From positions 248,001-312,000 of the forward strand of contig NZ_JOHR01000001.1 of NCBI RefSeq assembly GCF_000719775.1: 64,000 nt of DNA, given 5' to 3'. Below, piece after piece: positions 1 to 64,000 of this stretch (the first letter of the stretch is position 1; each line of letters opens with the position of its first letter). The notes below the pieces were generated by a model. That model ran no database searches and was not told the origin of the DNA. It saw nothing but the letters and a program-made list of their open reading frames with translations. The DNA comes from Streptomyces sp. NRRL F-5135. Lineage in GTDB: Bacteria > Actinomycetota > Actinomycetes > Streptomycetales > Streptomycetaceae. The position numbers were made by a program, and so were the translations under genes.

Positions 1-1
1 G

Positions 2-187
2 CGGGCGGAGTACGGCGACGAACTCCCGAGCGGTCTCACCCCCGAGCAGGCCGCTCCCCTGCTGATCGCCGTGATGGACGGACTCCAGGTGCAGTGGCTG
101 CACGACCCGGAGTCCGTCGACATGGCGGCCGCGTTCCGTGCCTTCGTCGGCCTGTTGGAGGGACGGCCCCGGCCGGACGACGCTTGA
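2..187 (+). CDS. TetR-family regulator, C-terminal fragment
   Basis: The reading frame enters from the left edge and ends at TGA 185-187, giving 61 residues. It resembles the end of a TetR ligand-binding domain: an LLIAVMDGLQVQWL helix, then HDPESVDMAAAFRAFVGLL and a polar tail. The DNA-binding half lies outside the window, so neither target nor ligand can be inferred. Confidence 0.6.
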   Translation, partial: RAEYGDELPSGLTPEQAAPLLIAVMDGLQVQWLHDPESVDMAAAFRAFVGLLEGRPRPDDA

Positions 188-487
188 CGGGGCGTCCGCC
201 CACCGCAGTACCGTGACAGACCCGGGGCGCGCGCCCCGGCCGGTCCGGTCCGCCGGGGGGGAGGCGACCACCCGTGGGGCCCCGGCCCCCGCCTTCTTCC
301 CGGACGCCGGTCCGCCACGAGCGCACGCCGGCGCCGAACCCGCTCCGGGCGCGGCCACTTGGGATTCCGTCGTGGTACGCCGGGGCGGGGTCAAGACGGT
401 ACGTTGATCCAAGCGACACGCAGTTGTAACACCGCACCAAAACGCTCGTCGCGTGACACAGCGCAACACGGCACCAAGGAGAGAAGT
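188..487. other. Intergenic region, no gene seen
   Basis: Roughly 300 nt between the TetR fragment and the HAD gene. Reading frames here are GC-driven with no recognisable protein. The last part, about 400-475, is less GC-rich and probably holds the promoter of the HAD/GH65 pair. I see no convincing hairpin. Confidence 0.5.
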
Positions 488-1267
488 TTGGGAACCGCGC
501 CGCCCGCCGAAGGACAGTTGGCCAGGTGCCTCGGGGAGGTCGACGCCGTCCTGTTCGACCTCGACGGAGTCATCACTCCCACCTCGCTCGTGCATATGCG
601 CGCCTGGTCCGAGCTGTTCACCCCGTTCCTCGCCGAACGCCGTGTCGAGCCGCCGTACACCGACCGCGACTACTTCGCGCACATCGACGGCAAGCCGCGG
701 TACGAGGGAGTGCGGGCGCTGCTCGTCTCCCGCGGGCTGAGCCTGCCGTACGGCGACCCGTCCGACCCGCCGGACGCCGCGACGGTGTGCGGTCTGGGCA
801 ACCGCAAGAACTCTCTGTTCAACGAGGTGCTGCGGACCGAGGGCGTCACGGCGTACCCCGGTTCGGTACGGCTGATCGACGCGCTCGTCGCGGCCGGCCG
901 CCGGATCGCCGTCGTGTCGAGCTCGCGCAACGCGCGGCCCGTCCTCGAAGCCGCCGGGCTGGCGGACCGGTTCGCCCTGGTGGTGGACGGCGTCACCGCC
1001 GCGGAGCGAGGGCTGCCGGGCAAGCCGGACCCCGCCACCTTCCTGTACGCGGCCGAGGAACTGGGCGTCCCGGCCGAGCGGGCGGCCGTGCTGGAGGACG
1101 CCGAGTCGGGCGTCACCGCGGGCCGCAAGGGCGGCTTCGTCCTGGTAGTCGGCGTCGACCGGGGCGCCGGCCCCGAGGCGCTGACCGAAGCGGGCGCGCA
1201 CCAGGTCGTGGACGACCTCGACGCCCTTCTCCTGTGCAACGACGAGTCCGATGAGCAGCGTTCATGA
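488..1267 (+). CDS. HAD-superfamily hydrolase, beta-phosphoglucomutase-like
   Basis: A 259-residue HAD protein. Visible motifs are the nucleophile box FDLDGVIT (Asp24, Asp26), the motif II serine in VVSSSRN, the lysine in GKPDPATF and the acidic VLEDAESG box. This is the beta-phosphoglucomutase/sugar phosphatase layout. I chose the TTG start at 488 because AAGGAG (476-481) lies 6 nt upstream; the same frame stays open to 359 but has no such site. The stop overlaps the GH65 start (ATGA), so the two are translationally coupled. Such pairs convert a disaccharide to glucose and beta-glucose-1-phosphate, then to glucose-6-phosphate. A plain sugar-phosphate phosphatase is the alternative. Confidence 0.85.
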   Translation: MGTAPPAEGQLARCLGEVDAVLFDLDGVITPTSLVHMRAWSELFTPFLAERRVEPPYTDRDYFAHIDGKPRYEGVRALLVSRGLSLPYGDPSDPPDAATVCGLGNRKNSLFNEVLRTEGVTAYPGSVRLIDALVAAGRRIAVVSSSRNARPVLEAAGLADRFALVVDGVTAAERGLPGKPDPATFLYAAEELGVPAERAAVLEDAESGVTAGRKGGFVLVVGVDRGAGPEALTEAGAHQVVDDLDALLLCNDESDEQRS

Positions 1268-3756
1268 ACTTCGCACCATCCGCCAGCAGCGATCCCCTCG
1301 ACCGTAACCGGTACCCGGCCGACGAATGGCGGCTCCGGGAGGTCATCTACGACGCCGCCGACCTCGGGCGTACCGAGACCCTGTTCGCCGTCGGCAACGG
1401 CTACCTCGGCCTGCGCGGCAACGCGGAGGAGGGCCGGGAGAGCCACAGCCACGGCACCTTCGTCAACGGCTTCCACGAGACGTGGTCCATCCGGCACGCC
1501 GAGGAGGCGTTCGGCTTCGCCCGGGTCGGCCAGACGATCGTCAACGCCCCCGACGCCAAGGTCCTGCGGCTGTACGTGGACGACGAGCCGCTGCTGCTGT
1601 CGGTCGCCGACCTGGAGTCCTACGAGCGCACTCTGGACTTCGCCGACGGAGTGCTCTCCCGTGAACTGGTGTGGTGCACGCCCGCCGGCAAGCGCGTGCA
1701 CATCCGCTCGCGGCGCATGGTCTCCTTCACCCAGCGCCACCTGGCCGTCCTCACCTACGAGGTGACCATGCTGGACGCCGACGCCCCCGTCGTGCTCTCC
1801 AGCCAGATCCTCAACCGCCAGGACGGCCAGGACGAGTACGACGTGCCCTCGGCGGCGCTGGGCGAGGGGTTCGACCCCCGCAAGGCGCCGCGGTTCGACG
1901 GGCGGGTGCTCCAGCCCACCACGCAGGACTCCGGCGACGGCCGCTACGTGCTGGGCTACCGGTGCACGTCCTCCGGGATGACGCTGGCGTGCGCCGCGGA
2001 CCACACGATCGAGACCGAGAACGAGTACGAGGAGCACGGCCACATCGAGGAGGACGTCGCCAAGCACGTCTACCGGGTGCGGGCACGCCGGGGCAAGCCG
2101 ATCGTCGTCACCAAGGTGGTCAGCTACCACACCTCGCGCGGCGTCCCCGCCCTCGAACTCGCCGACCGCTGCCGCCGTACTCTCGACCGGGCGGCCGCCG
2201 AGGGAGCCGAGAAGCAGTTCGAGTCCCAGCGCGCCTGGCTGGACGACTTCTGGGCACGCAGCGATGTCTCGGTGGCGGGCCGGCCGGAGATTCAGCAGGC
2301 CGTGCGGTGGAACCTGTTCCAGCTGGCGCAGGCGACGGCCCGCGCCGACGGCCTCGGCATCGGGGCCAAGGGAGTGTCCGGCTCGGGCTACGAGGGGCAC
2401 TACTTCTGGGACTCCGAGATCTATGTGCTGCCGTTCCTGACCTACACCTCGCCGCAGACGGCCCGCAGCGCGCTGCGCTTCCGGTACCTGATGCTGGACG
2501 CGGCCCGGCAGCGGGCGGCCGAGCTCAACCAGGAAGGCGCCCTGTTCCCGTGGCGCACGATCAACGGGCAGGAGGCGTCCGCCTACTACGCGGCCGGGAC
2601 GGCGCAGTACCACATCGACGCGGACATCGCCCACGCCATCCGGCAGTACGTCAACGCCACCGGTGACGAGGCGTTCCTCGCCCGCGAGGCGATCGACATC
2701 CTCGTCGAGACCGCCCGTATGTGGGCCGACCTCGGCTTCTGGCGGGGCACGGGCGCCGGCACGTTCCACATCCACGGGGTGACCGGGCCCGACGAGTACA
2801 CGACCGTCGTCAACGACAGTCTGTTCACCAATCTGATGGCGCGGGCGAACCTCCGCTCCGCCGCCGAGGCGAGCCGCAAACTGCGCGACGACCATCCCCG
2901 GGAGTACGCCCGGATGACCGCGCGACTGAACCTCACGGAGGACGAGGTCGTCGAGTGGGGCAGGATCGCCGACCGGATGCACGTCCCCTACGACGCCAAT
3001 CTCGGGGTGCATCCGCAGGACGCGCAGTTCCTGGAGAAGGAGCTGTGGGACCTGTCCCAGACGCCGGAGGAGAAGCGACCGCTCCTGCTGCACTACCACC
3101 CGCTGGTGATCTACCGGTTCCAGGTGCTCAAGCAGGCCGATGTCGTGCTGGCGCTGTTCCTCCAGGGGGACCAGTTCACCCCGGAGGAGAAACGCGCCAA
3201 CTTCGACTACTACGATCCGCTGACGACGGGCGACTCGACCCTGTCGGCGGCCGGGCAGTCGGTGATCGCCTCCGAGGTCGGCTACCAGGACCTGGCGATC
3301 AAGTACTTCACCTCCTCCCTCTTCGTCGACCTGGCCGACCTGCACCGCAACAGCTCCGACGGGGTGCACGTCGCGTCGGCCGGCGGGGTGTGGACGGCGC
3401 TCGTCAACGGCTTCGGCGGCATGCGCGACCACGGGGAGACGGTGACGCTCGATCCCCGGCTGCCCGAGGAGTGGGAGCAGCTGACCTTCCGGCTGACGCT
3501 GCGCGGCACTCGGGTACGGGCCGACATACGGCACGGTGAGCTGACCCTGACCGTGGAGGACGGCGACAAGGCCACACTCGTCGTGCGCGGGCAGGAGGTC
3601 ACGGTGGGGCCGCAGGCCCCGGTGACCGTGGCGCTCGCGCCCACGCCACGGCTGGCCGGCGCGCCCACCGTGCGGGACATCGTCGGCAGCCGGCGTCCGG
3701 ACGGGACCGTGATAACGGCCACCGTGCCCGACAGCCGGGAGGCCGAACCCGTCTGA
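1264..3756 (+). CDS. Glycoside hydrolase family 65 disaccharide phosphorylase
   Basis: An 830-residue GH65 enzyme of usual length: N-terminal beta-sandwich, (alpha/alpha)6 catalytic barrel and short C-terminal beta domain. The barrel shows GHYFWDSEIYVLPFL and GVTGPDEYTTVVND; Glu511 in GPDEY aligns with the family general acid. HYHPLVIYRFQVLKQADVVL and the later GDSTLSAAGQSV stretch match the phosphate side of the active site. Family members phosphorolyse maltose, trehalose, kojibiose or nigerose with inversion, giving beta-glucose-1-phosphate. The coupled HAD gene upstream would use that product. Substrate cannot be fixed from sequence. No signal peptide, so it acts in the cytosol. Confidence 0.9.
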   Translation: MNFAPSASSDPLDRNRYPADEWRLREVIYDAADLGRTETLFAVGNGYLGLRGNAEEGRESHSHGTFVNGFHETWSIRHAEEAFGFARVGQTIVNAPDAKVLRLYVDDEPLLLSVADLESYERTLDFADGVLSRELVWCTPAGKRVHIRSRRMVSFTQRHLAVLTYEVTMLDADAPVVLSSQILNRQDGQDEYDVPSAALGEGFDPRKAPRFDGRVLQPTTQDSGDGRYVLGYRCTSSGMTLACAADHTIETENEYEEHGHIEEDVAKHVYRVRARRGKPIVVTKVVSYHTSRGVPALELADRCRRTLDRAAAEGAEKQFESQRAWLDDFWARSDVSVAGRPEIQQAVRWNLFQLAQATARADGLGIGAKGVSGSGYEGHYFWDSEIYVLPFLTYTSPQTARSALRFRYLMLDAARQRAAELNQEGALFPWRTINGQEASAYYAAGTAQYHIDADIAHAIRQYVNATGDEAFLAREAIDILVETARMWADLGFWRGTGAGTFHIHGVTGPDEYTTVVNDSLFTNLMARANLRSAAEASRKLRDDHPREYARMTARLNLTEDEVVEWGRIADRMHVPYDANLGVHPQDAQFLEKELWDLSQTPEEKRPLLLHYHPLVIYRFQVLKQADVVLALFLQGDQFTPEEKRANFDYYDPLTTGDSTLSAAGQSVIASEVGYQDLAIKYFTSSLFVDLADLHRNSSDGVHVASAGGVWTALVNGFGGMRDHGETVTLDPRLPEEWEQLTFRLTLRGTRVRADIRHGELTLTVEDGDKATLVVRGQEVTVGPQAPVTVALAPTPRLAGAPTVRDIVGSRRPDGTVITATVPDSREAEPV

Positions 3757-3790
3757 TCCGTATGGGGGCGCGGGAGCGCGCCCCCACGGA

Positions 3791-3839
3791 ACAGAAAGAC
3801 CGGCTCCCCTCGCGCGGCGAGGGGAGCCGGTCTTTCTGT
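3791..3839. terminator. Bidirectional terminator hairpin, 23-bp perfect stem
   Basis: Arms 3791-3813 and 3817-3839 are perfect inverted repeats with a GCG loop. The ends are A-rich on the left and T-rich on the right, so the hairpin can stop transcription both ways. It sits between the convergent GH65 and ferredoxin reductase genes. Confidence 0.9.
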
Positions 3840-3851
3840 CGGCGGGGCGGG

Positions 3852-5027
3852 TCAGTTCACGGAAACGGCTCCCATCGCGTCGTGCCAGGGGGTGCGGGTG
3901 GTGATGGCCTGGCGCCAGGAGCGGATCGCCTTGGGCGGCATGCCGACCGCGAGCGCCCCGGACACATGGTCCCCGGTGCGGTAGACGGCCAGGAACCGGC
4001 CCGAGGAAAGGTCCCCGTCGGCCACGCCCACCTCGTCGTGGCCCCGCAGATAGCCATAGGCCTGGATCTTCATGTCGTACTGGTCCGACCAGAAGTACGG
4101 CACCGGCGCGAACGGCTTGCTCGCCTCGGGCCGCAGCAGGTTACGGGCGGCGGCCATGCCCTGCTCGGCCGCGTTCGTCCGGTGCTCGATCCGCATCGCC
4201 ACCCCGAACAGCGGATTGTGCCAGCGCGCGACGTCCCCGGCCGCGTACACGCCCGGCGCGGCCCGGCAGTACGCGTCGCACACCACACCGTCCTCCACCG
4301 TCAGACCGCTGCCGTCGAGCCACTCGGTGTTCGGCAGCGAACCGGCCGCGACCAGGACCTCGTCGGCCTCGACCACCGTGCCGTCCGCCAGCCGCACCCC
4401 GCCGGCGCCCGCCTCCACCACGGTGACCCCGGTCCGCAGATCCACCCCGTGCTCCAGATGGGCCCGCGACAGCACACGGCCCACCGCCTCGCCGACAGCG
4501 TGCGCCAGCGGCACCGGAGCCGGCTCCAGCAGGGTCACCCGGGCACCCAGCCCACGCGCCACGGCGGCGGCCTCTGCCCCGAGGAACCCGGCCCCCACCA
4601 CCACCAGATGCCGTCCCGCCGCCAGCCGCCCGCGCAGCGCGAGCGCGTCGTCCAGGCTTCGCAGAACGTGCGCGCCCTCGCCGGGCAGCCGGCGCGGACG
4701 CACCCCGGTCGCCACGACCAGCCCGTCGTAGGCCACCGACGTCCCGTCCGCCAGCCGCACCGTACGGCCCGCCGTGTCCAGCCCGGCAGCGGCCACCCCC
4801 AGCCGCAGGTCGAGGCCCAGCGCGTCCAGGTCGGCCGGGGTGCGCAGGCGCAGCCGGTCGGCGTCCCACTCACCGGCCAGCACCTGCTTGGACAGCGGCG
4901 GCCGGTCGTAGGGCGGACGCGACTCGTCGCCGATGAGGGTGAGTGTGCCGTCGTAGCCCTCGCGGCGCAGGGTCTCGGCCGCCGCGAGCCCGGCGGCCGA
5001 TCCCCCCACGATCACGTACCGCGTCAC
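3852..5027 (-). CDS. FAD-dependent ferredoxin reductase
   Basis: 391 residues of the putidaredoxin/rhodocoxin reductase type: N-terminal FAD fold YVIVGGSAAGLAAAETLR, then PPYDRPPLSKQVLAGE, a central NAD(P)H fold (VVVGAGFLGAEAAAVARGLG) and the second FAD motif VYAAGDVARW. It should pass electrons from NAD(P)H to the neighbouring ferredoxin and on to the P450. It starts with GTG overlapping the ferredoxin stop (GTGA), so the two are coupled. The acceptor role is inferred from position. Confidence 0.9.
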   Translation of the reverse strand: MTRYVIVGGSAAGLAAAETLRREGYDGTLTLIGDESRPPYDRPPLSKQVLAGEWDADRLRLRTPADLDALGLDLRLGVAAAGLDTAGRTVRLADGTSVAYDGLVVATGVRPRRLPGEGAHVLRSLDDALALRGRLAAGRHLVVVGAGFLGAEAAAVARGLGARVTLLEPAPVPLAHAVGEAVGRVLSRAHLEHGVDLRTGVTVVEAGAGGVRLADGTVVEADEVLVAAGSLPNTEWLDGSGLTVEDGVVCDAYCRAAPGVYAAGDVARWHNPLFGVAMRIEHRTNAAEQGMAAARNLLRPEASKPFAPVPYFWSDQYDMKIQAYGYLRGHDEVGVADGDLSSGRFLAVYRTGDHVSGALAVGMPPKAIRSWRQAITTRTPWHDAMGAVSVN

Positions 5028-5221
5028 CCCTCCACCAGCCGGATCGCCGCCGCCGGACAGATCGCCACCGCTTCCCGGACCCCGTCCAGGAGTTCGGCAC
5101 CGGGTGTCTCCTCCAGCAGGACCGCGACACCGTCCTCGTCACGCTGGTCGAACACCTCCGGCGACGCCATCACACACTGCCCCGACGCCACACACTTCGG
5201 CTCGTCCAATTCCACACGCAT
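5024..5221 (-). CDS. [3Fe-4S] ferredoxin
   Basis: A 65-residue ferredoxin. Cys10 and Cys16 in CVASGQC and Cys55 in AICPAAAI are the three cluster ligands. The position that would hold a fourth ligand in the CxxCxxC motif is not cysteine, which marks the [3Fe-4S] type usually paired with Streptomyces CYP105-like P450s. A site reading AAGGACAGAAT precedes the ATG. It lies 68 nt after the P450 stop and overlaps the reductase, making a complete P450 redox chain in one operon. Confidence 0.93.
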   Translation of the reverse strand: MRVELDEPKCVASGQCVMASPEVFDQRDEDGVAVLLEETPGAELLDGVREAVAICPAAAIRLVEG

Positions 5222-5289
5222 ATTCTGTCCTTCTTCTCGCTCTTCTTCGGGTACGGGACCGAGGGCCTTGTCCGGCCGTCAGAGGTGGT

Positions 5290-6540
5290 TCACCAGGCCA
5301 CCGGCAGCTCGTAGACACCGTAGACGGACCCGTCGTGCTTGAACGGGATCTTCTCCAGTCCGGTGGCCAACCGCAGGGTGGGGATCCGGCGGTAGAGCGT
5401 GCTGTAGACGACCTGGAGCTCCATCCGGGCCAGCGGCTGGCCCAGACACTGGTGCACACCGAAACCGAAGGCCACATGGCGACGGGCGTCTCGCCGGAGG
5501 TCCAGCCGGTCGGGGTCGGCGAAGACCTCGGGGTCCCGGTTCCCGATTTCGTTGGGCACGATGATCCCCTCGCCCGCGCGGATGGTCTCCCCGGAGATCT
5601 CGATGTCCTCCAGCGCCAGCCGGCGCCGCCCGCCGTGCGTGATGTTGAGGTAGCGCAGCAGTTCCTCCACCGCCGAGGCGACCAGCTTCGGGTCGTCGGT
5701 CTCCCGCAGCAGAGCGAGCTGGTCGGGGTGTTCCAGGAGGGCGAGGGTGCCGAGCGCGATCATGTTCGCGGTGGTCTCGTGGCCGGCGAGCAGAAGCAGC
5801 ACCCCCATCTGGGCCGCCCCGTTACGGGTCAGTTCGCCCGTTTCGATCCGCGGGACCAGCCCGGAGAGGAGGTCGTCGGCGGGGTGGGCGATCTTCTCGC
5901 CCAGCAGCTCGTCCAGGTAGTCGGTCAGCCGCTTCATGGCGCCCCACCGCTCCTCGGGGTCCACGTCGCGCGTGATGAGGACCCTGCTGTTGGACTGGAA
6001 GAAGTCGTGGTCGGCGTACGGCACACCGAGCAGTTCGCAGATCACCAGCGAGGGCACGGGCAGGGCGAACGCCTCCACCAGGTCCACCGGGTTGGGACCG
6101 GCGAGCATGGTGTCGATCAGGTCGTCGACGATCTTCTGCACGGCGGGCCGCAGCGCGTCCACCCGTTTGATCGCGAACGGAGCCGTCACCATGCGCCGCT
6201 GCCGGGAGTGCTCCGGGTCGTCCATCGTGATGAAACTCAGGCCGGTGCTCCCGCTCTTGACCGGCGCCTGGTTCGGGAAGCCCGGCCGGGTGACCTCGGA
6301 GCTGACCCGCGCGTCCCCCAGCAGCGCCCTCTGTTCGGAGTACCGGGTCACCAGCCACGGCGTGCTGCCGTCCCACAGCCGGACCTTCCTGAGCGGCCCT
6401 TCCCGCTGCTCGTCCCGCAGCGCCGGAGGCGGATCGAAGGGGCACTTCGCGGCCCTGGCCATCGGGAACTCCGGGATCCGGGCCGTGCGCTCGTCCGCCG
6501 GGTTCGCTGTGCTGGTCATGCCGGTTCCTCGATTCGTCAT
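5290..6540 (-). CDS. Cytochrome P450, CYP105-like
   Basis: 416 residues. Hallmarks are the I-helix oxygen-activation motif LAGHETTANM (251-260), the K-helix EELLR (292-296) and the heme loop FGFGVHQCLG with the axial thiolate at Cys365. The N-terminal FPMARAAKCPFDPPP pattern is typical of CYP105, a group that hydroxylates secondary metabolites and xenobiotics. GAGGAG stands 5 nt before this ATG; a second ATG seven codons in is possible. The gene is downstream of a TetR gene and followed by its own ferredoxin and reductase. The substrate is unknown. Confidence 0.92.
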   Translation of the reverse strand: MTNRGTGMTSTANPADERTARIPEFPMARAAKCPFDPPPALRDEQREGPLRKVRLWDGSTPWLVTRYSEQRALLGDARVSSEVTRPGFPNQAPVKSGSTGLSFITMDDPEHSRQRRMVTAPFAIKRVDALRPAVQKIVDDLIDTMLAGPNPVDLVEAFALPVPSLVICELLGVPYADHDFFQSNSRVLITRDVDPEERWGAMKRLTDYLDELLGEKIAHPADDLLSGLVPRIETGELTRNGAAQMGVLLLLAGHETTANMIALGTLALLEHPDQLALLRETDDPKLVASAVEELLRYLNITHGGRRRLALEDIEISGETIRAGEGIIVPNEIGNRDPEVFADPDRLDLRRDARRHVAFGFGVHQCLGQPLARMELQVVYSTLYRRIPTLRLATGLEKIPFKHDGSVYGVYELPVAW

Positions 6541-6549
6541 CGGTTCTCC

Positions 6550-7224
6550 TCAGTCGTCCTTCGCCACACGGTCACGTGTGACGGGCGCCAGCCACATTCC
6601 GACCATCGCGTCGATCAGGCCGGAAGCGGCGTCGTGCCAGTTGGACCAGGGTGTGTGGGTACTCTCGGCGAGCGCGTGTTCCCGTTCGGCGGTCGTGTGG
6701 ACGAGCAACTGGCGTGCCATGGCGGCGCGTTCGGCACCCACCTCGGCCGGCAGGTCCGGCAGGCAGCGGCGCAGGCCCTCAACGGTTCTCTGGAGCGACG
6801 GGGAGGCGAGCGACTCCTCGAACATGATCTGGCGCAGCGCGGGGTCGGTCAGCACCTGGGCACAGAAGCGCCCGTACCAGGTGGGGCTGCCCAGTGCCGC
6901 CAGATGCTCATGGGTCGGGCGTACCAGGCAGGCCACCCAGTCCCGCAGCTCGACGGAGTCGCCGATCCGCGCCACGGACCTGACGCGCCGTCGCTCGATG
7001 GGTTCGGCGTGCCTGCGCACGACGGCTCGTACCAGATCGGCCTTGGTGCCGAAGTGGTAGCCGACCGCGGCGTTGTTGCCCTGCCCCGCGGCCTCGCTGA
7101 CCTGCCGGTTGGACACCGCGTACACGCCGCGCTCGGCGAACAGCCGTTCCGCGGCCGTCAGGAGCAGCTCCCGGGTGGCGCTCACCTGTTCGGCCCGTAC
7201 GGTTCCGCCGGCCATGGTCACCAC
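6550..7224 (-). CDS. TetR-family transcriptional regulator
   Basis: 224 residues with an N-terminal TetR helix-turn-helix at about 15-62 (LLLTAAERLFAERG, then NAAVGYHFGTKADLVRAVV). The C-terminal half is a diverse ligand domain. It is the first gene of the P450-ferredoxin-reductase operon and ends 9 nt before the P450, so it probably represses its own operon and perhaps the divergent NIPSNAP gene, with a P450 substrate as a plausible inducer. A second ATG four codons in is possible. Confidence 0.88.
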   Translation of the reverse strand: MVTMAGGTVRAEQVSATRELLLTAAERLFAERGVYAVSNRQVSEAAGQGNNAAVGYHFGTKADLVRAVVRRHAEPIERRRVRSVARIGDSVELRDWVACLVRPTHEHLAALGSPTWYGRFCAQVLTDPALRQIMFEESLASPSLQRTVEGLRRCLPDLPAEVGAERAAMARQLLVHTTAEREHALAESTHTPWSNWHDAASGLIDAMVGMWLAPVTRDRVAKDD

Positions 7225-7485
7225 ACCCGCGCGCCGTCGTTCGAATCCATGCGAACCTCCTCCGGTCCGGCCGTCGACCCGCCTTCAGGTAACCCGACCG
7301 ACCGAGCTAAGTCAAGCGACTGATTTAATTTTCAGCCATCGACCGGGTCCGTGGTTTCAACGTCGCGGACCCTGGTGGTTCCACGCCTTGGTGAGACGAT
7401 GCAGCGCCGGACGATCACCGGAGCCGGGACAAAGAGCCCGCCCGACGTGTGAGCGGCGGCACCGACACCAGTTGGGAGACCTACC
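7225..7485. promoter_or_regulatory. Divergent promoter region of TetR operon and NIPSNAP gene
   Basis: The only AT-rich stretch nearby is about 7305-7335, containing GACTGATTTAATTTTCAG. The short dyad AGTCAAGCGACT (7310-7321) lies inside it and is a possible TetR operator, but its arms are only 4 bp. No other structure is seen. Confidence 0.35.
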
Positions 7486-8100
7486 GTGCTCTACGAACTC
7501 GCGACCCTCTCGCTCAAGCTGCGCTCGATCCCGACGGCCTTGCCCGCATTGGAGGCCTACACGACGAGCGAGAGCACCGGCGGTCGGCTGCTCGGCTGCT
7601 GGGAGCCGGAACACGGTGTCATCGTCGGGCAGCTGATCCTCCTGCGCGGCTTCGAGAGCGCCGAGGAACTCGCGGAGGAGCGGCGGCGCGTTCTCGCCGA
7701 CCCCGACCCGTTCGGCATCGGTGAGCACCTGACCGCCTACCAGGTGGAAAGCTACGCCCCGTTCGCCTTCCTGCCACCGGTCGAGCCGGGTCGGTACGGC
7801 TCCGTGTACGAGTTCCGCACCTACCACCTCAAGGTCGGGGGTCTCGTCCCCACGATGGCCGGGTGGGAGGCCGCGGTGCCGGAGCGCACCCGCCTGTACC
7901 CGCTGACGACGGCCATGTACGGCCTGGACGGCGTCCCCCGTATCACGCACATCTGGCCCTTCCCCGGCCTCGACGCCCGGCTGGAGATCCGCCGGGACTC
8001 CTACGAGCGCGGGATCTGGCCCCCGGAGAACGGCCCGGAGAACATCGCCCACGCCACATCCACGATCGCCCTGCCCACCTCCATCTCCCCACTGCGCTGA
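7486..8100 (+). CDS. NIPSNAP-family protein
   Basis: 204 residues with two ferredoxin-like repeats. The first opens MLYELATLSLKLRSIPTALP; the second opens YEFRTYHLKVGGLVPTM and ends in a THIWPFPGLDARLEIRR-like segment, the recurring NIPSNAP signature. The biochemical role in bacteria is not established; members often sit next to oxygenases and other catabolic enzymes. It is divergent from the TetR-P450 operon and may share its control region. Confidence 0.8.
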   Translation: MLYELATLSLKLRSIPTALPALEAYTTSESTGGRLLGCWEPEHGVIVGQLILLRGFESAEELAEERRRVLADPDPFGIGEHLTAYQVESYAPFAFLPPVEPGRYGSVYEFRTYHLKVGGLVPTMAGWEAAVPERTRLYPLTTAMYGLDGVPRITHIWPFPGLDARLEIRRDSYERGIWPPENGPENIAHATSTIALPTSISPLR

Positions 8101-8114
8101 CCCGCCCGAGGCCT

Positions 8115-8135
8115 TTCGCCGACGCCGTCGGCGAA
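8115..8135. terminator. Terminator hairpin between convergent genes
   Basis: TTCGCCGAC (8115-8123), loop GCC, GTCGGCGAA (8127-8135): a perfect 9-bp stem between the convergent NIPSNAP and DUF899 genes. It is flanked by TT and AA but has no long U-tract. Confidence 0.6.
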
Positions 8136-8141
8136 GACGCG

Positions 8142-8927
8142 TCAGTGGTGGTGGCCGTGCCGGCCGAGGGTCTCCACGGGGGTCGCGCCGGGGCGGGTCC
8201 ACTGCGGCACGGGGCGGCTGGTCGGGCCCCAGGTGGCGTTCCCGTCCGCGTCCGAGCGCCAGTACCAGCACGCGCCGCGCCCCTCGGGCCGGCCCCGGGG
8301 GTTGTCCTCCCACGCCTCGCCGCGGCCGTAGGGCGTCATGTCGAGCAGGCCCAGGGACCCGTTGACCGGTTCGTTGCCACGGCCCGTCGTGGAGTACGTG
8401 AGGAACACGCGGTCGGCGTCGCGCAGGAAACAGACGAGGTACCCCATGGGGCCGCCGACCGGCGCCTCCACGTCGCGCACCGAGTACCAGGGCTGGGTGT
8501 AGCCCATGAACTCGACGTAGGAGGCCACCTCGTCCCACCGGCCCGTGGTCAGGACGGCGGACGAGACGCCACGGGCGTTGAGGTAGACGGCGGCGTCCTT
8601 CAGGTGCCAGGCCGTGGTGGTGCAGCCCTCGCACTGCCCCTGGTGCGGCGCGCCGTCGTACCACATGTGCTTGTAGACCGCGAGCTCGTCACGGCCCTGG
8701 AACAGGTCCAGGAACGGGACCGGGCCGTCGGGTCCGACGACCTCGACCGTCCCGTCGAACTCCACCATCGGCAGCCGGCGGCGGGCCGCCGCCAGGGCGT
8801 CGCCCTCGCGGGTGTGGGCCTTCTCGCGGACCAGGAGTTCCTCACGGGCGGTCTGCCAGGTGGCCAGGTCGACGACGGGCGGCCGGCCGGGCGGCGTGGG
8901 GGTCGGTTCCTCCGGCGTGGTCGTCAT
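8142..8927 (-). CDS. DUF899 thioredoxin-like protein
   Basis: A 261-residue DUF899 protein. Typical segments are KHMWYDGAPHQGQCEGCTTT, with the CEGC pair where thioredoxin-fold proteins carry CxxC, then PWYSVRD and the C-terminal GACWYWRSDADG. I chose the ATG at 8927 because GGAGG is 6-7 nt upstream; an in-frame start 20 codons earlier lacks a site. The enzymatic role is not established, though a redox activity is suggested by the fold. It ends in a His-rich GRHGHHH tail. Confidence 0.82.
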   Translation of the reverse strand: MTTTPEEPTPTPPGRPPVVDLATWQTAREELLVREKAHTREGDALAAARRRLPMVEFDGTVEVVGPDGPVPFLDLFQGRDELAVYKHMWYDGAPHQGQCEGCTTTAWHLKDAAVYLNARGVSSAVLTTGRWDEVASYVEFMGYTQPWYSVRDVEAPVGGPMGYLVCFLRDADRVFLTYSTTGRGNEPVNGSLGLLDMTPYGRGEAWEDNPRGRPEGRGACWYWRSDADGNATWGPTSRPVPQWTRPGATPVETLGRHGHHH

Positions 8928-9116
8928 GGTGTCCTCCGTGGTGTCTCGTGCCGGGCGGCGTCGTACGACGTCCATACGACGCTCCACTGAGCAGACTCCC
9001 GACCCGGCCGGAACTCATCGCGGCAGGCGCTCCCCCGGCCGGCCCGCACGGACGGGCCACGTCGTACGCGTCCTCGACCGGGTCGCCTCCTCTGTTCCGC
9101 GCCCCCGGGGACCTCG

Positions 9117-9833
9117 TCAACGCCGTTTGGGTGAGGACCGTACGTCCCGTCCGGCCAGGCAGCAGTCGCCGCACTTCGTGCCGTCCGGTGCGCGGTAGTA
9201 GAGGCAGCAGCTGCGGCGGCGGAAGGTGAGATCCGGTCCGGTGAGACGTCCGGTCCCGACCAGCCGTCCGATGTTCAGCAGTTCGACCGTGAGGCCGGTG
9301 AGCGGCTCGCGCAGGCCGGGACGGGCCGTCAAAAGGACGTGCGCAGCGCCGACGAGCGCGGAGGCGGCGTTCCCGTCCAGCAGGCGCGGGGCGATCTTGA
9401 CGCGGAGCCCGGCCGCGAACTCCCGCAGTTGACGCGTCACCTGCTCGCTGAGAACGAGGGCGGGGTCGGGCAGCCGGTCGGTGTGCCAGCCGGCGGGGCG
9501 GGGCAGGCGGAGCGCCGGTCCGTCGTCGGCCCGCTGCAGGCCGCCCAGGTCCGGGACGATCCCGTGCAGAGCCACACAGGCCAGGGCGGGCGACCACAGG
9601 CGTGCCGCGTGCCCGAGATGGGCGACGGACACGCCGACTCTCGGTTCCCGTGCGCGGTACCGGTGGGTGACGGCCTCGGCCAGGTCGGTGAATCCGCGCG
9701 CGTAGGAGTCGCCGACGGGGTGCCAGCCCTCGTCCCGGCCGCCTGTGGGCAGGACGAAGAAGCCGCCGAGAGCCGCCACGTCGTCCAGGGCGGCGGTGAC
9801 CTCCTCGGCAGTCGCCCGAGCGGAATCGGTCAC
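9117..9833 (-). CDS. FhuF-like ferric siderophore reductase
   Basis: 238 residues. The C-terminus carries Cys209, Cys210, Cys221 and Cys224 in the order CC-x10-C-x2-C, the unusual [2Fe-2S] motif of FhuF. FhuF-type proteins reduce ferric hydroxamate siderophores in the cytosol and release iron. No membrane segment is visible. There is no siderophore transporter next door; a substrate-binding-like protein lies 15 kb away. A direct repeat lies just upstream of the start. Confidence 0.75.
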   Translation of the reverse strand: MTDSARATAEEVTAALDDVAALGGFFVLPTGGRDEGWHPVGDSYARGFTDLAEAVTHRYRAREPRVGVSVAHLGHAARLWSPALACVALHGIVPDLGGLQRADDGPALRLPRPAGWHTDRLPDPALVLSEQVTRQLREFAAGLRVKIAPRLLDGNAASALVGAAHVLLTARPGLREPLTGLTVELLNIGRLVGTGRLTGPDLTFRRRSCCLYYRAPDGTKCGDCCLAGRDVRSSPKRR

Positions 9834-9847
9834 GTCGGGGTCACTTC

Positions 9848-9878
9848 CTTCCCTGAGTGGGCACTTCCCTGAGTGGGC
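9848..9878. repeat. Tandem 15-bp direct repeat upstream of the fhuF-like gene
   Basis: CTTCCCTGAGTGGGC occurs exactly at 9848-9862 and again at 9864-9878. The copies are 15 to 45 nt upstream of the start, on one face of the helix about 1.5 turns apart. They could be an operator or part of the leader; they do not match the palindromic actinobacterial iron box. Confidence 0.6.
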
Positions 9879-9980
9879 GGCCCGATGCGCCGCCCTGTCC
9901 GCGTGTCAGCACCTCACTCGGCGATCGGCGCATCAGCGGGTCCGACGTCCGGCCGCGAGCGGCCGCCCCCGCCCGACCGC

Positions 9981-10379
9981 CTACCGCGACTGCGCCGCGC
10001 TCGCGATCTGGATGAGGTTGCCGCAGGTGTCGTCGAAGACGGCGGTGGTGACGGGGCCCATGTCCAGGGGCTCCTGGGTGAAGCGCACGCCGAGGCCGCG
10101 CAGGCGCTCGTACTCCGCCGTGACGTCGTCGACGGCGAACTGCGCGAGCGGGATGCCGTCCTTGACGAGCGTGTCGCGGTAGGTCGCGACGATCGGGTGG
10201 CCGGCGGGTTCCAGGAGGAGTTCGGTACCGCCGGGCTCCTCGGGCGAGACGAGGGTCAGCCACCGGTCCTTCTCGCCCACCGGGACGTCGTGCTTCTTCA
10301 CGAAGCCGAGGATCTCGGTGTAGAAGCGCAGGGCCTTGGCCTGGTCGTCGACGAAGACGCTGGTCAAGTGGATCTTCAT
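9981..10379 (-). CDS. VOC-family (glyoxalase-like) protein
   Basis: 132 residues with the two beta-alpha-beta-beta-beta modules of the vicinal oxygen chelate fold: TSVFVDDQAKALRFYTEILG in the first and FAVDDVTAEYERLRGLGVRF then FDDTCGNLIQI in the second. AAGGAG is 8 nt before the ATG. The start overlaps the ArsR stop (ATGA). ArsR-VOC pairs are common in actinomycetes, often for stress or small-molecule handling; the substrate here is unknown. Confidence 0.85.
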   Translation of the reverse strand: MKIHLTSVFVDDQAKALRFYTEILGFVKKHDVPVGEKDRWLTLVSPEEPGGTELLLEPAGHPIVATYRDTLVKDGIPLAQFAVDDVTAEYERLRGLGVRFTQEPLDMGPVTTAVFDDTCGNLIQIASAAQSR

Positions 10380-10699
10380 GGGGCGCTCTCCTTCGGTCCC
10401 GACGTGCCGGGTACGAGCCATCGCTCGGCGATCTGCCGCAGCGGACCTGTGTTCAGGTCGTGGAACTTGCAGCGGCCCTCCCGCCTGGTCTCGACGAGCC
10501 CGGCGGCCTCCAGCACGGCGAGGTGCTGGGAAACCGCCTGGCGCGAGATGCCGAGCCGGTGCTTCATGCTCAGCCGCGAGCAGATCTCGAACAGCGTCTG
10601 TCCGGACTTCTCCGTGAGCTCGTCGAGGATGGTCCGGCGGGTGGGGTCGGCCAATGCTTTGAACAGGTCGTCGGCCACGACCACAGGATAGGCAACCAC
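10376..10699 (-). CDS. ArsR-family transcriptional repressor
   Basis: 107 residues forming one winged helix: DLFKALADPTRRTILDELT, recognition helix region GISRQAVSQHLAVLEAAG and wing LVETRREGRCKFHDL. There is no metal-binding CxC pair, so it is probably not a classic metal sensor. It is coupled to the VOC gene. The GTG start at 10699 lies inside a perfect inverted repeat; a GTG within the following VVVADD segment is a plausible alternative start. Confidence 0.85.
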   Translation of the reverse strand: MVAYPVVVADDLFKALADPTRRTILDELTEKSGQTLFEICSRLSMKHRLGISRQAVSQHLAVLEAAGLVETRREGRCKFHDLNTGPLRQIAERWLVPGTSGPKESAP

Positions 10700-10712
10700 T
10701 CACTTGCCTATC
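10687..10712. promoter_or_regulatory. Probable ArsR operator, 9-bp perfect inverted repeat
   Basis: GATAGGCAA (10687-10695) and TTGCCTATC (10704-10712) are exact inverted copies separated by 8 nt. The dyad covers the start region of the arsR-VOC pair, as expected for an autorepressor on a short-leader or leaderless transcript. Confidence 0.65.
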
Positions 10713-11036
10713 AAGCGGAGGCGGGCCGGCCTGTTCCGAGGCGGCCGGTGACCGGCTCCGGGGACCGGCACGCGGCCCGCCCCGCGATCACGTCGTAGGC
10801 CGTGCCACTTGGTCGGGTTCGATCGATACTGGAGCTGGGCGGCCGATCGCCGCGCCGTACCGCCGCACAGGAAGCTGACCACTCATCAGGCATGGTCGGT
10901 ACGAGGTCGGCCTCAATTCCGCCGGGCCCCGCTCCGACTCACCGGGAACAACCAAGATCACGAAGCATCCATACGCGATCCGACCTGTGGAAACGCCGGT
11001 CGGAGGCGCGGCTGCTCACCAACCTGGGAGGCACCC

Positions 11037-12029
11037 TTGAAGTCGCTGATCAATGTGCCCGAGACCGTGGTCGCCGATGCGCTGCGGGGCCTCGCCGCCG
11101 CGCATCCCGGGCTCGCGGTCGACGTGGACAACCGGGTGGTGGTACGGCGAGACGCGCCGGTCGCCGGCAAGGTGGGCCTCGTCTCCGGGGGCGGGTCCGG
11201 GCACGAGCCGTTGCACGGCGGGTTCGTCGGGCCCGGGATGCTCTCCGCCGCCTGCCCCGGTGAGGTCTTCACCTCCCCCGTGCCCGACCAGATGGTCCGG
11301 GCGGCGGCGGCCGTCGACAGCGGGTCCGGGGTCCTGTTCGTCGTCAAGAACTACACCGGTGACGTCCTGAACTTCGACATGGCCGCCGAGCTGGCCGAGG
11401 ACGAGGGTATCCAGGTCGCGAAAGTGCTGGTCAACGACGATGTGGCGGTGACGGACAGCCTGTACACGGCGGGGCGGCGCGGCACCGGCGCGACTCTGTT
11501 CGTCGAGAAGCTGGCAGGAGCGGCCGCCGAGGAGGGGGCGCCGCTGGAGCGGGTCGAGGCGATCGGCCGGCAGGTGAACGAGCGCGCGCGGAGCTTCGGC
11601 GTGGCGCTGACCGCCGTCACCACGCCCGCCAAGGGGAGCCCCACCTTCGACCTCCCCGAGGGCGAGCTCGAACTGGGCATCGGCATCCACGGCGAGCCCG
11701 GCCGCGAGCGGCGCGCCATGATGACCGCGCGCGAGATCGCCGACTACGCCGTGGACGTGGTGCTGGCGGACCTGCGGCCCACCGGCCCGGTCCTGGTACT
11801 GGTCAACGGGATGGGCGGGACACCGCTGCTGGAGCTGTACGGGTTCAACGCGGAGGTCCGGCGGGTCCTGGACGAACGCGGCGTCGTGGTGGCCCGTACC
11901 CTCGTCGGCAACTATGTGACCTCGCTCGACATGGCGGGCTGCTCGGTGACGCTCTGCCAGGTCGACGAGGAGCTGCTGCGGCTGTGGGACGCGCCGGTCG
12001 AGACCCCCGCGCTCCGCTGGGGCCGTTGA
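11037..12029 (+). CDS. dhaK: Dihydroxyacetone kinase subunit DhaK
   Basis: 330 residues. DhaK binds dihydroxyacetone covalently and receives phosphate from DhaL-ADP. His218 in GIGIHGEPG is the hemiaminal-forming histidine, and [18 protein letters not shown] is the substrate loop. The TTG start (11037) follows GGGAGG; longer frames to the left have no site. It is the first gene of dhaKLM. About 330 nt of divergent intergenic DNA separates it from the ArsR gene. Confidence 0.95.
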
Positions 12030-12098
12030 GCACGCTCCGGAAGGGGCAGGTGTCGTGGCGGAGCGGCCGGAGAACGGCCCACGGGGAGAGGAGATCAC

Positions 12099-12731
12099 GT
12101 GACCGACCAGAATGGCGGCCCGGTGCTGGACACCGCCTTCTTCCGTCGCTGGCTGGCCGCCATGGCCGCCGCGGTGGAGCGTGCGGCGGACCGGCTCACC
12201 GAGCTGGACTCGGCGATCGGGGACGCCGACCACGGCAGCAACCTCCAGCGCGGTTTCCGGGCCGTGACGACGGCCCTGGAGAAGGACGCCCCGGCCGCCC
12301 CCGGCGCCGTCCTGACACTGGCGGGACGGCAGCTCATCTCCACGGTGGGCGGGGCGTCCGGGCCGCTGTACGGAACGCTGCTGCGGCGGGCGGGCAAGGC
12401 GCTCGGGGATGCCGCCGAGGTGACGCAGGCGGAGCTGGCCGAGGCCTTGCGGGCCGGCGTCGCCGGGGTCGCGCAGCTGGGCGGGGCGAAGGCCGGGGAC
12501 AAGACGATGCTGGACGCGCTGGAGCCCGCGGCCGAGGCGCTCGGCACGTCGTTCGCGGCGGCGGCCGAGGCGGCGGACCGGGGCGCGCTCGCCACCGTAC
12601 CCCTGCTGGCGCGCAAGGGCAGGGCGAGTTATCTGGGCGAGCGGAGCATCGGGCACCAGGACCCCGGTGCCACGTCGTCCGCCCTGCTGATCACCACCCT
12701 CGCGGCGACGGCGGAGGAGGCGGCCCGATGA
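12099..12731 (+). CDS. dhaL: Dihydroxyacetone kinase subunit DhaL
   Basis: 210 residues, GTG start after GGGGAGAGGAG. DhaL holds ADP as a non-exchanging cofactor. The Mg-ADP loop is DSAIGDADHGSNLQRGF with Asp37, Asp42 and Asp44; GGASGPLYGTLLRR follows. It is rephosphorylated by DhaM and passes phosphate to DhaK-bound dihydroxyacetone. Its stop overlaps the dhaM start (ATGA). Confidence 0.95.
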   Translation: MTDQNGGPVLDTAFFRRWLAAMAAAVERAADRLTELDSAIGDADHGSNLQRGFRAVTTALEKDAPAAPGAVLTLAGRQLISTVGGASGPLYGTLLRRAGKALGDAAEVTQAELAEALRAGVAGVAQLGGAKAGDKTMLDALEPAAEALGTSFAAAAEAADRGALATVPLLARKGRASYLGERSIGHQDPGATSSALLITTLAATAEEAAR

Positions 12732-13138
12732 ACACCGGGGCTCCGGTCGGGATCGTGCTCGTCTCGCACAGCGGACCGGTGGCCACGGCCGTCGCCGAGC
12801 TGGCGCGCGGGCTGGCGGGCGGCGGGACGACGGCCCCGGTGGCCGCGGCGGGGGGCACTCCGGACGGCGGACTGGGGACCAGCGCCGAGCTGATCTCGGC
12901 GGCGGCCGAGGAGGTGGACCGAGGTGCGGGGGTCGCCATCCTGGTGGACCTCGGCAGCGCCGTACTGACGGTGAAGGCGCTGCTCGCCGAGGGGGACGAG
13001 CTGCCACAGGGCGCGCGGCTGCTGGACGCGCCCTTCGTGGAGGGAGCGGTCGCCGCCCTGGTCGCGGCGTCGGCGGGGGCGGACCTGGACGCGGTGGAAG
13101 CGGCGGCGTCGGAGGCGTACCAGTACCGCAAGGAGTGA
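12728..13138 (+). CDS. dhaM: PTS-dependent dihydroxyacetone phosphotransferase DhaM
   Basis: 136 residues, a single EIIA-Man-like domain without the fused HPr and EI domains of the E. coli protein. GIVLVSHSGPVATAVAELA carries the phospho-accepting His14, and VAILVDLGSAVLT follows. It links the PTS (HPr) to DhaL, making this a phosphoenolpyruvate-driven kinase. General PTS proteins must come from elsewhere in the genome. Confidence 0.92.
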   Translation: MNTGAPVGIVLVSHSGPVATAVAELARGLAGGGTTAPVAAAGGTPDGGLGTSAELISAAAEEVDRGAGVAILVDLGSAVLTVKALLAEGDELPQGARLLDAPFVEGAVAALVAASAGADLDAVEAAASEAYQYRKE

Positions 13139-13360
13139 GGGGTCCTTTCACTGTGCCCGTCCGGGTCGCGCCGGCCGCCCCGGACGCGGCACCACGACTC
13201 GAACACGCCTCGAACGTGGCCGGAACGACGCGAAGTCGCCGTGTTCCCGCACCGTCGTCACCGGGATACTGAACGTCACGGATCAGTGGCGGCGACGGCA
13301 CCGGCACGGACGGCGACGGCACGGCGTCCGCCGGGCGGCGCGGGACCCGGAGGGACAGGC

Positions 13361-14959
13361 ATGGCGGACACGGCAGGCGCGGGGACCGGCACGACCGCCT
13401 CTCGCGACGGCGCGCACCACTCCTCCGGCCGGCACGGACGCCATGCCGTCGTCGTCGGTGGCGGTCCGGCGGCGCTGCTGACGGCCCGCGTGCTCGCTTC
13501 GCACGCCGACCGGGTCACGCTCGTCGAGCGTGACCGCCTGCCCGACGGGCCCGAGCCCCGGGCGGGCGTTCCGCAGAGCCGGCACAACCATGTCCTGCTG
13601 GAAGGCGGCCAGCGGGCGCTGGAGAAGCTGCTCCCCGGGATCGTCGGGGAGTTGCGCGAGCACGGGGCGCCGCGCGTCGGCATGCCCGACGACCTCGTGC
13701 AGTGGCAGGACCACCACTTCTACCGGCGCACGCCCGCGACCGCGCATCTGCTGACCGGGTCCCGGCCGCTCCTGGAGTGGCTGGTGCGGCGCCGTGTGCT
13801 GGCCGACCCGCGGATCACGGTGGTGGAGGGCACCGAGGTGGTGGGCCTGGTCGGCGACGCCGCACGGGTCAGGGGCGTGCGGGTGCGCGAGCGCGGCGCG
13901 GGAACGCACCAGGACGTGCGGGAGCTGACCGCCGACCTGGTGGTCGACGCCTCCGGGCGGGGCTCGCGGGCCCCGGAGTGGCTGGCGGCCATCGGCGCGG
14001 ACGTCCCCCACGAGGAGACGATCGACGCGGGTCTCGCCTACGCGACGCGGATGTACCGGGGCCCGGCGGACCGGCCCGGCGCCCCTGGGCCGTCGGCCCC
14101 GGCCGGGACTCGGCACGCGACGGACCCGGCGGGCGCGGGCGGCACACCCGGCGCACCAGCCGCGGCCAACACCTCCGACGCCGACGGCACACCCGGCGCA
14201 CCCGGCACGGACGGCACGGACGGCGGCGGCGACCCCGACGCGGTGGACTGCGTCGGCTACTACTTCGTCCCGGGCCGGGACGAGGCACGGGGAGCCGTCG
14301 TCCTGCCCATCGAGGGTGGCCGGTACCTCGTCACGCTCTCCGGGCTGCGGGGCAGTGAACCGCCCGCGGACGAGACCGCGTTCACCGACTTCGCGGCGCG
14401 GCTGCCGCACCCGTTGGTGCACGACTGGCTGTTGAAGGCGGAACCGGAGTCCGCGGTGCACGCGTTCCGCTCGACGTCCGACGTCCGCCGCCGGTACGAC
14501 CGCCCTGGGCGCCGCCCGGCCGGTTTCCTCGCCACGGGCGACGCCCTGTGCTGCGTCAACCCGGTGTACGGACAGGGGTTGACGGTGGCCGCGTTCGGTG
14601 CGCTGGCGCTGCGCGACGCGCTGGCGGACCCGCGCCGTACGCCGACGACGCGACGCGTGCAGCGCGCGCTGTCGCGGGCCGCGCGGCAGGCGTGGGACAT
14701 CGCCTCGGGTGCCGACCGGGTCCTGCCGGGCGCGCGGGGGGACGCGCTCCGGCTACGGCCGGCGGACCGGCCCGCGGCCTGGTACCTGGGCAGGGTGCAG
14801 CGGCGCGCCCCGGGCGACCCGGTCGTGGGGGCCGCCTTCCGGTCCTTCCTCGCGCTGAAGGAGCCGGGGTCGGTGCTCTTCGCGCCGCGGGTGGCCCGCG
14901 CGGTGCTGTTCGGCCCGGTCCGGCCGGCCCCGACCGGGCCCCAGGCACGACGGGAGTAG
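13361..14959 (+). CDS. FAD-dependent oxidoreductase
   Basis: 532 residues. The N-terminus has the dinucleotide fold HAVVVGGGPAALLTARVL, with Ala replacing the last Gly of GxGxxG, then VTLVERDRLP. GDALCCVNPVYGQGLTVAAFG near residue 395 is the second FAD motif of the squalene epoxidase/halogenase/monooxygenase group. The chosen ATG follows GGAGGGACAGGC. A Gly/Thr/Ala/Pro/Asp-rich run at about 245-290 looks like an inserted low-complexity linker. No cognate substrate gene lies next to it. Confidence 0.75.
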   Translation: MADTAGAGTGTTASRDGAHHSSGRHGRHAVVVGGGPAALLTARVLASHADRVTLVERDRLPDGPEPRAGVPQSRHNHVLLEGGQRALEKLLPGIVGELREHGAPRVGMPDDLVQWQDHHFYRRTPATAHLLTGSRPLLEWLVRRRVLADPRITVVEGTEVVGLVGDAARVRGVRVRERGAGTHQDVRELTADLVVDASGRGSRAPEWLAAIGADVPHEETIDAGLAYATRMYRGPADRPGAPGPSAPAGTRHATDPAGAGGTPGAPAAANTSDADGTPGAPGTDGTDGGGDPDAVDCVGYYFVPGRDEARGAVVLPIEGGRYLVTLSGLRGSEPPADETAFTDFAARLPHPLVHDWLLKAEPESAVHAFRSTSDVRRRYDRPGRRPAGFLATGDALCCVNPVYGQGLTVAAFGALALRDALADPRRTPTTRRVQRALSRAARQAWDIASGADRVLPGARGDALRLRPADRPAAWYLGRVQRRAPGDPVVGAAFRSFLALKEPGSVLFAPRVARAVLFGPVRPAPTGPQARRE

Positions 14960-15172
14960 CGGGCGGGGAGCGGACGGGAGCGGCGCGGGCGGACCAGGGC
15001 CGGGCCCAGGACAGCGGCAGCGGCAGCGGCAGCCGGCCCACGTCCGGCGCACTGCGGCTGCCGGCACACGGCTGCCGGACTGCGGCCCGGCCCCGCCTTG
15101 CCGGTGCGGCGCGCCGGGCCCACGCTCGTGGTGGGGGCTCGTGCGGGGTGGGACACCGCGAAGGAGTGTTGT

Positions 15173-16711
15173 ATGACGGCGTCGGACACACCCGGCGGGA
15201 GCCCGGGGAACGGACGGCAGGGCACCCGGTGTCTGGTCACCGGGGCCACCGGATACATCGGCGGCCGGCTCGTCCCCGAGCTGTTGGACGCGGGATACGC
15301 GGTGCGCTGTCTCGCCCGTACGCCCGGCAAACTGCGCGACCACCCCTGGGCGGGCCGGGTGGAGGCGGTACGCGGCGACGTGACCGACGCCGCGTCGGTC
15401 GGCGAGGCGATGGCCGGGATCGACGTGGCGTACTACCTGGTGCACTCGCTCGGCACGGGGAAGGACTTCGCGGCCGCGGACCGCCGCGGGGCCCGCGTCT
15501 TCGCCGAACGGGCCAGGGCCGCGGGCGTGCGCCGGGTCGTCTACCTCGGCGCGCTCACCCCCGCCGGAGTACCGGAACGGGAGCTGTCGCCGCACCTGCG
15601 CTCCCGCGCGGAGGTCGGCCGGATCCTGCTCGGCTCGGGCGTACCGACCGTGGTGCTCCGGGCCGCCGTCATCATCGGCTCCGGCTCGGCGTCCTTCGAG
15701 ATGCTGCGCCATCTGACCGAGCGGCTGCCGGTGATGGTGACGCCCAGCTGGGTGCGGACGGCCCTCCAGCCGATCGCCGTACGGGATGTGCTGCGGTACC
15801 TCGTGGGCTGCGCGCGACTGCCGGACGACGTCTGCCGCGCGTTCGACATCGGCGGCCCCGACATCCTCACCTACCGGGACATGATGCGGCGCTATGCGGC
15901 GGTGGCGGGGCTGCCCCGGCGGGTCATCCTGCCCGTACCGGTCCTCACCCCCGGGCTCTCCAGCCTCTGGATCGGCCTGGTGACGCCCGTGCCCTCCGCC
16001 ATCGCCCGGCCGCTGGCGGAGTCCCTGCGCCATGAGGTGGTCTGCCGCGAGCGGGACATCGCGCGGTGGATCCCGGACCCGCCGGGCGGACGCACCGGCT
16101 TCGACCAGGCGGTGGCACTGGCGCTGCGGCGCGTCCAGGAGGCGCGGGTGGCCACCCGCTGGTCGTCCGCCGCCGTCCCCGGAGCGCCGAGCGATCCACT
16201 GCCCACCGACCCCGACTGGGCCGGCGGCAGCCTCTACGCGGACCGGCGCGAGATGACCGTGGAGGCCACGCGCGAGACGCTGTGGCGGGTGATCGAGGGC
16301 ATCGGCGGGGAGCACGGCTGGTACTCCTTCCCCCTGGCCTGGACCGTACGGGGGTGGCTCGACCGGCTGCTGGGCGGCGTCGGGCTGCGCCGGGGCAGGC
16401 GGGACGCGCAGCGGCTGCGGGTCGGCGACTCGCTGGACTTCTGGCGGGTGGAGGAGATCGAACCGGGCAGGCTGCTGCGGCTGCGCGCGGAGATGCGGCT
16501 GCCGGGGCTCGCCTGGCTGGAGCTGCGCGCGGACCCGGACGGCGCCGGCCGGACCGTGCTGCGGCAGCGGGCGCTGTTCCATCCGCGGGGGCTGCTGGGG
16601 CACGCCTACTGGTGGGCGGTGTGGCCGTTCCACTCGGCGGTGTTCGGGGGGATGGCCCGCAACATCGCCCGCGCGGCGGGACCGGCCGCGCCGCGGCGCG
16701 TCAGGGAGTGA
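15173..16711 (+). CDS. SDR-family NAD(P)-binding protein fused to DUF2867
   Basis: 512 residues. An atypical short-chain dehydrogenase Rossmann fold begins CLVTGATGYIGGRLVPELLD, followed by DVAYYLVHSLGTG and VRRVVYLGALTP. A DUF2867/polyketide cyclase-like domain fills the C-terminal third (from LYADRREMTVEATRETLWRV). This fusion is common in actinobacteria and its reaction is unknown. AAGGAG (15161-15166) lies 6 nt before the ATG. It converges on the M56 gene. Confidence 0.82.
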   Translation: MTASDTPGGSPGNGRQGTRCLVTGATGYIGGRLVPELLDAGYAVRCLARTPGKLRDHPWAGRVEAVRGDVTDAASVGEAMAGIDVAYYLVHSLGTGKDFAAADRRGARVFAERARAAGVRRVVYLGALTPAGVPERELSPHLRSRAEVGRILLGSGVPTVVLRAAVIIGSGSASFEMLRHLTERLPVMVTPSWVRTALQPIAVRDVLRYLVGCARLPDDVCRAFDIGGPDILTYRDMMRRYAAVAGLPRRVILPVPVLTPGLSSLWIGLVTPVPSAIARPLAESLRHEVVCRERDIARWIPDPPGGRTGFDQAVALALRRVQEARVATRWSSAAVPGAPSDPLPTDPDWAGGSLYADRREMTVEATRETLWRVIEGIGGEHGWYSFPLAWTVRGWLDRLLGGVGLRRGRRDAQRLRVGDSLDFWRVEEIEPGRLLRLRAEMRLPGLAWLELRADPDGAGRTVLRQRALFHPRGLLGHAYWWAVWPFHSAVFGGMARNIARAAGPAAPRRVRE

Positions 16712-16809
16712 GCTCCTGGGAACGCGCCCGGCACGGCCCGGCGGGGCCCACCGTTCGCGGTGCGCTCCCCCTGGGGGCCACCGTCCGCGGCGCGGCCCGC
16801 CGGGCCGGG

Positions 16810-17841
16810 TCAGAGGGGCGTGCCCGCCTTGAGCAGCAGGAAGAGCGTGACCGTCGCGTTCGCCGAGGACAGCGCCGAGCCGAGTGTCCCGGCGGCGGCC
16901 GTCCAGACGGCCAGCCCCACCGCCGTGAACACGGAGGGCCAGCTGACGGCGGACGGCGCGGGGCCCAGCAGCGCGGCCACCCGGCGCGGGACCGGACCGG
17001 CCGCCGGGGCGGCGAATCCGGCCAGCGTGGGGGCGGGGGTGCCCCGCGAGACGAGTGCGGCCTTGCCGATGGCGCGTGCCAGGACCGTACGATTCCCGGT
17101 GACGCCCGCCGCGTCCTCGTCCGCCCAGCGCTCCGTCGTGTACGCCACCGCCGTACGCAACGGGCGCAGCAGCGGGTTGGCCCGCGCGGCCAGCCGGACG
17201 GCCAGCAGGAACCGGTGGTGGTGCCCGTCGAGATGAGCCCTCTCGTGCGCGACCAGCGCCTCCTGCTCGTGGGCGTCGAGACAGGCGAGCATGGCCGTGG
17301 ACACCACGATCCAGCCGCCGGGTCCGGCGTCGGCGTCCGGATCCTGGGCGCCTCCGGCAGGGCGGGCACGGCGCCGGGTGAACAGCCGGCCGGGCCCGGG
17401 GAACGGTATCGACCGCGCCCGTGGCAGCGCGTAGGCGTAGGGCTGGTCGTCGACCAGGACGGCCGGCTCGCCCTCGGGCAGTCCGCCCAGGGCCTGCCGG
17501 GCCCGTCGCCGCACCCGGCGGTGGTGGCAGGCGGCGGTCGTGCAACCGACGGCGACGGCCGCGAGGGCGACCATCGCCGCCTTGCCGGCGATCTCGTCGT
17601 ACGGAACGGCCTCCCGTACCTCGGGGTCGGACCAGCCGTCGGGCAGCGGATTGCCGGGCAGTTGGGCGGTGCCGACCACGACCAGCAACCCCAGGCAGAG
17701 CGTGCTGCACGTCGCGAGGACACAGGCCAGCACCGAGAGCAGCCGGGTCGCCAGGCGCGGGTGGAGATGCTGTTCGGCCAGGCGAGCGATGGGCAGCGCG
17801 GTGAGCGGCAGAACGAGCGGCAGGAAAACGAACATGCCCAC
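16810..17841 (-). CDS. M56-family membrane metallopeptidase (BlaR1/MecR1-like, no sensor domain)
   Basis: 343 residues. N-terminal hydrophobic segments (FVFLPLVLPLTALPIARL and two more helices before residue 130), then the zinc site HERAH and its downstream Glu region. There is no penicillin-binding sensor domain, as in most actinobacterial M56 proteins. I prefer the GTG at 17841 (GGAGG 9 nt upstream); the ATG at 17835 is the alternative. It starts 4 nt after the BlaI stop. By analogy with BlaR1 it would cleave or trigger inactivation of its partner repressor. Confidence 0.82.
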   Translation of the reverse strand: MGMFVFLPLVLPLTALPIARLAEQHLHPRLATRLLSVLACVLATCSTLCLGLLVVVGTAQLPGNPLPDGWSDPEVREAVPYDEIAGKAAMVALAAVAVGCTTAACHHRRVRRRARQALGGLPEGEPAVLVDDQPYAYALPRARSIPFPGPGRLFTRRRARPAGGAQDPDADAGPGGWIVVSTAMLACLDAHEQEALVAHERAHLDGHHHRFLLAVRLAARANPLLRPLRTAVAYTTERWADEDAAGVTGNRTVLARAIGKAALVSRGTPAPTLAGFAAPAAGPVPRRVAALLGPAPSAVSWPSVFTAVGLAVWTAAAGTLGSALSSANATVTLFLLLKAGTPL

Positions 17842-17845
17842 GCCG

Positions 17846-18538
17846 TCAGCCCTCCGATCCGGCCGGGCCGCCGGCCCGGCGCGCCCCGTCGCCGGTTCCC
17901 CGGCCGCCTCGCCGGTCGCCCTCACGGCTCTCGTGGCGACCGGGCCTGTCGGCGGGCGCGCGGCCGTCGGCCGGGTCGTGGTGTCCGCCGGACGTCGCGG
18001 ACGTCGCGGACGTCGCGGACGGCACGGTCGTCGCGGGGCCGCCGGCTCCGCGCGGGGAGTTCGCGTCGCGGTGCCCGTACGGGCCGTCCGCGCCGACCGC
18101 CCCCTGCCGCGCCCAGGAGCCTCCGCCCGGGGGCGGGCCCACCGGCGCGTCCTCGGGCAGGCCCAGCAGATCGCGCAGCAGCCGTTCGTCGTCCGGGGAG
18201 AGCGCGGTGACGAAACGGGTCAGGACCGCCTCGCGGTCCGCCTCGCCGTCCAGCACCTTGCGCATCCGCAGCGCCGCGAGCCCCGCCTCGTCCGACGAGG
18301 CCCGCCACTCGAATGAGCGCCCGGTCCGCTCCCGGGTGACCACGTGCTTGGCGTGCAGTCGGGTCAGGATGGTCATCACCGTCGTGTACGCGAGATCCCC
18401 GCCGAGGCGCTCCTGCACCCAGGCGGCCGTGACGGGGCCCGGGGCCCTGCTCAGCTCGGCGAGGACCTGCGATTCCAACTCGCCCTGGCCGCGCCGGCGA
18501 GGGCGCTCGTCCGGATCCGGGCCGCCGTGCGTCCTCAC
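17846..18538 (-). CDS. BlaI/MecI-family repressor with long C-terminal tail
   Basis: 230 residues. The first 125 or so form the BlaI winged helix and dimer domain (LESQVLAELSRAPGPVTAAW, TTVMTILTRLHAKH, LTRFVTALSPDDERLLRDLL). The remaining 100 residues are Gly/Ser/Thr/Asp-rich, far beyond the usual family length, and include ATSATSATS from a DNA tandem repeat. The GTG start follows GAGGGACACAAC. It is in an operon with the M56 gene. No BlaI-type dyad is found directly before it; the nearest is at 18958, before terD. Confidence 0.85.
   Translation of the reverse strand: MRTHGGPDPDERPRRRGQGELESQVLAELSRAPGPVTAAWVQERLGGDLAYTTVMTILTRLHAKHVVTRERTGRSFEWRASSDEAGLAALRMRKVLDGEADREAVLTRFVTALSPDDERLLRDLLGLPEDAPVGPPPGGGSWARQGAVGADGPYGHRDANSPRGAGGPATTVPSATSATSATSGGHHDPADGRAPADRPGRHESREGDRRGGRGTGDGARRAGGPAGSEG
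17991..18021. repeat. 9-bp tandem repeat inside the blaI tail
   Basis: GACGTCGCG is repeated exactly three times (17991-17999, 18000-18008, 18009-18017) with a partial fourth. It encodes the ATSATSATS run in the disordered tail of the upstream BlaI. Slippage here would change tail length in frame. Confidence 0.85.
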
Positions 18539-18957
18539 GTTGTGTCCCTCACGTGTCTCTCCCTCCGGCCGGGCCGTCGCCGCGCGTACCGGCACCTGTT
18601 CGGCGGATCCTCGCAGATCGGCCCGCGGCGCGGGACCTCGTGCGGCGGCGGACCGGCGCCCTCGACGGGCCGGTCGTACGCGCATGCCCCCGACACCCCC
18701 ATCGCCCCCGACCACGCGGCCCGAGCGCCGACGTGCCGCCCGCCACGGCGGTGGCTGTCGGTGGCTTCGGCGGCTCCGCCGCGGGCGCCGACGCGTGCGC
18801 GACGGCCACGGGGATCCCCCCGCCCCGCTGTCCGGGCGGACCGCGGCGCCGCTTTCGCGGCATGCCCCGGCCCCATGGTACTGAGCACCGCCACCGCCCC
18901 GCTCACTCGTGCGCGCGATCCGCACCGATCGCCCGGTGCGGTCCCGCGCCGACTACT
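18539..18957. other. Intergenic region between blaI and terD, no gene seen
   Basis: About 420 nt of high-GC sequence. Open frames on the minus strand are rich in Arg and Pro and look like composition artefacts. Nothing beyond the blaI ribosome binding site is recognised. Confidence 0.5.
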
Positions 18958-18973
18958 TCTACAGTGCTGTAGA
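18958..18973. promoter_or_regulatory. BlaI-type operator, perfect dyad, upstream of broken terD
   Basis: TCTACA-GTGC-TGTAGA, perfect 6-bp arms with a 4-nt spacer, centred 53 nt before the terD start and followed by an AT-rich TTTTAAT. The same dyad recurs at 45124, 45143, 59357 and 59416. Confidence 0.75.
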
Positions 18974-19018
18974 TTTTAATCCCGATCACCGGCACGACTC
19001 GGCTCAGGAGGAGCAATC

Positions 19019-19409
19019 GTGGGAGTTTCCCTGTCCAAAGGCGGCAATGTCTCGCTCACCAAGGAGGCACCGGGCCTGACGGCGGTCGTCGTGGGCCTCG
19101 GCTGGGACGTCCGGACGACGACCGGCACCGACTACGACCTGGACGCCAGCGCCCTGCTGTGCGACGAGAACGGCAAAGTCGGCTCCAACGAGCACTTCGT
19201 CTTCTACAACAACCTGACCAGCCCGGACGGTTCGGTGCAGCACACCGGCGACAACCTGACCGGTGAGGGCGAGGGCGACGACGAGACCATCAAGGTCGAC
19301 CTGGCGACCGTCCCGGCCCAGGTGTCGAAGATCGTCTTCCCGGTCTCCGGGCCAGGGTTACGCCTCGGGGCTCTCCGGGATCGCCGCGGACTTCGGCGTC
19401 AGCGTCTGA
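19019..19409 (+). pseudogene. terD: terD, frameshifted by an internal deletion
   Basis: GTG start with a strong AGGAGGAG site. The first 110 residues are normal Ter[40 protein letters not shown], then the [20 protein letters not shown] strand. After Ser110 about 185 nt are missing compared with the copy at 58879, and the frame shifts. The true C-terminus, [19 protein letters not shown] and stop, is still readable in another frame up to 19409. The missing segment covers the second half of the fold (DAESR through WKFRAI). TerD proteins are calcium-binding stress proteins of about 191 residues. The deletion may be real or an assembly fault. Confidence 0.85.
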
Positions 19410-19448
19410 CGCGTCCGGCGGCGCCGGCGCGTCAGGGATCGTACGACT

Positions 19449-19479
19449 GTGGGGCACAGGGCCGGACCCTGTGCCCCAC
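19449..19479. terminator. Terminator hairpin, 13-bp perfect stem
   Basis: GTGGGGCACAGGG (19449-19461), loop CCGGA, CCCTGTGCCCCAC (19467-19479), between the broken terD and the convergent antiporter gene. Confidence 0.8.
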
Positions 19480-19523
19480 GGTCATGCGCGAGGGAGTCGT
19501 GCGCGAGGGTGCGCCCCGTTCGC

Positions 19524-20888
19524 TCAGCCCTGGCGGCGCGTGGCGCCGTCCGGTTCCTTGGCCTCCCGAGCGGCCGGCGCGTCGGAGGCGTCCCGCACGC
19601 CCTCCGGGTCCACGACGGCGTGCGCCTCCGGCTCCGTCCGTTCCCGCGCCCCGGGCCCGGAGACCTCGGGGGCGCCGACCGCGGCGGCGGCCGCGCCGGC
19701 GCCCGCCGGGCCACCGGCCACCGCGGCGGCGGGCGCCGACCGGCCGAACAGCCGCCTGCCCAGGGGCTCGGTCCAGCGCGCCGCCAGCGGGCCGAGGATC
19801 ACGAGTATCAGGACGTACGCCGTGGCGAGCGGACCGATCCGCGGCTCCACCCCCACCGCGAGCCCGGCGATGACGATGGAGAACTCGCCACGCGCCACCA
19901 GGGTCCCGCCCGTACGCCACCGGCCCGCCGTCCGCACCCCGGCCCGCTTGGCCGCGTACCAGCCGGTGCCGATCTTCGTCACGGTCGTGACCGCGGCCAG
20001 GAGGAGGGCGGGCAGCAGCACCGGCGGAATGGCGGCCGGATCGGTGTTCAGCCCGAAGAAGACGAAGAAGACGGCCGCGAAGAGGTCCCGCAGCGGGGCC
20101 AGCAGGTTGTGCGCGCCCTCGGCGACCTCGCCGGAGAGCGCGATACCGACGAGGAAGGCGCCGACGGCCGCGGAGACCTGGAGTTCCTGGGCGACTCCGG
20201 CGACCAGGACGGTCAGCCCGAGGACCACCAGGAGCAGCATCTCCGGGTTGTCGGAGGAGACCGCGCGGCTGATGAGGCGGCCGTGCCGCAGCGCGAGGTA
20301 GAGGACGGCGCCGACCGTGCCGAGCGAGATCAGCAGCGTGAGGCTGCCGCCGGCGAGGCTGAGCCCGGCGAGCAGGGCCGTGAGCAGCGGCAGGTAGACG
20401 GCCATCGCCAGGTCCTCGATGACCAGGACGCCGAGGATGACGGGCGTCTCGCGGTTGCCGAGCCGGCCGAGGTCGCCGAGGACCTTGGCGATCACGCCGG
20501 AGGAGGAGATCCAGGTGACGCCCGCCAGGGCCACCGCGGCGACCGGGCCCCAGCCCAGGATCAGCGCGGCGGCGGCGCCGGGCACCGCGTTCAGGACGAA
20601 GTCGACGATGCCGGAGGGGTACTGGGTCTTGAGGTTCGTGACCAGTTCCGAAGCGCTGTACTCCAGGCCCAGCAGGAGCAGCAGCAGGATGACGCCGATC
20701 TCCGCGCCGGTGGCGATGAACTCCTCACTGGCGTTGAGGGGGATCAGCCCGCCATGGCCGAAGGCGAGTCCGGCGAGCAGGTAGAGCGGGATGGCGGAGA
20801 AGCCCACTCGACCGGCGAGCCGGCCGAGTATCCCGAGACCCAGGATGATGGCCCCGAGTTCGATGAGCAGAGCGGTGGTGTCGTGCAC
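19524..20888 (-). CDS. CPA2-family cation:proton antiporter
   Basis: 454 residues with about 12 hydrophobic helices from [19 protein letters not shown] onwards. [20 protein letters not shown] is the helix carrying the conserved acidic residue of K+/Na+:H+ exchangers, and [13 protein letters not shown] is typical of the KefB/KhtU group. A 70-residue Ala/Gly/Glu-rich cytosolic tail ends the protein. It lies 7 nt after the RCK_C gene, matching KhtTU-type pairs in which the small subunit gates the exchanger. Confidence 0.88.
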
Positions 20889-20895
20889 GGGACCG

Positions 20896-21381
20896 TTATC
20901 CTCCGGTGATCAGTTCGGCGACGGCGTCCACGCCTTCCCGGGTGCCGACGACGACGAGGGTGTCGCCCAGCGCGAAGCGGAAGTCCGGAGTGGGCGAGGG
21001 GAAGGCGTCGGTACGGCGCAGGACGGCGACGATGGAGGCGCCGGTACGGCTGCGGACCTGGGTGTCGCCCAGCGTGCGGCCGACGTACGGGGACCGCTTC
21101 GTGACCGGGATGTGCTCGGTGAGCAGGTCGATCTCCAGGTGCTGGTGCAGATGCGCAACGGGGTCGGGCACCAGGAGTTTGGAGAGCGCGGTGGCCTCGT
21201 GCGGGGCGAGGGCCGCGGCGTCCCGGCAGTCGTCGTCGTCCTCGGGATCGTGGAACGCGAGGATGCGCCGTCCGTCCTGGTGCACGACGACCGACAGGTG
21301 CTTGCCTGTTTCCGTGTTCAGGTCGTAGCGGGTACCGACCCCGGGCAGGGTGGTCTTGCTGACGTGAGCGGGGTGCTCCAT
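20896..21381 (-). CDS. RCK_C (TrkA-C) regulatory subunit of the antiporter, KhtT-like
   Basis: 161 residues: an N-terminal KhtT-like part (KTTLPGVGTRYDLNTETGKH, then AFHDPEDDDD) and a C-terminal RCK_C domain (HLEIDLLTEHIPV, GRTLGDTQVRSRTGASIVAV, GDTLVVVGTREGVDAVAELI). The ATG at 21381 has GGAG 9 nt upstream; another ATG lies five codons earlier. RCK_C domains of this type bind c-di-AMP in several Gram-positive bacteria, which would tie K+/H+ exchange to that messenger; this is inference here. Confidence 0.88.
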   Translation of the reverse strand: MEHPAHVSKTTLPGVGTRYDLNTETGKHLSVVVHQDGRRILAFHDPEDDDDCRDAAALAPHEATALSKLLVPDPVAHLHQHLEIDLLTEHIPVTKRSPYVGRTLGDTQVRSRTGASIVAVLRRTDAFPSPTPDFRFALGDTLVVVGTREGVDAVAELITGG

Positions 21382-21751
21382 AGGAAAACGCTCCATGCGG
21401 GCGAACGTGAGGGTGTGAGGGCCGGGCGGCCGGGGGCAGGGCCCGAAGGCCATGAGCGGGCGGGGTCCGGACAGCGCTGTGCCACCGTCCGCCGGGGGAC
21501 GGTGTGCCACCGTCTGATACGGCGCGTCCGCGTCATGCGCCGCGGGAGAGCACGGTTAAGGGCACCCGCGACGGGGCCGACTCCGTGTCAGCGGCGCGGC
21601 CGTGGACGGACGGCGAGGGTGTGCGCGTAGGAACCGCCCCCTCAGAACCGCGTTTCGACCGACCGCCCGTATGAGTAATGGGCGCGCCAAACGCAAGGAC
21701 TCCTTGGGCACCCTAACGTCATCTTAACGCAAAATAAAATATGCCGATCAT

Positions 21752-21780
21752 ACCTTATGGGGCTGTTCACCCCGTAAGGT
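21752..21780. promoter_or_regulatory. Inverted repeat beside an AT-rich block upstream of the antiporter operon
   Basis: ACCTTATGGGG (21752-21762), loop CTGTTCA, CCCCGTAAGGT (21770-21780): 10 of 11 positions pair. The neighbouring 21715-21755 is very AT-rich for this genome (CATCTTAACGCAAAATAAAA). It lies between the end of the DUF3040 gene and the leftward antiporter operon, so it could be a terminator, an operator or a leader element. The gap 21382-21807 otherwise shows no gene. Confidence 0.5.
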
Positions 21781-21807
21781 CCCCGCTCGTTCGGCCTCGT
21801 CAGCCGC

Positions 21808-22311
21808 TCAGAAGCGCGGCGGAGCGCCCCGCCCGTACTGGCCTCGGTCCGGGTCGAAGAGATGGGCCGCCAGCCCGGCCAGCACCAGCCCGGCCGCGAT
21901 GAGCAGGCCGTGGCTCACGGCGACGCCCAGGGCGAACCCGCCGAGCGCGACGGCCAGCAGCAGCCAGGCCCACCCGTGGCGGTACTCACGCGGGCGGCAG
22001 GGCACGCCGGCCTGAAAGGCCTCGGCGAAGCGGGGGTCGTCCCGGCGCAGTCGCTCGGCCACCTCGGCGAGCCGCCGGTCTTCCGGCGAACACCGGTCCT
22101 CGGGAGAGTGCCCGTCCCGGGCGTAGTGCCCTCCTTGGGCAGGGCGCGGGCCCTGTGCACGGTGCCGGTCCTGGGCACGGTGGCCGTCCTGGGCACGGTG
22201 GCCGTCCTGGGCACGGTGGCCGTCCTGGGCACGGTGGCCGTCCCGCGGGGGCCGACCGCTCCCCTGGGGCACCTGGTCCTCGTGGGGCCCTCGCTCGTCC
22301 TGGGCAGCCAT
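21808..22311 (-). CDS. DUF3040 membrane protein with HRAQDG repeats
   Basis: 167 residues. The ATG at 22311 has GGAGGT 7 nt upstream. The N-terminal third is hydrophilic with tandem HRAQDG hexapeptides from an 18-bp DNA repeat. The C-terminal part has the DUF3040 pattern LAEVAERLRRDDPRFAEAFQ and one or two membrane helices (WLLLAVALGGFALGVAV, LLIAAGLVLAGLAAHLF). The function of DUF3040 is unknown. It is divergent from the sensor kinase. Confidence 0.82.
   Translation of the reverse strand: MAAQDERGPHEDQVPQGSGRPPRDGHRAQDGHRAQDGHRAQDGHRAQDRHRAQGPRPAQGGHYARDGHSPEDRCSPEDRRLAEVAERLRRDDPRFAEAFQAGVPCRPREYRHGWAWLLLAVALGGFALGVAVSHGLLIAAGLVLAGLAAHLFDPDRGQYGRGAPPRF
22153..22242. repeat. 18-bp tandem repeat in the DUF3040 gene
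   Basis: CTGGGCACGGTGGCCGTC occurs four times without a mismatch (22171-22242), preceded by one diverged copy (22153-22170). On the minus strand it encodes HRAQDG. The perfect identity suggests recent expansion. Confidence 0.9.
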
Positions 22312-22529
22312 GGGACACCTCCCTCTCGGTCCGGTCACCGGCACGGTCCGCCGTACCACCACGGTCCTGTGTGCACCGGGCCGACCGCCATAGGTGGGAA
22401 CACCCAAATCCGGGTGCGGACGACACGCATTCACCGACCGTGCCGCGCTCCGACCGGGGGCGGCTGTCGGGCCGGGCCCGGCCGCCGGGCGATAGTGGAG
22501 GGCGCGTCAACCTGGAGGAGGCCCACTCC

Positions 22530-23642
22530 GTGTCCCTGTTCTGGCGGATCTTTCTGCTCAACGCCGCCGTGCTGTTCGCGGCGACCGCCCTGCTGCTGCT
22601 CGGCCCCGTCACCGTCTCGGCTCCCGTCCTGCTCACCGAGGCCCTCATCATGGCCCTCGGCCTGGTGGCCATGCTCGTCGCCAACGCCGCGCTGCTCCGG
22701 GTCGGACTCGCTCCGCTGCAACGGCTCACGCGTGCCATGACGACGACGGACCTGTTGCGCCCCGGCCGCCGGCCCGCGGTCTCGGGGCATGCCGAGATCG
22801 CCGGGCTGATCAGGACGTTCAACACGATGCTCGACCGGCTGGAGGCCGAACGCGCGGCCAGCAGCGGGCTGGCCCTCTCGGCCCAGGAGGCCGAACGCCG
22901 CAGGATCGCCCAGGAGTTGCACGACGAGATCGGCCAGACCCTGACGGCGGTGCTGCTCGAGCTGAAACGGGTCGCCGACCGGGCGCCCGCGCCGCTGCGG
23001 GACGAGCTGCGCCAAGTGCAGGAGACGACCCGCGGCAGCCTGGACGAGATCCGCCGTATCGCCCGCCGCCTCCGCCCCGGGGTACTGGAGGAACTGGGCC
23101 TGATCAGCGCGCTCAGGGCGCTGACGCCCGAACTCACCGAACACTCCGGGCTCACGGTCCGGCACGCGTTCGACAGCGGCCTGCCGGCCCTCGGCCCGGA
23201 CGTGGAACTCGTGCTCTACCGCGTCGCCCAGGAAGGTCTCACCAACATCGTCCGGCACGCGGACGCGCGCCACGCGGACCTCGCGCTGCGGCGCACGCCC
23301 GGCGGGGTGGAGCTGTCCCTGGCCGACGACGGCCGCGGTATCGGCACGGCCGTGGAGGGCGCGGGGATCCGCGGCATGCGGGAGCGGGCCCTGCTCATCG
23401 GGGCCGATGTCTTCGTGGGCGGGAGGCCGGGGGGAGCCGCCGGAACCGAGGTGCGGCTACGGGTTCCCGTCGGGAGCGGGCCCGGGGCCGCGGACGGAGC
23501 CGGCGGCCGGAGCCCGGACGGGACCAACGGGCCCCCGGGCGGGGCCGGGTACGGGATCCCGGGCGGGAACAGGACCGGGCAGGAGATCCCGGGCGGGGAC
23601 GCGACCGCGGGCGGCGGCGGGAAAGGGAGCGAGAGCGGATGA
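22530..23642 (+). CDS. NarL-type sensor histidine kinase
   Basis: 370 residues: two N-terminal membrane helices (8-27 and 31-55) with almost no extracellular loop, a HAMP-like linker, HisKA_3 with His131 in AQELHDEIGQTLTAVLLEL, and a HATPase domain (EGLTNIVRHADA, LADDGRGIG). The lack of an outer domain suggests sensing in the membrane. GTG start after GGAGGAG. The C-terminus ends in a Gly/Pro-rich tail of about 60 residues. It is coupled to the response regulator by ATGA. Confidence 0.9.
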   Translation: MSLFWRIFLLNAAVLFAATALLLLGPVTVSAPVLLTEALIMALGLVAMLVANAALLRVGLAPLQRLTRAMTTTDLLRPGRRPAVSGHAEIAGLIRTFNTMLDRLEAERAASSGLALSAQEAERRRIAQELHDEIGQTLTAVLLELKRVADRAPAPLRDELRQVQETTRGSLDEIRRIARRLRPGVLEELGLISALRALTPELTEHSGLTVRHAFDSGLPALGPDVELVLYRVAQEGLTNIVRHADARHADLALRRTPGGVELSLADDGRGIGTAVEGAGIRGMRERALLIGADVFVGGRPGGAAGTEVRLRVPVGSGPGAADGAGGRSPDGTNGPPGGAGYGIPGGNRTGQEIPGGDATAGGGGKGSESG

Positions 23643-24298
23643 CCGGGACGGCACAGACCCGCATCCTGCTGGCGGACGACCACGCCCTGGTGCGCCGTGG
23701 CGTGCGCCTCATCCTCGACAACGAACCTGACCTGACGGTCGTCGCCGAGGCGGGCGACGGCGCCGAGGCCCTCGAACTGGCCCGCGCCCACCGCCCCGAC
23801 CTGGCGATCCTGGACATCGCGATGCCCCGGCTGACCGGGCTCCAGGCGGCGCGCGAACTGTCGCGGCTCCAGCCCGGCGTACGCATCCTGATGCTGACGA
23901 TGTACGACAACGAGCAGTATTTCTTCGAGGCGTTGAAGGCGGGCGCGAGCGGGTACGTCCTGAAGTCGGTCGCCGACCGGGACCTGTTGGAGGCGTGCCG
24001 GGCCGCGATGCGCGACGAGCCGTTCCTCTACCCCGGGGCGGTCACGGCCCTCATCCGGAACTACCTCGACCGGGTACGGCGCGGCGAAGGCGTCCCGGAC
24101 AACGCGCTCACCCCGCGCGAGGAGGAGATCCTCAAGCTCGTCGCCGAGGGCCACACCTCCAAGGAGATCGCGGGCATCCTGCACATCAGCGACCGGACCG
24201 TGGAGCGGCACCGCGCCAATCTCCTCCAGAAGCTGGGCCTGCGGGACCGGCTGGAGCTCACGCGGTACGCGATCCGGGCCGGCCTGATCGAGCCCTGA
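23639..24298 (+). CDS. LuxR/NarL-family response regulator
   Basis: 219 residues. The receiver domain has acidic residues at 13-14 (LADDHALVRRG), phospho-accepting Asp59 (LAILDIAMP), a Thr in MLTMYDN and Lys in YVLKSV. The C-terminal LuxR helix-turn-helix (about 155-211) reads LTPREEEILKLVAEG then SDRTVERHRANLLQKLGL. It is the partner of the overlapping kinase. Targets are unknown; the nearest rightward gene is the binding-protein-like CDS 246 nt downstream. Confidence 0.92.
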   Translation: MTGTAQTRILLADDHALVRRGVRLILDNEPDLTVVAEAGDGAEALELARAHRPDLAILDIAMPRLTGLQAARELSRLQPGVRILMLTMYDNEQYFFEALKAGASGYVLKSVADRDLLEACRAAMRDEPFLYPGAVTALIRNYLDRVRRGEGVPDNALTPREEEILKLVAEGHTSKEIAGILHISDRTVERHRANLLQKLGLRDRLELTRYAIRAGLIEP

Positions 24299-24544
24299 CG
24301 CCCGCCTGACGGCCGCTCCGGCAGCACACCCGGCACACCGCTTCGACGGCTCTCCGGCAGCCCGTCCGCACGCCGGCCCGGTGGCCCGTCCCACGCGCCG
24401 CCGACGGCCGGTCCGATGAGATCCGGGCCACGGTACGCGTCCGGGCCGTCCGAGCTGGGCAGACAGTGGGTGGCGCCGGTACGGGTACCGCGTACGGGCG
24501 CCGCGCACGGACATCGCACCGACCGAAGCGGAACGAGGCGAGGC

Positions 24545-25417
24545 ATGAGCTCGGGCAACAGCTGGGAGTTCACCGACGACCGCGGCCATCCGACCGTGGC
24601 ACGCGACCACCCGGAGCGGGTGGTGACCTACATACAGGCGGGCGCGACACTGTGGGACCACGGTCTGCGCCCGCTGGGGATCTTCGGTTCCCATCACGAC
24701 GGGGACGATCCCGATCCGGTGAAGGCGGGCGAGCTGCCCCTCGCCGGCCTGCGCTCCTTCGGCGCCGGCGGCTCCCTGGACCTGGACGCCCTCTACGCGG
24801 CCGAGCCGGATCTCGTGGTCGCCGTCAGCTATGGTGGCGGTCAGGTGTACGGCATCGACCCGGAGGCGGCCAAGCACCTGGAGGAGCACCTGCCGGTGGT
24901 CGTCCTCGACGTGGGCAAGGACCGCCCGTTCGAGTGGATCAGGGACCGGTTCTCGGCACTGGCCGCGGCCCTCGGCGCGCCGGGTGAGCCCGCGGCCCGG
25001 GAACTGGCGCGGGCGGAGGCCCGGTTGCGTGACGTGGCGGCGAGGCCCGACGCGCCGCGGGTGCTGGCCCTGTCGGCCGCGGGCCCGGACTCGGCGTACC
25101 TGGCCCGCCCGCCGGCCTGGCCCGACCTACGGGCCCTCGGCGACCTGGGGGTGGGACTGATCGATCCGGCGGAGGGCGCGGGGGCCAACTGGCGTACGGT
25201 CGACTGGTCCGAGGCAGCCGCGCTCGAACCGGACGTCGTGCTCGCCGACGCCCGCGCCAACGCCGCGCCGCGGATACGGCTGCGGGGCAACGCGGACTGG
25301 CGGGCCCTCGAGGAGCGGGCGCGGATCGTGCCCTGGAACCCGGAGATACCGGGCAGCCACCGGGCCCATGCGCACTTCTACGACACGGTCGCGGACGCGC
25401 TGAGCGCGGACGCGTAG
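24545..25417 (+). CDS. ABC substrate-binding-like protein without signal peptide
   Basis: 290 residues of the periplasmic binding protein fold seen in iron-siderophore receptors: PERVVTYIQAGATLWDHGLRP near the start, LDLDALYAAEPDLVVAVSY in the first lobe, LPVVVLDVGKDRPFEWIRDR in the hinge region. The ATG (24545) is preceded by GAGGCGAGG. There is no signal peptide, Tat motif or lipobox, and no transporter genes adjoin. It may be a cytosolic ligand-binding relative, or the start may be missed upstream, although no secretion signal is visible there either. Confidence 0.7.
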   Translation: MSSGNSWEFTDDRGHPTVARDHPERVVTYIQAGATLWDHGLRPLGIFGSHHDGDDPDPVKAGELPLAGLRSFGAGGSLDLDALYAAEPDLVVAVSYGGGQVYGIDPEAAKHLEEHLPVVVLDVGKDRPFEWIRDRFSALAAALGAPGEPAARELARAEARLRDVAARPDAPRVLALSAAGPDSAYLARPPAWPDLRALGDLGVGLIDPAEGAGANWRTVDWSEAAALEPDVVLADARANAAPRIRLRGNADWRALEERARIVPWNPEIPGSHRAHAHFYDTVADALSADA

Positions 25418-25428
25418 CGCGTCCGCGC
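25404..25428. terminator. Hairpin whose loop is the stop codon
   Basis: GCGCGGACGCG (25404-25414), loop TAG (25415-25417, the stop codon of the binding-protein-like gene), CGCGTCCGCGC (25418-25428): 11-bp perfect stem. It lies between convergent genes. Confidence 0.6.
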
Positions 25429-25561
25429 GGAATCGGCGACAGTCGCGACAAACCTGACACGGCGAACAAGACGGGGAGGCGCCGGGACCGGGACGGTGCC
25501 GCGCCACGGGGCGGGGCTCCGGCCGACGGCTCCCGCGCGGCCCGGATCACGCCGCGGCCGC

Positions 25562-25975
25562 TCAGCAGGCGAGGACGGCCTGTACGGTCTTGCCGCCGCC
25601 CGGGCTGCCCAGGACGGAGAACCGGCGCGAGAGGTCGCGGACCATCGCGATGCCGCGGCCGCCCTCCGCCAGGGAGTCGGGGCGGCGCAGCCGCGGTTGG
25701 ACGGGGCTGCTGTCATGGACCTCGACGACGACCTCGCCGTCCGCCACGCTCAGCCGGAGACGGCAGTCCCCCCGGCCGTGCCGGGTGGCGTTCGTGACCA
25801 GCTCGGACACGACGAGCAGCGCGTCCGCCACCTGGCCGGCGGAGATCCGTTCGCCGCACTCCTCGGTGAGGTACGCGGCCGTCAGCTGCCGGGCCCGGCG
25901 AGGCGCCGTCTCCGATCGGGGCAGCAGATACGTGGCGCGTGCGGCACGATCATGAGCACGCCGGTACGCACGCAT
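25562..25975 (-). CDS. ATP-binding anti-sigma-factor-like protein
   Basis: 137 residues forming a single HATPase_c_2 (SpoIIAB/RsbW-like) domain: N-box VSELVTNATRHG, GEVVVEVHDSSP, and GRGIAMVRDLSRRF. Streptomyces has dozens of such small kinases. They usually sequester sigma factors or act on anti-anti-sigma factors, and no partner gene is adjacent. It ends near the convergent binding-protein gene. Confidence 0.85.
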   Translation of the reverse strand: MRAYRRAHDRAARATYLLPRSETAPRRARQLTAAYLTEECGERISAGQVADALLVVSELVTNATRHGRGDCRLRLSVADGEVVVEVHDSSPVQPRLRRPDSLAEGGRGIAMVRDLSRRFSVLGSPGGGKTVQAVLAC

Positions 25976-26250
25976 ACGGAATCACTCCTTCCATCAGGAA
26001 CCGGCGTTCTCGCCCCCGAGCAGGACGACCGCCGGGGCACTCCCCACGGCACCGGTCCGTCCACTCCATGCACTGCAACCACTCTTCTTGTCCTGATGCC
26101 CAGGTCTCCCGGCGCCCAATCGTGGGCGGGGCCCACGGGCCGCCGAGCGCGAAGAGCCTCGCGTACCGTCTTCCCCCGTTCCGCCCCTGATAGCGCACTG
26201 TCCCGCTGCCCGGATGGCGAGGCGGCGCTCCGGCGCACAGACTTGACCGC

Positions 26251-26745
26251 ATGTCGGGCGGACACAGCGCGGGCCTCCTCGTGTACCGGGTCAGGGACAG
26301 CGGTACCCAGGTCCTTCTCGGGCACATGGGCGGGCCGTTCTGGTCGCGCCGCCACGCCGGGGCCTGGACCGTCCCCAAGGGCGAGTACACCGCCGACGAG
26401 CGGCCCGAGGACGCCGCACGCCGGGAGTTCCGGGAGGAGCTGGGGCTGCCGGTGCCCGAGGGACCGTGGCTGTCGCTCGGCGAGTCCCGGCAGCGCGGCG
26501 GCAAGACGGTACGGGTCTGGTCGGTCGAAGGAGACCTCGACCCGGCGCGCGCCGTGCCCGGCACGTTCACCATGGAGTGGCCGAGGGGGTCCGGGGAGAT
26601 GCGCGAGTTCCCCGAACTGGACCGGGTCGCCTGGCTTTCGCCGGCGGACGCCGAGGAGGCGCTGGTGGCGGGGCAGCGGGTGTTCCTGGAGCGGCTGGCC
26701 CGGTGCATAGGCGACGGCCGCCCGCCCGCCGCACCCGGCCGCTGA
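26251..26745 (+). CDS. NUDIX hydrolase
   Basis: 164 residues. The Nudix box occupies residues 44-66, starting GEYTADERPEDAARREF and ending REELGL, with all the metal-binding glutamates. AGLLVYRVRDSGTQVLLGHM precedes it. The family hydrolyses nucleoside diphosphates linked to other moieties; the substrate is not predictable. It resembles the stand-alone YfcD/MutT-like actinobacterial group. It is divergent from the anti-sigma-like gene. Confidence 0.88.
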   Translation: MSGGHSAGLLVYRVRDSGTQVLLGHMGGPFWSRRHAGAWTVPKGEYTADERPEDAARREFREELGLPVPEGPWLSLGESRQRGGKTVRVWSVEGDLDPARAVPGTFTMEWPRGSGEMREFPELDRVAWLSPADAEEALVAGQRVFLERLARCIGDGRPPAAPGR

Positions 26746-26921
26746 CCGGCGTTCGCGGTGTCCGCCCGGTCGGCACCGGCGTCCGGGCGTCCCGGCATCC
26801 GGCGCACTCCCGCGACCCGCACGGCGCCCCTGCCCGGGCCATGCCCACGCCCGGTGCTCCGCGCCCCCGTCGTTCCCGTTCCCGCTCCCGTTCGCATCGC
26901 CACCAGGAAGGGTCCCGTTCC

Positions 26922-27836
26922 GTGCCGCACCTTCGTCCCCCTGTCCTCCTCGGGATCGGTACGGCGCTGCTCGCCGCCGTGGCGATTCCCGCCGCTCTGC
27001 TGCCCGCGCTGACCGCTTCCCCCGGGGAGCCGGCCGCCGCCGGAGCCTGGCCCGTGGAGTCCCCGCCGGTGCCGCCCTCGACGACCCCGCTCCCGCCGAC
27101 CGCGTCCGTTCCCTCGCCCGTACCGCACGAACCGCCCCGGCGGCAAGGCGGGGCCCAGGGAGCGCCCGCGGGCACCACGCCGGCCTGGCGCCGGGCCGCG
27201 CCGGACCCCGCGCCCGTCACCGCGGCGGCCCTGCGGGCCGGCGCCGGCCGTTGCGAACGGATCTCGAAGGGCGCCTACCGCACCGACGGCGCCGGACCCG
27301 CCCACGTCGCCGTGTGCGGCGCCGAGGGCGCCGTCTTCTGGAAGGCCCCCCTGACCGTGGTCTGCGACGGCCAGGTCACGGTCCGGTGCAACGACCGGGC
27401 CGATCCCCGGTTCGCGAACACCACCGCCTACACCCAGTCGAACGGTCTGCCGCTGAACGCCGAGAAACTGCCGTACATCGTCGTACCGTCCCCCAGCGGC
27501 GTCTGGGACCACCGCGACTTCGGCATCGGAGGCGGGTCGGTCGCGGCCGTCGTGCACGGTGACACGGTGCGCTACGCCGTCGTCGGCGACACCGGGCCGC
27601 CCGGCACCATCGGGGAGGCGTCGTACGCCACGGCCCGTGGGCTGGGTGTGCCCACCACCCCGGCGGGCGGCGGTGGTGGTGCCGCCCCGGACGTGACGTT
27701 CATCGTGTTCCAGGACGCGAAGGTCTCGCCGCCGGAGGACCGGGCCGCCACGGTCCGGCTCGGTGAGAAGCTGGCGCGGAAGTTCCTCCTGGAGAACGGA
27801 GACCGGGGCCGGGCCGGGGCGCGTCGAGTGCCCTGA
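26922..27836 (+). CDS. Secreted glycoside hydrolase family 75 chitosanase
   Basis: 304 residues. The N-terminus has an uncleaved-anchor or signal-type hydrophobic stretch (PVLLGIGTALLAAVAIPAAL), then a Pro/Ser/Thr-rich linker to about residue 95, then the GH75 domain: FWKAPLTVVCDGQVTVRC, AYTQSNGLPLNAEKLPYIVV, YAVVGDTGPPGTIGEASYAT and a final VTFIVFQDAKV strand. GH75 enzymes endo-hydrolyse chitosan outside the cell. The GTG start has AGGAAGG about 10 nt upstream and leaves the hydrophobic stretch at the N-terminus. Confidence 0.8.
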   Translation: MPHLRPPVLLGIGTALLAAVAIPAALLPALTASPGEPAAAGAWPVESPPVPPSTTPLPPTASVPSPVPHEPPRRQGGAQGAPAGTTPAWRRAAPDPAPVTAAALRAGAGRCERISKGAYRTDGAGPAHVAVCGAEGAVFWKAPLTVVCDGQVTVRCNDRADPRFANTTAYTQSNGLPLNAEKLPYIVVPSPSGVWDHRDFGIGGGSVAAVVHGDTVRYAVVGDTGPPGTIGEASYATARGLGVPTTPAGGGGGAAPDVTFIVFQDAKVSPPEDRAATVRLGEKLARKFLLENGDRGRAGARRVP

Positions 27837-27892
27837 CCCTGGAAGAGGCACTGGGAAACGCGTCGTACGGCCCTCCGGCGGAGGCGACCCGG

Positions 27893-27929
27893 CGCGGTGG
27901 TCCCGGCGGCGGCGGCCGGGACCACCGCG
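27893..27929. terminator. Terminator hairpin, 15-bp perfect stem
   Basis: CGCGGTGGTCCCGGC (27893-27907), 7-nt loop, GCCGGGACCACCGCG (27915-27929), between the convergent chitosanase and permease genes. Confidence 0.8.
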
Positions 27930-27939
27930 GGCCGGCTTC

Positions 27940-29469
27940 TCAGACGATGCTGTCGGAGATCTCCGACCGCTCACGGGCGGTGCCGTACGCCTGGGGCGTG
28001 CTGTAGGAGCGTCGGGCCACGAACCACCACACGGTCGCCAGAACGAGCACCACGGCGAGGGCGATCACGGCGTAGTTCATCGAGTCGGCCGTCACGGGGT
28101 GCGACTGCGGCAGGCAGAAGAGCACGGTGACCACGGCCACCCACACCACCGCGATCCAGCCGATGGGCTTGCTCCAGCGGCCCAGGGTCCACGGTCCCGG
28201 CTCGAAGCGGTTTCCGGCGCGCAGCTTCAGGTAGATGGGAATGGCGTACGCCGGTGTGATGCCGATGACGTTGATGGCGGTCACCGCGCCGTACGCGGTC
28301 GCGGAGTATAGGGACGGCAGGGCGAGCACGGCCGCGACGGCCACCGACAGCCAGACCGCCGGCACCGGGGTGCGGGTACGGCTGCTGACGCGCCGCCACA
28401 GGGCGGACCCGGGCAGGGCGTTGTCCCGGCTGAAGGCGAACACCATCCGGCTGGCCGCGGCGACTTCCGCGTTGCCGCAGAAGAGCTGGGCCACGATCAC
28501 GACCAGCAGCAGCGCCGTCGCGCCGTCCGCGCCGAGGGCGTCGATCAGGATCTGCGCGGGCGGCACACCGGTGGCGCTGTCCCGCGCGCCCTCGTAGTCC
28601 TGGATGGCGAAGGTGAGACCGGCCAGCAGCGCGAAGCCGGCGATCCAGGAGACCCAGATGGCCCGCACGATGCCGCGGGCCGCCGAGACGGAGGCGTTCG
28701 ACGTCTCCTCGGACAGGTGTGCGGAGGCGTCGTACCCGCTGAAGGTGTACTGCGCGAGCAGCAGACCGATGGCGGCCACGTAGAGCGGGTTCTGCCAGCC
28801 CGTGTCATTGACGAACTCGGTGAAGACGAACGAGGGCGACTGATGGCGGTCGGGAATGATCGCCAGAGCACCGACGATGATCGCGACGCCGGCCAGGTGC
28901 CACCACACACTGATCGAGTTGAGGACGCTGACCAGCCTGACACCGAACAGGTTCAGGGTGGCGTGCAGCAGCAGGATGCACAGGAAGACGAGGAAGGTCG
29001 AGCCCGGCGTGGGCACCAGGCCGAACTGGAGGTTCAGGAAGGCCCCGGTGAACAGCGCGGCACCGTAGTCGATCCCGGCGATGGCGCCCAGCAGTCCGAG
29101 CAGATTGAGCCAGCCGGTGTACCAGCCCCAGGAACGGCCACCGAGCCGGTCGGCCATGTAATAGAGGGCCCCGGACGTGGGGTAGGCGCTGGTGACCTCG
29201 GCCAGCGCCATCCCCACGAAGAGCACCATCAGGCCGACGCCCGCCCAGCCCCAGAGCATGACCGCGGGGCCGCCGGTACCCATGCCGAACCCGTACAGGG
29301 TCATGCATCCGGAGAGGATGGAGATGACGGAGAAGCTGATGGCGAAGTTGCCGAAGCCTCCCATGCGGCGGGCGAGGACCGGCTGATAGCCCAGTTCGCG
29401 CAGGCGTTGCTCCTCGTCCTTCCGGGACGCGGACCCGGTCGTCGGCCAGGTCGGTGGGGAAGCGGACAC
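27940..29469 (-). CDS. APC-superfamily amino acid permease
   Basis: 509 residues with about 12 membrane helices. LRELGYQPVLARRMGGFGNF and ISFSVISILSGCMTLYGFGM are the typical entry of the amino-acid/GABA permease group; SEETSNASVSAARGIVRAIW is the conserved loop between helices. I chose the GTG at 29469 because GGAGG is 7 nt upstream; ATG codons further out lie in or before that ribosome site. The substrate is likely an amino acid or amine. A palindrome sits directly upstream. Confidence 0.88.
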   Translation of the reverse strand: MSASPPTWPTTGSASRKDEEQRLRELGYQPVLARRMGGFGNFAISFSVISILSGCMTLYGFGMGTGGPAVMLWGWAGVGLMVLFVGMALAEVTSAYPTSGALYYMADRLGGRSWGWYTGWLNLLGLLGAIAGIDYGAALFTGAFLNLQFGLVPTPGSTFLVFLCILLLHATLNLFGVRLVSVLNSISVWWHLAGVAIIVGALAIIPDRHQSPSFVFTEFVNDTGWQNPLYVAAIGLLLAQYTFSGYDASAHLSEETSNASVSAARGIVRAIWVSWIAGFALLAGLTFAIQDYEGARDSATGVPPAQILIDALGADGATALLLVVIVAQLFCGNAEVAAASRMVFAFSRDNALPGSALWRRVSSRTRTPVPAVWLSVAVAAVLALPSLYSATAYGAVTAINVIGITPAYAIPIYLKLRAGNRFEPGPWTLGRWSKPIGWIAVVWVAVVTVLFCLPQSHPVTADSMNYAVIALAVVLVLATVWWFVARRSYSTPQAYGTARERSEISDSIV

Positions 29470-29490
29470 GGCGGTACCTCCAACAGCTAA

Positions 29491-29507
29491 TGACATGTAC
29501 ATGATCA
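29491..29507. promoter_or_regulatory. Palindrome upstream of the permease gene
   Basis: TGACATGTACATGATCA contains the perfect 10-bp palindrome CATGTACATG (29494-29503), 25 nt before the GTG start. It is an AT-rich spot in GC-rich DNA and a good candidate operator. Confidence 0.5.
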
Positions 29508-29567
29508 ACATCACTGTGCGCGGGGACGGTGGCGTGGAGTACGGCTCCTCCGGTCCCCTCGGGCTCT

Positions 29568-30569
29568 CTAATCCCCGTCCCGCCGGTCACGGGCCGCGCT
29601 CAGGCAGCGGCCGCGGGCGCGGAGGAACACCTCCTCGACCCGTGCGGCATCACTCGGGTCGCGCGTGCGGCAGGACCACGGGGCGGTCGCGTAGTAGGGC
29701 CCGAGCGCCTCGAACACCCGGGCGCCCTCGGTGAATCGCAGCGCCCCCCACAACGCGTGGGCCAGGTGGTTCAGGTCCAGCAGCGACGCCCGGGCCACGG
29801 CGGTGTGGTCGAACCACAGGCCCAGCGCGCGCATGGCGTCCCTGGTGGCGTCCGGCGTCACCCAGTGCAGGTCCAGCGCCTTCTCATGGCCGTTCTCCCT
29901 GCGGTACCGCTCCACCCTGACGAAGAGCGGCAGGACGTGCAGCGCCGACCCCTGGGGCGCCGAGGAGGACGCCCACTGCACGAAGTTGACCGCCTCCGAG
30001 AGCGACGCGTCGGCCCGCCGCGCGTAGACGAACTGGAGCATGCGGTGATAGGCCTCGCGGTTGTACGGGTCGCGCTTGTCCGCCTCCGCGAGGAGCGCCC
30101 AGGGGCCGGGGAACAGCATCGGGCCGGGCGGCGGGAGCCGGTGCTCCTCCATGCGCTGGCCGTTGTCGAGCCGGGACAGCGCCAGCAGGCACACCCACGG
30201 CACGGGGTCGTCCGGCGCCCGCCGCGCGGCGACGTGGCACGCCTCCCAGGCCCCCTGCCACAGCTCCTCGGTCCGCGGGTGGTTCTCGCGGTGCGCCCGT
30301 ACGGCACGCTCGACGAGGACGCGGGTGTGCATCACGGCCGCGGCGGACGACCGGGGCTCCTCGGCCAGCCACGCCTGCACGGCATCGGTCCCGGCGGCGA
30401 CGGTGGCCAGCACCTGGGTCCGCTGGGTCCACAGTGTCCAGTCGGGCGTCCGCGCCAGGAGGTCGCGCATCGACAGCCAGCGCCCCGTCCGCAGGTCCTG
30501 CACCGCGGTGCGCAGTTCGTCGTCGTGGCCCGCCGGGTGGAAGACGGGGCGGAAGCGGTCACTCGCCAT
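29568..30569 (-). CDS. Conserved hypothetical protein, helical (TPR-like)
   Basis: 333 residues, not recognised as a named family. It is mostly alpha-helical with many Ala, Arg, Trp and Leu; segments such as WQGAWEACHVAARRAPDDPV and PYNREAYHRMLQFVYARRA suggest TPR-like repeats. No signal peptide or membrane helix. The ATG follows GGAG by 8 nt. It reads in the same direction as the permease 98 nt downstream, but the palindrome between them suggests separate promoters. Confidence 0.6.
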   Translation of the reverse strand: MASDRFRPVFHPAGHDDELRTAVQDLRTGRWLSMRDLLARTPDWTLWTQRTQVLATVAAGTDAVQAWLAEEPRSSAAAVMHTRVLVERAVRAHRENHPRTEELWQGAWEACHVAARRAPDDPVPWVCLLALSRLDNGQRMEEHRLPPPGPMLFPGPWALLAEADKRDPYNREAYHRMLQFVYARRADASLSEAVNFVQWASSSAPQGSALHVLPLFVRVERYRRENGHEKALDLHWVTPDATRDAMRALGLWFDHTAVARASLLDLNHLAHALWGALRFTEGARVFEALGPYYATAPWSCRTRDPSDAARVEEVFLRARGRCLSAARDRRDGD

Positions 30570-30828
30570 GGGCCCGGCTCCGTCCGGGCGCGTGACCTAA
30601 CACCGCTCCACCGCCCTCGGCCCCGGCGGACCCGGACGGCGGAGGGTCCGGGAGTCCGTACGGTCTGCCGCCCCGGAGGCCGCCGGGGCGCGGGACGCCT
30701 CCCGCGCCGGGGGCACCTCCCGCTCCCCGGACGTCGCACGTCTCGGGGCGGCCGGGTACGCCGGAGCCTGTCGGTGGACCGTGCGCCGGGCACCGCCGAC
30801 AGGGCGCCCGGGCGAAAATATGGTCGAC

Positions 30829-30972
30829 ATGATTCCTCAACGACGGTGCGGGAGTGCGGTGTTGCGAGGGTGGCCCAAGGGGGTCGTCACACGGAGGCGC
30901 CGGCCGGCCGTGCCCGCGGACAGGGGCGCACTGACGCAGTGTGCCCCTGCCGCTGCTCGGCGATCAGTGTAG
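30829..30972 (+). CDS. Possible 47-residue basic peptide in a leader region
   Basis: ATG at 30829, or in frame at 30820, gives MIPQRRCGSAVLRGWPKGVV and a basic C-terminal half. There is no clear ribosome site and a hairpin covers its end, so it may be a non-coding leader instead. The gap 30570-31284 holds no other gene candidate. Confidence 0.2.
   Translation: MIPQRRCGSAVLRGWPKGVVTRRRRPAVPADRGALTQCAPAAARRSV
30921..30949. terminator. Hairpin in the long leader region
   Basis: CAGGGGCGCACTG (30921-30933), loop ACG, CAGTGTGCCCCTG (30937-30949): 12 of 13 positions pair. It could be a terminator, an attenuator or part of a small RNA. Confidence 0.45.
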
Positions 30973-31209
30973 GGCTCCATGTGACCGCACCTGAACACTT
31001 TGCTGATCTTTCGCCACTCTCTGTTGATCGAATGAGGCGAACCACGGGTCACGCTCCGAATGGCTCGAACGGCCCCCACCACGCCCCGGAAACCCTTGAC
31101 GCCCGCGCCGACCTGCATCACTCTTTCGCCCAACGATCACTCCCGCCCCCTGCCCCTCTCCGCCCCCGCCGAGCCGTGCCCCTCTCCTCCCCTCTCCATC
31201 CGTGCCTCG

Positions 31210-31266
31210 TTTCTGACTCTTTCCTGACTCTTCCTCACCTCTTCCGAGCTCGTTCCTGACTCTTCC
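31210..31266. repeat. Direct repeats upstream of the FGGY kinase
   Basis: The motif CTGACTCTT occurs at 31213, 31224 and 31256. The last two copies extend to an exact TTCCTGACTCTTCC (31221-31234, 31253-31266). They lie in a pyrimidine-rich tract that ends about 20 nt before the start codon. Confidence 0.6.
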
Positions 31267-31284
31267 CACGACCGAAAACGGGAC

Positions 31285-32823
31285 ATGCCGCCGGCCCAGC
31301 AGACACCCTTCTCGCCCGTCCACGGCTCCCCCGCCGACCCGGCCGGCCTTCCGGTGCTCGCCGTCGACCAGGGCACGTCCGCCACCAAGGCGCTCGTCAT
31401 CTGCCCCGAACGCGGGGTCGTCGGCACGGGTACGGCCCCGGCGCCGCCCCGGTACGGCTCCGGCGGTCTGGTGGAGGTCGATCCGGCCGTGCTGCTCGGC
31501 TCCGTCCTGGACGCGGGACGGCGGGCACTCGCCGACGCGGGGGACGCGGGGCGGCGGGTGGCGGCCGTCGGCCTCGCCAATCAGGGGGAGACGGTGCTCG
31601 CCTGGGACCCGGAGACGGGCACGCCGCTCACCGACGCCATCGTCTGGCAGGACCGGCGCGCCGAGTCGCTGTGCACCGAACTCGCCCCGTGGGCAGGCAG
31701 GTTGCGACAGCTGACCGGGCTGCCGCTCGACCCGTACTTCGCCGCGCCGAAGATGGCCTGGATCCGCCGTCGGCTGACCCGGGAGGGCGTGGTCACCACC
31801 AGCGACTCCTGGCTGATCCACCAACTGACCGGTGCCTTCGTCACGGACGCGGCGACCGCTGGGCGGACCCAGCTGCTGGACCTCGACACCGCCGCCTGGT
31901 CACCGGAGGCCCTGGACGTCTTCGGACTGTCCGGCGAACGGCTGCCCCGCGTCGTGGACACGGCCGGGCCCGTCGGCACCACCGCCGCCTTCGGCCCCGA
32001 ACTGCCGCTGACCGGGCTGATCGTCGATCAGCAGGCCGCGCTGCTCGCGCAGGACGTGACGGGCCCGGGGTCGGCCAAGTGCACGTACGGCACGGGCGCG
32101 TTCCTGCTGGCGCAGACCGGTGACCGGCCGCGCCGCGGGACGTCCGGTCTGGTCAGCTGCGTGGCCTGGCGGCTCGGCGGGCGTACGAGTTACTGCCTCG
32201 ACGGACAGGTCTACACGGCCGCCTCGGCCGTACGCTGGCTGACCGGGCTGGGAGTGATCTCCGGCGCCGCCGATCTGGATCCGGTGGGGTCCGCCGTACC
32301 CGACAGCGGCGGAGTGACGTTCGTCCCCGCGCTGGCCGGACTCGCCGCCCCGTGGTGGCGCGGTGACCTGCGCGGCTCCCTGACCGGTCTGGGGCTCCAG
32401 ACCGGCCCCGGGCATCTGGTGCGCGCGCTGTGCGAGGGCATCGCCGCCCAGGTGGTGGAGCTGGCCGACGCCGCCGCGGCCGATCTCGGCGCGCCGCTGA
32501 CGGACCTGCGGGTCGACGGCGGGCTGACCCGGTCGGCACTGCTGATGCAGACGCAGGCCGATCTGCTGCAACGGCCCGTCGAGGTCTCGGCGTTGCCGGA
32601 CGCCACGGCTCTGGGAGCGGGCGCGCTCGCACGGCTGGGGCTCGATCCCGCGCTCACACCGGAGGAGGTGGTACCGCCGTGGCGGCCCTCGGCGGTCTAC
32701 GAACCCCGGATCGGCGCGGCGGAGGCGGCGGAGCGCCTGGGCGCCTTCCGTTCGGCGGTGGCGGCCCTGGTGGACCGCACTCCCCCGGCCGGCCACGACA
32801 AGGAAGCGGCCCCACCGGCGTAG
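31285..32823 (+). CDS. FGGY-family carbohydrate kinase
   Basis: 512 residues. VLAVDQGTSATKALVI is the phosphate-1 loop, AIVWQDRRAESLC the sugar-contact region, LIVDQQAALLAQ carries the probable catalytic Asp, and LRVDGGLTRSALLMQTQADL is the second ATP motif of the FGGY group. It resembles glycerol kinase more than xylulokinase. Substrate is unknown, as no transporter or dehydrogenase adjoins. Several possible starts exist near the N-terminus. Confidence 0.85.
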   Translation: MPPAQQTPFSPVHGSPADPAGLPVLAVDQGTSATKALVICPERGVVGTGTAPAPPRYGSGGLVEVDPAVLLGSVLDAGRRALADAGDAGRRVAAVGLANQGETVLAWDPETGTPLTDAIVWQDRRAESLCTELAPWAGRLRQLTGLPLDPYFAAPKMAWIRRRLTREGVVTTSDSWLIHQLTGAFVTDAATAGRTQLLDLDTAAWSPEALDVFGLSGERLPRVVDTAGPVGTTAAFGPELPLTGLIVDQQAALLAQDVTGPGSAKCTYGTGAFLLAQTGDRPRRGTSGLVSCVAWRLGGRTSYCLDGQVYTAASAVRWLTGLGVISGAADLDPVGSAVPDSGGVTFVPALAGLAAPWWRGDLRGSLTGLGLQTGPGHLVRALCEGIAAQVVELADAAAADLGAPLTDLRVDGGLTRSALLMQTQADLLQRPVEVSALPDATALGAGALARLGLDPALTPEEVVPPWRPSAVYEPRIGAAEAAERLGAFRSAVAALVDRTPPAGHDKEAAPPA

Positions 32824-33194
32824 GGGGGTGCGCCGATGGGGCCGGGGGAGCTCCTGCGGCCCGGGGGGAAGGCCGCGAGCTCGGCTCCACGATGCGTGTG
32901 CCCTCTCAGACCCGGGTTATGCACATTGTTTTTCTTTCTTCTCCGGATCGGCCGAATCACCCCGCTTCCCGGGGCCGCTTCCCGCCACGGTTAACGGTGA
33001 GTGACCAGTTCCGGTCCGGTCGGCGTGGGTCCGGCGACGCTTCACGAACACGGTGATCCCTGTGCGGTGATGGGTGTCGCGCGTTGGAGCGTCGTTCACG
33101 CGCAGGCCACACCAAGTGTCGAGCATCAAAGGAGTAGCCAGGGACCCTGCCCCGGCGCGCTCACCGCTGCGCTCGCACTCGGGAGACCGCATCC
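32824..33194. other. Intergenic region, no gene seen
   Basis: About 370 nt before the Tat phosphoesterase. An AT-rich, T-rich patch (about 32917-32945, CACATTGTTTTTCTTTCTTC) may belong to a terminator or promoter. The decamer CCGCTTCCCG is repeated near 32970-32990. No convincing ORF is present. Confidence 0.45.
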
Positions 33195-34940
33195 ATGTCA
33201 CGCATACACTCCGCAGTCACCGCCGTCGACCGGCGCTCCTTCCTCACCGTGACCGGAGCGGTGGGCATCTCCGTCGGGATCGGGCTGGCCATCGGCGCGG
33301 GCGGCGGCTCCGACCGGGCCGCGGCCGCGCCCGGGGCGGGCGCCTCGCCCACCGTGCCCGGTCCCCGTGGCTCCTCGGCCCCGCCCACGCCCGCCCGTAC
33401 GGTCCCCGCGCGGACGACACTGGACTCGGTGGCCGCACCACGCGACACCGCCGTCGCCTACCGGCGGCTCGGCGACGGTCCCGGCTGGCCCAGACTCGTA
33501 CGGGACGACCTGGCGGCGCCCCGGTCCGGCCGGGCCGGCCGCCGTACCGTCCTGACGTCCTTCGTCCAGCTCACCGACCTGCACCTGGTGGATGTCCAGC
33601 ACCCGGTGCGCACCGAGTACCTCCGCTCGCAGGGGGTCTCCGGCTGGCGGCCGCAGGAAGCGCTCACGGTGCAGGGCGCGGTGTCGCTCATCGAGCAGAT
33701 CAACGCCCTGACGGCGGGGCCGGCGACCGGCGCGCCGCTGTCCTTCGCCGTGACGACCGGCGACAACACGGACAACAACTCCCGGGCGGAGCTGGACTGG
33801 TACCTCACCGTGATGAACGGCGGCCGGATCACCCCGAACACCGGCGACCCCCGGCGGTACGAGGGCCCGCAGAACTCGGGCGAGCGGCTGTACTGGCACC
33901 CGGAGGACGCCCTCCGGGACACCGACAAACGGCTCGGCTACCCCCGTATCGACGGATTCCTCGCCGCCGCCATCGGCTCCGTGAACAGCCCGGGGCTCCG
34001 GCTGCCGTGGTACTCCACCGCGGGCAACCACGACGGGCTGGCCAGCGGTGCCATCGCCGACCGGTCGGGCTTCCTCGCCGACTTCGCCGTCGGGTCGCGG
34101 AAGCTGTACGACATCCCGGACGCCGACGCGAAGGCCCTGATGTCCGTCCTGGCGAAGGGGAGCGACCCCACCGGCAGCCACCTCGTGGAACTGCTGCGCC
34201 GCTCGAGGCGCCGGATGCGCCCGGTCACCCCCGATCCGGCCCGGGCGCCGTTCACCCCGCGCCAGTACCTGACCGCGCACCTGAACCCGGCACAGGCGGG
34301 CAACGGGCCGGTCGGGCACGGCTACACGACGGCCAACCTGGACGGCGACACGCTCTACTACACCTTCCCGATGGCGGACGGCGTGACCGGCATCAGCCTC
34401 GACACGACCGACCGCGCCGGGCACTTCACCGGCTCGCTCGACACGACCCAGTTCGACTGGCTGGAGCGGAAGCTGGTGGAGCACCGGGACGACCACGTCG
34501 TCGTCCTCAGCCACCACAACAGCTGGACGATTACCAACACGCACCCGGACCCCGACCGGCCGGGCGAGGCGCGGCACAACGGCGACGAGGTCCTCGACCT
34601 GCTGGGGCGGCACCGCAATGTGATCGCCTGGGTCAACGGGCACAGCCACCGCAACTCGATCGCGCCGCGCGACGGATTCTGGGAGATCTCCACCGCCTCG
34701 CACATCGACTTCCCGCAACTCGCCCGGGTCATCGAGATCGCCGACAACGGGGACGGCACGCTGTCGCTGTTCACGACGCTGATCGAGTCGGCGGCCCCGC
34801 ACCGCACCGACCTCACGGATCTGTCGCAGACGGGCCTCGCCGCGCTCTACCGGGAGCTGGCCCACAACGCGCCGGGTTCCACCACCAAGCCGGCGGGCAC
34901 GCCGCCCGACCGCAACACGGAACTGCTGCTGCGCCGGTGA
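33195..34940 (+). CDS. Tat-exported metallophosphoesterase, TIGR03767-like
   Basis: 581 residues. The N-terminus has a twin-arginine signal (VDRRSFLTVTGAVGISVGI). Calcineurin-like phosphoesterase motifs follow: QLTDLHLVD, TTGDNTDNNS, STAGNHDGL, LSHHNSW and NGHSHRNS, which together bind two metals. The layout matches the actinobacterial TIGR03767 family. It acts outside the membrane; the substrate is unknown and could be nucleotide or cell-surface phosphoesters. Confidence 0.88.
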   Translation: MSRIHSAVTAVDRRSFLTVTGAVGISVGIGLAIGAGGGSDRAAAAPGAGASPTVPGPRGSSAPPTPARTVPARTTLDSVAAPRDTAVAYRRLGDGPGWPRLVRDDLAAPRSGRAGRRTVLTSFVQLTDLHLVDVQHPVRTEYLRSQGVSGWRPQEALTVQGAVSLIEQINALTAGPATGAPLSFAVTTGDNTDNNSRAELDWYLTVMNGGRITPNTGDPRRYEGPQNSGERLYWHPEDALRDTDKRLGYPRIDGFLAAAIGSVNSPGLRLPWYSTAGNHDGLASGAIADRSGFLADFAVGSRKLYDIPDADAKALMSVLAKGSDPTGSHLVELLRRSRRRMRPVTPDPARAPFTPRQYLTAHLNPAQAGNGPVGHGYTTANLDGDTLYYTFPMADGVTGISLDTTDRAGHFTGSLDTTQFDWLERKLVEHRDDHVVVLSHHNSWTITNTHPDPDRPGEARHNGDEVLDLLGRHRNVIAWVNGHSHRNSIAPRDGFWEISTASHIDFPQLARVIEIADNGDGTLSLFTTLIESAAPHRTDLTDLSQTGLAALYRELAHNAPGSTTKPAGTPPDRNTELLLRR

Positions 34941-35092
34941 GACCGCCGTCCCCGCTCCGCGCGCCCGCTCCCCGGCCCCCCGCGCCGCGACTGCCCGTGC
35001 CCCGTGCGCCCCTGTACCCCCGGGGCGCACGGGCCGCCCGGGACGTTCGGCACACTGTGGTGGACGCCCGGACGACAGCCGTGGGAGGCACG

Positions 35093-36349
35093 ATGGCGCT
35101 TCAGATCAGCGCGACCAACCCTGAGCAGCCCGCGGTGCTCCTGGACCTGCCGTGGAACACACCGCTCGACCAGTGGCCCGAGGACTGTCTCGTCGCGCTG
35201 CCCCGCGGTATCTCCCGCCATGTGGTGCGCTTCGCGTCGGCCGGTGCCGAGGTGATGGCGGTGAAGGAGATATCCGAGCGGGGCGCGGTGCGCGAGTTCG
35301 GGCTGCTGCGCGATCTGCACCGGCTGGGCATCCCGGCCGTGGACCCGGTGGCCGTGGTGACGGGACGCACGGACGCCTCGGGCGAGCCGCTGGAACCGGC
35401 GCTGATCACCCGGCACCTCAAGGGCTCCCTGCCGTACCGCTCGATGTTCGAGTCGACGATGCGCCCCAGCACCGTCAAGCGGCTCATGGACGCGCTCGCG
35501 GTCCTTCTCGTACGGCTGCACCTGGCGGGCTTCGCCTGGGGCGACTGCTCGCTGTCCAACGCGCTCTTCCGGCGGGACGCCGGCGCGTACGCCGCGTACC
35601 TGGTGGATGCCGAGACGGGCCAGCTCCAGCAGAATCTGAGCCCGGGCCAGCGCGAGTACGACATCGAACTGGCGCGCGTGAACATCGCCGGGGAGCTGAT
35701 GGACCTGGAGGCGTCGGGGGCGCTGCATCCGTCGGTGGACCCGGTGCCGTTCGGCGCGGAGATCTGCCGCAGGTACGAGGACCTGTGGCACGAGCTGACC
35801 CGTGAGTCCGTGTATCCGGTGGGCAAGCGGCACTACATCGACCGCCGGATCCGCCGCCTGAACGACCTCGGCTTCGACGTGGCGGAGATGCAGATCGAGC
35901 GTTCACCGGCCGGTGACATGATCACGTTCCTGCCCAAGGTGGTGGACGCGGGCCACCACCAGCGGCAGCTGCTGCGGCTGACGGGGCTCGATGCCGAGGA
36001 GAACCAGGCGCGCCGGCTGCTCAACGACCTGGAGAGCTGGATGGCGGGCGAGGAGGACTACGCCCCGGGCGACCCGCTGGGCGCGCGGCCCGAGGTGCTG
36101 GCCCACCGCTGGGTCCGCGACGTCTTCCGGCCGACGGTCCGGCAGGTGCCGCGCGAGCTGCGCGGGGAGATGGACGCGGCGCAGATCTACCACGAGGTGC
36201 TGGAGCACCGGTGGTACCTGTCGGAGAACGCGGGCCGGGACGTCGGTCTCGACGCGACGATCGAGGATTACGTGGCGCATGTGCTGCCGCGTGCGACGAA
36301 GGCGATGGCGCCGGGCTCCGCGGAGGCGCCGGGCGATCTGTCCCCGTGA
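35093..36349 (+). CDS. DUF4032 protein with kinase-like N-terminal domain
   Basis: 418 residues. The N-terminal half looks like an atypical kinase: a VMAVKEIS lysine strand, GFAWGDCSLSNALF resembling a catalytic loop, and YLVDAETG where the metal-binding Asp would lie. The C-terminal half is DUF4032, ending HRWYLSENAGRDVGLDATIE. The ATG follows GGGAGGCACG. Activity is unproven. The family is widespread in actinobacteria. Confidence 0.8.
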   Translation: MALQISATNPEQPAVLLDLPWNTPLDQWPEDCLVALPRGISRHVVRFASAGAEVMAVKEISERGAVREFGLLRDLHRLGIPAVDPVAVVTGRTDASGEPLEPALITRHLKGSLPYRSMFESTMRPSTVKRLMDALAVLLVRLHLAGFAWGDCSLSNALFRRDAGAYAAYLVDAETGQLQQNLSPGQREYDIELARVNIAGELMDLEASGALHPSVDPVPFGAEICRRYEDLWHELTRESVYPVGKRHYIDRRIRRLNDLGFDVAEMQIERSPAGDMITFLPKVVDAGHHQRQLLRLTGLDAEENQARRLLNDLESWMAGEEDYAPGDPLGARPEVLAHRWVRDVFRPTVRQVPRELRGEMDAAQIYHEVLEHRWYLSENAGRDVGLDATIEDYVAHVLPRATKAMAPGSAEAPGDLSP

Positions 36350-36512
36350 TCTCCCCCGGCGGCGGTCCTGGTGCCGCGACCGGCACGGTCCGCCCCGTGG
36401 CCGGGGGAACGGTTTGCCGGGCGGCGCGCCGGGGCGAACCTCGTCGGGAGGAGCGCCAGGCCCTGTTCGACGCCCCCCGCGCGAGGGGCCGGGCGCCGGG
36501 GACGGCGTCCGC

Positions 36513-37529
36513 TCAGCTCAACGCCCGTACCGCCGCCCTGAACACGGCGGGAGCGCGCGCCGCCGCCGGCACGATCAGACGGGCCCCGGCCGGCCGGCCG
36601 GCGCAGGCCAGCAGTCCGTGTGTCAGCAGGCGGTGGCGGCGGGAGAGCGCGCGCCAGCGCCGGTCGTAGTCCTGCGGGCGGCCCTCGGTCAGGCAGCGTA
36701 CCGCCGCTTCCGCCGAGGCCAGTGCCAGCGCGACGCCCTCGCCGGTCAGCGCGTCGACGTAGCCCGCCGCGTCACCGACCAGCAGCACCCGGCCCGCGGC
36801 CCGGCGACGCGCCCGCCGGCGCAGCGGACCGGCGCCCCGTACGGCGTTCGCGGGCGGACCGGTGAGCCGGGCGCGCAGTGCGGGGAAGTCCACGAGGTGG
36901 TCGTCGTAGCCGCGCCGCACCGCGCTCAGGACGGCGACGCCCACCAGGTCCTCGGCCACCGGGGTCACGTACGCCTCGCCCGCCGGCGCCCAGTGCACCT
37001 CCACGAAGTCCGTCCACGGCCGCATGCGGTAGTGCCGGCGCTGGCCGTAGCGGCGCGGCCCGCCGACGGGCGCGTCCAGGCCGAGGCGGCGCCGCAGGGG
37101 TGAGTGCAGCCCGTCCGCGGCCACCAGCCAGCGGGCCCGCAGCCCGGCCGCGGTGACGGAGCCGGCGTCCTGTGCCACGTCGCCGACCCGGCCGGTCACG
37201 GTCCGCACACCGGCCTCGACGGCCCTGCGGGCCAGCGCCGCGTGCAGGTCCGTGCGCCGGACGCCGAGCCCGGGGCCGTCCGCGAACGCGGCCTCGGCGC
37301 GGTCCGGTTCGCGTACGTAACGAATGCCGCGCAGCGGGTGTCCGCGTGGCAGGTCGAGACCGAGGGCCGCGAGCGCCCGGACCCCGCTCGGCATCACGCC
37401 CTCGCCGCATGCCTTGTCCACCGGCGTGTGGCGCGGTTCGACCACCACCGTCTCCAGGCCGGCCAGCGCGGCGTGGACGGCGGTGGCGAGGCCCGCGGGA
37501 CCGCCGCCCGCCACCAGCAGGTCGATCAC
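36513..37529 (-). CDS. srsC: FAD-dependent hydroxylase, geranylgeranyl-reductase family (SrsC-like)
   Basis: 338 residues. FAD fold LLVAGGGPAGLATAVHAAL, then VDKACGEGVMPSGVRAL, which is typical of the geranylgeranyl reductase/phenolic hydroxylase group, and VLLVGDAAGYVDALTGEGV. The GTG start overlaps the stop of the methyltransferase gene. In the Streptomyces griseus srs operon a flavoprotein in the same order oxidises alkylresorcinols to quinones. The symbol rests on gene order and domain types. Confidence 0.75.
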   Translation of the reverse strand: MIDLLVAGGGPAGLATAVHAALAGLETVVVEPRHTPVDKACGEGVMPSGVRALAALGLDLPRGHPLRGIRYVREPDRAEAAFADGPGLGVRRTDLHAALARRAVEAGVRTVTGRVGDVAQDAGSVTAAGLRARWLVAADGLHSPLRRRLGLDAPVGGPRRYGQRRHYRMRPWTDFVEVHWAPAGEAYVTPVAEDLVGVAVLSAVRRGYDDHLVDFPALRARLTGPPANAVRGAGPLRRRARRRAAGRVLLVGDAAGYVDALTGEGVALALASAEAAVRCLTEGRPQDYDRRWRALSRRHRLLTHGLLACAGRPAGARLIVPAAARAPAVFRAAVRALS

Positions 37530-38056
37530 GGACCGCTCACGGACGCGGCGGGCAGCCCGGCCAGCGCGCGGTTCTCGCACCGGATCCGTACCGTCAGCAG
37601 CGCCGCGTTCGCGAGGGTGAACACCAGCGCGGTCAGCCAGGCGCCGTGCACGAGCGGCAGCGCGATGCCCTCCGCCACCACCGCCACGTAGTTGGGATGG
37701 CGCAGCAGCCGGTACGGGCCGCCGGTCACCAGCGGCAGGCCCGGCACCACCAGCACCCGGGTGTTCCAGCGCCGCCCCAGCGTGTGGACGCACCACCAGC
37801 GCAGCGCCTGCGAGGCCAGCAGCACCGCGAGCATGGTCCAGCCGAGAGCCGGCTCGAAGGGGCGGTCGGCCAGCCGTACTTCCGCGAGGGCACCCAGCAG
37901 CAGGGCCGTGTGCAGCACGACCATCGCCGGATAGTGTCCCCGGCCCCGCTCGACGGCACCGCGTTCCAGGCTCCAGCGCGCGTTGCGGCGGGCGACGGCC
38001 AGTTCGGCGACGCGCTCCCCGGCCACGGCCAGGACCAGCGCGGTGTACCAGATCAT
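37526..38056 (-). CDS. srsB: Isoprenylcysteine carboxyl methyltransferase-family protein (SrsB-like)
   Basis: 176 residues, several membrane helices. The C-terminal motif RHPNYVAVVAEG and the closing RIRCENRAL segment are the SAM-binding signature of this family. In srs-type clusters it O-methylates the alkylresorcinol made by the type III PKS. It lies 25 nt after the PKS and overlaps the hydroxylase by 4 nt. GGGGAGAGG stands before the ATG. Confidence 0.78.
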   Translation of the reverse strand: MIWYTALVLAVAGERVAELAVARRNARWSLERGAVERGRGHYPAMVVLHTALLLGALAEVRLADRPFEPALGWTMLAVLLASQALRWWCVHTLGRRWNTRVLVVPGLPLVTGGPYRLLRHPNYVAVVAEGIALPLVHGAWLTALVFTLANAALLTVRIRCENRALAGLPAASVSGP

Positions 38057-38081
38057 CTCTACCTCTCCCCTGCCAGGGGTT

Positions 38082-39134
38082 CTACCAACGGAGCAGGACC
38101 AGTTCGGAACAGAACCCGGGGCCCATGGCGAGCAGCAGCCCCGGTGTGCCCGGCGGTGGTCTCCGCTCGGCGAGGGTGTCCCGCAGCACGTGCAGCACGG
38201 ACGAGGAGGACAGGTTGCCGACGGCCGCCAGGGATCGCCAGGTGAGGTCGAGGGCGTCGGCCGGCAGGGCGAGGGCCTCCTCGACGGCCCGCAGCACCTT
38301 CGGCCCGCCGGGGTGGCAGACCCATGCCGTGATGTCGTCTCGGATCAGCCCGTGGTCGGCGAGGAAGGCGTCGACGTCCGCCGCGAGGCCCTTGCGCACG
38401 ACCTCGGGAACGCTCGCGTCCAGCACGATGCGGAAGCCGGAACCGGTGATGTCCCACCCCATCACCTGCTCGGTGTCCGGGTACAGGTGGCTGCGCGTGT
38501 CGACGACGGCGGGCCCCGCCGCCGCGCGCCGCGCGCCGCACGCGACGACGGCCGCCGCGCCGTCCCCGAACAACGCGGTGGCCACCATGTTGGCCGGGGA
38601 GAGGTCCTCGCGCTGGAAGGTGAGCGAGCACAGTTCCACGGAGAGGAGGACCGCCAGGTCGTCGGGGTGCCCGAGCAGGTAGTCGTGCAGCCGGGCGACG
38701 CCCGCGGCGCCCGCGACGCACCCGAGCCCGAAGACCGGGATCCGCTTGACGTCGGGGCGCAGCCCGATCCTGCCCACGAGGCGCGCGTCCACGGAGGGCG
38801 CGGCGATGCCGGTCACCGAGGTGAACATCAGCAGGTCGACATCGCGCGGCGCCAGCCCCGCCGCGTCCAGCGCCCTGGTCACGGCCTCGGCGCCCAGCGG
38901 AACCGCCAGGTCGAGGAAGGCGTCGTTGGCCACGCCGAAGTCCTTGAGACCGGCGTACTCCTCCAGCCGCAGGGCCATATGACGGGCCCTCACGCCCGCC
39001 CCCTCGTGCAGCCGGTCGAGCAGCCGGCGGTCGGCCCCCTCGGGCAGACAGGTCGTGGCGATCATGTCCGTGACCTCGGACTGGGCGTACTGATGCGGGG
39101 CCAGGGCGCCGTGGACGGCTGCGATCCGTGTCAT
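38082..39134 (-). CDS. srsA: Type III polyketide synthase, alkylresorcinol/alkylpyrone type (SrsA-like)
   Basis: 350 residues. The catalytic triad is visible: Cys139 in FGLGCVAGAAG, His274 in CHPGGPK and Asn307 in VGNLSSSS. These enzymes extend a fatty acyl starter with malonyl units into alkylresorcinols or alkylpyrones that enter membranes as phenolic lipids. It heads an operon with a methyltransferase and an FAD hydroxylase and is divergent from a UbiA prenyltransferase. The ribosome site before the ATG is weak. Confidence 0.85.
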   Translation of the reverse strand: MTRIAAVHGALAPHQYAQSEVTDMIATTCLPEGADRRLLDRLHEGAGVRARHMALRLEEYAGLKDFGVANDAFLDLAVPLGAEAVTRALDAAGLAPRDVDLLMFTSVTGIAAPSVDARLVGRIGLRPDVKRIPVFGLGCVAGAAGVARLHDYLLGHPDDLAVLLSVELCSLTFQREDLSPANMVATALFGDGAAAVVACGARRAAAGPAVVDTRSHLYPDTEQVMGWDITGSGFRIVLDASVPEVVRKGLAADVDAFLADHGLIRDDITAWVCHPGGPKVLRAVEEALALPADALDLTWRSLAAVGNLSSSSVLHVLRDTLAERRPPPGTPGLLLAMGPGFCSELVLLRW

Positions 39135-39350
39135 CTGCGAATGTCCCGGGTCTGGGAAACGGGCGGGGGCGAGGGCCGGCCGGGACCGAAGGCCGGCCGG
39201 GTGCGATACGCCGTCACACATCCCTGCCCTCGCGTCGCCGTGCCACACGCGAAGTCGCCTGTACGGACCCGCGCGGCGGGCTTTCCGGCCGTCCGGCCGT
39301 ACGGGGCGGCGCGCCGGGCCGGCCGGGAACGCCGTGCCTACGATGGCCCG
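39135..39350. promoter_or_regulatory. Divergent promoter region, srsA-like operon and UbiA gene
   Basis: 216 nt between two outward-facing starts. GC-rich throughout; I could not identify a clear operator or promoter motif. Confidence 0.35.
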
Positions 39351-40316
39351 GTGGACACCACCGACGGCACGGGGAGCGCGCGGGCGGCGCGCGAGGCGGT
39401 CCCGGCTCCGGCGCCGGGCCCGAGCGCGCCGGCCGACGGGCCGGGCGACCGGCCGGACCAGGGGCCCGCCGGCGAGTCCGGCGGCCGCGCGGCGCGGCGT
39501 CGTGTCCGCGCCCTTCTGGGGGCGTGCCACCCCGGTCCGGCGGCCGCCGTGACCCTGCTGACCGCGGGCCTCGCCGTCGCCGCGGGACAGGACGCCGGGG
39601 GGTGCGCCCTCGCGACGGCCGCCGTCGCGGCGGGGCAGTTGTCGGTGGGCTGGAGCAACGACGCGGTGGACGCGGCCCGGGACACCGCCGTGGGGCGCGG
39701 CGCGAAGCCCGTGGCGGGCGGGGCCGTGACGGCGCGGACCGTACGGTGCGCGGCGCTGGCCGCGCTGGCGCTGTGCGCACCGCTGTCGCTGGCGTACGGG
39801 GCGCTCGCGGGCACGGCGCATCTGGTGGGGGTGGCGGCGGCGTGGGCGTACAACCTGCGGCTGAAGTCGACGGTGTTCTCCTGGCTCCCGTACGCCCTCG
39901 GCTTCGCCTCCCTGCCCGCGTTCGTGGCGCTGGGGCTGCCGGGGCGAGCGTGGCCCGACTGGTGGACCGTGACGGCGGCGGCGCTGCTGGGGGTGGGCGC
40001 ACACCTGGGCAACGTGCTGCCGGACATCGAGGACGACCTGGCCACGGGGGTACGCGGCTGGCCCCAGCGGCTGGGACCGGCCGCGGTACGGGTGCTGCTG
40101 CCCGCCCCGCTGGTGGCGGCCACGCTGCTGCTCGCGCTCGGGCCGCCGGGGGCGCCGGACGGTGCGGCCGTGGTCGCCGTGGCCGTCGCGCCGGCCGTGG
40201 CGGTCGGCGGGGCGCTGCTGGGCCGCGACCGCCCGAGGGTGCCGTTCCTCGCCGCGATCGTGGTGGCGGGCGTGAATGTCGGACTGCTGTGGTGGCAGGC
40301 CGCCGCGACATCCTGA
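39351..40316 (+). CDS. UbiA-family prenyltransferase
   Basis: 321 residues. A Pro/Ala-rich N-terminal 45 residues precede about eight membrane helices. The first Asp-rich motif NDAVDAARD (103-111) and a second acidic motif VLPDIEDD bind Mg-diphosphate. The family attaches isoprenoid chains to aromatic or sugar acceptors. Its divergent placement from a phenolic-lipid PKS operon makes a phenolic acceptor possible. The GTG start at 39351 has no strong ribosome site. Confidence 0.8.
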   Translation: MDTTDGTGSARAAREAVPAPAPGPSAPADGPGDRPDQGPAGESGGRAARRRVRALLGACHPGPAAAVTLLTAGLAVAAGQDAGGCALATAAVAAGQLSVGWSNDAVDAARDTAVGRGAKPVAGGAVTARTVRCAALAALALCAPLSLAYGALAGTAHLVGVAAAWAYNLRLKSTVFSWLPYALGFASLPAFVALGLPGRAWPDWWTVTAAALLGVGAHLGNVLPDIEDDLATGVRGWPQRLGPAAVRVLLPAPLVAATLLLALGPPGAPDGAAVVAVAVAPAVAVGGALLGRDRPRVPFLAAIVVAGVNVGLLWWQAAATS

Positions 40317-40369
40317 CCGGCCGCGTTCCGTCGCCGGGAACTCACTGGCCGGCGAGGCGGCAGGACAGC

Positions 40370-40402
40370 GGGGCGGCGGGACAGTGGATGTCCCGCCGCC
40401 CC
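40370..40402. terminator. Terminator hairpin, 14-bp perfect stem
   Basis: GGGGCGGCGGGACA (40370-40383), loop GTGGA, TGTCCCGCCGCCCC (40389-40402), between the convergent UbiA and acyltransferase genes. Confidence 0.85.
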
Positions 40403-40441
40403 CGCGCGTTCGTCCGCGCTTTCGTCCGACAGCCGCCTCGG

Positions 40442-41575
40442 TCAGCCCTCGCGCCGCCGTGCCGCGCGCTCCGGGGAGTCCTTCTTGAACGCCCAGGCCA
40501 TCCGGGGCTCCAGGGCGAAGCGGAAGAGCCGCTGGACGGGTGGCGTGCACAGGAGCGTGACGACCACGCCGGCGACGACCGTGACGAACACCGCGCCGAG
40601 GGGCTGGTGCAGCCACTTCGGGTCGTACCAGTGCCAGGTTCCGGCGCTCTGCGCGAGGAAGCCGTGCAGCAGGTAGCCGCAGAGCGTGCCCGCGCCCAGC
40701 GCCGTGAACCACATGCGGCGGCCCGGGACCCAGGCGTAGAAACAGGCCGTGAGCACGAGCGAACAGCCGAAGAGCGCGAACGTCATCGGAATGCCGCTCC
40801 ACCAGGGCGCCCCCAGTTCCGGCGCGCTGTCCCGGTGGAAGAACCACGCCATGTTCATCCGGGTGACCGCCCAGTAGGCGAAGACGACGGTGACGGCGAA
40901 GACGGGCACCGCGAGGAGGCGCACCTCCTTGCGCCGCACGATCAGGAAGTGCTCCGGTTTGAGACGCATGCCGAGCACGAAGAACGGCAGGAACTGGAGC
41001 ACGCGCTGGAGGTCGAGGTCGTCCCCGATCTGCGGCGAGGTGGTGGCGAGCGCCGCGATGGCCAGGGCCACGGGGACGGGCCACCGGATCAGCCGCCAGA
41101 CCGGCGCCGAGATCCGCCAGATGAAGAGGGCGAGCAGGAACCAGGTGAGGTACCACGGGTCCAGCAGGCTGATCGGCATGGACGGGTCGTCGTCCGTGTA
41201 CCGGTGGAAGAGGCTGTAGGCGACCTCGAAGACGATGTACGGCACGAGGATGCCGGTGATCAGGCGGCGCACCCGGTCCGGCCGGAAGTCGAAACCGCGC
41301 GAGAAGTAGCCGGAGATGATGATGAACGCCGGCATGTGGAACGTGTACACCACGATGTACAGCGCCGACACCGCCCGGCTGCCGTCGCGCAGCGGCTCCC
41401 ACGCGTGTCCCATGGCGACCAGCACGATGGCCAGGTACTTGGCGTTGTCGAAGAAGGCGTCCCGCGTCCTGGCCGGGCGCGCGTCCGCCGCCGGTGCCGG
41501 GGCGGCCGTCCCGGCCGCCCGCGCTCCGCCGTCCGACGCGGTCCGCACCGACGACCGGTCGGTCAGGTGAGACAT
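40442..41575 (-). CDS. Acyltransferase-3-family membrane protein
   Basis: 377 residues with about 10 membrane helices. NAKYLAIVLVAMGHAWEPL contains the conserved histidine, and FHMPAFIIISGYFSRGF is the second signature. Such proteins transfer acetyl or other acyl groups to extracellular glycans or lipids. The N-terminal 35 residues are Ala-rich and polar. It is divergent from the MgtC gene, with 300 nt between them holding no gene. Confidence 0.8.
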   Translation of the reverse strand: MSHLTDRSSVRTASDGGARAAGTAAPAPAADARPARTRDAFFDNAKYLAIVLVAMGHAWEPLRDGSRAVSALYIVVYTFHMPAFIIISGYFSRGFDFRPDRVRRLITGILVPYIVFEVAYSLFHRYTDDDPSMPISLLDPWYLTWFLLALFIWRISAPVWRLIRWPVPVALAIAALATTSPQIGDDLDLQRVLQFLPFFVLGMRLKPEHFLIVRRKEVRLLAVPVFAVTVVFAYWAVTRMNMAWFFHRDSAPELGAPWWSGIPMTFALFGCSLVLTACFYAWVPGRRMWFTALGAGTLCGYLLHGFLAQSAGTWHWYDPKWLHQPLGAVFVTVVAGVVVTLLCTPPVQRLFRFALEPRMAWAFKKDSPERAARRREG

Positions 41576-41877
41576 CCGGCCTCCCGGGGGAAGCCGCGAA
41601 CGGCGCGGACGCCTCTTGACGGGGATGTGGGGGGAGTGAGCGGAGCAACCATTCGAGGCACCCTAACGAGGTTTGCCGTCCGGCGTTCACCCGGGTGTCA
41701 TGACGCGCCCGGCGCCGCGCCCGGCGCAACCGCACCGATTACCCCGCTTCGCCACAGCCGTCCCGTTCCGCCCCTCGTTGGGATGCCCTGTATCCGACAG
41801 TCCCCTATTCGCCCTACCATCGGTCTGCCGTTGACCTGTCCGTCCATCCGGCGTCGCGCTACGACGAGGAGGCTCGG

Positions 41878-42645
41878 TTGCTCGATCTGGCCACATCACT
41901 GTTCGACTTCGAAGCGGGCCAAGGCACCCGCCAGTTCACCGAACTGGGGCTGGCGCTCGTACTGTCGACCCTCATCGGCGCGGAACGGGCCACGCAGCAG
42001 AAGAGCGCGGGTCTGCGGACCCATACGCTGGTCGGCGTCGGCAGCGCCCTGTTCATGGTGGTCTCACAGCACGGCTTCAACGCCGTGCTCGACCTGGACA
42101 ACGTCTCCTTCGACCCCACCCGGGTCGCCGCCCAGATCGTCTCCGGGATCGGCTTCATCGGCGGCGGGCTGATCTTCGTACGGCGCGACGCGGTACGCGG
42201 CCTGACCACCGCCGCCACCGTCTGGCTCACCTGCGCCATCGGCATGGCGTGCGGGGGCGGGCTGATCCTGCTGGCGATCGGCGCGACGCTCGTGCACTTC
42301 CTCGTCATCCAGGGCTACCCCTGGCTGACCCGGCGCATTCCCGCCTTCAATTCGGCGGAACAGACCAGGCTGATTCTGACCTACCGGATGGGCACGGGCG
42401 TGATGACCCGGCTCCTGGAGTACGTCACCGGCAAGGGCTTCCAGGTGGTGCGGATACGGGTGGACCGCGTCGCCGGGGATCCGGACGAGGAGCAGCGCCC
42501 GGCCGTGGACCTGGCGGACGCCCGGACGGCCACGGTGTACGTCGACATCGAGGGCACGGGGAACGTCCCCCGGCTGGTCGCGGAGATCGCGGACTTCGGG
42601 GAGGTGTTCAGCGTCTCGTCACTCAGGTCGGAGGGCGCCGAGTGA
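41878..42645 (+). CDS. MgtC/SapB-family membrane protein
   Basis: 255 residues. The N-terminal MgtC domain has four to five helices with STLIGAERATQQKSAGLRTH, VSGIGFIGGGLIF and GLTTAATVWLTCAIGMACGG, all family hallmarks. A C-terminal ACT-like cytosolic domain follows. It starts with TTG after GAGGAGG. MgtC proteins are linked with growth in low Mg2+ and with control of ATP synthase; they are not transporters themselves. Confidence 0.88.
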   Translation: MLDLATSLFDFEAGQGTRQFTELGLALVLSTLIGAERATQQKSAGLRTHTLVGVGSALFMVVSQHGFNAVLDLDNVSFDPTRVAAQIVSGIGFIGGGLIFVRRDAVRGLTTAATVWLTCAIGMACGGGLILLAIGATLVHFLVIQGYPWLTRRIPAFNSAEQTRLILTYRMGTGVMTRLLEYVTGKGFQVVRIRVDRVAGDPDEEQRPAVDLADARTATVYVDIEGTGNVPRLVAEIADFGEVFSVSSLRSEGAE

Positions 42646-43026
42646 CGACTCTCACAGGCGCCGACTCGGCCGGCCGGCCCCCGCGCCGGCGCGCACGGGG
42701 CCGGCGACAACACCGTCCGTACGCGGCCAGGTGCGCCCGCTCGCCTTCGCGCGGGACCGCCCAGAGGGAGCGGGAAGACACATTCAGGCCAGAAAGCGGC
42801 GGGAACGGTCCCACCTCTGGCCGGAACCCCACCGTGACAGAACGTCAACAGACCACCCATCATTGTAAGTTCGGGCGATCCGAGGACGATCTCCACGCAT
42901 CCGGGGATCCACCGGCGGCCCACCCGACGCACCGCGCACGTCACGGCACAAGAAACGCGGCCCCACCCGTACCACCGGCTCCGCACCGCACCACCGGCCC
43001 CGCAGAACGGCGCAAGGAGAGCGGCC
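42646..43026. other. Intergenic region with one hairpin
   Basis: No gene seen. GGCCAGA (42787-42793) pairs with TCTGGCC (42816-42822), with an inner GGGA-ACGG-TCCC stem, a possible terminator 140 nt after mgtC. The sequence around 42835-42880 is less GC-rich and probably contains the promoter of the next gene. Confidence 0.4.
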
Positions 43027-43641
43027 GTGCATGACGAATTCCTCTGCCATGTCACCGCGTACGGCATCAGCGGCGGACAACGCATCGGCGTCCCCCTCGG
43101 CACCTATCGCGCCCCCACGCTGGCCCTCGCCCTGTGGTGGCTGCGCGACCGCGCGACCTGGATAGCGGAGCGACTGGACCCCAGCCCCGAGAACCCTCGC
43201 TTTCCGGCCGACGCGCTCGCGCCCGTGGCGGACGGCGTGCCGGACGTGCCGACGACGCTCCGGAACTGGCGCGACGACCTCGCCCACCAGGACACGGTCG
43301 CGGAACACCTGGCGGCCGGGCGCCTCATCCGCGTCGCCACGCGGGACGACACCACCGAGTACGAACTGCTCGCGGAATCCGTGGACGCCTTGCGCATGAA
43401 CCGGGTGAGCCCGCTGCGGCCGGCGTCGACGGCGCGGCAGGAGCCGGTCCGGTCCGAGTGGCACGTCGCCGCCTCCGCCCTGAGCACGCCGCACACGCCC
43501 TGCGCGCCGTACGCGCGGATCTCGCACCAGGAACCGGCCGCGGCCCGCGAGCGCGTGAGATTCCCCGGCGAGGCGGCCCCGTCGGCGGAGAGCGGGGACC
43601 CCCTGGGGGACACCGTGCAGTTCGGCCGGCTCTACGGCTGA
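43027..43641 (+). CDS. Hypothetical protein
   Basis: 204 residues, GTG start after AAGGAG. I do not recognise a family. A DNA- or ligand-binding role cannot be shown. The first part (FLCHVTAYGISGGQRIGVPL, ALALWWLRDRATWIAERL) is well ordered; the last 70 residues are Pro/Ser/Arg-rich. It has no membrane helix or signal peptide. It converges on the M56 gene across a tandem repeat. Confidence 0.55.
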   Translation: MHDEFLCHVTAYGISGGQRIGVPLGTYRAPTLALALWWLRDRATWIAERLDPSPENPRFPADALAPVADGVPDVPTTLRNWRDDLAHQDTVAEHLAAGRLIRVATRDDTTEYELLAESVDALRMNRVSPLRPASTARQEPVRSEWHVAASALSTPHTPCAPYARISHQEPAAARERVRFPGEAAPSAESGDPLGDTVQFGRLYG

Positions 43642-43659
43642 CGCCGCACGGCCCGAATC

Positions 43660-43708
43660 GGACGGCTCGGACCGGACGGCTCGGACCGGACGGCTCGGAC
43701 CGGACGGC
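43660..43708. repeat. 14-bp tandem repeat between convergent genes
   Basis: GGACGGCTCGGACC occurs three times exactly (43660-43701) plus a 7-nt partial copy. Intergenic; no terminator-type stem of the strength seen elsewhere. Confidence 0.85.
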
Positions 43709-43749
43709 CGAGAGCGGTCTCGCGTTCGGGGAGGTCGGCCGCCGGCAGG

Positions 43750-44700
43750 TCAGCGAGTGAGGTTCTGCCCCTGGGCCATCTCGACATGTCCGTGCAGATC
43801 CTCCACCGCGTCCACGGCGGTGGCGCCGGAAACCGTCAGACAGATCACCAGCGCGGCCACGACCAGCCGACCCGCGGGACGGCTGGTCGTGGAAGGGACA
43901 GCCAGGGGCGTATCGAGCAGCGCGGCGACACGCCGGGGCACCGGCCCGGCGTTCATCCCCAGGGCGGCGCGCGGGCGGTCCGGCGCCGACGCGCTCGCGG
44001 CACGCGCGGCGAGGGCGGCCCTGGCTATCGCGCGCGCCACGAGCCGCCGGTCACCGACGGCGGCGGCCGCGGCCTCGTCCGCCGCGCGCTCCAGCGCGTA
44101 CCCGACGGGCTCGCACAACGTGCGCAGGGCGGGGTGGCAGAGCGCGGCCAGTTCCACGGCCACGAGCACCCGGTGATGACGGCCGCGCAGGTGGGCGCGT
44201 TCGTGGGCGAAGAGCGCCGCGCGCTCGTCCGGCTCCAGGGCGCGCAGCATTCCGGTCGTCACCACGATCCTGCCGGGCCTCCCCGGCAGCGCGTACGCGT
44301 CCGGCCGGGCCTGGCGCAGGACCGCCAGTTCACCCGCGGTGCCGCCGGCGGCGGCCCGGGCCCGGCGCAGGTCCGCCCGGTCGCGGCGGACGGCGACGGC
44401 GACCAGGCCCGCGCGCCAGGCCAGCACTCCCCCGGCGGCGAGCGCGAGTGCGACGGTCACCGGGGGCGGCCCCAGGGACAGCGGCCTGGCCAGCTCGCCG
44501 AGCGCGGCGACCGCGGGGAGGTAGGAGGCCCCGGGCACGGCCAGCAGGGCGAGTGCGGCCGAGCTGGTGGCGGCCGGCAGGAGCGCGGCGGTGGTGAGCA
44601 GCACCACGGCGTGTCGCGGTGACAGGTACGCCGCGGCCCGGCGCGCCGTGGGCGCCGCGAGGAAGGGCACCAGCAGGGGAACCCAGACGGCATAGCTCAT
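43750..44700 (-). CDS. M56-family membrane metallopeptidase, second copy
   Basis: 316 residues with N-terminal membrane helices, a cytosolic zinc site HERAH in FAHERAHLRGRHH, a downstream YALERAADEAAAAAVG segment with the third ligand, and a C-terminal helix followed by a short outer tail. No beta-lactam sensor domain. The start overlaps the BlaI stop (ATGA). It should act on the BlaI next to it. Confidence 0.85.
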   Translation of the reverse strand: MSYAVWVPLLVPFLAAPTARRAAAYLSPRHAVVLLTTAALLPAATSSAALALLAVPGASYLPAVAALGELARPLSLGPPPVTVALALAAGGVLAWRAGLVAVAVRRDRADLRRARAAAGGTAGELAVLRQARPDAYALPGRPGRIVVTTGMLRALEPDERAALFAHERAHLRGRHHRVLVAVELAALCHPALRTLCEPVGYALERAADEAAAAAVGDRRLVARAIARAALAARAASASAPDRPRAALGMNAGPVPRRVAALLDTPLAVPSTTSRPAGRLVVAALVICLTVSGATAVDAVEDLHGHVEMAQGQNLTR

Positions 44701-45098
44701 CCGGCCGCGCCCCCGGCCGGCCGGTCCGGGCCGTCCTCCGCGTCCAGCAGGGAGCGCAATATGCGCTCGTCCTCGTCGTCGAGCTGGGAGACGAAGCGGG
44801 CGAGCACCGCGCGCCGGTCCTCGTCCTTGGCCAGTTCGGAATGCATCCGCCGAGCGGTGAGACCCGGGGCGTCCTCGGTCGGCGTATACGCGTATCCGCG
44901 TCCCGCCCTGACCCGGGTGACGGTGCCCTTCCCGTACAGCCGGCCGAGGATCGTGGTGACGGTGGTCCGGGCGAGCGAGCCGCCCAGCGACTCCTGCACC
45001 CGGCCCGGGGTGAGCGGCCCCTCGGCGGCCCACAGGGCGGCGAGCACGTCGGCTTCCAGTTCCCCCGCCGACCGCCGGTCCGCACTCCCGTGGCCCAT
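44697..45098 (-). CDS. BlaI/MecI-family repressor, second copy
   Basis: 133 residues, the usual family length. ADVLAALWAAEGPLTPGRVQ and TTVTTILGRLYGKGTV form the winged helix; ARFVSQLDDEDERILRSLLD is the dimer and protease-recognition part. GGGAGGGG precedes the ATG. Two BlaI-type dyads 26 to 60 nt upstream make autoregulation and control of the divergent dedA-PAP2 genes likely. Confidence 0.9.
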   Translation of the reverse strand: MGHGSADRRSAGELEADVLAALWAAEGPLTPGRVQESLGGSLARTTVTTILGRLYGKGTVTRVRAGRGYAYTPTEDAPGLTARRMHSELAKDEDRRAVLARFVSQLDDEDERILRSLLDAEDGPDRPAGGAAG

Positions 45099-45123
45099 GG
45101 GAACGTCCCCTCCCTTTTGTTCG

Positions 45124-45139
45124 TCTACAGTGTCGTAGA
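45124..45139. promoter_or_regulatory. BlaI-type operator 1 at blaI/dedA
   Basis: TCTACA-GTGT-CGTAGA, one mismatch from the perfect dyad. It lies in the 110-nt divergent gap between blaI and dedA. Confidence 0.7.
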
Positions 45140-45142
45140 CCG

Positions 45143-45158
45143 ACTACACCCCTGTAGA
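45143..45158. promoter_or_regulatory. BlaI-type operator 2 at blaI/dedA
   Basis: ACTACA-CCCC-TGTAGA, one mismatch. Its centre is 19 bp from the first site, almost two helical turns, suitable for two dimers on one DNA face. Confidence 0.7.
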
Positions 45159-45208
45159 CAGTCTGACTGTCGTACTGACCCTGTCCACCATTATGGGAGC
45201 AGCACTCC

Positions 45209-45874
45209 ATGGCCGAATCCGTGCTCGCGGCGCTTCCGATGGCCGTGAATCTCCTCGACGCGGGATCCCTGCTCTCCGCGTCCGGTGCCCTGGGCATCGC
45301 CGTCGTCCTCTTCGCCGAGACGGGCCTGCTGGTCGGGTTCTTCCTGCCCGGCGACTCCCTGCTCTTCACCGCCGGACTGCTGTGCGCTCCCGGCAGGGAC
45401 GGCCCCGTCCACCTCGCCCTGCCCCAGGTGCTCCTCGCGTCGGCCGCCGGCGCCCTGCTGGGCGCGCAGACCGGCTACTGGATCGGGCGGCGCGGTGGCC
45501 GGGCACTGCTGGCGCACGGCCGGAGCCGCCGGATCCACGAGGGCGCGGCCCGCGCGCGGGAACTGTTCGAACGGTACGGCCACGCCAAGGCGATCGTGCT
45601 GGCCCGCTTCGTGCCCGTGGTGCGTACGGTGCTCAATCCGCTGGCCGGCGCCCTGGACGTGCCCGCACGCGCCTTCGCCTGCTGGCAGATCGCCGGCGGC
45701 CTGTTCTGGACGGTCGGACTCGTGCTCGCCGGATACGCGCTGGGAGCGTCCGTCCCGCACGTCGACCGCTATCTGCTGCCGATCGTGGCGCTCGTGGTCG
45801 TGGTCTCGCTCGTTCCCCCGCTCCTGGAAGTGCTCCGCGCACGCCGGACCTCCGTGGAGGGGACGCGCTCATGA
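45209..45874 (+). CDS. DedA-family membrane protein
   Basis: 221 residues. LFAETGLLVGFFLPGDSLLF is the first re-entrant motif and ARFVPVVRTVLNPLAGALDVP the second, both diagnostic of DedA. DedA proteins are undecaprenyl-phosphate or phospholipid flippases. The stop overlaps the start of the PAP2 gene. Both are divergent from blaI across two operators. Confidence 0.9.
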   Translation: MAESVLAALPMAVNLLDAGSLLSASGALGIAVVLFAETGLLVGFFLPGDSLLFTAGLLCAPGRDGPVHLALPQVLLASAAGALLGAQTGYWIGRRGGRALLAHGRSRRIHEGAARARELFERYGHAKAIVLARFVPVVRTVLNPLAGALDVPARAFACWQIAGGLFWTVGLVLAGYALGASVPHVDRYLLPIVALVVVVSLVPPLLEVLRARRTSVEGTRS

Positions 45875-46524
45875 CCGGCCGCTGGTTCGACGACGGCGTC
45901 TACACCTACGTCACCGATCTGGCCCACCACTCCCCCGGCTGGCTGGACAGCGCCGTCTCCGCCTGGTCGACGTACGGTCCGGGGCTGTTCGCGGTCCTGC
46001 TCCTGGTCGCGTGGTGGCGCGCCCGGCCGACGGACTCCGCCCTGTCGGCGCTCGCCCTGACCGCCCCTCTCGTCGTGGGCACGGCCTACCTCGTCAGCAG
46101 CGCCCTCAAGTCGGTGCTGCGTGAGCAGCGACCCTGCCAGGCGCTGCACGCGATCTCCCTCGAGTCGTGTCCCCCGCCGGGCGACTGGTCGCTGCCCAGC
46201 AACCACGCCGTCATCGCCGCCGCCGCGGCCGTCACCCTGCTGTTCACCGACCGCGCCCTCGCGGCCCTCGCCGTACCGGCGGCGCTCCTGATGGCCGGAT
46301 CGCGCGTCTGGGTCGGGGCGCACTACCCCCACGACGTGGTGCTCGGGCTGATCGTGGGGGCGCTGGTGGCCTGGGTCCTGATGTCCGTCACCCGGCGCGC
46401 CGCGCCCCTGGCCGAGCGGCTGCACGGCACGCGGCTGCGCCCGCTGGTGGCCCGCGGGGAACCGCTGCGGACGGAGCCGGTACGGGGCGACCACGTCGGC
46501 GGGGAGCCCCTGGGCGGCAGGTGA
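45871..46524 (+). CDS. PAP2-family lipid phosphatase
   Basis: 217 residues with about five membrane helices. The three active-site motifs are KSVLREQRP, PSNH and SRVWVGAHYPHDV. Family members dephosphorylate undecaprenyl diphosphate or phosphatidyl-type lipids on the outer membrane face. Coupled to DedA (ATGA), which fits joint recycling of the C55 lipid carrier. Confidence 0.9.
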   Translation: MTGRWFDDGVYTYVTDLAHHSPGWLDSAVSAWSTYGPGLFAVLLLVAWWRARPTDSALSALALTAPLVVGTAYLVSSALKSVLREQRPCQALHAISLESCPPPGDWSLPSNHAVIAAAAAVTLLFTDRALAALAVPAALLMAGSRVWVGAHYPHDVVLGLIVGALVAWVLMSVTRRAAPLAERLHGTRLRPLVARGEPLRTEPVRGDHVGGEPLGGR

Positions 46525-46576
46525 GCGGGGGGCGCACCGGAACCGATCACAGACACCGTGAGAAAGGACCAGCATC

Positions 46577-46951
46577 ATGCTCGGCGGCAGCAAGGCGTTC
46601 AGTGGATTCGCCGTGAACGACATCGAGGAGGCCAAGCGGTTCTACACCGGGACCCTGGGGCTGGAGGTCACCGAGGAGCACGGCCTGCTCCATCTCCTCC
46701 TCGGCGGCGGCACCTCCGTGCTCGTCTACCCCAAGCCGGAGCACACGCCCGCGACGTTCACCGTCCTCAACTTCCCCGTCGAGGACATCGAGGCGGCGGT
46801 CGACGCGTTGGCCGAGCGGGGCGTGCGCTTCGAGCGCTACCCGGGCATGGAGGCCGACGACCGCGGCATCTTCCGCGGGGGCGGCCCGTACATCGCGTGG
46901 TTCACCGACCCCGCGGGCAACGTCTTCTCCGTACTCCAGGAGCGCGGGTAG
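46577..46951 (+). CDS. VOC-family protein
   Basis: 124 residues, one pair of VOC modules: [40 protein letters not shown], and a closing [15 protein letters not shown] strand. GAAAGGACC precedes the ATG. It lies 52 nt after PAP2 and may be transcribed with it. Metal ligands and substrate are not clear. Confidence 0.85.
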
Positions 46952-46988
46952 GCGCCGTCGGCCGCGTCCGGTGTGCCGACCGGACCCC

Positions 46989-47037
46989 CGCTCTCCGGGG
47001 CTCGACGGCCGTGGTGGCCGTCGAGCCCCGGAGAGCG
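46989..47037. terminator. Terminator hairpin, 22-bp perfect stem
   Basis: Arms 46989-47010 and 47016-47037 with loop GTGGT, between the convergent VOC and GNAT genes. One of the strongest hairpins in the window. Confidence 0.9.
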
Positions 47038-47045
47038 GCCCGGCT

Positions 47046-47534
47046 TCAGACCCTGCGGTGCATGATGTGCAGGCCGACGTAGCCCTTCGTGGGATGCAGG
47101 AATCCCTCGGGCACCGTCCCCAGCACCTCGAACCCCAGTGACCGGTAGAGGGTCATCGCGTGCTCGTTGGTCTCCACGACGGCGTTGAACTGCATGGCCC
47201 GGAAGCCCGCCGCGCGGGCCCAGTCGAGGGAGTACGAGCACAGCGCCCGGCCCACACCCCGTCCCGTGTACGCGGGATCGACCATATAGCTGGCACTGGC
47301 CACATGACTGCCGTTGCCCATGCGGTTCCGGTACATGTTCGCCGTGCCCATGACCGTGCCGATGCTGTCGACGGCGACGACGGTACGACCGGGGGCCGCC
47401 ACCATCCAGAGGTCCCGGCCCTCGTCCTCGTCCGTGCCGAGGGGGTAGGGGAACGTCTCGCCATCGGCGACGATCTTGTGAAAGAACGGCCAGATGGCAG
47501 GCCAGTCCTCGGCGGTGGCTTCCCGGATCTTCAT
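47046..47534 (-). CDS. GNAT-family N-acetyltransferase
   Basis: 162 residues. The acetyl-CoA loop is VDPAYTGRGVGRALCSYSLD, followed by AMQFNAVVETNEHAMTLYRS and LGFEVLGTVPEGF, the usual GNAT ending. I chose the ATG at 47534 (MKIREATAEDW, the standard GNAT opening); the frame extends 15 codons further without family similarity. Substrate unknown. Confidence 0.85.
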   Translation of the reverse strand: MKIREATAEDWPAIWPFFHKIVADGETFPYPLGTDEDEGRDLWMVAAPGRTVVAVDSIGTVMGTANMYRNRMGNGSHVASASYMVDPAYTGRGVGRALCSYSLDWARAAGFRAMQFNAVVETNEHAMTLYRSLGFEVLGTVPEGFLHPTKGYVGLHIMHRRV

Positions 47535-47696
47535 GCGGTCAGGATGCCGGGCGGGCGGAGCGGCCGCCACCGCTTTCACGATCCCGAGGTGTACCGCTCC
47601 TGGGGAACGGACATCACCGGTACGGTTTCGGACTTCCGGGGTATGCGACCTTCAGAAGGTATGCGCGCGAACCACTGGATAAGAGGCGAAACTCTC

Positions 47697-48053
47697 ATGT
47701 TCGAGGCTGAGGACATCCGGGAGTGGCGAGGCCACGACGTGGTCGACACCGGAAAGCGCAAGATCGGCACGCTGGAGGCCGTGTACGTCGACACCTCGAC
47801 GGACACCCCTTCGTTCGCCACGGTCACCGTGGGTCTGCCCACCAAGCGGCGGCTGGTGTTCGTCCCCCTGGCGGACGCCACGGTGGGACCCGACTACCTG
47901 AAGATCCCGTGGGACAAGAAGCTCGCCAAGGAAGCGCCTTCCATCGACACCGACGGCGAACTGCCCGCCGAGGACGAGCCCCAGATCTTCGCCCACTACG
48001 GACTGCCGTACAGCACAGGCGCGAGCGGCGAGCGCCGGCTCGGCCGCCGCTGA
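47697..48053 (+). CDS. PRC-barrel domain protein
   Basis: 118 residues with a PRC-barrel at about 5-75 (DIREWRGHDVVDTGKRKIGT, then VYVDTSTDTPSFATV, KRRLVFVPLADATVGPDYLK). Such proteins in Streptomyces are small and of unknown role; the barrel in other proteins binds RNA or protein. GAGGCG precedes the chosen ATG; another ATG lies 12 codons upstream. Confidence 0.82.
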   Translation: MFEAEDIREWRGHDVVDTGKRKIGTLEAVYVDTSTDTPSFATVTVGLPTKRRLVFVPLADATVGPDYLKIPWDKKLAKEAPSIDTDGELPAEDEPQIFAHYGLPYSTGASGERRLGRR

Positions 48054-48422
48054 CGAACGCCGCCGGGGCCACCACCGGCCATCACCACCGGCCGCCACCG
48101 TCGCCGCTCCCGCCGCCATCGGCCGCTGCCGCCGACGCCATCGGACCGTACGGTCGCGGCCGACGGCGGTGTGCCATGAGACGCGCGTCGTGAACCGTGT
48201 GCCGAGGACGTGCCGGGCGGCGCCGTACGGCATCCGGCATCGCTCGGGAGGTGGCCGATTTTCGCCCCTCTTTCCGGCAATTGGTCTGGACCACCTGGAG
48301 GGTGGGCGCTAGGGTCCCTGCCAGCCGGGTCCGGGCGCTCCCGCCCGTCGTCCGGCCGCCTTGTGCCTTCCCGCCCGATCCCCCGCCGGCTCCGCAGAGC
48401 TCCGCACCGAGGACCGAAGTCC
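48054..48422. other. Intergenic region, no gene seen
   Basis: About 370 nt. The left half is CCG/GCC-rich with imperfect stems around the CCGTACGG palindrome near 48147. The right half, about 48255-48300, has lower GC and probably holds the promoter for the methyltransferase cassette. Small frames are not credible. Confidence 0.45.
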
Positions 48423-49679
48423 GTGACCGATATCGTTGTCGTACTCCGGGCCGAGGACGCCGTCCTCGACTTCCTGTCCGTACTCACCGACGCGCACGCG
48501 GGAGAGACCAGGGTGATCCTCGGTGACCGTGCCGAGATTCTGGTCCTGCCCGCCGGGGCGGGGGCGGACGAACGGCTGGCCCTGCTCGGCCGTCACGTCG
48601 GCCCCGCGGCGAACGGTGCCGCCTCGCCCGGGCCCGAGGTCCTCGCCCGGCTCCTCCGCGCCTGCGGAGCCGGGCCCGGCGGAAGCCCGGACGCGGCGGA
48701 CGGTCCTCGGGTGTGGACGCACTCCCCGGCGGACAACCGGCCCGGCCGCAGACGGCTGGGCCGGGACACCTCCGTCGCCCGTGCCGCCCTCGGCGGCACC
48801 GCTCCCGACGGCGTTCCCGGCGGCGCCTCCGCACCGACCGCACTGACGGCACCGGGGCGTCGGGGTGTGCGCCACGCGGTCGGGTACTCGCCGTACCTCC
48901 AGTTCCTCAGCGATCTCGACCGCCCGCTGGACGCGGCCCGCGTCGCGGCGAAGCTGGACTTCGTCAATCGCTGGTGCGGACCTCTCCTGGCCGAGCCGGA
49001 GGCCGAGTTCGCCCTCGGGACCGCGCGCGTTCCGGCCACCGAGCGCTTCTTCGACGCCTCCGCCGACGAACGGGACCGGCTCTTCGCGCTGCTCGCCAGC
49101 CTGGACGACGGGGCCGCGGCCGTCGAGGACCCCTGGGAGTTCGCCACCTCCCCGTACGAGAGGGAGCGGCTGGACGCCACGGCCGCCTGGATCGGGGAGC
49201 ACCTGGACCCCGCCGACGGTCCGCTCGTGGAGGTGGGCGCCTGCGAGGGAGCGCTGACCGGGCGGCTCGCCGCCGCGGGCTTCACCGTACGGGCCACCGA
49301 ACCCAACGCGGTCTTCCGCCCCCGGCTCGCCACCGCGCTGGCGGGTACGGCGTCGGTGACCGTGGACGACGCGGACCTCGCCCGGCTGGCCAAGGAGGAC
49401 GCGCCGCCCCGGGCCGCCGCCCACCTGCTGATCGAGATGCTCTACTACGACCAGGACCTCGCCCTGCTCGACAGCCTGCCCACGGGCCTCCTGTTCGTCT
49501 CGTTGGAACCCGAGGCGCTCGACCTGCGCCTGCTCCCCTGGCTCGAACGGTCCGCCACGTGGCGGGTCGCCGAGCAGAGGGTCCTGGTGCCACCGCGGGT
49601 CGAGACCGTCTGCGCGGGGCGCGCGTACTTGAGCAAGCGCGGCAGCGTGGGGGTGCTCCTGAGGCGCGCGCCCGACTGA
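48423..49679 (+). CDS. SAM-dependent methyltransferase-like protein, NodS type
   Basis: 418 residues in two parts. Residues 1-120 are a poorly characterised region (TDIVVVLRAEDAVLDFLSVL, then a Pro/Gly/Ala-rich linker). From about 150 comes YSPYLQFLSDLDRPLDAARV and a class I methyltransferase fold: motif I LVEVGACEGALTGRLAAAGF near 265, RATEPN, and LLIEMLYYDQDL. The layout is that of NodS-type methyltransferases acting on sugars. GTG start after GAGGACC. It opens a cassette with DUF1796, PIG-L and ABC genes. Confidence 0.7.
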   Translation: MTDIVVVLRAEDAVLDFLSVLTDAHAGETRVILGDRAEILVLPAGAGADERLALLGRHVGPAANGAASPGPEVLARLLRACGAGPGGSPDAADGPRVWTHSPADNRPGRRRLGRDTSVARAALGGTAPDGVPGGASAPTALTAPGRRGVRHAVGYSPYLQFLSDLDRPLDAARVAAKLDFVNRWCGPLLAEPEAEFALGTARVPATERFFDASADERDRLFALLASLDDGAAAVEDPWEFATSPYERERLDATAAWIGEHLDPADGPLVEVGACEGALTGRLAAAGFTVRATEPNAVFRPRLATALAGTASVTVDDADLARLAKEDAPPRAAAHLLIEMLYYDQDLALLDSLPTGLLFVSLEPEALDLRLLPWLERSATWRVAEQRVLVPPRVETVCAGRAYLSKRGSVGVLLRRAPD

Positions 49680-49805
49680 TCCGCCGCCGCGCGACACCGC
49701 CCACGGCGCTCGGCCGCCCGCCGCGTCCTCCCCGTCCGGCCCCGCCCCGTTCCGTGCTCGTCCCGCCCCGTCCTGCTCCTTGCCGCCCCGGAGGCGAGAA
49801 CTGAC

Positions 49806-50429
49806 ATGTACGACCGCTGTGTCGGGCTCGGCTACCACTGCGAGTCCACCCACCAGATCCGCCGGATCACCGGCGACGACCGGGCGCACTTCTTCGACTG
49901 GCTCGACCTCGAATTCGAGTCCGTCGTGGAAACCATCGCCGGTGACTTCTCCGGCGTGCTGCGGCCCGGAATGGTCGAACCGTTCAGCGACGGCCACTGC
50001 GCACTGGACCGGGGCACCGACATCCGCTTCTTCCACGATTTCCGGCCGTCGTCCGGTCGCGCGCTCAGCCAGTCGGACATCGACTCGCAACTCCCCGCCG
50101 TCCGCGCCAAGTTCGTCGCGCTGGCCGACCGGTGGCGCGGGCTCGCCGATTCGCCGGCCCGGGTGCTGTACGTGCATCACGACGCCTTCGACGAGGTCAC
50201 CGCCGCGGATCTGCGCCGATTGCGGCTGGTCATCGCGACGGCGCACCCAGGACACCGGTTCGATCTGCTCTGGCTGCGCCGGACTCCGCCGGTGGACGCG
50301 GAGGCGCTGGGGCCCGGGATCACGTGGGGCACGGTGGCGGAGGTGCCGGGTCGGTGGCAGGGGGACGACGCCGCGTGGGACGCCGTGTTCCAGGACATAC
50401 GTTTCGTCTCCGCCGGGCGGGTCCCGTGA
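49806..50429 (+). CDS. DUF1796 papain-like cysteine peptidase family protein
   Basis: 207 residues. YDRCVGLGYHCESTHQIRRI with a conserved Cys, then HFFDWLDLEFESVVETI and FFHDF, are the DUF1796 pattern. DUF1796 is assigned to papain-like peptidases by profile similarity and its activity is unproven. Found here between a methyltransferase and a PIG-L deacetylase, as in glycan-related loci. GGAGGCGAG precedes the ATG. Confidence 0.7.
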   Translation: MYDRCVGLGYHCESTHQIRRITGDDRAHFFDWLDLEFESVVETIAGDFSGVLRPGMVEPFSDGHCALDRGTDIRFFHDFRPSSGRALSQSDIDSQLPAVRAKFVALADRWRGLADSPARVLYVHHDAFDEVTAADLRRLRLVIATAHPGHRFDLLWLRRTPPVDAEALGPGITWGTVAEVPGRWQGDDAAWDAVFQDIRFVSAGRVP

Positions 50430-50574
50430 CCGAGCGCCGCCCCGCGTACTCCGTCGTCTCCCGCGTCGCCGTCCCGCGCGTGCCGCGTCCCGCTGTCCGC
50501 CGTGACCGCGCCCGCGTCCCCTCCCCCGTCGCCGTCCCCGTCCCCGTCCCCGACTCCAAGGAGCGTTCCTCCGC

Positions 50575-51378
50575 ATGACCTCGCAGTCACCGTCCTCCGC
50601 GCCGCCCGCCACCGTGATCCTCTCCCCGCACTTCGACGACGCGGCGCTCTCGCTGGCCGGGCTGATCCCGGCTCTCCCCTCGCCCGTGTGCGTCGTGACC
50701 GTCCACGGGGGCGCGCCGGCCCCGGGGCACGAGATCTCCTGGTGGGACCGCACCTGCGGGTTCTCCTCCGCGGGCGAGGCGCATCTGGCCCGGCTGGCGG
50801 AGGACGCGCGGGCGTGCGCGCTGCTCGGGGTGGACCACGTCGTCCTCAACCATCCGGACGGTCCGTACGGCGACGGCGGTGCGCTCCACGAGATCGACAC
50901 GTACCTCTCCGACCTCCCGGCCGAGACCCGCGTACTGGTCCCGCTGGGCACCAACCAGCCCGACCACGCGAAGGTCCGGGACCGGGCCCTGCTCATCCTC
51001 GACAAGCTCGGCAGGCCGCTCCCCCTCGTCTACGCCGACCTGCCCTACACGGGACACACGGCGCGGTGGGCGGCCCCGGACGTGGAGGTGTCGCTCGCCC
51101 AGGACCGGGACTTCGGCCTCTCCTACCAGGAGATCGTGAGCCGGTACCGGACGCGGCCGGCGTACGAACGGGTCCTCACGGACCAGGAGTGGGCGCGCAA
51201 ACGCGCGGCGGTGCTCGCGTACGCCTCGCAACTCGCGCCGCTCGCCGTCGACCACGGCGCGCTGCTGGCACGCGGCGGGCCGCTGCGCGCGGAGCGCGTC
51301 TGGTCGCTGGCGGAACCCGCGCCACTCGACGATCCCGGCCCGCCGGAGACCGCCCCCGCGCCGGAGGCCGGGGCGTGA
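50575..51378 (+). CDS. PIG-L-family deacetylase
   Basis: 267 residues. The zinc-site motif is LSPHFDDAALS with Asp general base, then NHPDGPYGDGG and GTNQPDHAKVRDRALL with the third His. PIG-L/LmbE enzymes remove N-acetyl groups from GlcNAc-type sugars. AAGGAG is about 13 nt before the ATG. The stop overlaps the ABC ATPase start (GTGA). Confidence 0.88.
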   Translation: MTSQSPSSAPPATVILSPHFDDAALSLAGLIPALPSPVCVVTVHGGAPAPGHEISWWDRTCGFSSAGEAHLARLAEDARACALLGVDHVVLNHPDGPYGDGGALHEIDTYLSDLPAETRVLVPLGTNQPDHAKVRDRALLILDKLGRPLPLVYADLPYTGHTARWAAPDVEVSLAQDRDFGLSYQEIVSRYRTRPAYERVLTDQEWARKRAAVLAYASQLAPLAVDHGALLARGGPLRAERVWSLAEPAPLDDPGPPETAPAPEAGA

Positions 51379-52172
51379 CCGGGGCGCCGCTCCTGACCGC
51401 CCGTGCTCTGGTCAAGGAGTTCCGCCGCGGCCGCGCCGTCGACCGGGTCGACCTCCTGGTGCGCGAGGGGGAGCGCGTCGCGTTGCTCGGCCCCAACGGG
51501 GCTGGCAAGACGACCACCCTCCTGATGTGCCTGGGCGTGATCGAACAGGACTCGGGCAGTGTCGAGCTCTTCGGGCACCCCCTTCCGGCCCGGCGCGCGG
51601 CGGCCATGGCGCGCGTGGGTTTCGCGGCCGGCTATCTCCCGCTGCCCGACCGGCTGCGCGTGCACGAGTACCTGCGGATGTACGCCGACCTGTACGGGCT
51701 GCGGTATCCGGGCCGTGCCGTACGGGAGGTGTTGGAGCAGTGGCGCATCGAACATCTGGCGCAGTCCATCGGCACGGAACTGTCCAGCGGGCAGCGTACG
51801 TTGGTGGGGCTGGCGAAGGCCGTGCTGCACCGGCCCGGGCTGCTGGTGCTGGACGAACCGACGGCCGCGCTGGACCCGGACGTGGCCCTGCGGGTGCGCG
51901 ACGGGCTGCTCGGCCTGTGCGAGCGGGAGGGCACGGCGCTGCTCGTCACCAGCCATGACATGGCCGAGGTCGCGAAGCTGTGCGAGCGGGTCGTCTTCCT
52001 GTCCGCGGGACGGGTTTCCGCCGACGGATCTCCGGCGGAAGTGGCGAAGCGGTTCGACCGGGCGGACCTGGAGGGGGTGTTCCTGCACCTGGCGGCGGAG
52101 CGGGACCGGAGCGGGGACCGAACACGGGACGACCGCGACCGCGACCGCAACCGCGAGGAGACACTCGCGTGA
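51375..52172 (+). CDS. ABC transporter ATP-binding protein
   Basis: 265 residues. Walker A LLGPNGAGKTTTLL, signature ELSSGQRTLVGLAKAVLH (SSGQ form), Walker B LLVLDEPTAALDP and the switch SHDMAEVAKL. It is of the drug/polysaccharide exporter (NatA/ABC-2) type. The C-terminus is a charged tail, RSGDRTRDDRDRDRNREE, from a short DNA repeat. It is coupled to PIG-L upstream and the permease downstream. Confidence 0.9.
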   Translation: MTGAPLLTARALVKEFRRGRAVDRVDLLVREGERVALLGPNGAGKTTTLLMCLGVIEQDSGSVELFGHPLPARRAAAMARVGFAAGYLPLPDRLRVHEYLRMYADLYGLRYPGRAVREVLEQWRIEHLAQSIGTELSSGQRTLVGLAKAVLHRPGLLVLDEPTAALDPDVALRVRDGLLGLCEREGTALLVTSHDMAEVAKLCERVVFLSAGRVSADGSPAEVAKRFDRADLEGVFLHLAAERDRSGDRTRDDRDRDRNREETLA

Positions 52173-53014
52173 CGGCCACCGGCCTCGCGCTGCGCACGCC
52201 CCGGGCCGCCTCGGCCCACCGCGTCCTCGCGGTCGCCCGCCGGCACTGGCTGCTGCTGCTCCGCAGCCCGCACCGGTTCTTCGACGTCTTCGTGTGGCCC
52301 GTGGTCGACACGCTGCTGTACGGCTCGATCGGCCTGTTCGCCGCCGACGCGGCGGCGGCCGCCGGCGCCGGGGGCGAGGTCACGGCGGTCATGGTCTTCC
52401 TGCTCAGCGGTACGGTCCTGTGGCATCTGGTCCACCAGACGCAGATCTCGCTCGCGACCGGTTTTCTCGAGGAGACCTGGTCGCGCAATGTGATGGGGCT
52501 GCTGACCACGCCGACCCGGGGCTGGGAGTACCTGGCGGGCGTGGGCGCCTTCGCGCTGCTGCGTACCGCGCTGAGCACGGCCGCGGTGGCGGCGCTGGCC
52601 TTGGCCGCCTACGCCTTCGACGTGACGGACCTCGGTCTCGGCCTGCTTCCCCTGGCCGCGCTGCTGCTGACCTGCGGCTGGTCGGTCGCGCTCGTGGTGG
52701 TCGGGCTCGTGCTGCGGTACGGCAGCGGGGCGGAGGCGCTTGTCTGGGGCGCGCTGTCCGTGGTGATGCCGCTCTCCGGTGTGTTCTACCCGGTCTCGAC
52801 CCTGCCGGCGCCGCTGCGACCGGTGGCCGAACTGCTGCCCACCACGCATCTGTTCGCCGTGGGACGGGAGCTGGCCGCGGGGCGGGCCATGCCCTGGGGC
52901 GAACTGCTGTGGGCGACGACGGGCACGGCGGTGCTGCTGGCGGCGGGGATCCTCTTCCTGGGCCGTATGACGGCCGTCTTCCGCCGGCGCGGGCTGGTGA
53001 CCCGCTACTCCTGA
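52169..53014 (+). CDS. ABC-2-type transporter permease
   Basis: 281 residues with six membrane helices. HRFFDVFVWPVVDTLLYGSI near the start and PLSGVFYPVSTLPAPLRPVAELLPTTH (residues about 205-231) mark the ABC-2 fold used for drugs and polysaccharides. GTG start overlapping the ATPase stop; GAGGAG upstream. With its ATPase it likely exports a product handled by the methyltransferase and deacetylase. Confidence 0.88.
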   Translation: MTATGLALRTPRAASAHRVLAVARRHWLLLLRSPHRFFDVFVWPVVDTLLYGSIGLFAADAAAAAGAGGEVTAVMVFLLSGTVLWHLVHQTQISLATGFLEETWSRNVMGLLTTPTRGWEYLAGVGAFALLRTALSTAAVAALALAAYAFDVTDLGLGLLPLAALLLTCGWSVALVVVGLVLRYGSGAEALVWGALSVVMPLSGVFYPVSTLPAPLRPVAELLPTTHLFAVGRELAAGRAMPWGELLWATTGTAVLLAAGILFLGRMTAVFRRRGLVTRYS

Positions 53015-53204
53015 CCCCCGAACCGGTACCCCTGGCCTCGGGCCCGGTGCTCGCCCGCCCCGGCCGGGTACTCCGCTGCTCCCGGCCCCGGCCTCGGGCC
53101 GCTCCGCGTCCGGGACGGGGCCGAGTGGCGCGGTGTTCACCGGTGTCGTTTCCTGGCCGGAGGGAGTGGTGCGTCGGCGCGGCGAGGACGGTCAGGGAGA
53201 GAGC

Positions 53205-54233
53205 ATGCGGATCGGAGTTCTGACCGGCGGGGGCGACTGCCCCGGTCTCAACGCGGTGATCCGCGGTGTCGTCCGCAAGGGGGTCCAGGAGTACGCCTGG
53301 AAGTTCACCGGTTTCGTCGACGGGTGGAGCGGGGTCGTCAACGACGTGACCATGCCGCTGGACATCGCCACCGTCCGGGGCATCCTGCCGCTCGGCGGCA
53401 CGATCCTGGGGTCCTCGCGCACCAATCCCCTGCGGGCCGAGGACGGCGTCGCACGGGTGCGGAACACCCTGGGCGCGCACGAGATCGACGCTCTGATCGT
53501 GATCGGTGGTGAGGACACGCTCGGCGTGGCGAGCGCGCTGGCGAACGAGGGGGTCCGGCTGGTCGGGGTGCCCAAGACCATCGACAACGACGTCGGCGGC
53601 ACCGACTACACCTTCGGTTTCGACACGGCGGTCAACATCGCGACCGAGGCGATCGACCGTCTGCACACGACCGCGGAGTCGCACCGGCGGACGCTCGTGG
53701 TGGAGCTGATGGGACGCCATTCCGGGTGGATCGCGCTGCACGCGGGCGTCGCGGGAGGCGCGAACGCGATCCTCATTCCCGAGCGGGAGTTCGACATCGA
53801 CCAGGTGTGCGTCTGGGTGGAGAGCCGTTTCCGGATCAGCTCCGCGCCGATCGTCGTGGTCGCCGAGGGCGCGGTCCCGAAGGCCGGACAGATGGTGGTC
53901 AGGGACGCGTCGCGGGACGAGTTCGGGCATGTCCGCCTGTCCGGCATCGGCGACTGGCTCACCCAGGAGATCGCGAGCCGTACGGAGAAGGACGCACGGA
54001 CGACGGTACTCGGCCACATCCAGCGCGGCGGCACCCCGAGCGCGTACGACCGGTGGCTCGCGACCCGTTTCGGGCTGCACGCCGTGGCCGCCGTCAAGGA
54101 CGGGGACTTCGGGACGATGGTGGCCTTGCGGGGCACGGACATCGTGCGGGTGCCGCTCGCGGAAGCGGTGGCGGCGACCAAGCGCGTCTCCCCGGAGCTG
54201 TACGCGGAATTCGGTCTCTTCTTCGGCAGCTGA
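53205..54233 (+). CDS. pfkA: 6-phosphofructokinase with PPi-type active-site residues
   Basis: 342 residues. Family motifs GVLTGGGDCPGLNAVIRG, GGTILGSSRTNP, and catalytic TIDNDVGGTDYTFGFDTA. At the position that separates ATP from PPi users this protein has GGED (101-104, Asp104) instead of GGDG or GGEG, and the following PKTIDND has Lys124. That combination is the one found in PPi-dependent enzymes. It converts fructose-6-phosphate to the 1,6-bisphosphate. The ATG follows a GGGAGAGAG site. Donor specificity is predicted, not shown. Confidence 0.85.
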   Translation: MRIGVLTGGGDCPGLNAVIRGVVRKGVQEYAWKFTGFVDGWSGVVNDVTMPLDIATVRGILPLGGTILGSSRTNPLRAEDGVARVRNTLGAHEIDALIVIGGEDTLGVASALANEGVRLVGVPKTIDNDVGGTDYTFGFDTAVNIATEAIDRLHTTAESHRRTLVVELMGRHSGWIALHAGVAGGANAILIPEREFDIDQVCVWVESRFRISSAPIVVVAEGAVPKAGQMVVRDASRDEFGHVRLSGIGDWLTQEIASRTEKDARTTVLGHIQRGGTPSAYDRWLATRFGLHAVAAVKDGDFGTMVALRGTDIVRVPLAEAVAATKRVSPELYAEFGLFFGS

Positions 54234-54367
54234 GCGGCTGAGGAGCGGCGTCGGCGGGCGGCGACGCGGCCCGCGCGCGGCGTGGCCCGGCCCGCGTACG
54301 GCGTGCGTCCGCCGCCGGTCCCCTTCCCGGGCCGCGCACTCCGGCGGTCCGCACCGGCCGGTAACGG

Positions 54368-55243
54368 TCACTCGTGGGGCACGACGACGACCGGGCAGCA
54401 CGCGTGGTGCAGGACGGCGTGGGCCACCGGGCCGAGGCGCCGTTCCGCCACCCGGCGTCCGTCGGTCGCCCGGCGTCCGTCGGTGCGGCCGAGGACGAGC
54501 AGGCCGGCCCGGTGGGAGAGGTTCACCAGCGCCCGCGCCGGGTGGAGGAGCACGACATCGTGCCGGACCGCGACGTCCGGATACTCCCGCCGCCACCGTC
54601 GGAGCACATCGGACAGGCGTTGTTCCTCCTCGTCCTCCCAGGTCGCCCGGTCCTCTTCGAGCACACCCGGGGCCGTCCGCGGCGAACCGTCGGGAAGGGC
54701 CCACGCGTGCGCCGCCACCAGCGCCGTGCCGTGCAGGCGAGCGGCCTGGAAGGCGAAGGCCAGGACCGGCCGGGCGGCCTCGCGCGACCTCACCCCCACG
54801 GCGACGTCGCGCCGCAGGGCCGGCGCGGCCGTTCCCGCGCGGCCGTCCGGACCGGCCACCGGCCGGGGGACCACCGCGACGGGGCAGGGCGCCGCACCCG
54901 CCACCGCCAGCGCCGTCGATCCCATCGCCAGGCCGGCGAATCCGCCCTCCCCGCGCGCTCCGACCACCAGCAGTCCGGCGCTCCCGGCCGCGTCGAGCAG
55001 CGCCGCCGAGGGCGTGCCGGCCACGGCGCGGACGGCGCTCACCTCCGTACCGGGACGCCCTTCGGTGAACCGCCCCCGGGCCCGCTCCAGCACGTCGTCC
55101 TCCTCCGGCGGGGACACCGCGGCGGACACGGCGCGCACCAGACGCAGCGGGAGTTCCCGGAGTTCCGCCTGGCGCGCCGCCCAGGCGCCCGCGACCAGGC
55201 TTTCCCCGGAGCCGTCGATTCCCACCACCACAGAGCCAGTCAT
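54368..55243 (-). CDS. Universal stress protein, two USP domains
   Basis: 291 residues. Domain 1 opens SVVVGIDGSGESLVAGAWAA and closes with the ATP motif GARGEGGFAGLAMGSTALAV then CPVAVVPRP. Domain 2 opens DVAVGVRSREAARPVLAFAF and ends GLLVLGRTDGRR, LGPVAHAVLHHACCPVVVVP. GAGGAGCGGGG precedes the ATG. Tandem USPs are common in actinomycetes under hypoxia or nutrient stress. Confidence 0.88.
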   Translation of the reverse strand: MTGSVVVGIDGSGESLVAGAWAARQAELRELPLRLVRAVSAAVSPPEEDDVLERARGRFTEGRPGTEVSAVRAVAGTPSAALLDAAGSAGLLVVGARGEGGFAGLAMGSTALAVAGAAPCPVAVVPRPVAGPDGRAGTAAPALRRDVAVGVRSREAARPVLAFAFQAARLHGTALVAAHAWALPDGSPRTAPGVLEEDRATWEDEEEQRLSDVLRRWRREYPDVAVRHDVVLLHPARALVNLSHRAGLLVLGRTDGRRATDGRRVAERRLGPVAHAVLHHACCPVVVVPHE

Positions 55244-55459
55244 CCCCGCTCCTCGCGGCACCGTCGCGTACGGCGGTGCCGGTCCGCTTCGTACGTACCG
55301 GACCGCGCGACCCGTCGTCCCCGGGCCCCGGTCCGCGGTCCCCGGCCCCCGGTGGACGGGGACATCCATTCTCCGCCCGGGCGGCCGACTCCACGACTCC
55401 GGCGGCCGCGGCGGGCGGACCCCGGCGCGGGCCGGGCGCCAACGCGTAACCTGGGGCTC

Positions 55460-56569
55460 GTGGACGCGGGTCCGATCACCCTGTTCCTCTGCGGTGACGT
55501 GATGCTCGGCCGGGGCGTCGACCAGATCCTTCCGCACCCCGGTGACCCCGCGCTGCGGGAGAGATACGTGACGGACGCCCGGACGTACGTCGAGCTCGCG
55601 GAGGCCGCGAACGGACCGATCCCGTGGCCGGTCGGGTTCGGCTGGCCGTGGGGCGACGCGCTGGAGGTTCTGGGCGCGGCGGCCCCCGACGCCGCCGTGA
55701 TCAACCTGGAGACCGGTGTCACGCGTGGCGGGGAGTTCGCGCCCGGCAAGGGCGTCCACTACCGGATGACCCCCGACAATCTGCCCGCGCTGGCCGCCGC
55801 CCGCCCGGACGTCTGCGCCCTGGCCAACAACCACGTACTGGACTTCGGCCGCCGAGGGCTCGTCGAGACGCTCGACGCCCTGGCGGAGGCCGGGCTGCGT
55901 ACGGCGGGGGCCGGGCGGGACGCGGCGGAGGCGGAGCGGCCCGCGATCGTCCCCACCGGCCCCGGCCGGGTGCTGGTCCTCTCCTTCGCCATGCCGACCA
56001 GCGGTGTCCCGCCCGGGTGGGCCGCGGCACGGCGGCGGAGCGGTGTCGCGGTGGTCGCCGAGCCCTCGGCCGCCGCGGCCGCCCGGCTCACCGACCGGGT
56101 GCGCGGGCTGAAGCGGCCGGGGGACATCGTGGTGGCGTCGGTCCACTGGGGCCCCAACTGGGGCTACCGCGTCTCCCGCGACGAGGCCCGCTTCGCGCAC
56201 GCGCTGATCGACGGCGGCGTGGACGTCGTGCACGGTCATTCCTCGCACCATCCGCGCCCCGCCGAGCTGTACCGGGGAAAGCTCGTCCTGTACGGCTGCG
56301 GCGACGCCGTCAACGACTACGAGGGGATCAGCGGCTACGAACCGTACCGCGACGACCTGCGCCTGCTGTACTTGGTGTCGGTGGAGCCGGCCACGGGCCT
56401 GGCCGCCGAGGTGCGGATGGTGCCCTTCCAGGCGCGGCGCATGCGGCTGCGGTACGCCGCGTACGAGGCCGTCGAGTGGCTGGCGGACGTGCTGAGCGAT
56501 GTCGGCCGGGAAGTCGGATCACGTGTCGACCGCGCACCGGACGGCGCGCTCCTCCTCCGGCCGCGGTGA
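55460..56569 (+). CDS. CapA-family protein (poly-gamma-glutamate/capsule type)
   Basis: 369 residues. Metallophosphoesterase-like motifs FLCGDVMLGRG, INLETGVTRG, ALANNHVLDFG, VHWGPNW and VHGHSSHHP define CapA/PGA_cap proteins. No signal peptide is visible, so it may be cytosolic, unlike capsule-linked CapA. The GTG at 55460 is the most sensible start though its ribosome site is weak. It is divergent from the USP gene. Confidence 0.82.
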   Translation: MDAGPITLFLCGDVMLGRGVDQILPHPGDPALRERYVTDARTYVELAEAANGPIPWPVGFGWPWGDALEVLGAAAPDAAVINLETGVTRGGEFAPGKGVHYRMTPDNLPALAAARPDVCALANNHVLDFGRRGLVETLDALAEAGLRTAGAGRDAAEAERPAIVPTGPGRVLVLSFAMPTSGVPPGWAAARRRSGVAVVAEPSAAAAARLTDRVRGLKRPGDIVVASVHWGPNWGYRVSRDEARFAHALIDGGVDVVHGHSSHHPRPAELYRGKLVLYGCGDAVNDYEGISGYEPYRDDLRLLYLVSVEPATGLAAEVRMVPFQARRMRLRYAAYEAVEWLADVLSDVGREVGSRVDRAPDGALLLRPR

Positions 56570-56636
56570 GAACGCCCGACGTCACGGGCGGCGTTCCAGG
56601 TCGCGATCAGGGACGCCGGCGTGCTCGGATACACCC

Positions 56637-57491
56637 ATGGGCATGAGGCGCGCGCTCATCGTGGACAGACACCGGTTCCTGCGGCTGTACCGCGGGGTCG
56701 CCGACTCCGTCGTGCTGCTCGCGTGGAACCGGGGCCGGGAGATGGAGCTGATGCACCGGGCCATGAGCTTCGCGGCGCTCGGATTCCTGACCCTGGTGCC
56801 CCTGCTGATCCTGGTCGCGGCGGCCGACCCCGCGAGTGGTCAGGGGTTCGCGCGGTGGCTGGGGCAGGGGCTGGGCGTCTCGTCGGCGTCACAGGACGAG
56901 CTCCAGCAGCTGTTCGGCCGGCCGGGGCAGGCGCTCCAGCGGACGACCGCGTTCGGGCTGGCCGCGCTCGCCGCGTTCGGGCTGACCTTCGGGGGCGCCG
57001 TGCAGACGGGTTACGAGCGGGTCTGGGAGCTGCCGACGGCCCGCTGGCACACGATGTGGCGGCACGTCGTGTGGCTGGCGGTCCTCGTCGGTTTCCTCGT
57101 CGGCTTCGTCAACACCCCCGTCACCTCCGCGTCCACTACGGAGGGGATCCTGATCACGGTGGGCGACGTCGTGGGGACCTTCCTGTTCTTCTGGTGGTCC
57201 CAGCGGCTGCTGCTCGCCGGCCGGGTACGGTGGCGTGCGCTGGCGCCGGGCGCCGCCGCGACCGCGCTGGGGCTGCTCGGGCTGCGCGTGTTCTCCCGGC
57301 TGGTGTTCTCGCCGCTGATCGCCTCGAACGCGGTGACCTACGGGCCCTTCGGGACGGTCCTCGTCCTTCAGTCGTGGCTGGTCGGCGTGGGTTTCGTGGT
57401 CTACGGCGGGGCGCTGGTGGGCCGCCTCTACCACGAACACCGTACGCACCGGCGTCTGGCACGGGAACTCGCGCGGCCGGACCGGTGGTGA
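56637..57491 (+). CDS. YihY/BrkB-family membrane protein
   Basis: 284 residues with about six membrane helices; MHRAMSFAALGFLTLVPLLI is the typical first helix and LIASNAVTYGPFGTVLVLQS the last conserved segment. The family's role is not established. The ATG at 56637 or the one two codons later may be used; no strong ribosome site is present. Confidence 0.8.
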   Translation: MGMRRALIVDRHRFLRLYRGVADSVVLLAWNRGREMELMHRAMSFAALGFLTLVPLLILVAAADPASGQGFARWLGQGLGVSSASQDELQQLFGRPGQALQRTTAFGLAALAAFGLTFGGAVQTGYERVWELPTARWHTMWRHVVWLAVLVGFLVGFVNTPVTSASTTEGILITVGDVVGTFLFFWWSQRLLLAGRVRWRALAPGAAATALGLLGLRVFSRLVFSPLIASNAVTYGPFGTVLVLQSWLVGVGFVVYGGALVGRLYHEHRTHRRLARELARPDRW

Positions 57492-57505
57492 ACGCGCGGG
57501 TGCGT

Positions 57506-57572
57506 CGGGCCCGGTGCCGGCCGGGCCCGCGCGGTGCCGCTGCGGTGCTCGTCAGACCCCGGTGGGGGTCTG
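57506..57572. terminator. Double hairpin between convergent genes
   Basis: First stem CGGGCCCGG/CCGGGCCCG (57506-57514, 57521-57529), second stem CAGACCCC/GGGGTCTG (57553-57560, 57565-57572). They separate the convergent BrkB and TerB genes. Confidence 0.65.
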
Positions 57573-57585
57573 TCCAGAGGTGGGA

Positions 57586-58041
57586 TCAGAGGTCGAACTC
57601 GCTCGGGGAGATGCCGACGGCGAAGCACGCCTCCCGGACGACCGCGCGCTCCTGCTCGTCGAAGTCGCCGTCGGCGCCGCCGATGACGATGCCGATCTGG
57701 ATGACCGCGCGGGCCTCGGTCGGCTTCTTGGCGACCTTTCCGATGGTCTGCAGGACACCGACCTTGCCGAAGTCGAAGTCGGCCGTCAGCTTCTGGCAGT
57801 AGTCGTTGAACCGTGCCTGGAGGTCTTCCGCGGGGAAGTTCTGCAGGACGTCGTTGCTCATGATGAGCCCGGCGACGCGCTGGCGCTCGGAGGCGTCGAT
57901 GGAGCCGTCGGCGGCGGCGACCAGCGCGCACATGGCCATGCTGGCGTCCCGGAAGGCACCGCTCTTGAGGTCGTTCTTCTTGGCGTTGAGCTGCGTCTGC
58001 ATCGACGCGGCGGAATCCTTGATGCGGTCCCACAGGGCCAC
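57586..58041 (-). CDS. TerB-family tellurite-resistance protein
   Basis: 151 residues. ALVAAADGSIDASERQRVAG and IGGADGDFDEQERAVVREAC are the two acidic metal-binding repeats of TerB. GTG start with AGGAG before it. TerB works with TerC/TerD-type proteins at the membrane in stress response. It is the third gene of the leftward terD-terZ-terB series. Confidence 0.85.
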   Translation of the reverse strand: MALWDRIKDSAASMQTQLNAKKNDLKSGAFRDASMAMCALVAAADGSIDASERQRVAGLIMSNDVLQNFPAEDLQARFNDYCQKLTADFDFGKVGVLQTIGKVAKKPTEARAVIQIGIVIGGADGDFDEQERAVVREACFAVGISPSEFDL

Positions 58042-58150
58042 GGGTATCTCCTGTTTCAGGGTCTGGTTCGGTTCTGGTTCGGCGGGAGGGCTCCGGCCGG
58101 ACGGTCCGCCCGTACCGCGGCCCGACGGCCGTGGGGAGGGGCCCCGGGTC

Positions 58151-58732
58151 TCACAGGTGCGGCGCGACGGCCGGCATGAGGTCCTGGAACGTACGGCCCT
58201 CGGCCGGGGAGCCGATGGCGCCCATCTGCCAGCCGTCGCCGGAGCGGAACACCTTGGCCATGATCTGCGCGGTGTGCGCGCCACCACCGGTGAGGGTGTA
58301 CCGGGCCAGTTCCTGGCCGGTGGTCTCGTCCACGAGGCGGCAGAAGGCGTTCTCGACCTCCTCGAAGGTCTGACCGGTGAAGGAGTTCACGGTGAACACG
58401 ATCTGGTCGACGTGGACGGGCACCCGCTTCAGGTCCACGAGGATCGACTCGTCATCACCGCCCTGCCCGGCTCCCCCGACGCGGTTGTCGCCGGTGTGCC
58501 GCACGGAGCCGTCGTCGCTCGTCAGGTGCTGGAAGAAGACGACGTCCACGGCCTGCTTGTCGGCGAAGAGCAGCGCCGACGCGTCCAGGTCGATCTCCTT
58601 CGCGGTCATCCGCGCGAAGAAGCCCTTCTTCTGCGCTGCCTGCCAGCCGAGCCCCATGCGGACGAGGGTGAGTTCGCCCCCGCCCGATTTGGTCAGGCTG
58701 ATCTGCTGGCCCTTGGAGAGGTTGATGCTCAA
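58151..58732 (-). CDS. TerD-family stress protein, TerZ-like
   Basis: 193 residues, full length. SINLSKGQQISLTKSGGG, the Ca2+-site segment [26 protein letters not shown] and GGDDESILVDLKRVP are conserved in the family, and the C-terminal strand is intact. The TTG start is fixed by AGGAG 8 nt upstream and the conserved start sequence SINLSKG. It lies 146 nt after terD and 109 nt before terB. Confidence 0.88.
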   Translation of the reverse strand: MSINLSKGQQISLTKSGGGELTLVRMGLGWQAAQKKGFFARMTAKEIDLDASALLFADKQAVDVVFFQHLTSDDGSVRHTGDNRVGGAGQGGDDESILVDLKRVPVHVDQIVFTVNSFTGQTFEEVENAFCRLVDETTGQELARYTLTGGGAHTAQIMAKVFRSGDGWQMGAIGSPAEGRTFQDLMPAVAPHL

Positions 58733-58878
58733 CGGTGACTCCTGGAACGGTCTCGGAGGCGAGTACGGGTGGGGGAGGAGCTGTCGCGGGTGCGGACCGC
58801 CGCGCGCGGCGTACCGGAACGTGCCCGGCGCGCACGCGCCGACGGCCGGCGCCGCCGCGCGGCGGTGACGCGGGACGG

Positions 58879-59274
58879 TCAGATGTTGACACCGTAGTCG
58901 GAGGCGATCCCGGCGAGCCCGGAGGCGTACCCCTGGCCGATGGCGCGGAACTTCCACTCCGCGCCGTGCCGGTACAGCTCGCCGAAGACCATCGCGGTCT
59001 CGGTCGAGGCGTCCTCGCTCAGGTCGTAGCGCGCCAGTTCGGCGCCGCCCGCCTGGTTGACCACGCGGATGAAGGCGTTGCGGACCTGGCCGAAGCTCTG
59101 GCCCCGGGACTCGGCGTCATGGATGGAGACCGGGAAGACGATCTTCGACACCTGGGCCGGGACGGTCGCCAGGTCGACCTTGATGGTCTCGTCGTCGCCC
59201 TCGAGCACGGCGGTCAGACCGGGAGCCTCCTTGCTCAGCGAGACGTTTCCGCCCTTGGCGAGGCTCACACCCAT
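58879..59274 (-). CDS. terD: TerD with a 60-residue in-frame internal deletion
   Basis: 131 residues instead of about 191. The start [19 protein letters not shown] joins at Val23-Leu24 directly to [15 protein letters not shown], so residues equivalent to 25-84 of the copy at 19019, including GLGWDVRT and the DYDLDASA calcium-binding region, are missing. The junction reads CTCGAG (59200-59205). The C-terminus is complete to [10 protein letters not shown]. Without the first half the fold is unlikely to be stable. The other terD has lost the part this one keeps. Confidence 0.85.
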
Positions 59275-59356
59275 GTCGTTTCCCTTCGTCCGTCCTTCGA
59301 TCCGGGCGCGCCGGACTGCCCGGCGCGGCGTGGTGCCGGTGAGGCACTTCCGTAAA

Positions 59357-59372
59357 TCTACAACACTGTAGA
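59357..59372. promoter_or_regulatory. BlaI-type operator 1 between terD and LCP gene
   Basis: TCTACA-ACAC-TGTAGA, a perfect dyad, centred 90 nt before the terD start. Confidence 0.75.
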
Positions 59373-59415
59373 AATTGTCCGCGCCACCGTGCGGGGAACC
59401 GGGAAGGGGGCTGCT

Positions 59416-59431
59416 TCTACACACCTGTAGA
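59416..59431. promoter_or_regulatory. BlaI-type operator 2 between terD and LCP gene
   Basis: TCTACA-CACC-TGTAGA, a perfect dyad, centred 60 nt before the LCP start and 59 bp from the first site. Confidence 0.75.
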
Positions 59432-59483
59432 GCCAGTAGAGTCTAGGCGTGGCCATGCCGACGACGGGGCACGAAGGAGCAGC

Positions 59484-61025
59484 ATGGGCGGTAATTCCAG
59501 GGGGCGGCCGAACTCCGCCGGGGCCCGCGGGCACGCGACGGGCCGGGAGGGCGACGGCGGCGCCGGCCGCGCCGCGGGCGAGCCGGCAGGCCACCGCTCC
59601 GGCCCCGCCGCCGACCGCCGCGCGCCGCGCCGCGCCAAGCGCGCCGGCCGGGCGGTCGCCGGCACACCGGCCGGAGCGCCGGGCGGCGGCCGGACCCGGC
59701 TGACCCGGCGGGGGCGAATAGTCGTCTGGTCCGGTGTCGCGCTGGCGGTGCTGCTCGTCGGCGCCGGCGGGGCCGCGGCCTGGATCTACCAGAGCCTGAA
59801 CGGCAACATCCACGCCGCCGACCTGGACAACAAGATCGGTGGCGGGCGGCCGGTCAACCTGAGCCCCGGCTCCAAGAACATCGTCGTCGTCGGCTCCGAC
59901 TCCCGGGACGGCGCCAACTCCGCGTACGGCAAGGGTCTGTCGACCATGCAGTCGGACACGCTGATGGTGCTGCACCTGTCGGCCGACCGGAAGTGGGCCA
60001 CGGTGGTCTCGCTCCCCCGGGACTCCTGGGTGGACATCCCCTCCTGCGACCGGGGCGACGGCACGACGTCCGACCCGCACCACTTCAAGATCAACGAATC
60101 GTTCGCCATCGGCGGAACGAGCGGCGAGGTCGCCGGGGCCGCCGCCTGCACCATCAAGACGGTGGAGCAGAACACCGGCCTGCGCATCGACCACTTCATG
60201 TCGGTCGACTTCCAGGGCTTCAAGGGCATGGTCAACGCGCTGGACGGCATCGAGGTCTGCCCCGAGGAGCCGATCAACGACAAGAAGGCGAGCCTCGATC
60301 TGGCCGCCGGCTGCCAGACGGTCCGCGACGAGGAGGCCCTGGGCTACGTGCGGACGCGCTACAGCACCGGCGACGGCTCCGACCTGGGGCGCATCGGCAG
60401 GCAGCAGGAGTTCATGGAGGCGCTGGCCGCCAAGGCACAGCAGCGGCTGAGCAGCCCGGACGCGATGTACGGCTTCCTGGACTCGGCCACCAGGTCACTG
60501 ACCACCGACAGGGAACTGGCCGGCATCAAACCGCTCGCCGGTCTGGCCTCCGAGGTCAACGGCATACCGCGCGACCGGCTGACCTTCGTGACCGTGCCGA
60601 ACTACGCGCGGGAGGCCGACGTGCCGAGCGACAAGGCCAATGTGGTGTGGCAGTACCCACAGGCCGCCGACCTGTTCGACGCCCTGGCCAAGGACCGGGA
60701 GGTCGACAAGGAGAAGCTCGAGGCCGACGCCGCCCGGCCGGTCCACGCCCGTACGGTACGGGTCCGGGTCCTCAACGGAACGGGGATCCCGGGGCGGGCC
60801 GCCAAGGTCGCGGACACCCTGCGTACCGCCGGGTTCACGGTCTCGGGGGTCGGCAACGCGCCGGAGCCCGCCGAACGGACCGAGGTCGACTACCCCGAGG
60901 GCCTGGAGGACTCCGCCGAGGTCCTGTCCTCACGGGTGCCGGGCAGTTCGGCCCGGCAGGACACGGCGGCCGCACCGGGCGAGGTGACGCTGACCGTGGG
61001 AACGGACTTCGACACCGTGCGCTGA
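59484..61025 (+). CDS. LytR-CpsA-Psr (LCP) family protein
   Basis: 513 residues: an Ala/Gly/Arg-rich cytosolic start, one membrane helix (about 79-101, VVWSGVALAVLLVGAGGAA), then the LCP domain with VVVGSDSRDGANSA, VVSLPRDSWVDIP, MVNALDGIEVC and GRIGRQQEFMEALA, whose Arg/Asp residues bind the polyprenyl phosphate. A LytR_C domain (about 420-510) closes it. LCP enzymes transfer wall glycopolymers from undecaprenyl carriers to peptidoglycan. AAGGAG precedes the ATG. Confidence 0.92.
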   Translation: MGGNSRGRPNSAGARGHATGREGDGGAGRAAGEPAGHRSGPAADRRAPRRAKRAGRAVAGTPAGAPGGGRTRLTRRGRIVVWSGVALAVLLVGAGGAAAWIYQSLNGNIHAADLDNKIGGGRPVNLSPGSKNIVVVGSDSRDGANSAYGKGLSTMQSDTLMVLHLSADRKWATVVSLPRDSWVDIPSCDRGDGTTSDPHHFKINESFAIGGTSGEVAGAAACTIKTVEQNTGLRIDHFMSVDFQGFKGMVNALDGIEVCPEEPINDKKASLDLAAGCQTVRDEEALGYVRTRYSTGDGSDLGRIGRQQEFMEALAAKAQQRLSSPDAMYGFLDSATRSLTTDRELAGIKPLAGLASEVNGIPRDRLTFVTVPNYAREADVPSDKANVVWQYPQAADLFDALAKDREVDKEKLEADAARPVHARTVRVRVLNGTGIPGRAAKVADTLRTAGFTVSGVGNAPEPAERTEVDYPEGLEDSAEVLSSRVPGSSARQDTAAAPGEVTLTVGTDFDTVR

Positions 61026-61183
61026 ACGGCACCCGGACCGGGCCCGCCGTACGGAATCCCGCCAGGACGGTGGCCGACGTTTTCCCGGGCCATTGCATTG
61101 CTTTGCGTTTCCTTTACCATTGGTGGCCGGGGTACCCACCCCGCCTTCACCACCTGACCAGAGTTAGGAGCTGCGGTCCCGCA

Positions 61184-61255
61184 ATGGGTGAGCCTCCCAG
61201 TACGAGCCGTGCCATATCCGCCCCGCCGAGCCATGGAGCGGAGGTGGCACGGTGA
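61184..61255 (+). CDS. Possible 23-residue leader peptide with two Pro-Pro pairs
   Basis: ATG at 61184 gives MGEPPSTSRAISAPPSHGAE and three more residues. Its TGA (61253-61255) overlaps the GTG of the CNNM gene. AGGAG at 61166-61170 is 13 nt upstream. Pro-Pro pairs slow ribosomes, and pauses would hold open the hairpin that masks the downstream ribosome site. Coding status is inferred. Confidence 0.4.
   Translation: MGEPPSTSRAISAPPSHGAEVAR
61207..61252 (+). promoter_or_regulatory. RBS-masking hairpin before the CNNM gene
   Basis: CCGTGCCA (61207-61214) pairs with TGGCACGG (61245-61252), and TCCGC (61217-61221) with GCGGA (61238-61242). The 3' arm contains the GGAGGT ribosome site and the first base of the GTG start. 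Confidence 0.6.
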
Positions 61256-62586
61256 CCGAAGTACTCCTGCTGCTTCTCGCCCTCGCCCTGACGCTCGCCT
61301 GCGCGGTGTTCGTCGCGGCCGAGTTCTCGCTGACCACCGTGGAGCGGAGCGAGCTCGAACGCGCCGCCGCGGCCGGTGAGCGGGGCGCCTCCGGCGCGCT
61401 GGCGGCGGCCAAGCGGCTGACCTTCCAGCTCTCCGGCGCCCAGCTCGGCATCACGGTGACCTCCCTGGTCATCGGCATGCTCGCCGAGCCCTCCCTGGCC
61501 ACGCTGCTGCACGGGCCCCTGACGTCCGTCGGCCTGCCCGGGGGCATGGTGCCCACGGTCGCCACCCTGCTCGGCGTCGCGCTGTCCACCGTGGTGCTGA
61601 TGGTGATCGGTGAACTGGTCCCCAAGAACTGGGCGATCTCCAGCCCGCTCACCGTCGCCAAGGTCGTGGCGGGCCCGCAGCGCGTGTTCACCGCCGCGTT
61701 CGGGCCACTGATCCACCACCTGAACGAGACCGCGAACCGGCTGGTACGGCGCCTCGGCCTGGAGCCCGCGGAGGAGCTGGCCTCGGCCCGCACCCCCGAG
61801 GAGCTGGTCGCGCTGGCCCGGCACTCCGCGCGCGAGGGAGCCATCGAGGCGGACTCGGCCGAGCTGTTCGTACGAACCCTGCACCTGGCCGAGCTGACCG
61901 CGGAGAACGTGATGACGCCGCGCGTGGACGTCCAGGCCCTGGAGGCCCACGCCACGGCCGCGGACGCCGCCAACCTGACCCTGGCCACCGGACTCTCCCG
62001 GTTCCCCGTCTACCGCGACAGCCTGGACGAGGTGATCGGCACGATCCACATCCGTGACGTGCTGGCGCTGGACGAGGAGAAGCGGGCCGGTACCCCCGTC
62101 ACCGACCTGGCCAGCACACCGCTCCTCGTACCGGACTCGCTGCCCGTCGACCGGCTGCTGCGGCGGCTGCGCGAGGCGCGGACGATGGCCGTGGTCATCG
62201 ACGAGTACGGCGGTACGGCCGGGGTCGCCACGGTCGAGGACATCGTCGAGGAGGTCATCGGCGAGGTACGCGACGAGCACGACCCGGACCAGACACCCGA
62301 CCTCGCCCCCTGCCCGGCGGCCGAGGACGGCCGGCGGGTCTGGGAGGCGGACGGCGGCATCAGGCTCGACCAACTGGAGGAGATCGGCTTCCAGGCACCC
62401 GAGGGTCCCTACGAGACGCTCGCCGGGCTGCTGGCGACGCGTCTGGAACGGCTCCCCGTCCTGACCGACACGGTCGAGGTCGACGGATGGCTGTTCGCCG
62501 TCCTGCGGATCGAGCACCACCAGGCCGACCGGGTGCGGGTCACCGCGCCCCTCCCGGCCACCGAGTACGCGGGAGACGCGCGATGA
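61252..62586 (+). CDS. CNNM/CorC-family (hemolysin-like) membrane protein
   Basis: 444 residues: DUF21/CNNM transmembrane domain (1 to about 180, with LVIGELVPKNWAIS), CBS pair (about 215-330, MTPRVDVQALEAH, FPVYRDSLDEVIGTIHIRDV, EYGGTAGVATVEDIVEE) and a C-terminal CorC_HlyC domain. The family is linked to Mg2+ efflux or homeostasis. GGAGGT is within the hairpin upstream. It overlaps the second CNNM gene (ATGA). Confidence 0.9.
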   Translation: MTEVLLLLLALALTLACAVFVAAEFSLTTVERSELERAAAAGERGASGALAAAKRLTFQLSGAQLGITVTSLVIGMLAEPSLATLLHGPLTSVGLPGGMVPTVATLLGVALSTVVLMVIGELVPKNWAISSPLTVAKVVAGPQRVFTAAFGPLIHHLNETANRLVRRLGLEPAEELASARTPEELVALARHSAREGAIEADSAELFVRTLHLAELTAENVMTPRVDVQALEAHATAADAANLTLATGLSRFPVYRDSLDEVIGTIHIRDVLALDEEKRAGTPVTDLASTPLLVPDSLPVDRLLRRLREARTMAVVIDEYGGTAGVATVEDIVEEVIGEVRDEHDPDQTPDLAPCPAAEDGRRVWEADGGIRLDQLEEIGFQAPEGPYETLAGLLATRLERLPVLTDTVEVDGWLFAVLRIEHHQADRVRVTAPLPATEYAGDAR

Positions 62587-63614
62587 CCGGCCTCCAGCTC
62601 GCCATCGGCGCGCTCACCCTGCTCACCAACGCGTTCTTCGTCGGCGCCGAGTTCGCCCTGATCTCCGTGCGGCGCAGCCAGATCGAGCCGCAGGCGCTCA
62701 AGGGCAGCCGCCGCGCGAAGAGCACCCTGTGGGGCCTGGAACACCTGTCGGCGGCCATGGCCACCGCGCAGCTCGGCATCACCATCTCCTCGCTGGTCCT
62801 GGGCGCCGTCGCGGAGCCGGCGATCGCCCATCTGCTGGAGCCGCCCTTCGAGGCGGCCGGGGTGCCCGAGGCGCTGATCCATCCGATCGCGTTCGTGATC
62901 GCCCTGACCCTGGCCACGTATCTGCACATGCTGGTCGGCGAGATGGTCCCGAAGAACATCGCGCTGGCCGCGCCCGCGCCCACCGCGCTCGCGCTCGGTC
63001 CCGCGCTGGTCTGGCTGACCCGGGCGCTGCGTCCGGTGATCTTCGGGATCAACGCGTTCGCCAACGCCATCCTGCGGCTGCTGAAGGTCGAGCCCAAGGA
63101 CGAGGTCGCCGCCGTCTTCACCGACGACGAGCTGGCCCGCATGGTCGACGACTCCAGCGAGGCCGGACTGCTGGACCCGGCGGACGGGGAGCGGCTGCGA
63201 GACGCCCTGGAGCTGGGCACCCGCCCGGTGGGCGAGGTGATGGTCCCGCTGGCCCGTACGGCGACCGTGGACCACCGGATCACTCCGCAGCAGCTGGAGC
63301 GGACGGCCGTGTCCACCGGCTTCTCCCGGCTGCCGGTCACCGGACCGGACCGGACCATCCTCGGCTACCTGCACATCAAGGACGCACTCGGTGCCGCGGA
63401 ACGCTCCCGCCCCTTCCCCCGGAGCGCGCTGCACACGATGGTCCGGGTCGAGATCGACACCCCGCTGGACGACACCATGACGGCGATGCGTGCCGCCGGG
63501 ACGCACCTGGCGGCCGTCACCGGGGACAAGGGGACCGTCATCGGCTTCGTGACGATGGAGGACGTCCTGGAGGAACTGGTCGGCCCTTCGGCCGGCTCGC
63601 CGACCGCCGCCTGA
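62583..63614 (+). CDS. Second CNNM/CorC-family membrane protein
   Basis: 343 residues: CNNM domain (LTNAFFVGAEFALISVRRSQ, LVGEMVPKNIAL) and CBS pair (VMVPLARTATVDHR, FSRLPVTGPDRTILGYLHIKD, FVTMEDVLEELVG). It ends after the CBS pair and lacks the CorC_HlyC domain of its neighbour. Tandem long/short pairs are usual in actinobacteria and may form heteromers. Confidence 0.9.
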   Translation: MTGLQLAIGALTLLTNAFFVGAEFALISVRRSQIEPQALKGSRRAKSTLWGLEHLSAAMATAQLGITISSLVLGAVAEPAIAHLLEPPFEAAGVPEALIHPIAFVIALTLATYLHMLVGEMVPKNIALAAPAPTALALGPALVWLTRALRPVIFGINAFANAILRLLKVEPKDEVAAVFTDDELARMVDDSSEAGLLDPADGERLRDALELGTRPVGEVMVPLARTATVDHRITPQQLERTAVSTGFSRLPVTGPDRTILGYLHIKDALGAAERSRPFPRSALHTMVRVEIDTPLDDTMTAMRAAGTHLAAVTGDKGTVIGFVTMEDVLEELVGPSAGSPTAA

Positions 63615-63624
63615 CGAGGCGGCC

Positions 63625-63660
63625 GAGCGGCCGGTGCCCCGCCCCGGGCACCGGCCGCTC
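63625..63660 (+). terminator. Terminator hairpin, 15-bp perfect stem
   Basis: GAGCGGCCGGTGCCC (63625-63639), loop CGCCCC, GGGCACCGGCCGCTC (63646-63660), 11 nt after the stop of the CNNM pair. Confidence 0.85.
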
Positions 63661-63734
63661 ACCTGCTCCCACGCCCCCTTGTATCCCTTATATCCCTTTG
63701 ACCCGTAACTCCCCGTTCGAGAATGGTTCATGAG

Positions 63735-64000
63735 ATGTCCGACGCCACGAGCGGTCCGCGCCGGTTAGGGCCGGCGCTCGCCGGACGCAGCCGGAGCATC
63801 GTGGAGTCCGGCCCCTTCACCGCCGCGGTGTTCTGCCTCATCGTCGGCAACGCCGGCCTGCTGGGCATCGAGACGTACACCGGAGCGGTGCACGAGTGGC
63901 GCGAGGAGCTGAGGCTCGCCGAGCACCTCTTCCTCGCCGCGTTCACCGCGGAGATCCTGCTGCGCGCGGCCACGTTCGCGGACCGCCCGAAGGACTTCTT
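63735..64000 (+). CDS. Ion transporter (voltage-gated channel type), N-terminal fragment
   Basis: 88 complete codons before the window edge: MSDATSGPRRLGPALAGRSR, then ESGPFTAAVFCLIVGNAGLL (helix S1) and AEHLFLAAFTAEILLRAATF (S2), typical of Ion_trans family channels. Codon 11 is TTA (63765-63767), a rare leucine codon in Streptomyces. The ribosome site is weak; a later GTG would remove the TTA. Confidence 0.7.
   Translation, partial: MSDATSGPRRLGPALAGRSRSIVESGPFTAAVFCLIVGNAGLLGIETYTGAVHEWREELRLAEHLFLAAFTAEILLRAATFADRPKDF

Follow-up and report, generated by a model that had tools for sequence, protein, structure and literature searches.

A TCTACA-N4-TGTAGA dyad as a predicted operator of BlaI/MecI-type repressors linked to envelope and Ter genes in Streptomycetaceae

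Dyads, repressors and neighbouring genes of the window

The window (the whole 64-kb stretch of DNA that was analysed) contains five copies of the dyad TCTACA-N4-TGTAGA, two blaI genes that are each accompanied by a gene for an M56-type metalloprotease, and several envelope and Ter genes (Table 1). Our re-scan recovered the three perfect and two one-mismatch copies reported in the original prediction and, at up to two mismatches, found no sixth copy, in agreement with the earlier search by eye. These five matches compare with 0.17 expected at the same threshold, and none of 100 shuffles of the window yielded five. The five dyads are genuine and do not reflect chance. All of them are intergenic, as had been claimed; their distance to a start codon, given earlier as 53 to 90 nt, was 25-82 nt when recomputed from the dyad edge. 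The list of neighbours also stood, with the addition that the terD gene beside the dyad at 59357 is damaged too, besides the broken terD at 19019. Neither a beta-lactamase nor a penicillin-binding protein (PBP) gene was found at the five dyads.

Table 1. Dyads, regulatory genes and candidate target genes of the window
Feature	Position	Strand	Remarks
Dyad, perfect	18958..18973	.	Proposed operator of terD-A; start codon 45 nt away; blaI-2 419 nt away
Dyad, one mismatch	45124..45139	.	Proposed operator of blaI-1, start 25 nt away; tandem layout also in relatives
Dyad, one mismatch	45143..45158	.	19 bp from the 45124 copy; proposed operator of dedA-PAP2, 50 nt
Dyad, perfect	59357..59372	.	Proposed operator of the ter cluster; terD-B start 82 nt away
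Dyad, perfect	59416..59431	.	Proposed LCP operator, gene start 52 nt away; LCP genes of relatives also have 5' dyads
M56-2, 343 aa, transmembrane and metalloprotease (HERAH)	16810..17841	-	No sensor domain found
blaI-2, BlaI/MecI-family repressor, long low-complexity tail	17846..18538	-	Pfam Penicillinase_R 8.4e-21 (scan of longer ORF 17846-18925)
terD-A remnant	19019..19348	+	TerD profile 1-110 of 187; C-terminal part lost
M56-1, BlaR1-like membrane metalloprotease (HERAH), 316 aa	43750..44700	-	Pfam M48 3.2e-12, M56 8.5e-5 (below cut-off; scan of longer ORF 43750-45369)
blaI-1, BlaI/MecI-family repressor	44697..45098	-	Pfam Penicillinase_R 1.7e-21
dedA, VTT domain	45209..45874	+	Pfam VTT_dom 4.2e-20
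PAP2-family phosphatase	45871..46524	+	Pfam PAP2 9.3e-23; overlaps dedA stop
terB-holding ORF	57586..58287	-	Pfam TerB 3e-27, residues 114-232; true start probably within ORF
terD-C-holding ORF	58151..58957	-	TerD profile 2-178 over residues 77-254; true start probably within ORF
terD-B	58879..59274	-	In-frame internal deletion; TerD profile 85-187 retained
LCP (LytR-CpsA-Psr) wall-polymer ligase	59484..61025	+	Pfam LytR_cpsA_psr 1.8e-45

BlaI-1 and BlaI-2 both carry the Penicillinase_R winged-helix domain (PF03965) and are linked to an M56/BlaR1 metalloprotease, the M56-1 gene overlapping the stop of blaI-1. No penicillin-binding sensor domain was found on M56-1 or M56-2, for which Pfam gives M48/M56 alone, and a sensor may reside on a separate protein. 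The M56 model resembles BlaR1 without the sensor part, in an alignment that stops near BlaR1 residue 289; Foldseek by itself returned no M56 match under E 0.5. Since BlaI-1 and BlaI-2 contain no cysteine, the CXC metal motif is absent from both. The sole sequence relative of BlaI found among solved structures was PDB 2g9w, which we take to be Rv1846c, the mycobacterial BlaI, and the title of a 2009 paper by Sala reportedly announces a genome-wide regulon for that protein.

Distribution of the dyad within and beyond the genus

The window's own genome (8.02 Mb) holds 8 dyads at up to one mismatch (4 exact and 4 with one mismatch), compared with 1 for the reversed control, and 6 of the 8 fall inside 65 kb. 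Allowing two mismatches gave 40 dyads versus 42 in the control, so that only matches with 0-1 mismatch are informative genome-wide. Two of the own-genome sites (C1:242592 and C13:129335) fall within called genes and are probably chance matches, and the fourth exact dyad (C13:120584) is located where a TatA-like gene has its called 5' end. Among 121 genomes of the same genus there were 202 exact dyads versus 3 in the control. As the original prediction implied, the dyad is rare and lies mostly outside genes, being deep inside a called gene at 5 of 75 exact sites (27 genomes) and at 8 of the 110 sites of another set, taken from loci chosen by BlaI, and it recurs 5' of terD, blaI, dedA, LCP and other genes in many species. 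Its extended consensus is weak, about AACTTCTACA-GTAC-TGTAGAAGTT.

At the 75 sites, where neighbour families were named from one or few representatives each, the 5' genes included TerD (21), BlaI (20), TerB (15), LCP (4), acyltransferase (4), TatA (3), Spo0M (3), PAP2 (3) and DedA (2), and one class A PBP appeared among the scanned neighbours. The 110 dyads of the second set (80 loci) precede BlaI (38), TerB (30), TerD (29), Spo0M (7), TatA (4), LCP (4), CNNM (3) and unnamed genes (32). These tallies are approximate because the simple GC-frame caller used for gene calls errs, having missed the damaged terD-A and over-extended starts. The 80 loci and the 121 genomes can overlap, and loci L199 and L088, to judge from their equal length, are apparently one contig.

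TerD is multiply duplicated in Streptomyces-type genomes, with 5-16 matches per genome among 31 genomes. Although TerD matches number 15 in the own genome, exact dyads occur there at two ter loci only, and some genomes that lack a BlaI match (e.g., G008) have TerD as well; most TerD genes therefore lie outside the regulon. Outside the genus, 12 exact sites were found in 11 of 181 genomes, compared with 3 in the control. Two of these are beside BlaI and one is ~0.75 kb from TerD; among the others, two precede a glycosyltransferase and one is beside a LacI-like gene. Given this count and the 2 of 12 sites beside BlaI, the box belongs mainly to the window's family.

Association with BlaI and promoter register

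Of the 96 genomes that have a close BlaI, 75 contained exact dyads, versus 0 of the 25 in which BlaI is lacking or only weak (121 genomes, kinship ignored), in a table compiled by hand with E-value limits of our own choice. The association follows the BlaI-2 type, for which dyads occurred in 66 of 78 genomes with the type versus 9 of 43 without (kinship again ignored), and the BlaI-1 type alone showed no association in the same 121 genomes. The proposal of a BlaI regulon thus gained support from the rarity of the dyad, its conserved positions and its tracking of BlaI. When 80 loci were picked solely by BlaI similarity, 65 of them contained the 110 exact dyads described above, the control giving 0. 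After removal of identical BlaI domains, 67 of 81 distinct BlaI genes had a dyad (up to two mismatches) within 500 nt upstream, some of these loci having been chosen by the dyad itself.

Observations that count against reading the dyad as a BlaI operator include the following: 15 of the 80 loci have no exact dyad, 12 of the 78 genomes with the BlaI-2 type have no exact dyad either, the dyad closest to blaI-2 of the window is 419 nt away, and just 2 of the 12 sites outside the genus adjoin BlaI. In 13 genomes with a dyad-less BlaI-2 locus, exact dyads were present elsewhere in 12, with 0 in the control for all 13. We read 21 of these dyads in 7 genomes; the 5' gene could be named at 8 (TerD 3, LCP 2, TatA 1, Spo0M 1 and BlaI/DedA 1, the last in the same divergent layout as in the window) and had no family name at 13. 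No other inverted repeat 5' of BlaI was common to more than 3 of the 13 dyad-less loci.

The BlaI proteins form two clades that have a common half-site and differ in helix motif (R-TTV-T/A versus Y/H-TTV-I/M/V) and in operator layout. Exact dyads go with the BlaI-2 type, and for the BlaI-1 type a tandem arrangement of dyads with a 19-bp pitch is frequent, a pair at exactly 19 bp being present at 16 of 32 distinct BlaI-1-type genes versus 1 of 49 in the other clade.

For five target families, a TANNNT element resembling a -10 box kept register with the dyad on 105 of the 120 sides counted, versus 24 of 91 for control sides. Promoter segments that were identical or truncated at an end had been removed before this count, in which the offsets were picked after data inspection and orthologous sites are non-independent. 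For BlaI sides (19/57), unnamed genes (20/66) and CNNM (0/4), the register did not exceed the control.

Proposed regulon and alternative readings

To judge from the sequences, the dyad is very probably an operator of BlaI/MecI-type repressors in Streptomycetaceae, with a 4-nt spacer and serving an envelope and Ter regulon. Adjacency and co-occurrence alone are insufficient to name the binder, and these bacteria also have dyads of similar appearance beside genes of the LacI and TetR types. We nevertheless hold it quite unlikely that the dyad belongs to another transcription factor with blaI merely one of its targets, as BlaI is the only family of DNA-binding proteins that recurs among those 5' neighbours to which a family was given (one MarR also occurs), the exact dyad is absent from the 25 genomes where BlaI is missing or weak, and TACA/TGTA is the half-site of the BlaI/MecI/CopY family. 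Still less credible, and indeed highly improbable, are RNA hairpins acting as terminators or attenuators; inverted repeats of 6 bp around a 4-nt loop could fold in this way, but the dyads precede genes, in many cases between two divergent starts, have the -10-like element in register on target sides and depend on BlaI for their presence.

A more serious contender, to which we give somewhat less than an even chance, posits two insulated regulons without cross-talk, BlaI-1 controlling itself and dedA-PAP2 through tandem boxes and BlaI-2 all single perfect boxes. The clade differences in helix residues and tandem layout and the tracking of the BlaI-2 type by exact dyads speak for such a division. 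The half-sites of both types are nearly identical, however, several BlaI-1-type genes (loci L048, L049, L059, L061 and L065) have an exact dyad upstream, and 6 of 11 genomes with the BlaI-1 type and without the BlaI-2 type still carry exact dyads.

Returning to the BlaI operator, we consider it probable that the dyad marks a Streptomycetaceae-wide, partly plasmid-borne envelope-stress regulon, in which BlaI repressors and sensor-less BlaR1-like proteases co-switch Ter, DedA/PAP2/UppP (C55-lipid recycling), wall-polymer ligase and Tat/Spo0M-type genes by means of a 16-24-bp box, and in which the two BlaI paralogue clades define tandem-box and single-box branches. Without stress, a BlaI dimer would occupy the dyad, hide the -10-like element that overlaps or abuts it, and keep blaI-M56, ter genes, LCP, dedA-PAP2, tatA, spo0M and others low. 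An envelope signal would lead the M56 protease, with its BlaR1-like membrane and protease part and no beta-lactam-binding domain, to inactivate BlaI, upon which the whole gene set would be switched on. The BlaI-2 type would pair with the widespread single perfect boxes, and the BlaI-1 type would often act on tandem, slightly degenerate boxes before itself and, in the window, before dedA. Our literature search found no published description of this box or regulon.

The BlaI/MecI-BlaR1/MecR1 systems of Staphylococcus and Bacillus share the PF03965 repressor, the TACA/TGTA half-sites (accessible part of PMC7253601), the placement of blaI beside an M56 gene and, from what could be consulted of PMC3305447, a divergent, self-regulated layout. 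They differ in their spacer, which is classically 2 nt (TACA-N2-TGTA) instead of the 4 nt found here, a distinction that the original prediction had correctly drawn; moreover, the M56 proteins of the window have no penicillin-binding sensor that we could find, and the boxes adjoin ter, LCP, dedA, PAP2, tatA and spo0M genes and, in the window, no beta-lactamase or PBP gene. CopY/MecI/BlaI sites are given as TACANNTGTA or TACA/TGTA in the same part of PMC7253601, and the CopY/CopR copper repressors are related proteins with half-site TACANNTGTA, unlike BlaI-1 and BlaI-2 in their C-terminal CXC motif and unlike the present dyad in spacer. BlaI_0696 and BlaI_1845 of Clostridium thermocellum are self-regulated, with paired sites that can accommodate four protomers, comparable to the 19-bp tandem boxes, but have half-sites GTCTAT/GACTAT and very small regulons (PMC8457756, accessible part).

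If the regulon is real, BlaI/M56 would serve a purpose besides beta-lactam resistance, one could predict its members from the sequences of many actinomycete genomes, and a box that connects some TerD genes with envelope genes, a protease and a named repressor would offer a handle on the role of Ter proteins. A TerD domain is presumably also encoded by SCO2368. That gene belongs to the sigma-E regulon of Streptomyces and its product increases with vancomycin (PMC6767563, accessible part), in a system that differs from the dyad in its positive control by a sigma factor and its promoter motif.

Other arrangements of the half-sites were also considered. Spacers of N0-N12 gave 42 N4 dyads among the 75 forward matches listed; dyads with N10-11 (17 among the same 75), examined at one locus, were set aside as a separate motif. 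A TACA-N4-TGTA cluster of the own genome (C14) adjoins a LacI-like gene, as identified by eye, and does not belong to the BlaI system. TCTACA-N2-TGTAGA was rejected as a BlaI box, its sites in the five loci read adjoining a TetR-type gene (assigned by Pfam for L156 and by eye for the others). In most of these five loci, a gene resembling FAD monooxygenases by eye is adjacent to the N2 dyad.

The dyad in the window and in its genome

The original prediction proposed a possible BlaI regulon from five copies of the dyad TCTACA-N4-TGTAGA. All five were recovered, three exact and two with one mismatch, and the window was indeed free of other copies at up to two mismatches (shuffles expect 0.17). 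The genome as a whole (8.02 Mb, 116 contigs) holds four exact and four one-mismatch sites, versus one site for the reversed motif used as control; at two mismatches the counts are noise (40 versus 42). Five of the eight sites lie in the window, for which the binomial chance in a given 64 kb is about 2e-9, a value that serves as scale only given that the window was not randomly picked. Two of the eight fall within called genes, probably by chance.

Positions of dyads and associated features (window positions unless a contig or locus is named)
Feature	Position	Context
Exact dyad	18958	45 nt 5' of terD-A; 419 nt from blaI-2, followed by M56-2
terD-A remnant	19019-19348	lacks C-terminal part
One-mismatch dyads	45124, 45143	blaI-1 25 nt to one side, dedA 50 nt to the other; M56-1 after blaI-1, PAP2 after dedA
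terD-B	58879-59274	lacks internal part
Exact dyads	59357, 59416	between ter cluster (82 nt) and LCP gene (52 nt)
Fourth exact site, own genome	C13:120584	called 5' end of TatA-like gene
Look-alike dyad, own genome (L294)	C14:126739-134352	TTTACATCGTTGTACA / TGTACATCGATGTACA, four copies around LacI-like regulator gene (by eye)
Plasmid island (L174, NZ_CP109461)	5339-17758	Ter/BlaI/M56 genes by integrase and IS110 genes; five dyads with no more than one mismatch each
Locus from another family (L168)	4555-7391	perfect dyad 5' of BlaI gene with M56, near uppP/bacA gene
Palindrome (L173)	5764	22-23 bp, like TCTACACCACTCAGTGGTGTAGA

The two damaged terD copies, both beside perfect dyads, have suffered different losses; they may have truly decayed, or near-identical copies may have been confused during assembly of the 116-contig draft.

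Association of the dyad with BlaI across the genus

Within the genus, 75 of 121 genomes, counting the own one, have the exact dyad, at 202 sites versus 3 for the control. Neighbours were read at 75 exact sites, comprising 49 regions from 26 other genomes, taken among the sites listed, and the own genome. Five sites lay deep within a called gene; for nine, no 5' neighbour was called up to 250 nt away, and one of these is 18958, where the caller missed the damaged terD-A. At the remaining sites, with families named from representatives and a site sometimes counting on both sides, the 5' genes were chiefly TerD (21), BlaI (20) and TerB (15), followed by LCP and acyltransferase-3 (4 each), TatA, Spo0M and PAP2 (3 each), DedA, transglycosylase-associated and CNNM/CorC (2 each), and UppP, class A PBP, ion channel and fatty-acid desaturase (once each); the others were assigned no family. 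Flanks stretch the dyad weakly to about AACTTCTACAGTACTGTAGAAGTT. In three loci (L279, L283, L288) dyads lie about 160 nt 5' of the gene for a conserved 68-aa protein (MFESLKNLADKATDLAREH...), and in L276 a dyad lies 5' of a TetR-like gene (by eye).

Of 96 genomes whose BlaI match is close (E at or below 1e-16 with either query, limits set by us), 75 had exact dyads; of 25 with no match or just a weak one, none did (Fisher 1.3e-13, kinship of genomes ignored). Kinship likewise ignored, they occurred in 66 of 78 genomes with a BlaI-2 type, a relative of the blaI-2 product, versus 9 of 43 others; the BlaI-1 type had no association with exact dyads among the 121 genomes. A second set, picked solely by BlaI-2 similarity (genomes may overlap the first set), comprised 80 named loci with Streptomyces or Kitasatospora in the title; it yielded 110 exact dyads in 65 loci, eight of the dyads deep within a called gene and eight without a 5' neighbour. 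The reversed control had no match even at one mismatch in these and two plasmid loci (82 in all).

Could linkage on one island account for this association? Among the 15 BlaI loci lacking exact dyads, eight (by eye) have a Kitasatospora-like BlaI-M56 pair apart from ter genes. For the 13 lacking even a one-mismatch dyad the genome was searched, and 12 had exact dyads elsewhere (control 0). Since these are scattered over the genomes, linkage does not explain them. Of 21 such dyads (20 regions, seven genomes), eight had a named 5' gene (TerD 3, LCP 2, TatA 1, Spo0M 1, and BlaI/DedA, arranged as in the window, 1) and 13 had none named. The BlaI of L168 is 74% identical to one in the fetched set.

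Repressor types and novelty

The BlaI-1 and BlaI-2 types form two clades. When the 30 loci with the best BlaI-1 matches were read, the window's own among them, 27 had the dyad at up to two mismatches. In a collection of loci partly chosen by dyad, 16 of 32 distinct BlaI-1-type genes had two dyads spaced at a pitch of exactly 19 bp, while 12 had other dyads and 4 none; of 49 BlaI-2-type genes 1 had the 19-bp pair, 38 other dyads and 10 none. In the helix bearing the TTV motif, which we take from MecI/BlaI structures to be the recognition helix, 29 of 32 BlaI-1 types read R-TTV-T/A (3 unmatched) and 48 of 49 BlaI-2 types Y/H-TTV-I/M/V (1 unmatched).

Neither BlaI/MecI repressors nor TACA/TGTA half-sites are new. 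One TerD gene has already been tied to envelope stress: SCO2368 is a sigma-E target whose product rises with vancomycin (PMC6767563). Among the open-licence papers listed, and in the portions available, no description of this box or of a BlaI-Ter regulon was seen. From sequence, we read this as a putative BlaI/M56 system, of a kind already known, with a different spacer and a new target set, in which a beta-lactam sensor was looked for and none found.

Plasmid-borne sets and look-alike motifs

On a 639-kb Streptomyces plasmid a dyad-bearing set (TerD, TerD, BlaI, BlaI, M56, USP, two hemolysin-family (CNNM-like), TerB, sporulation-protein (Spo0M-like), TatA and GlsB) adjoins integrase and IS110 genes; a 927-kb S. 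fungicidicus plasmid carries a smaller one. With the spacer varied from N0 to N12, 75 forward rows among the matches listed (51 genomes) comprised N4 (42), N10-11 (17), N2 (15) and N1 (1). N2 dyads adjoin a TetR-type gene in the five loci read; those of L156-L160 are paired about 29-44 bp apart by such a gene, mostly also with a FAD-monooxygenase-like gene. The C14 cluster, though similar in look to the BlaI box, probably belongs to a different system. Among the matches listed, 17 genomes show one copy each of a palindrome like that of L173.
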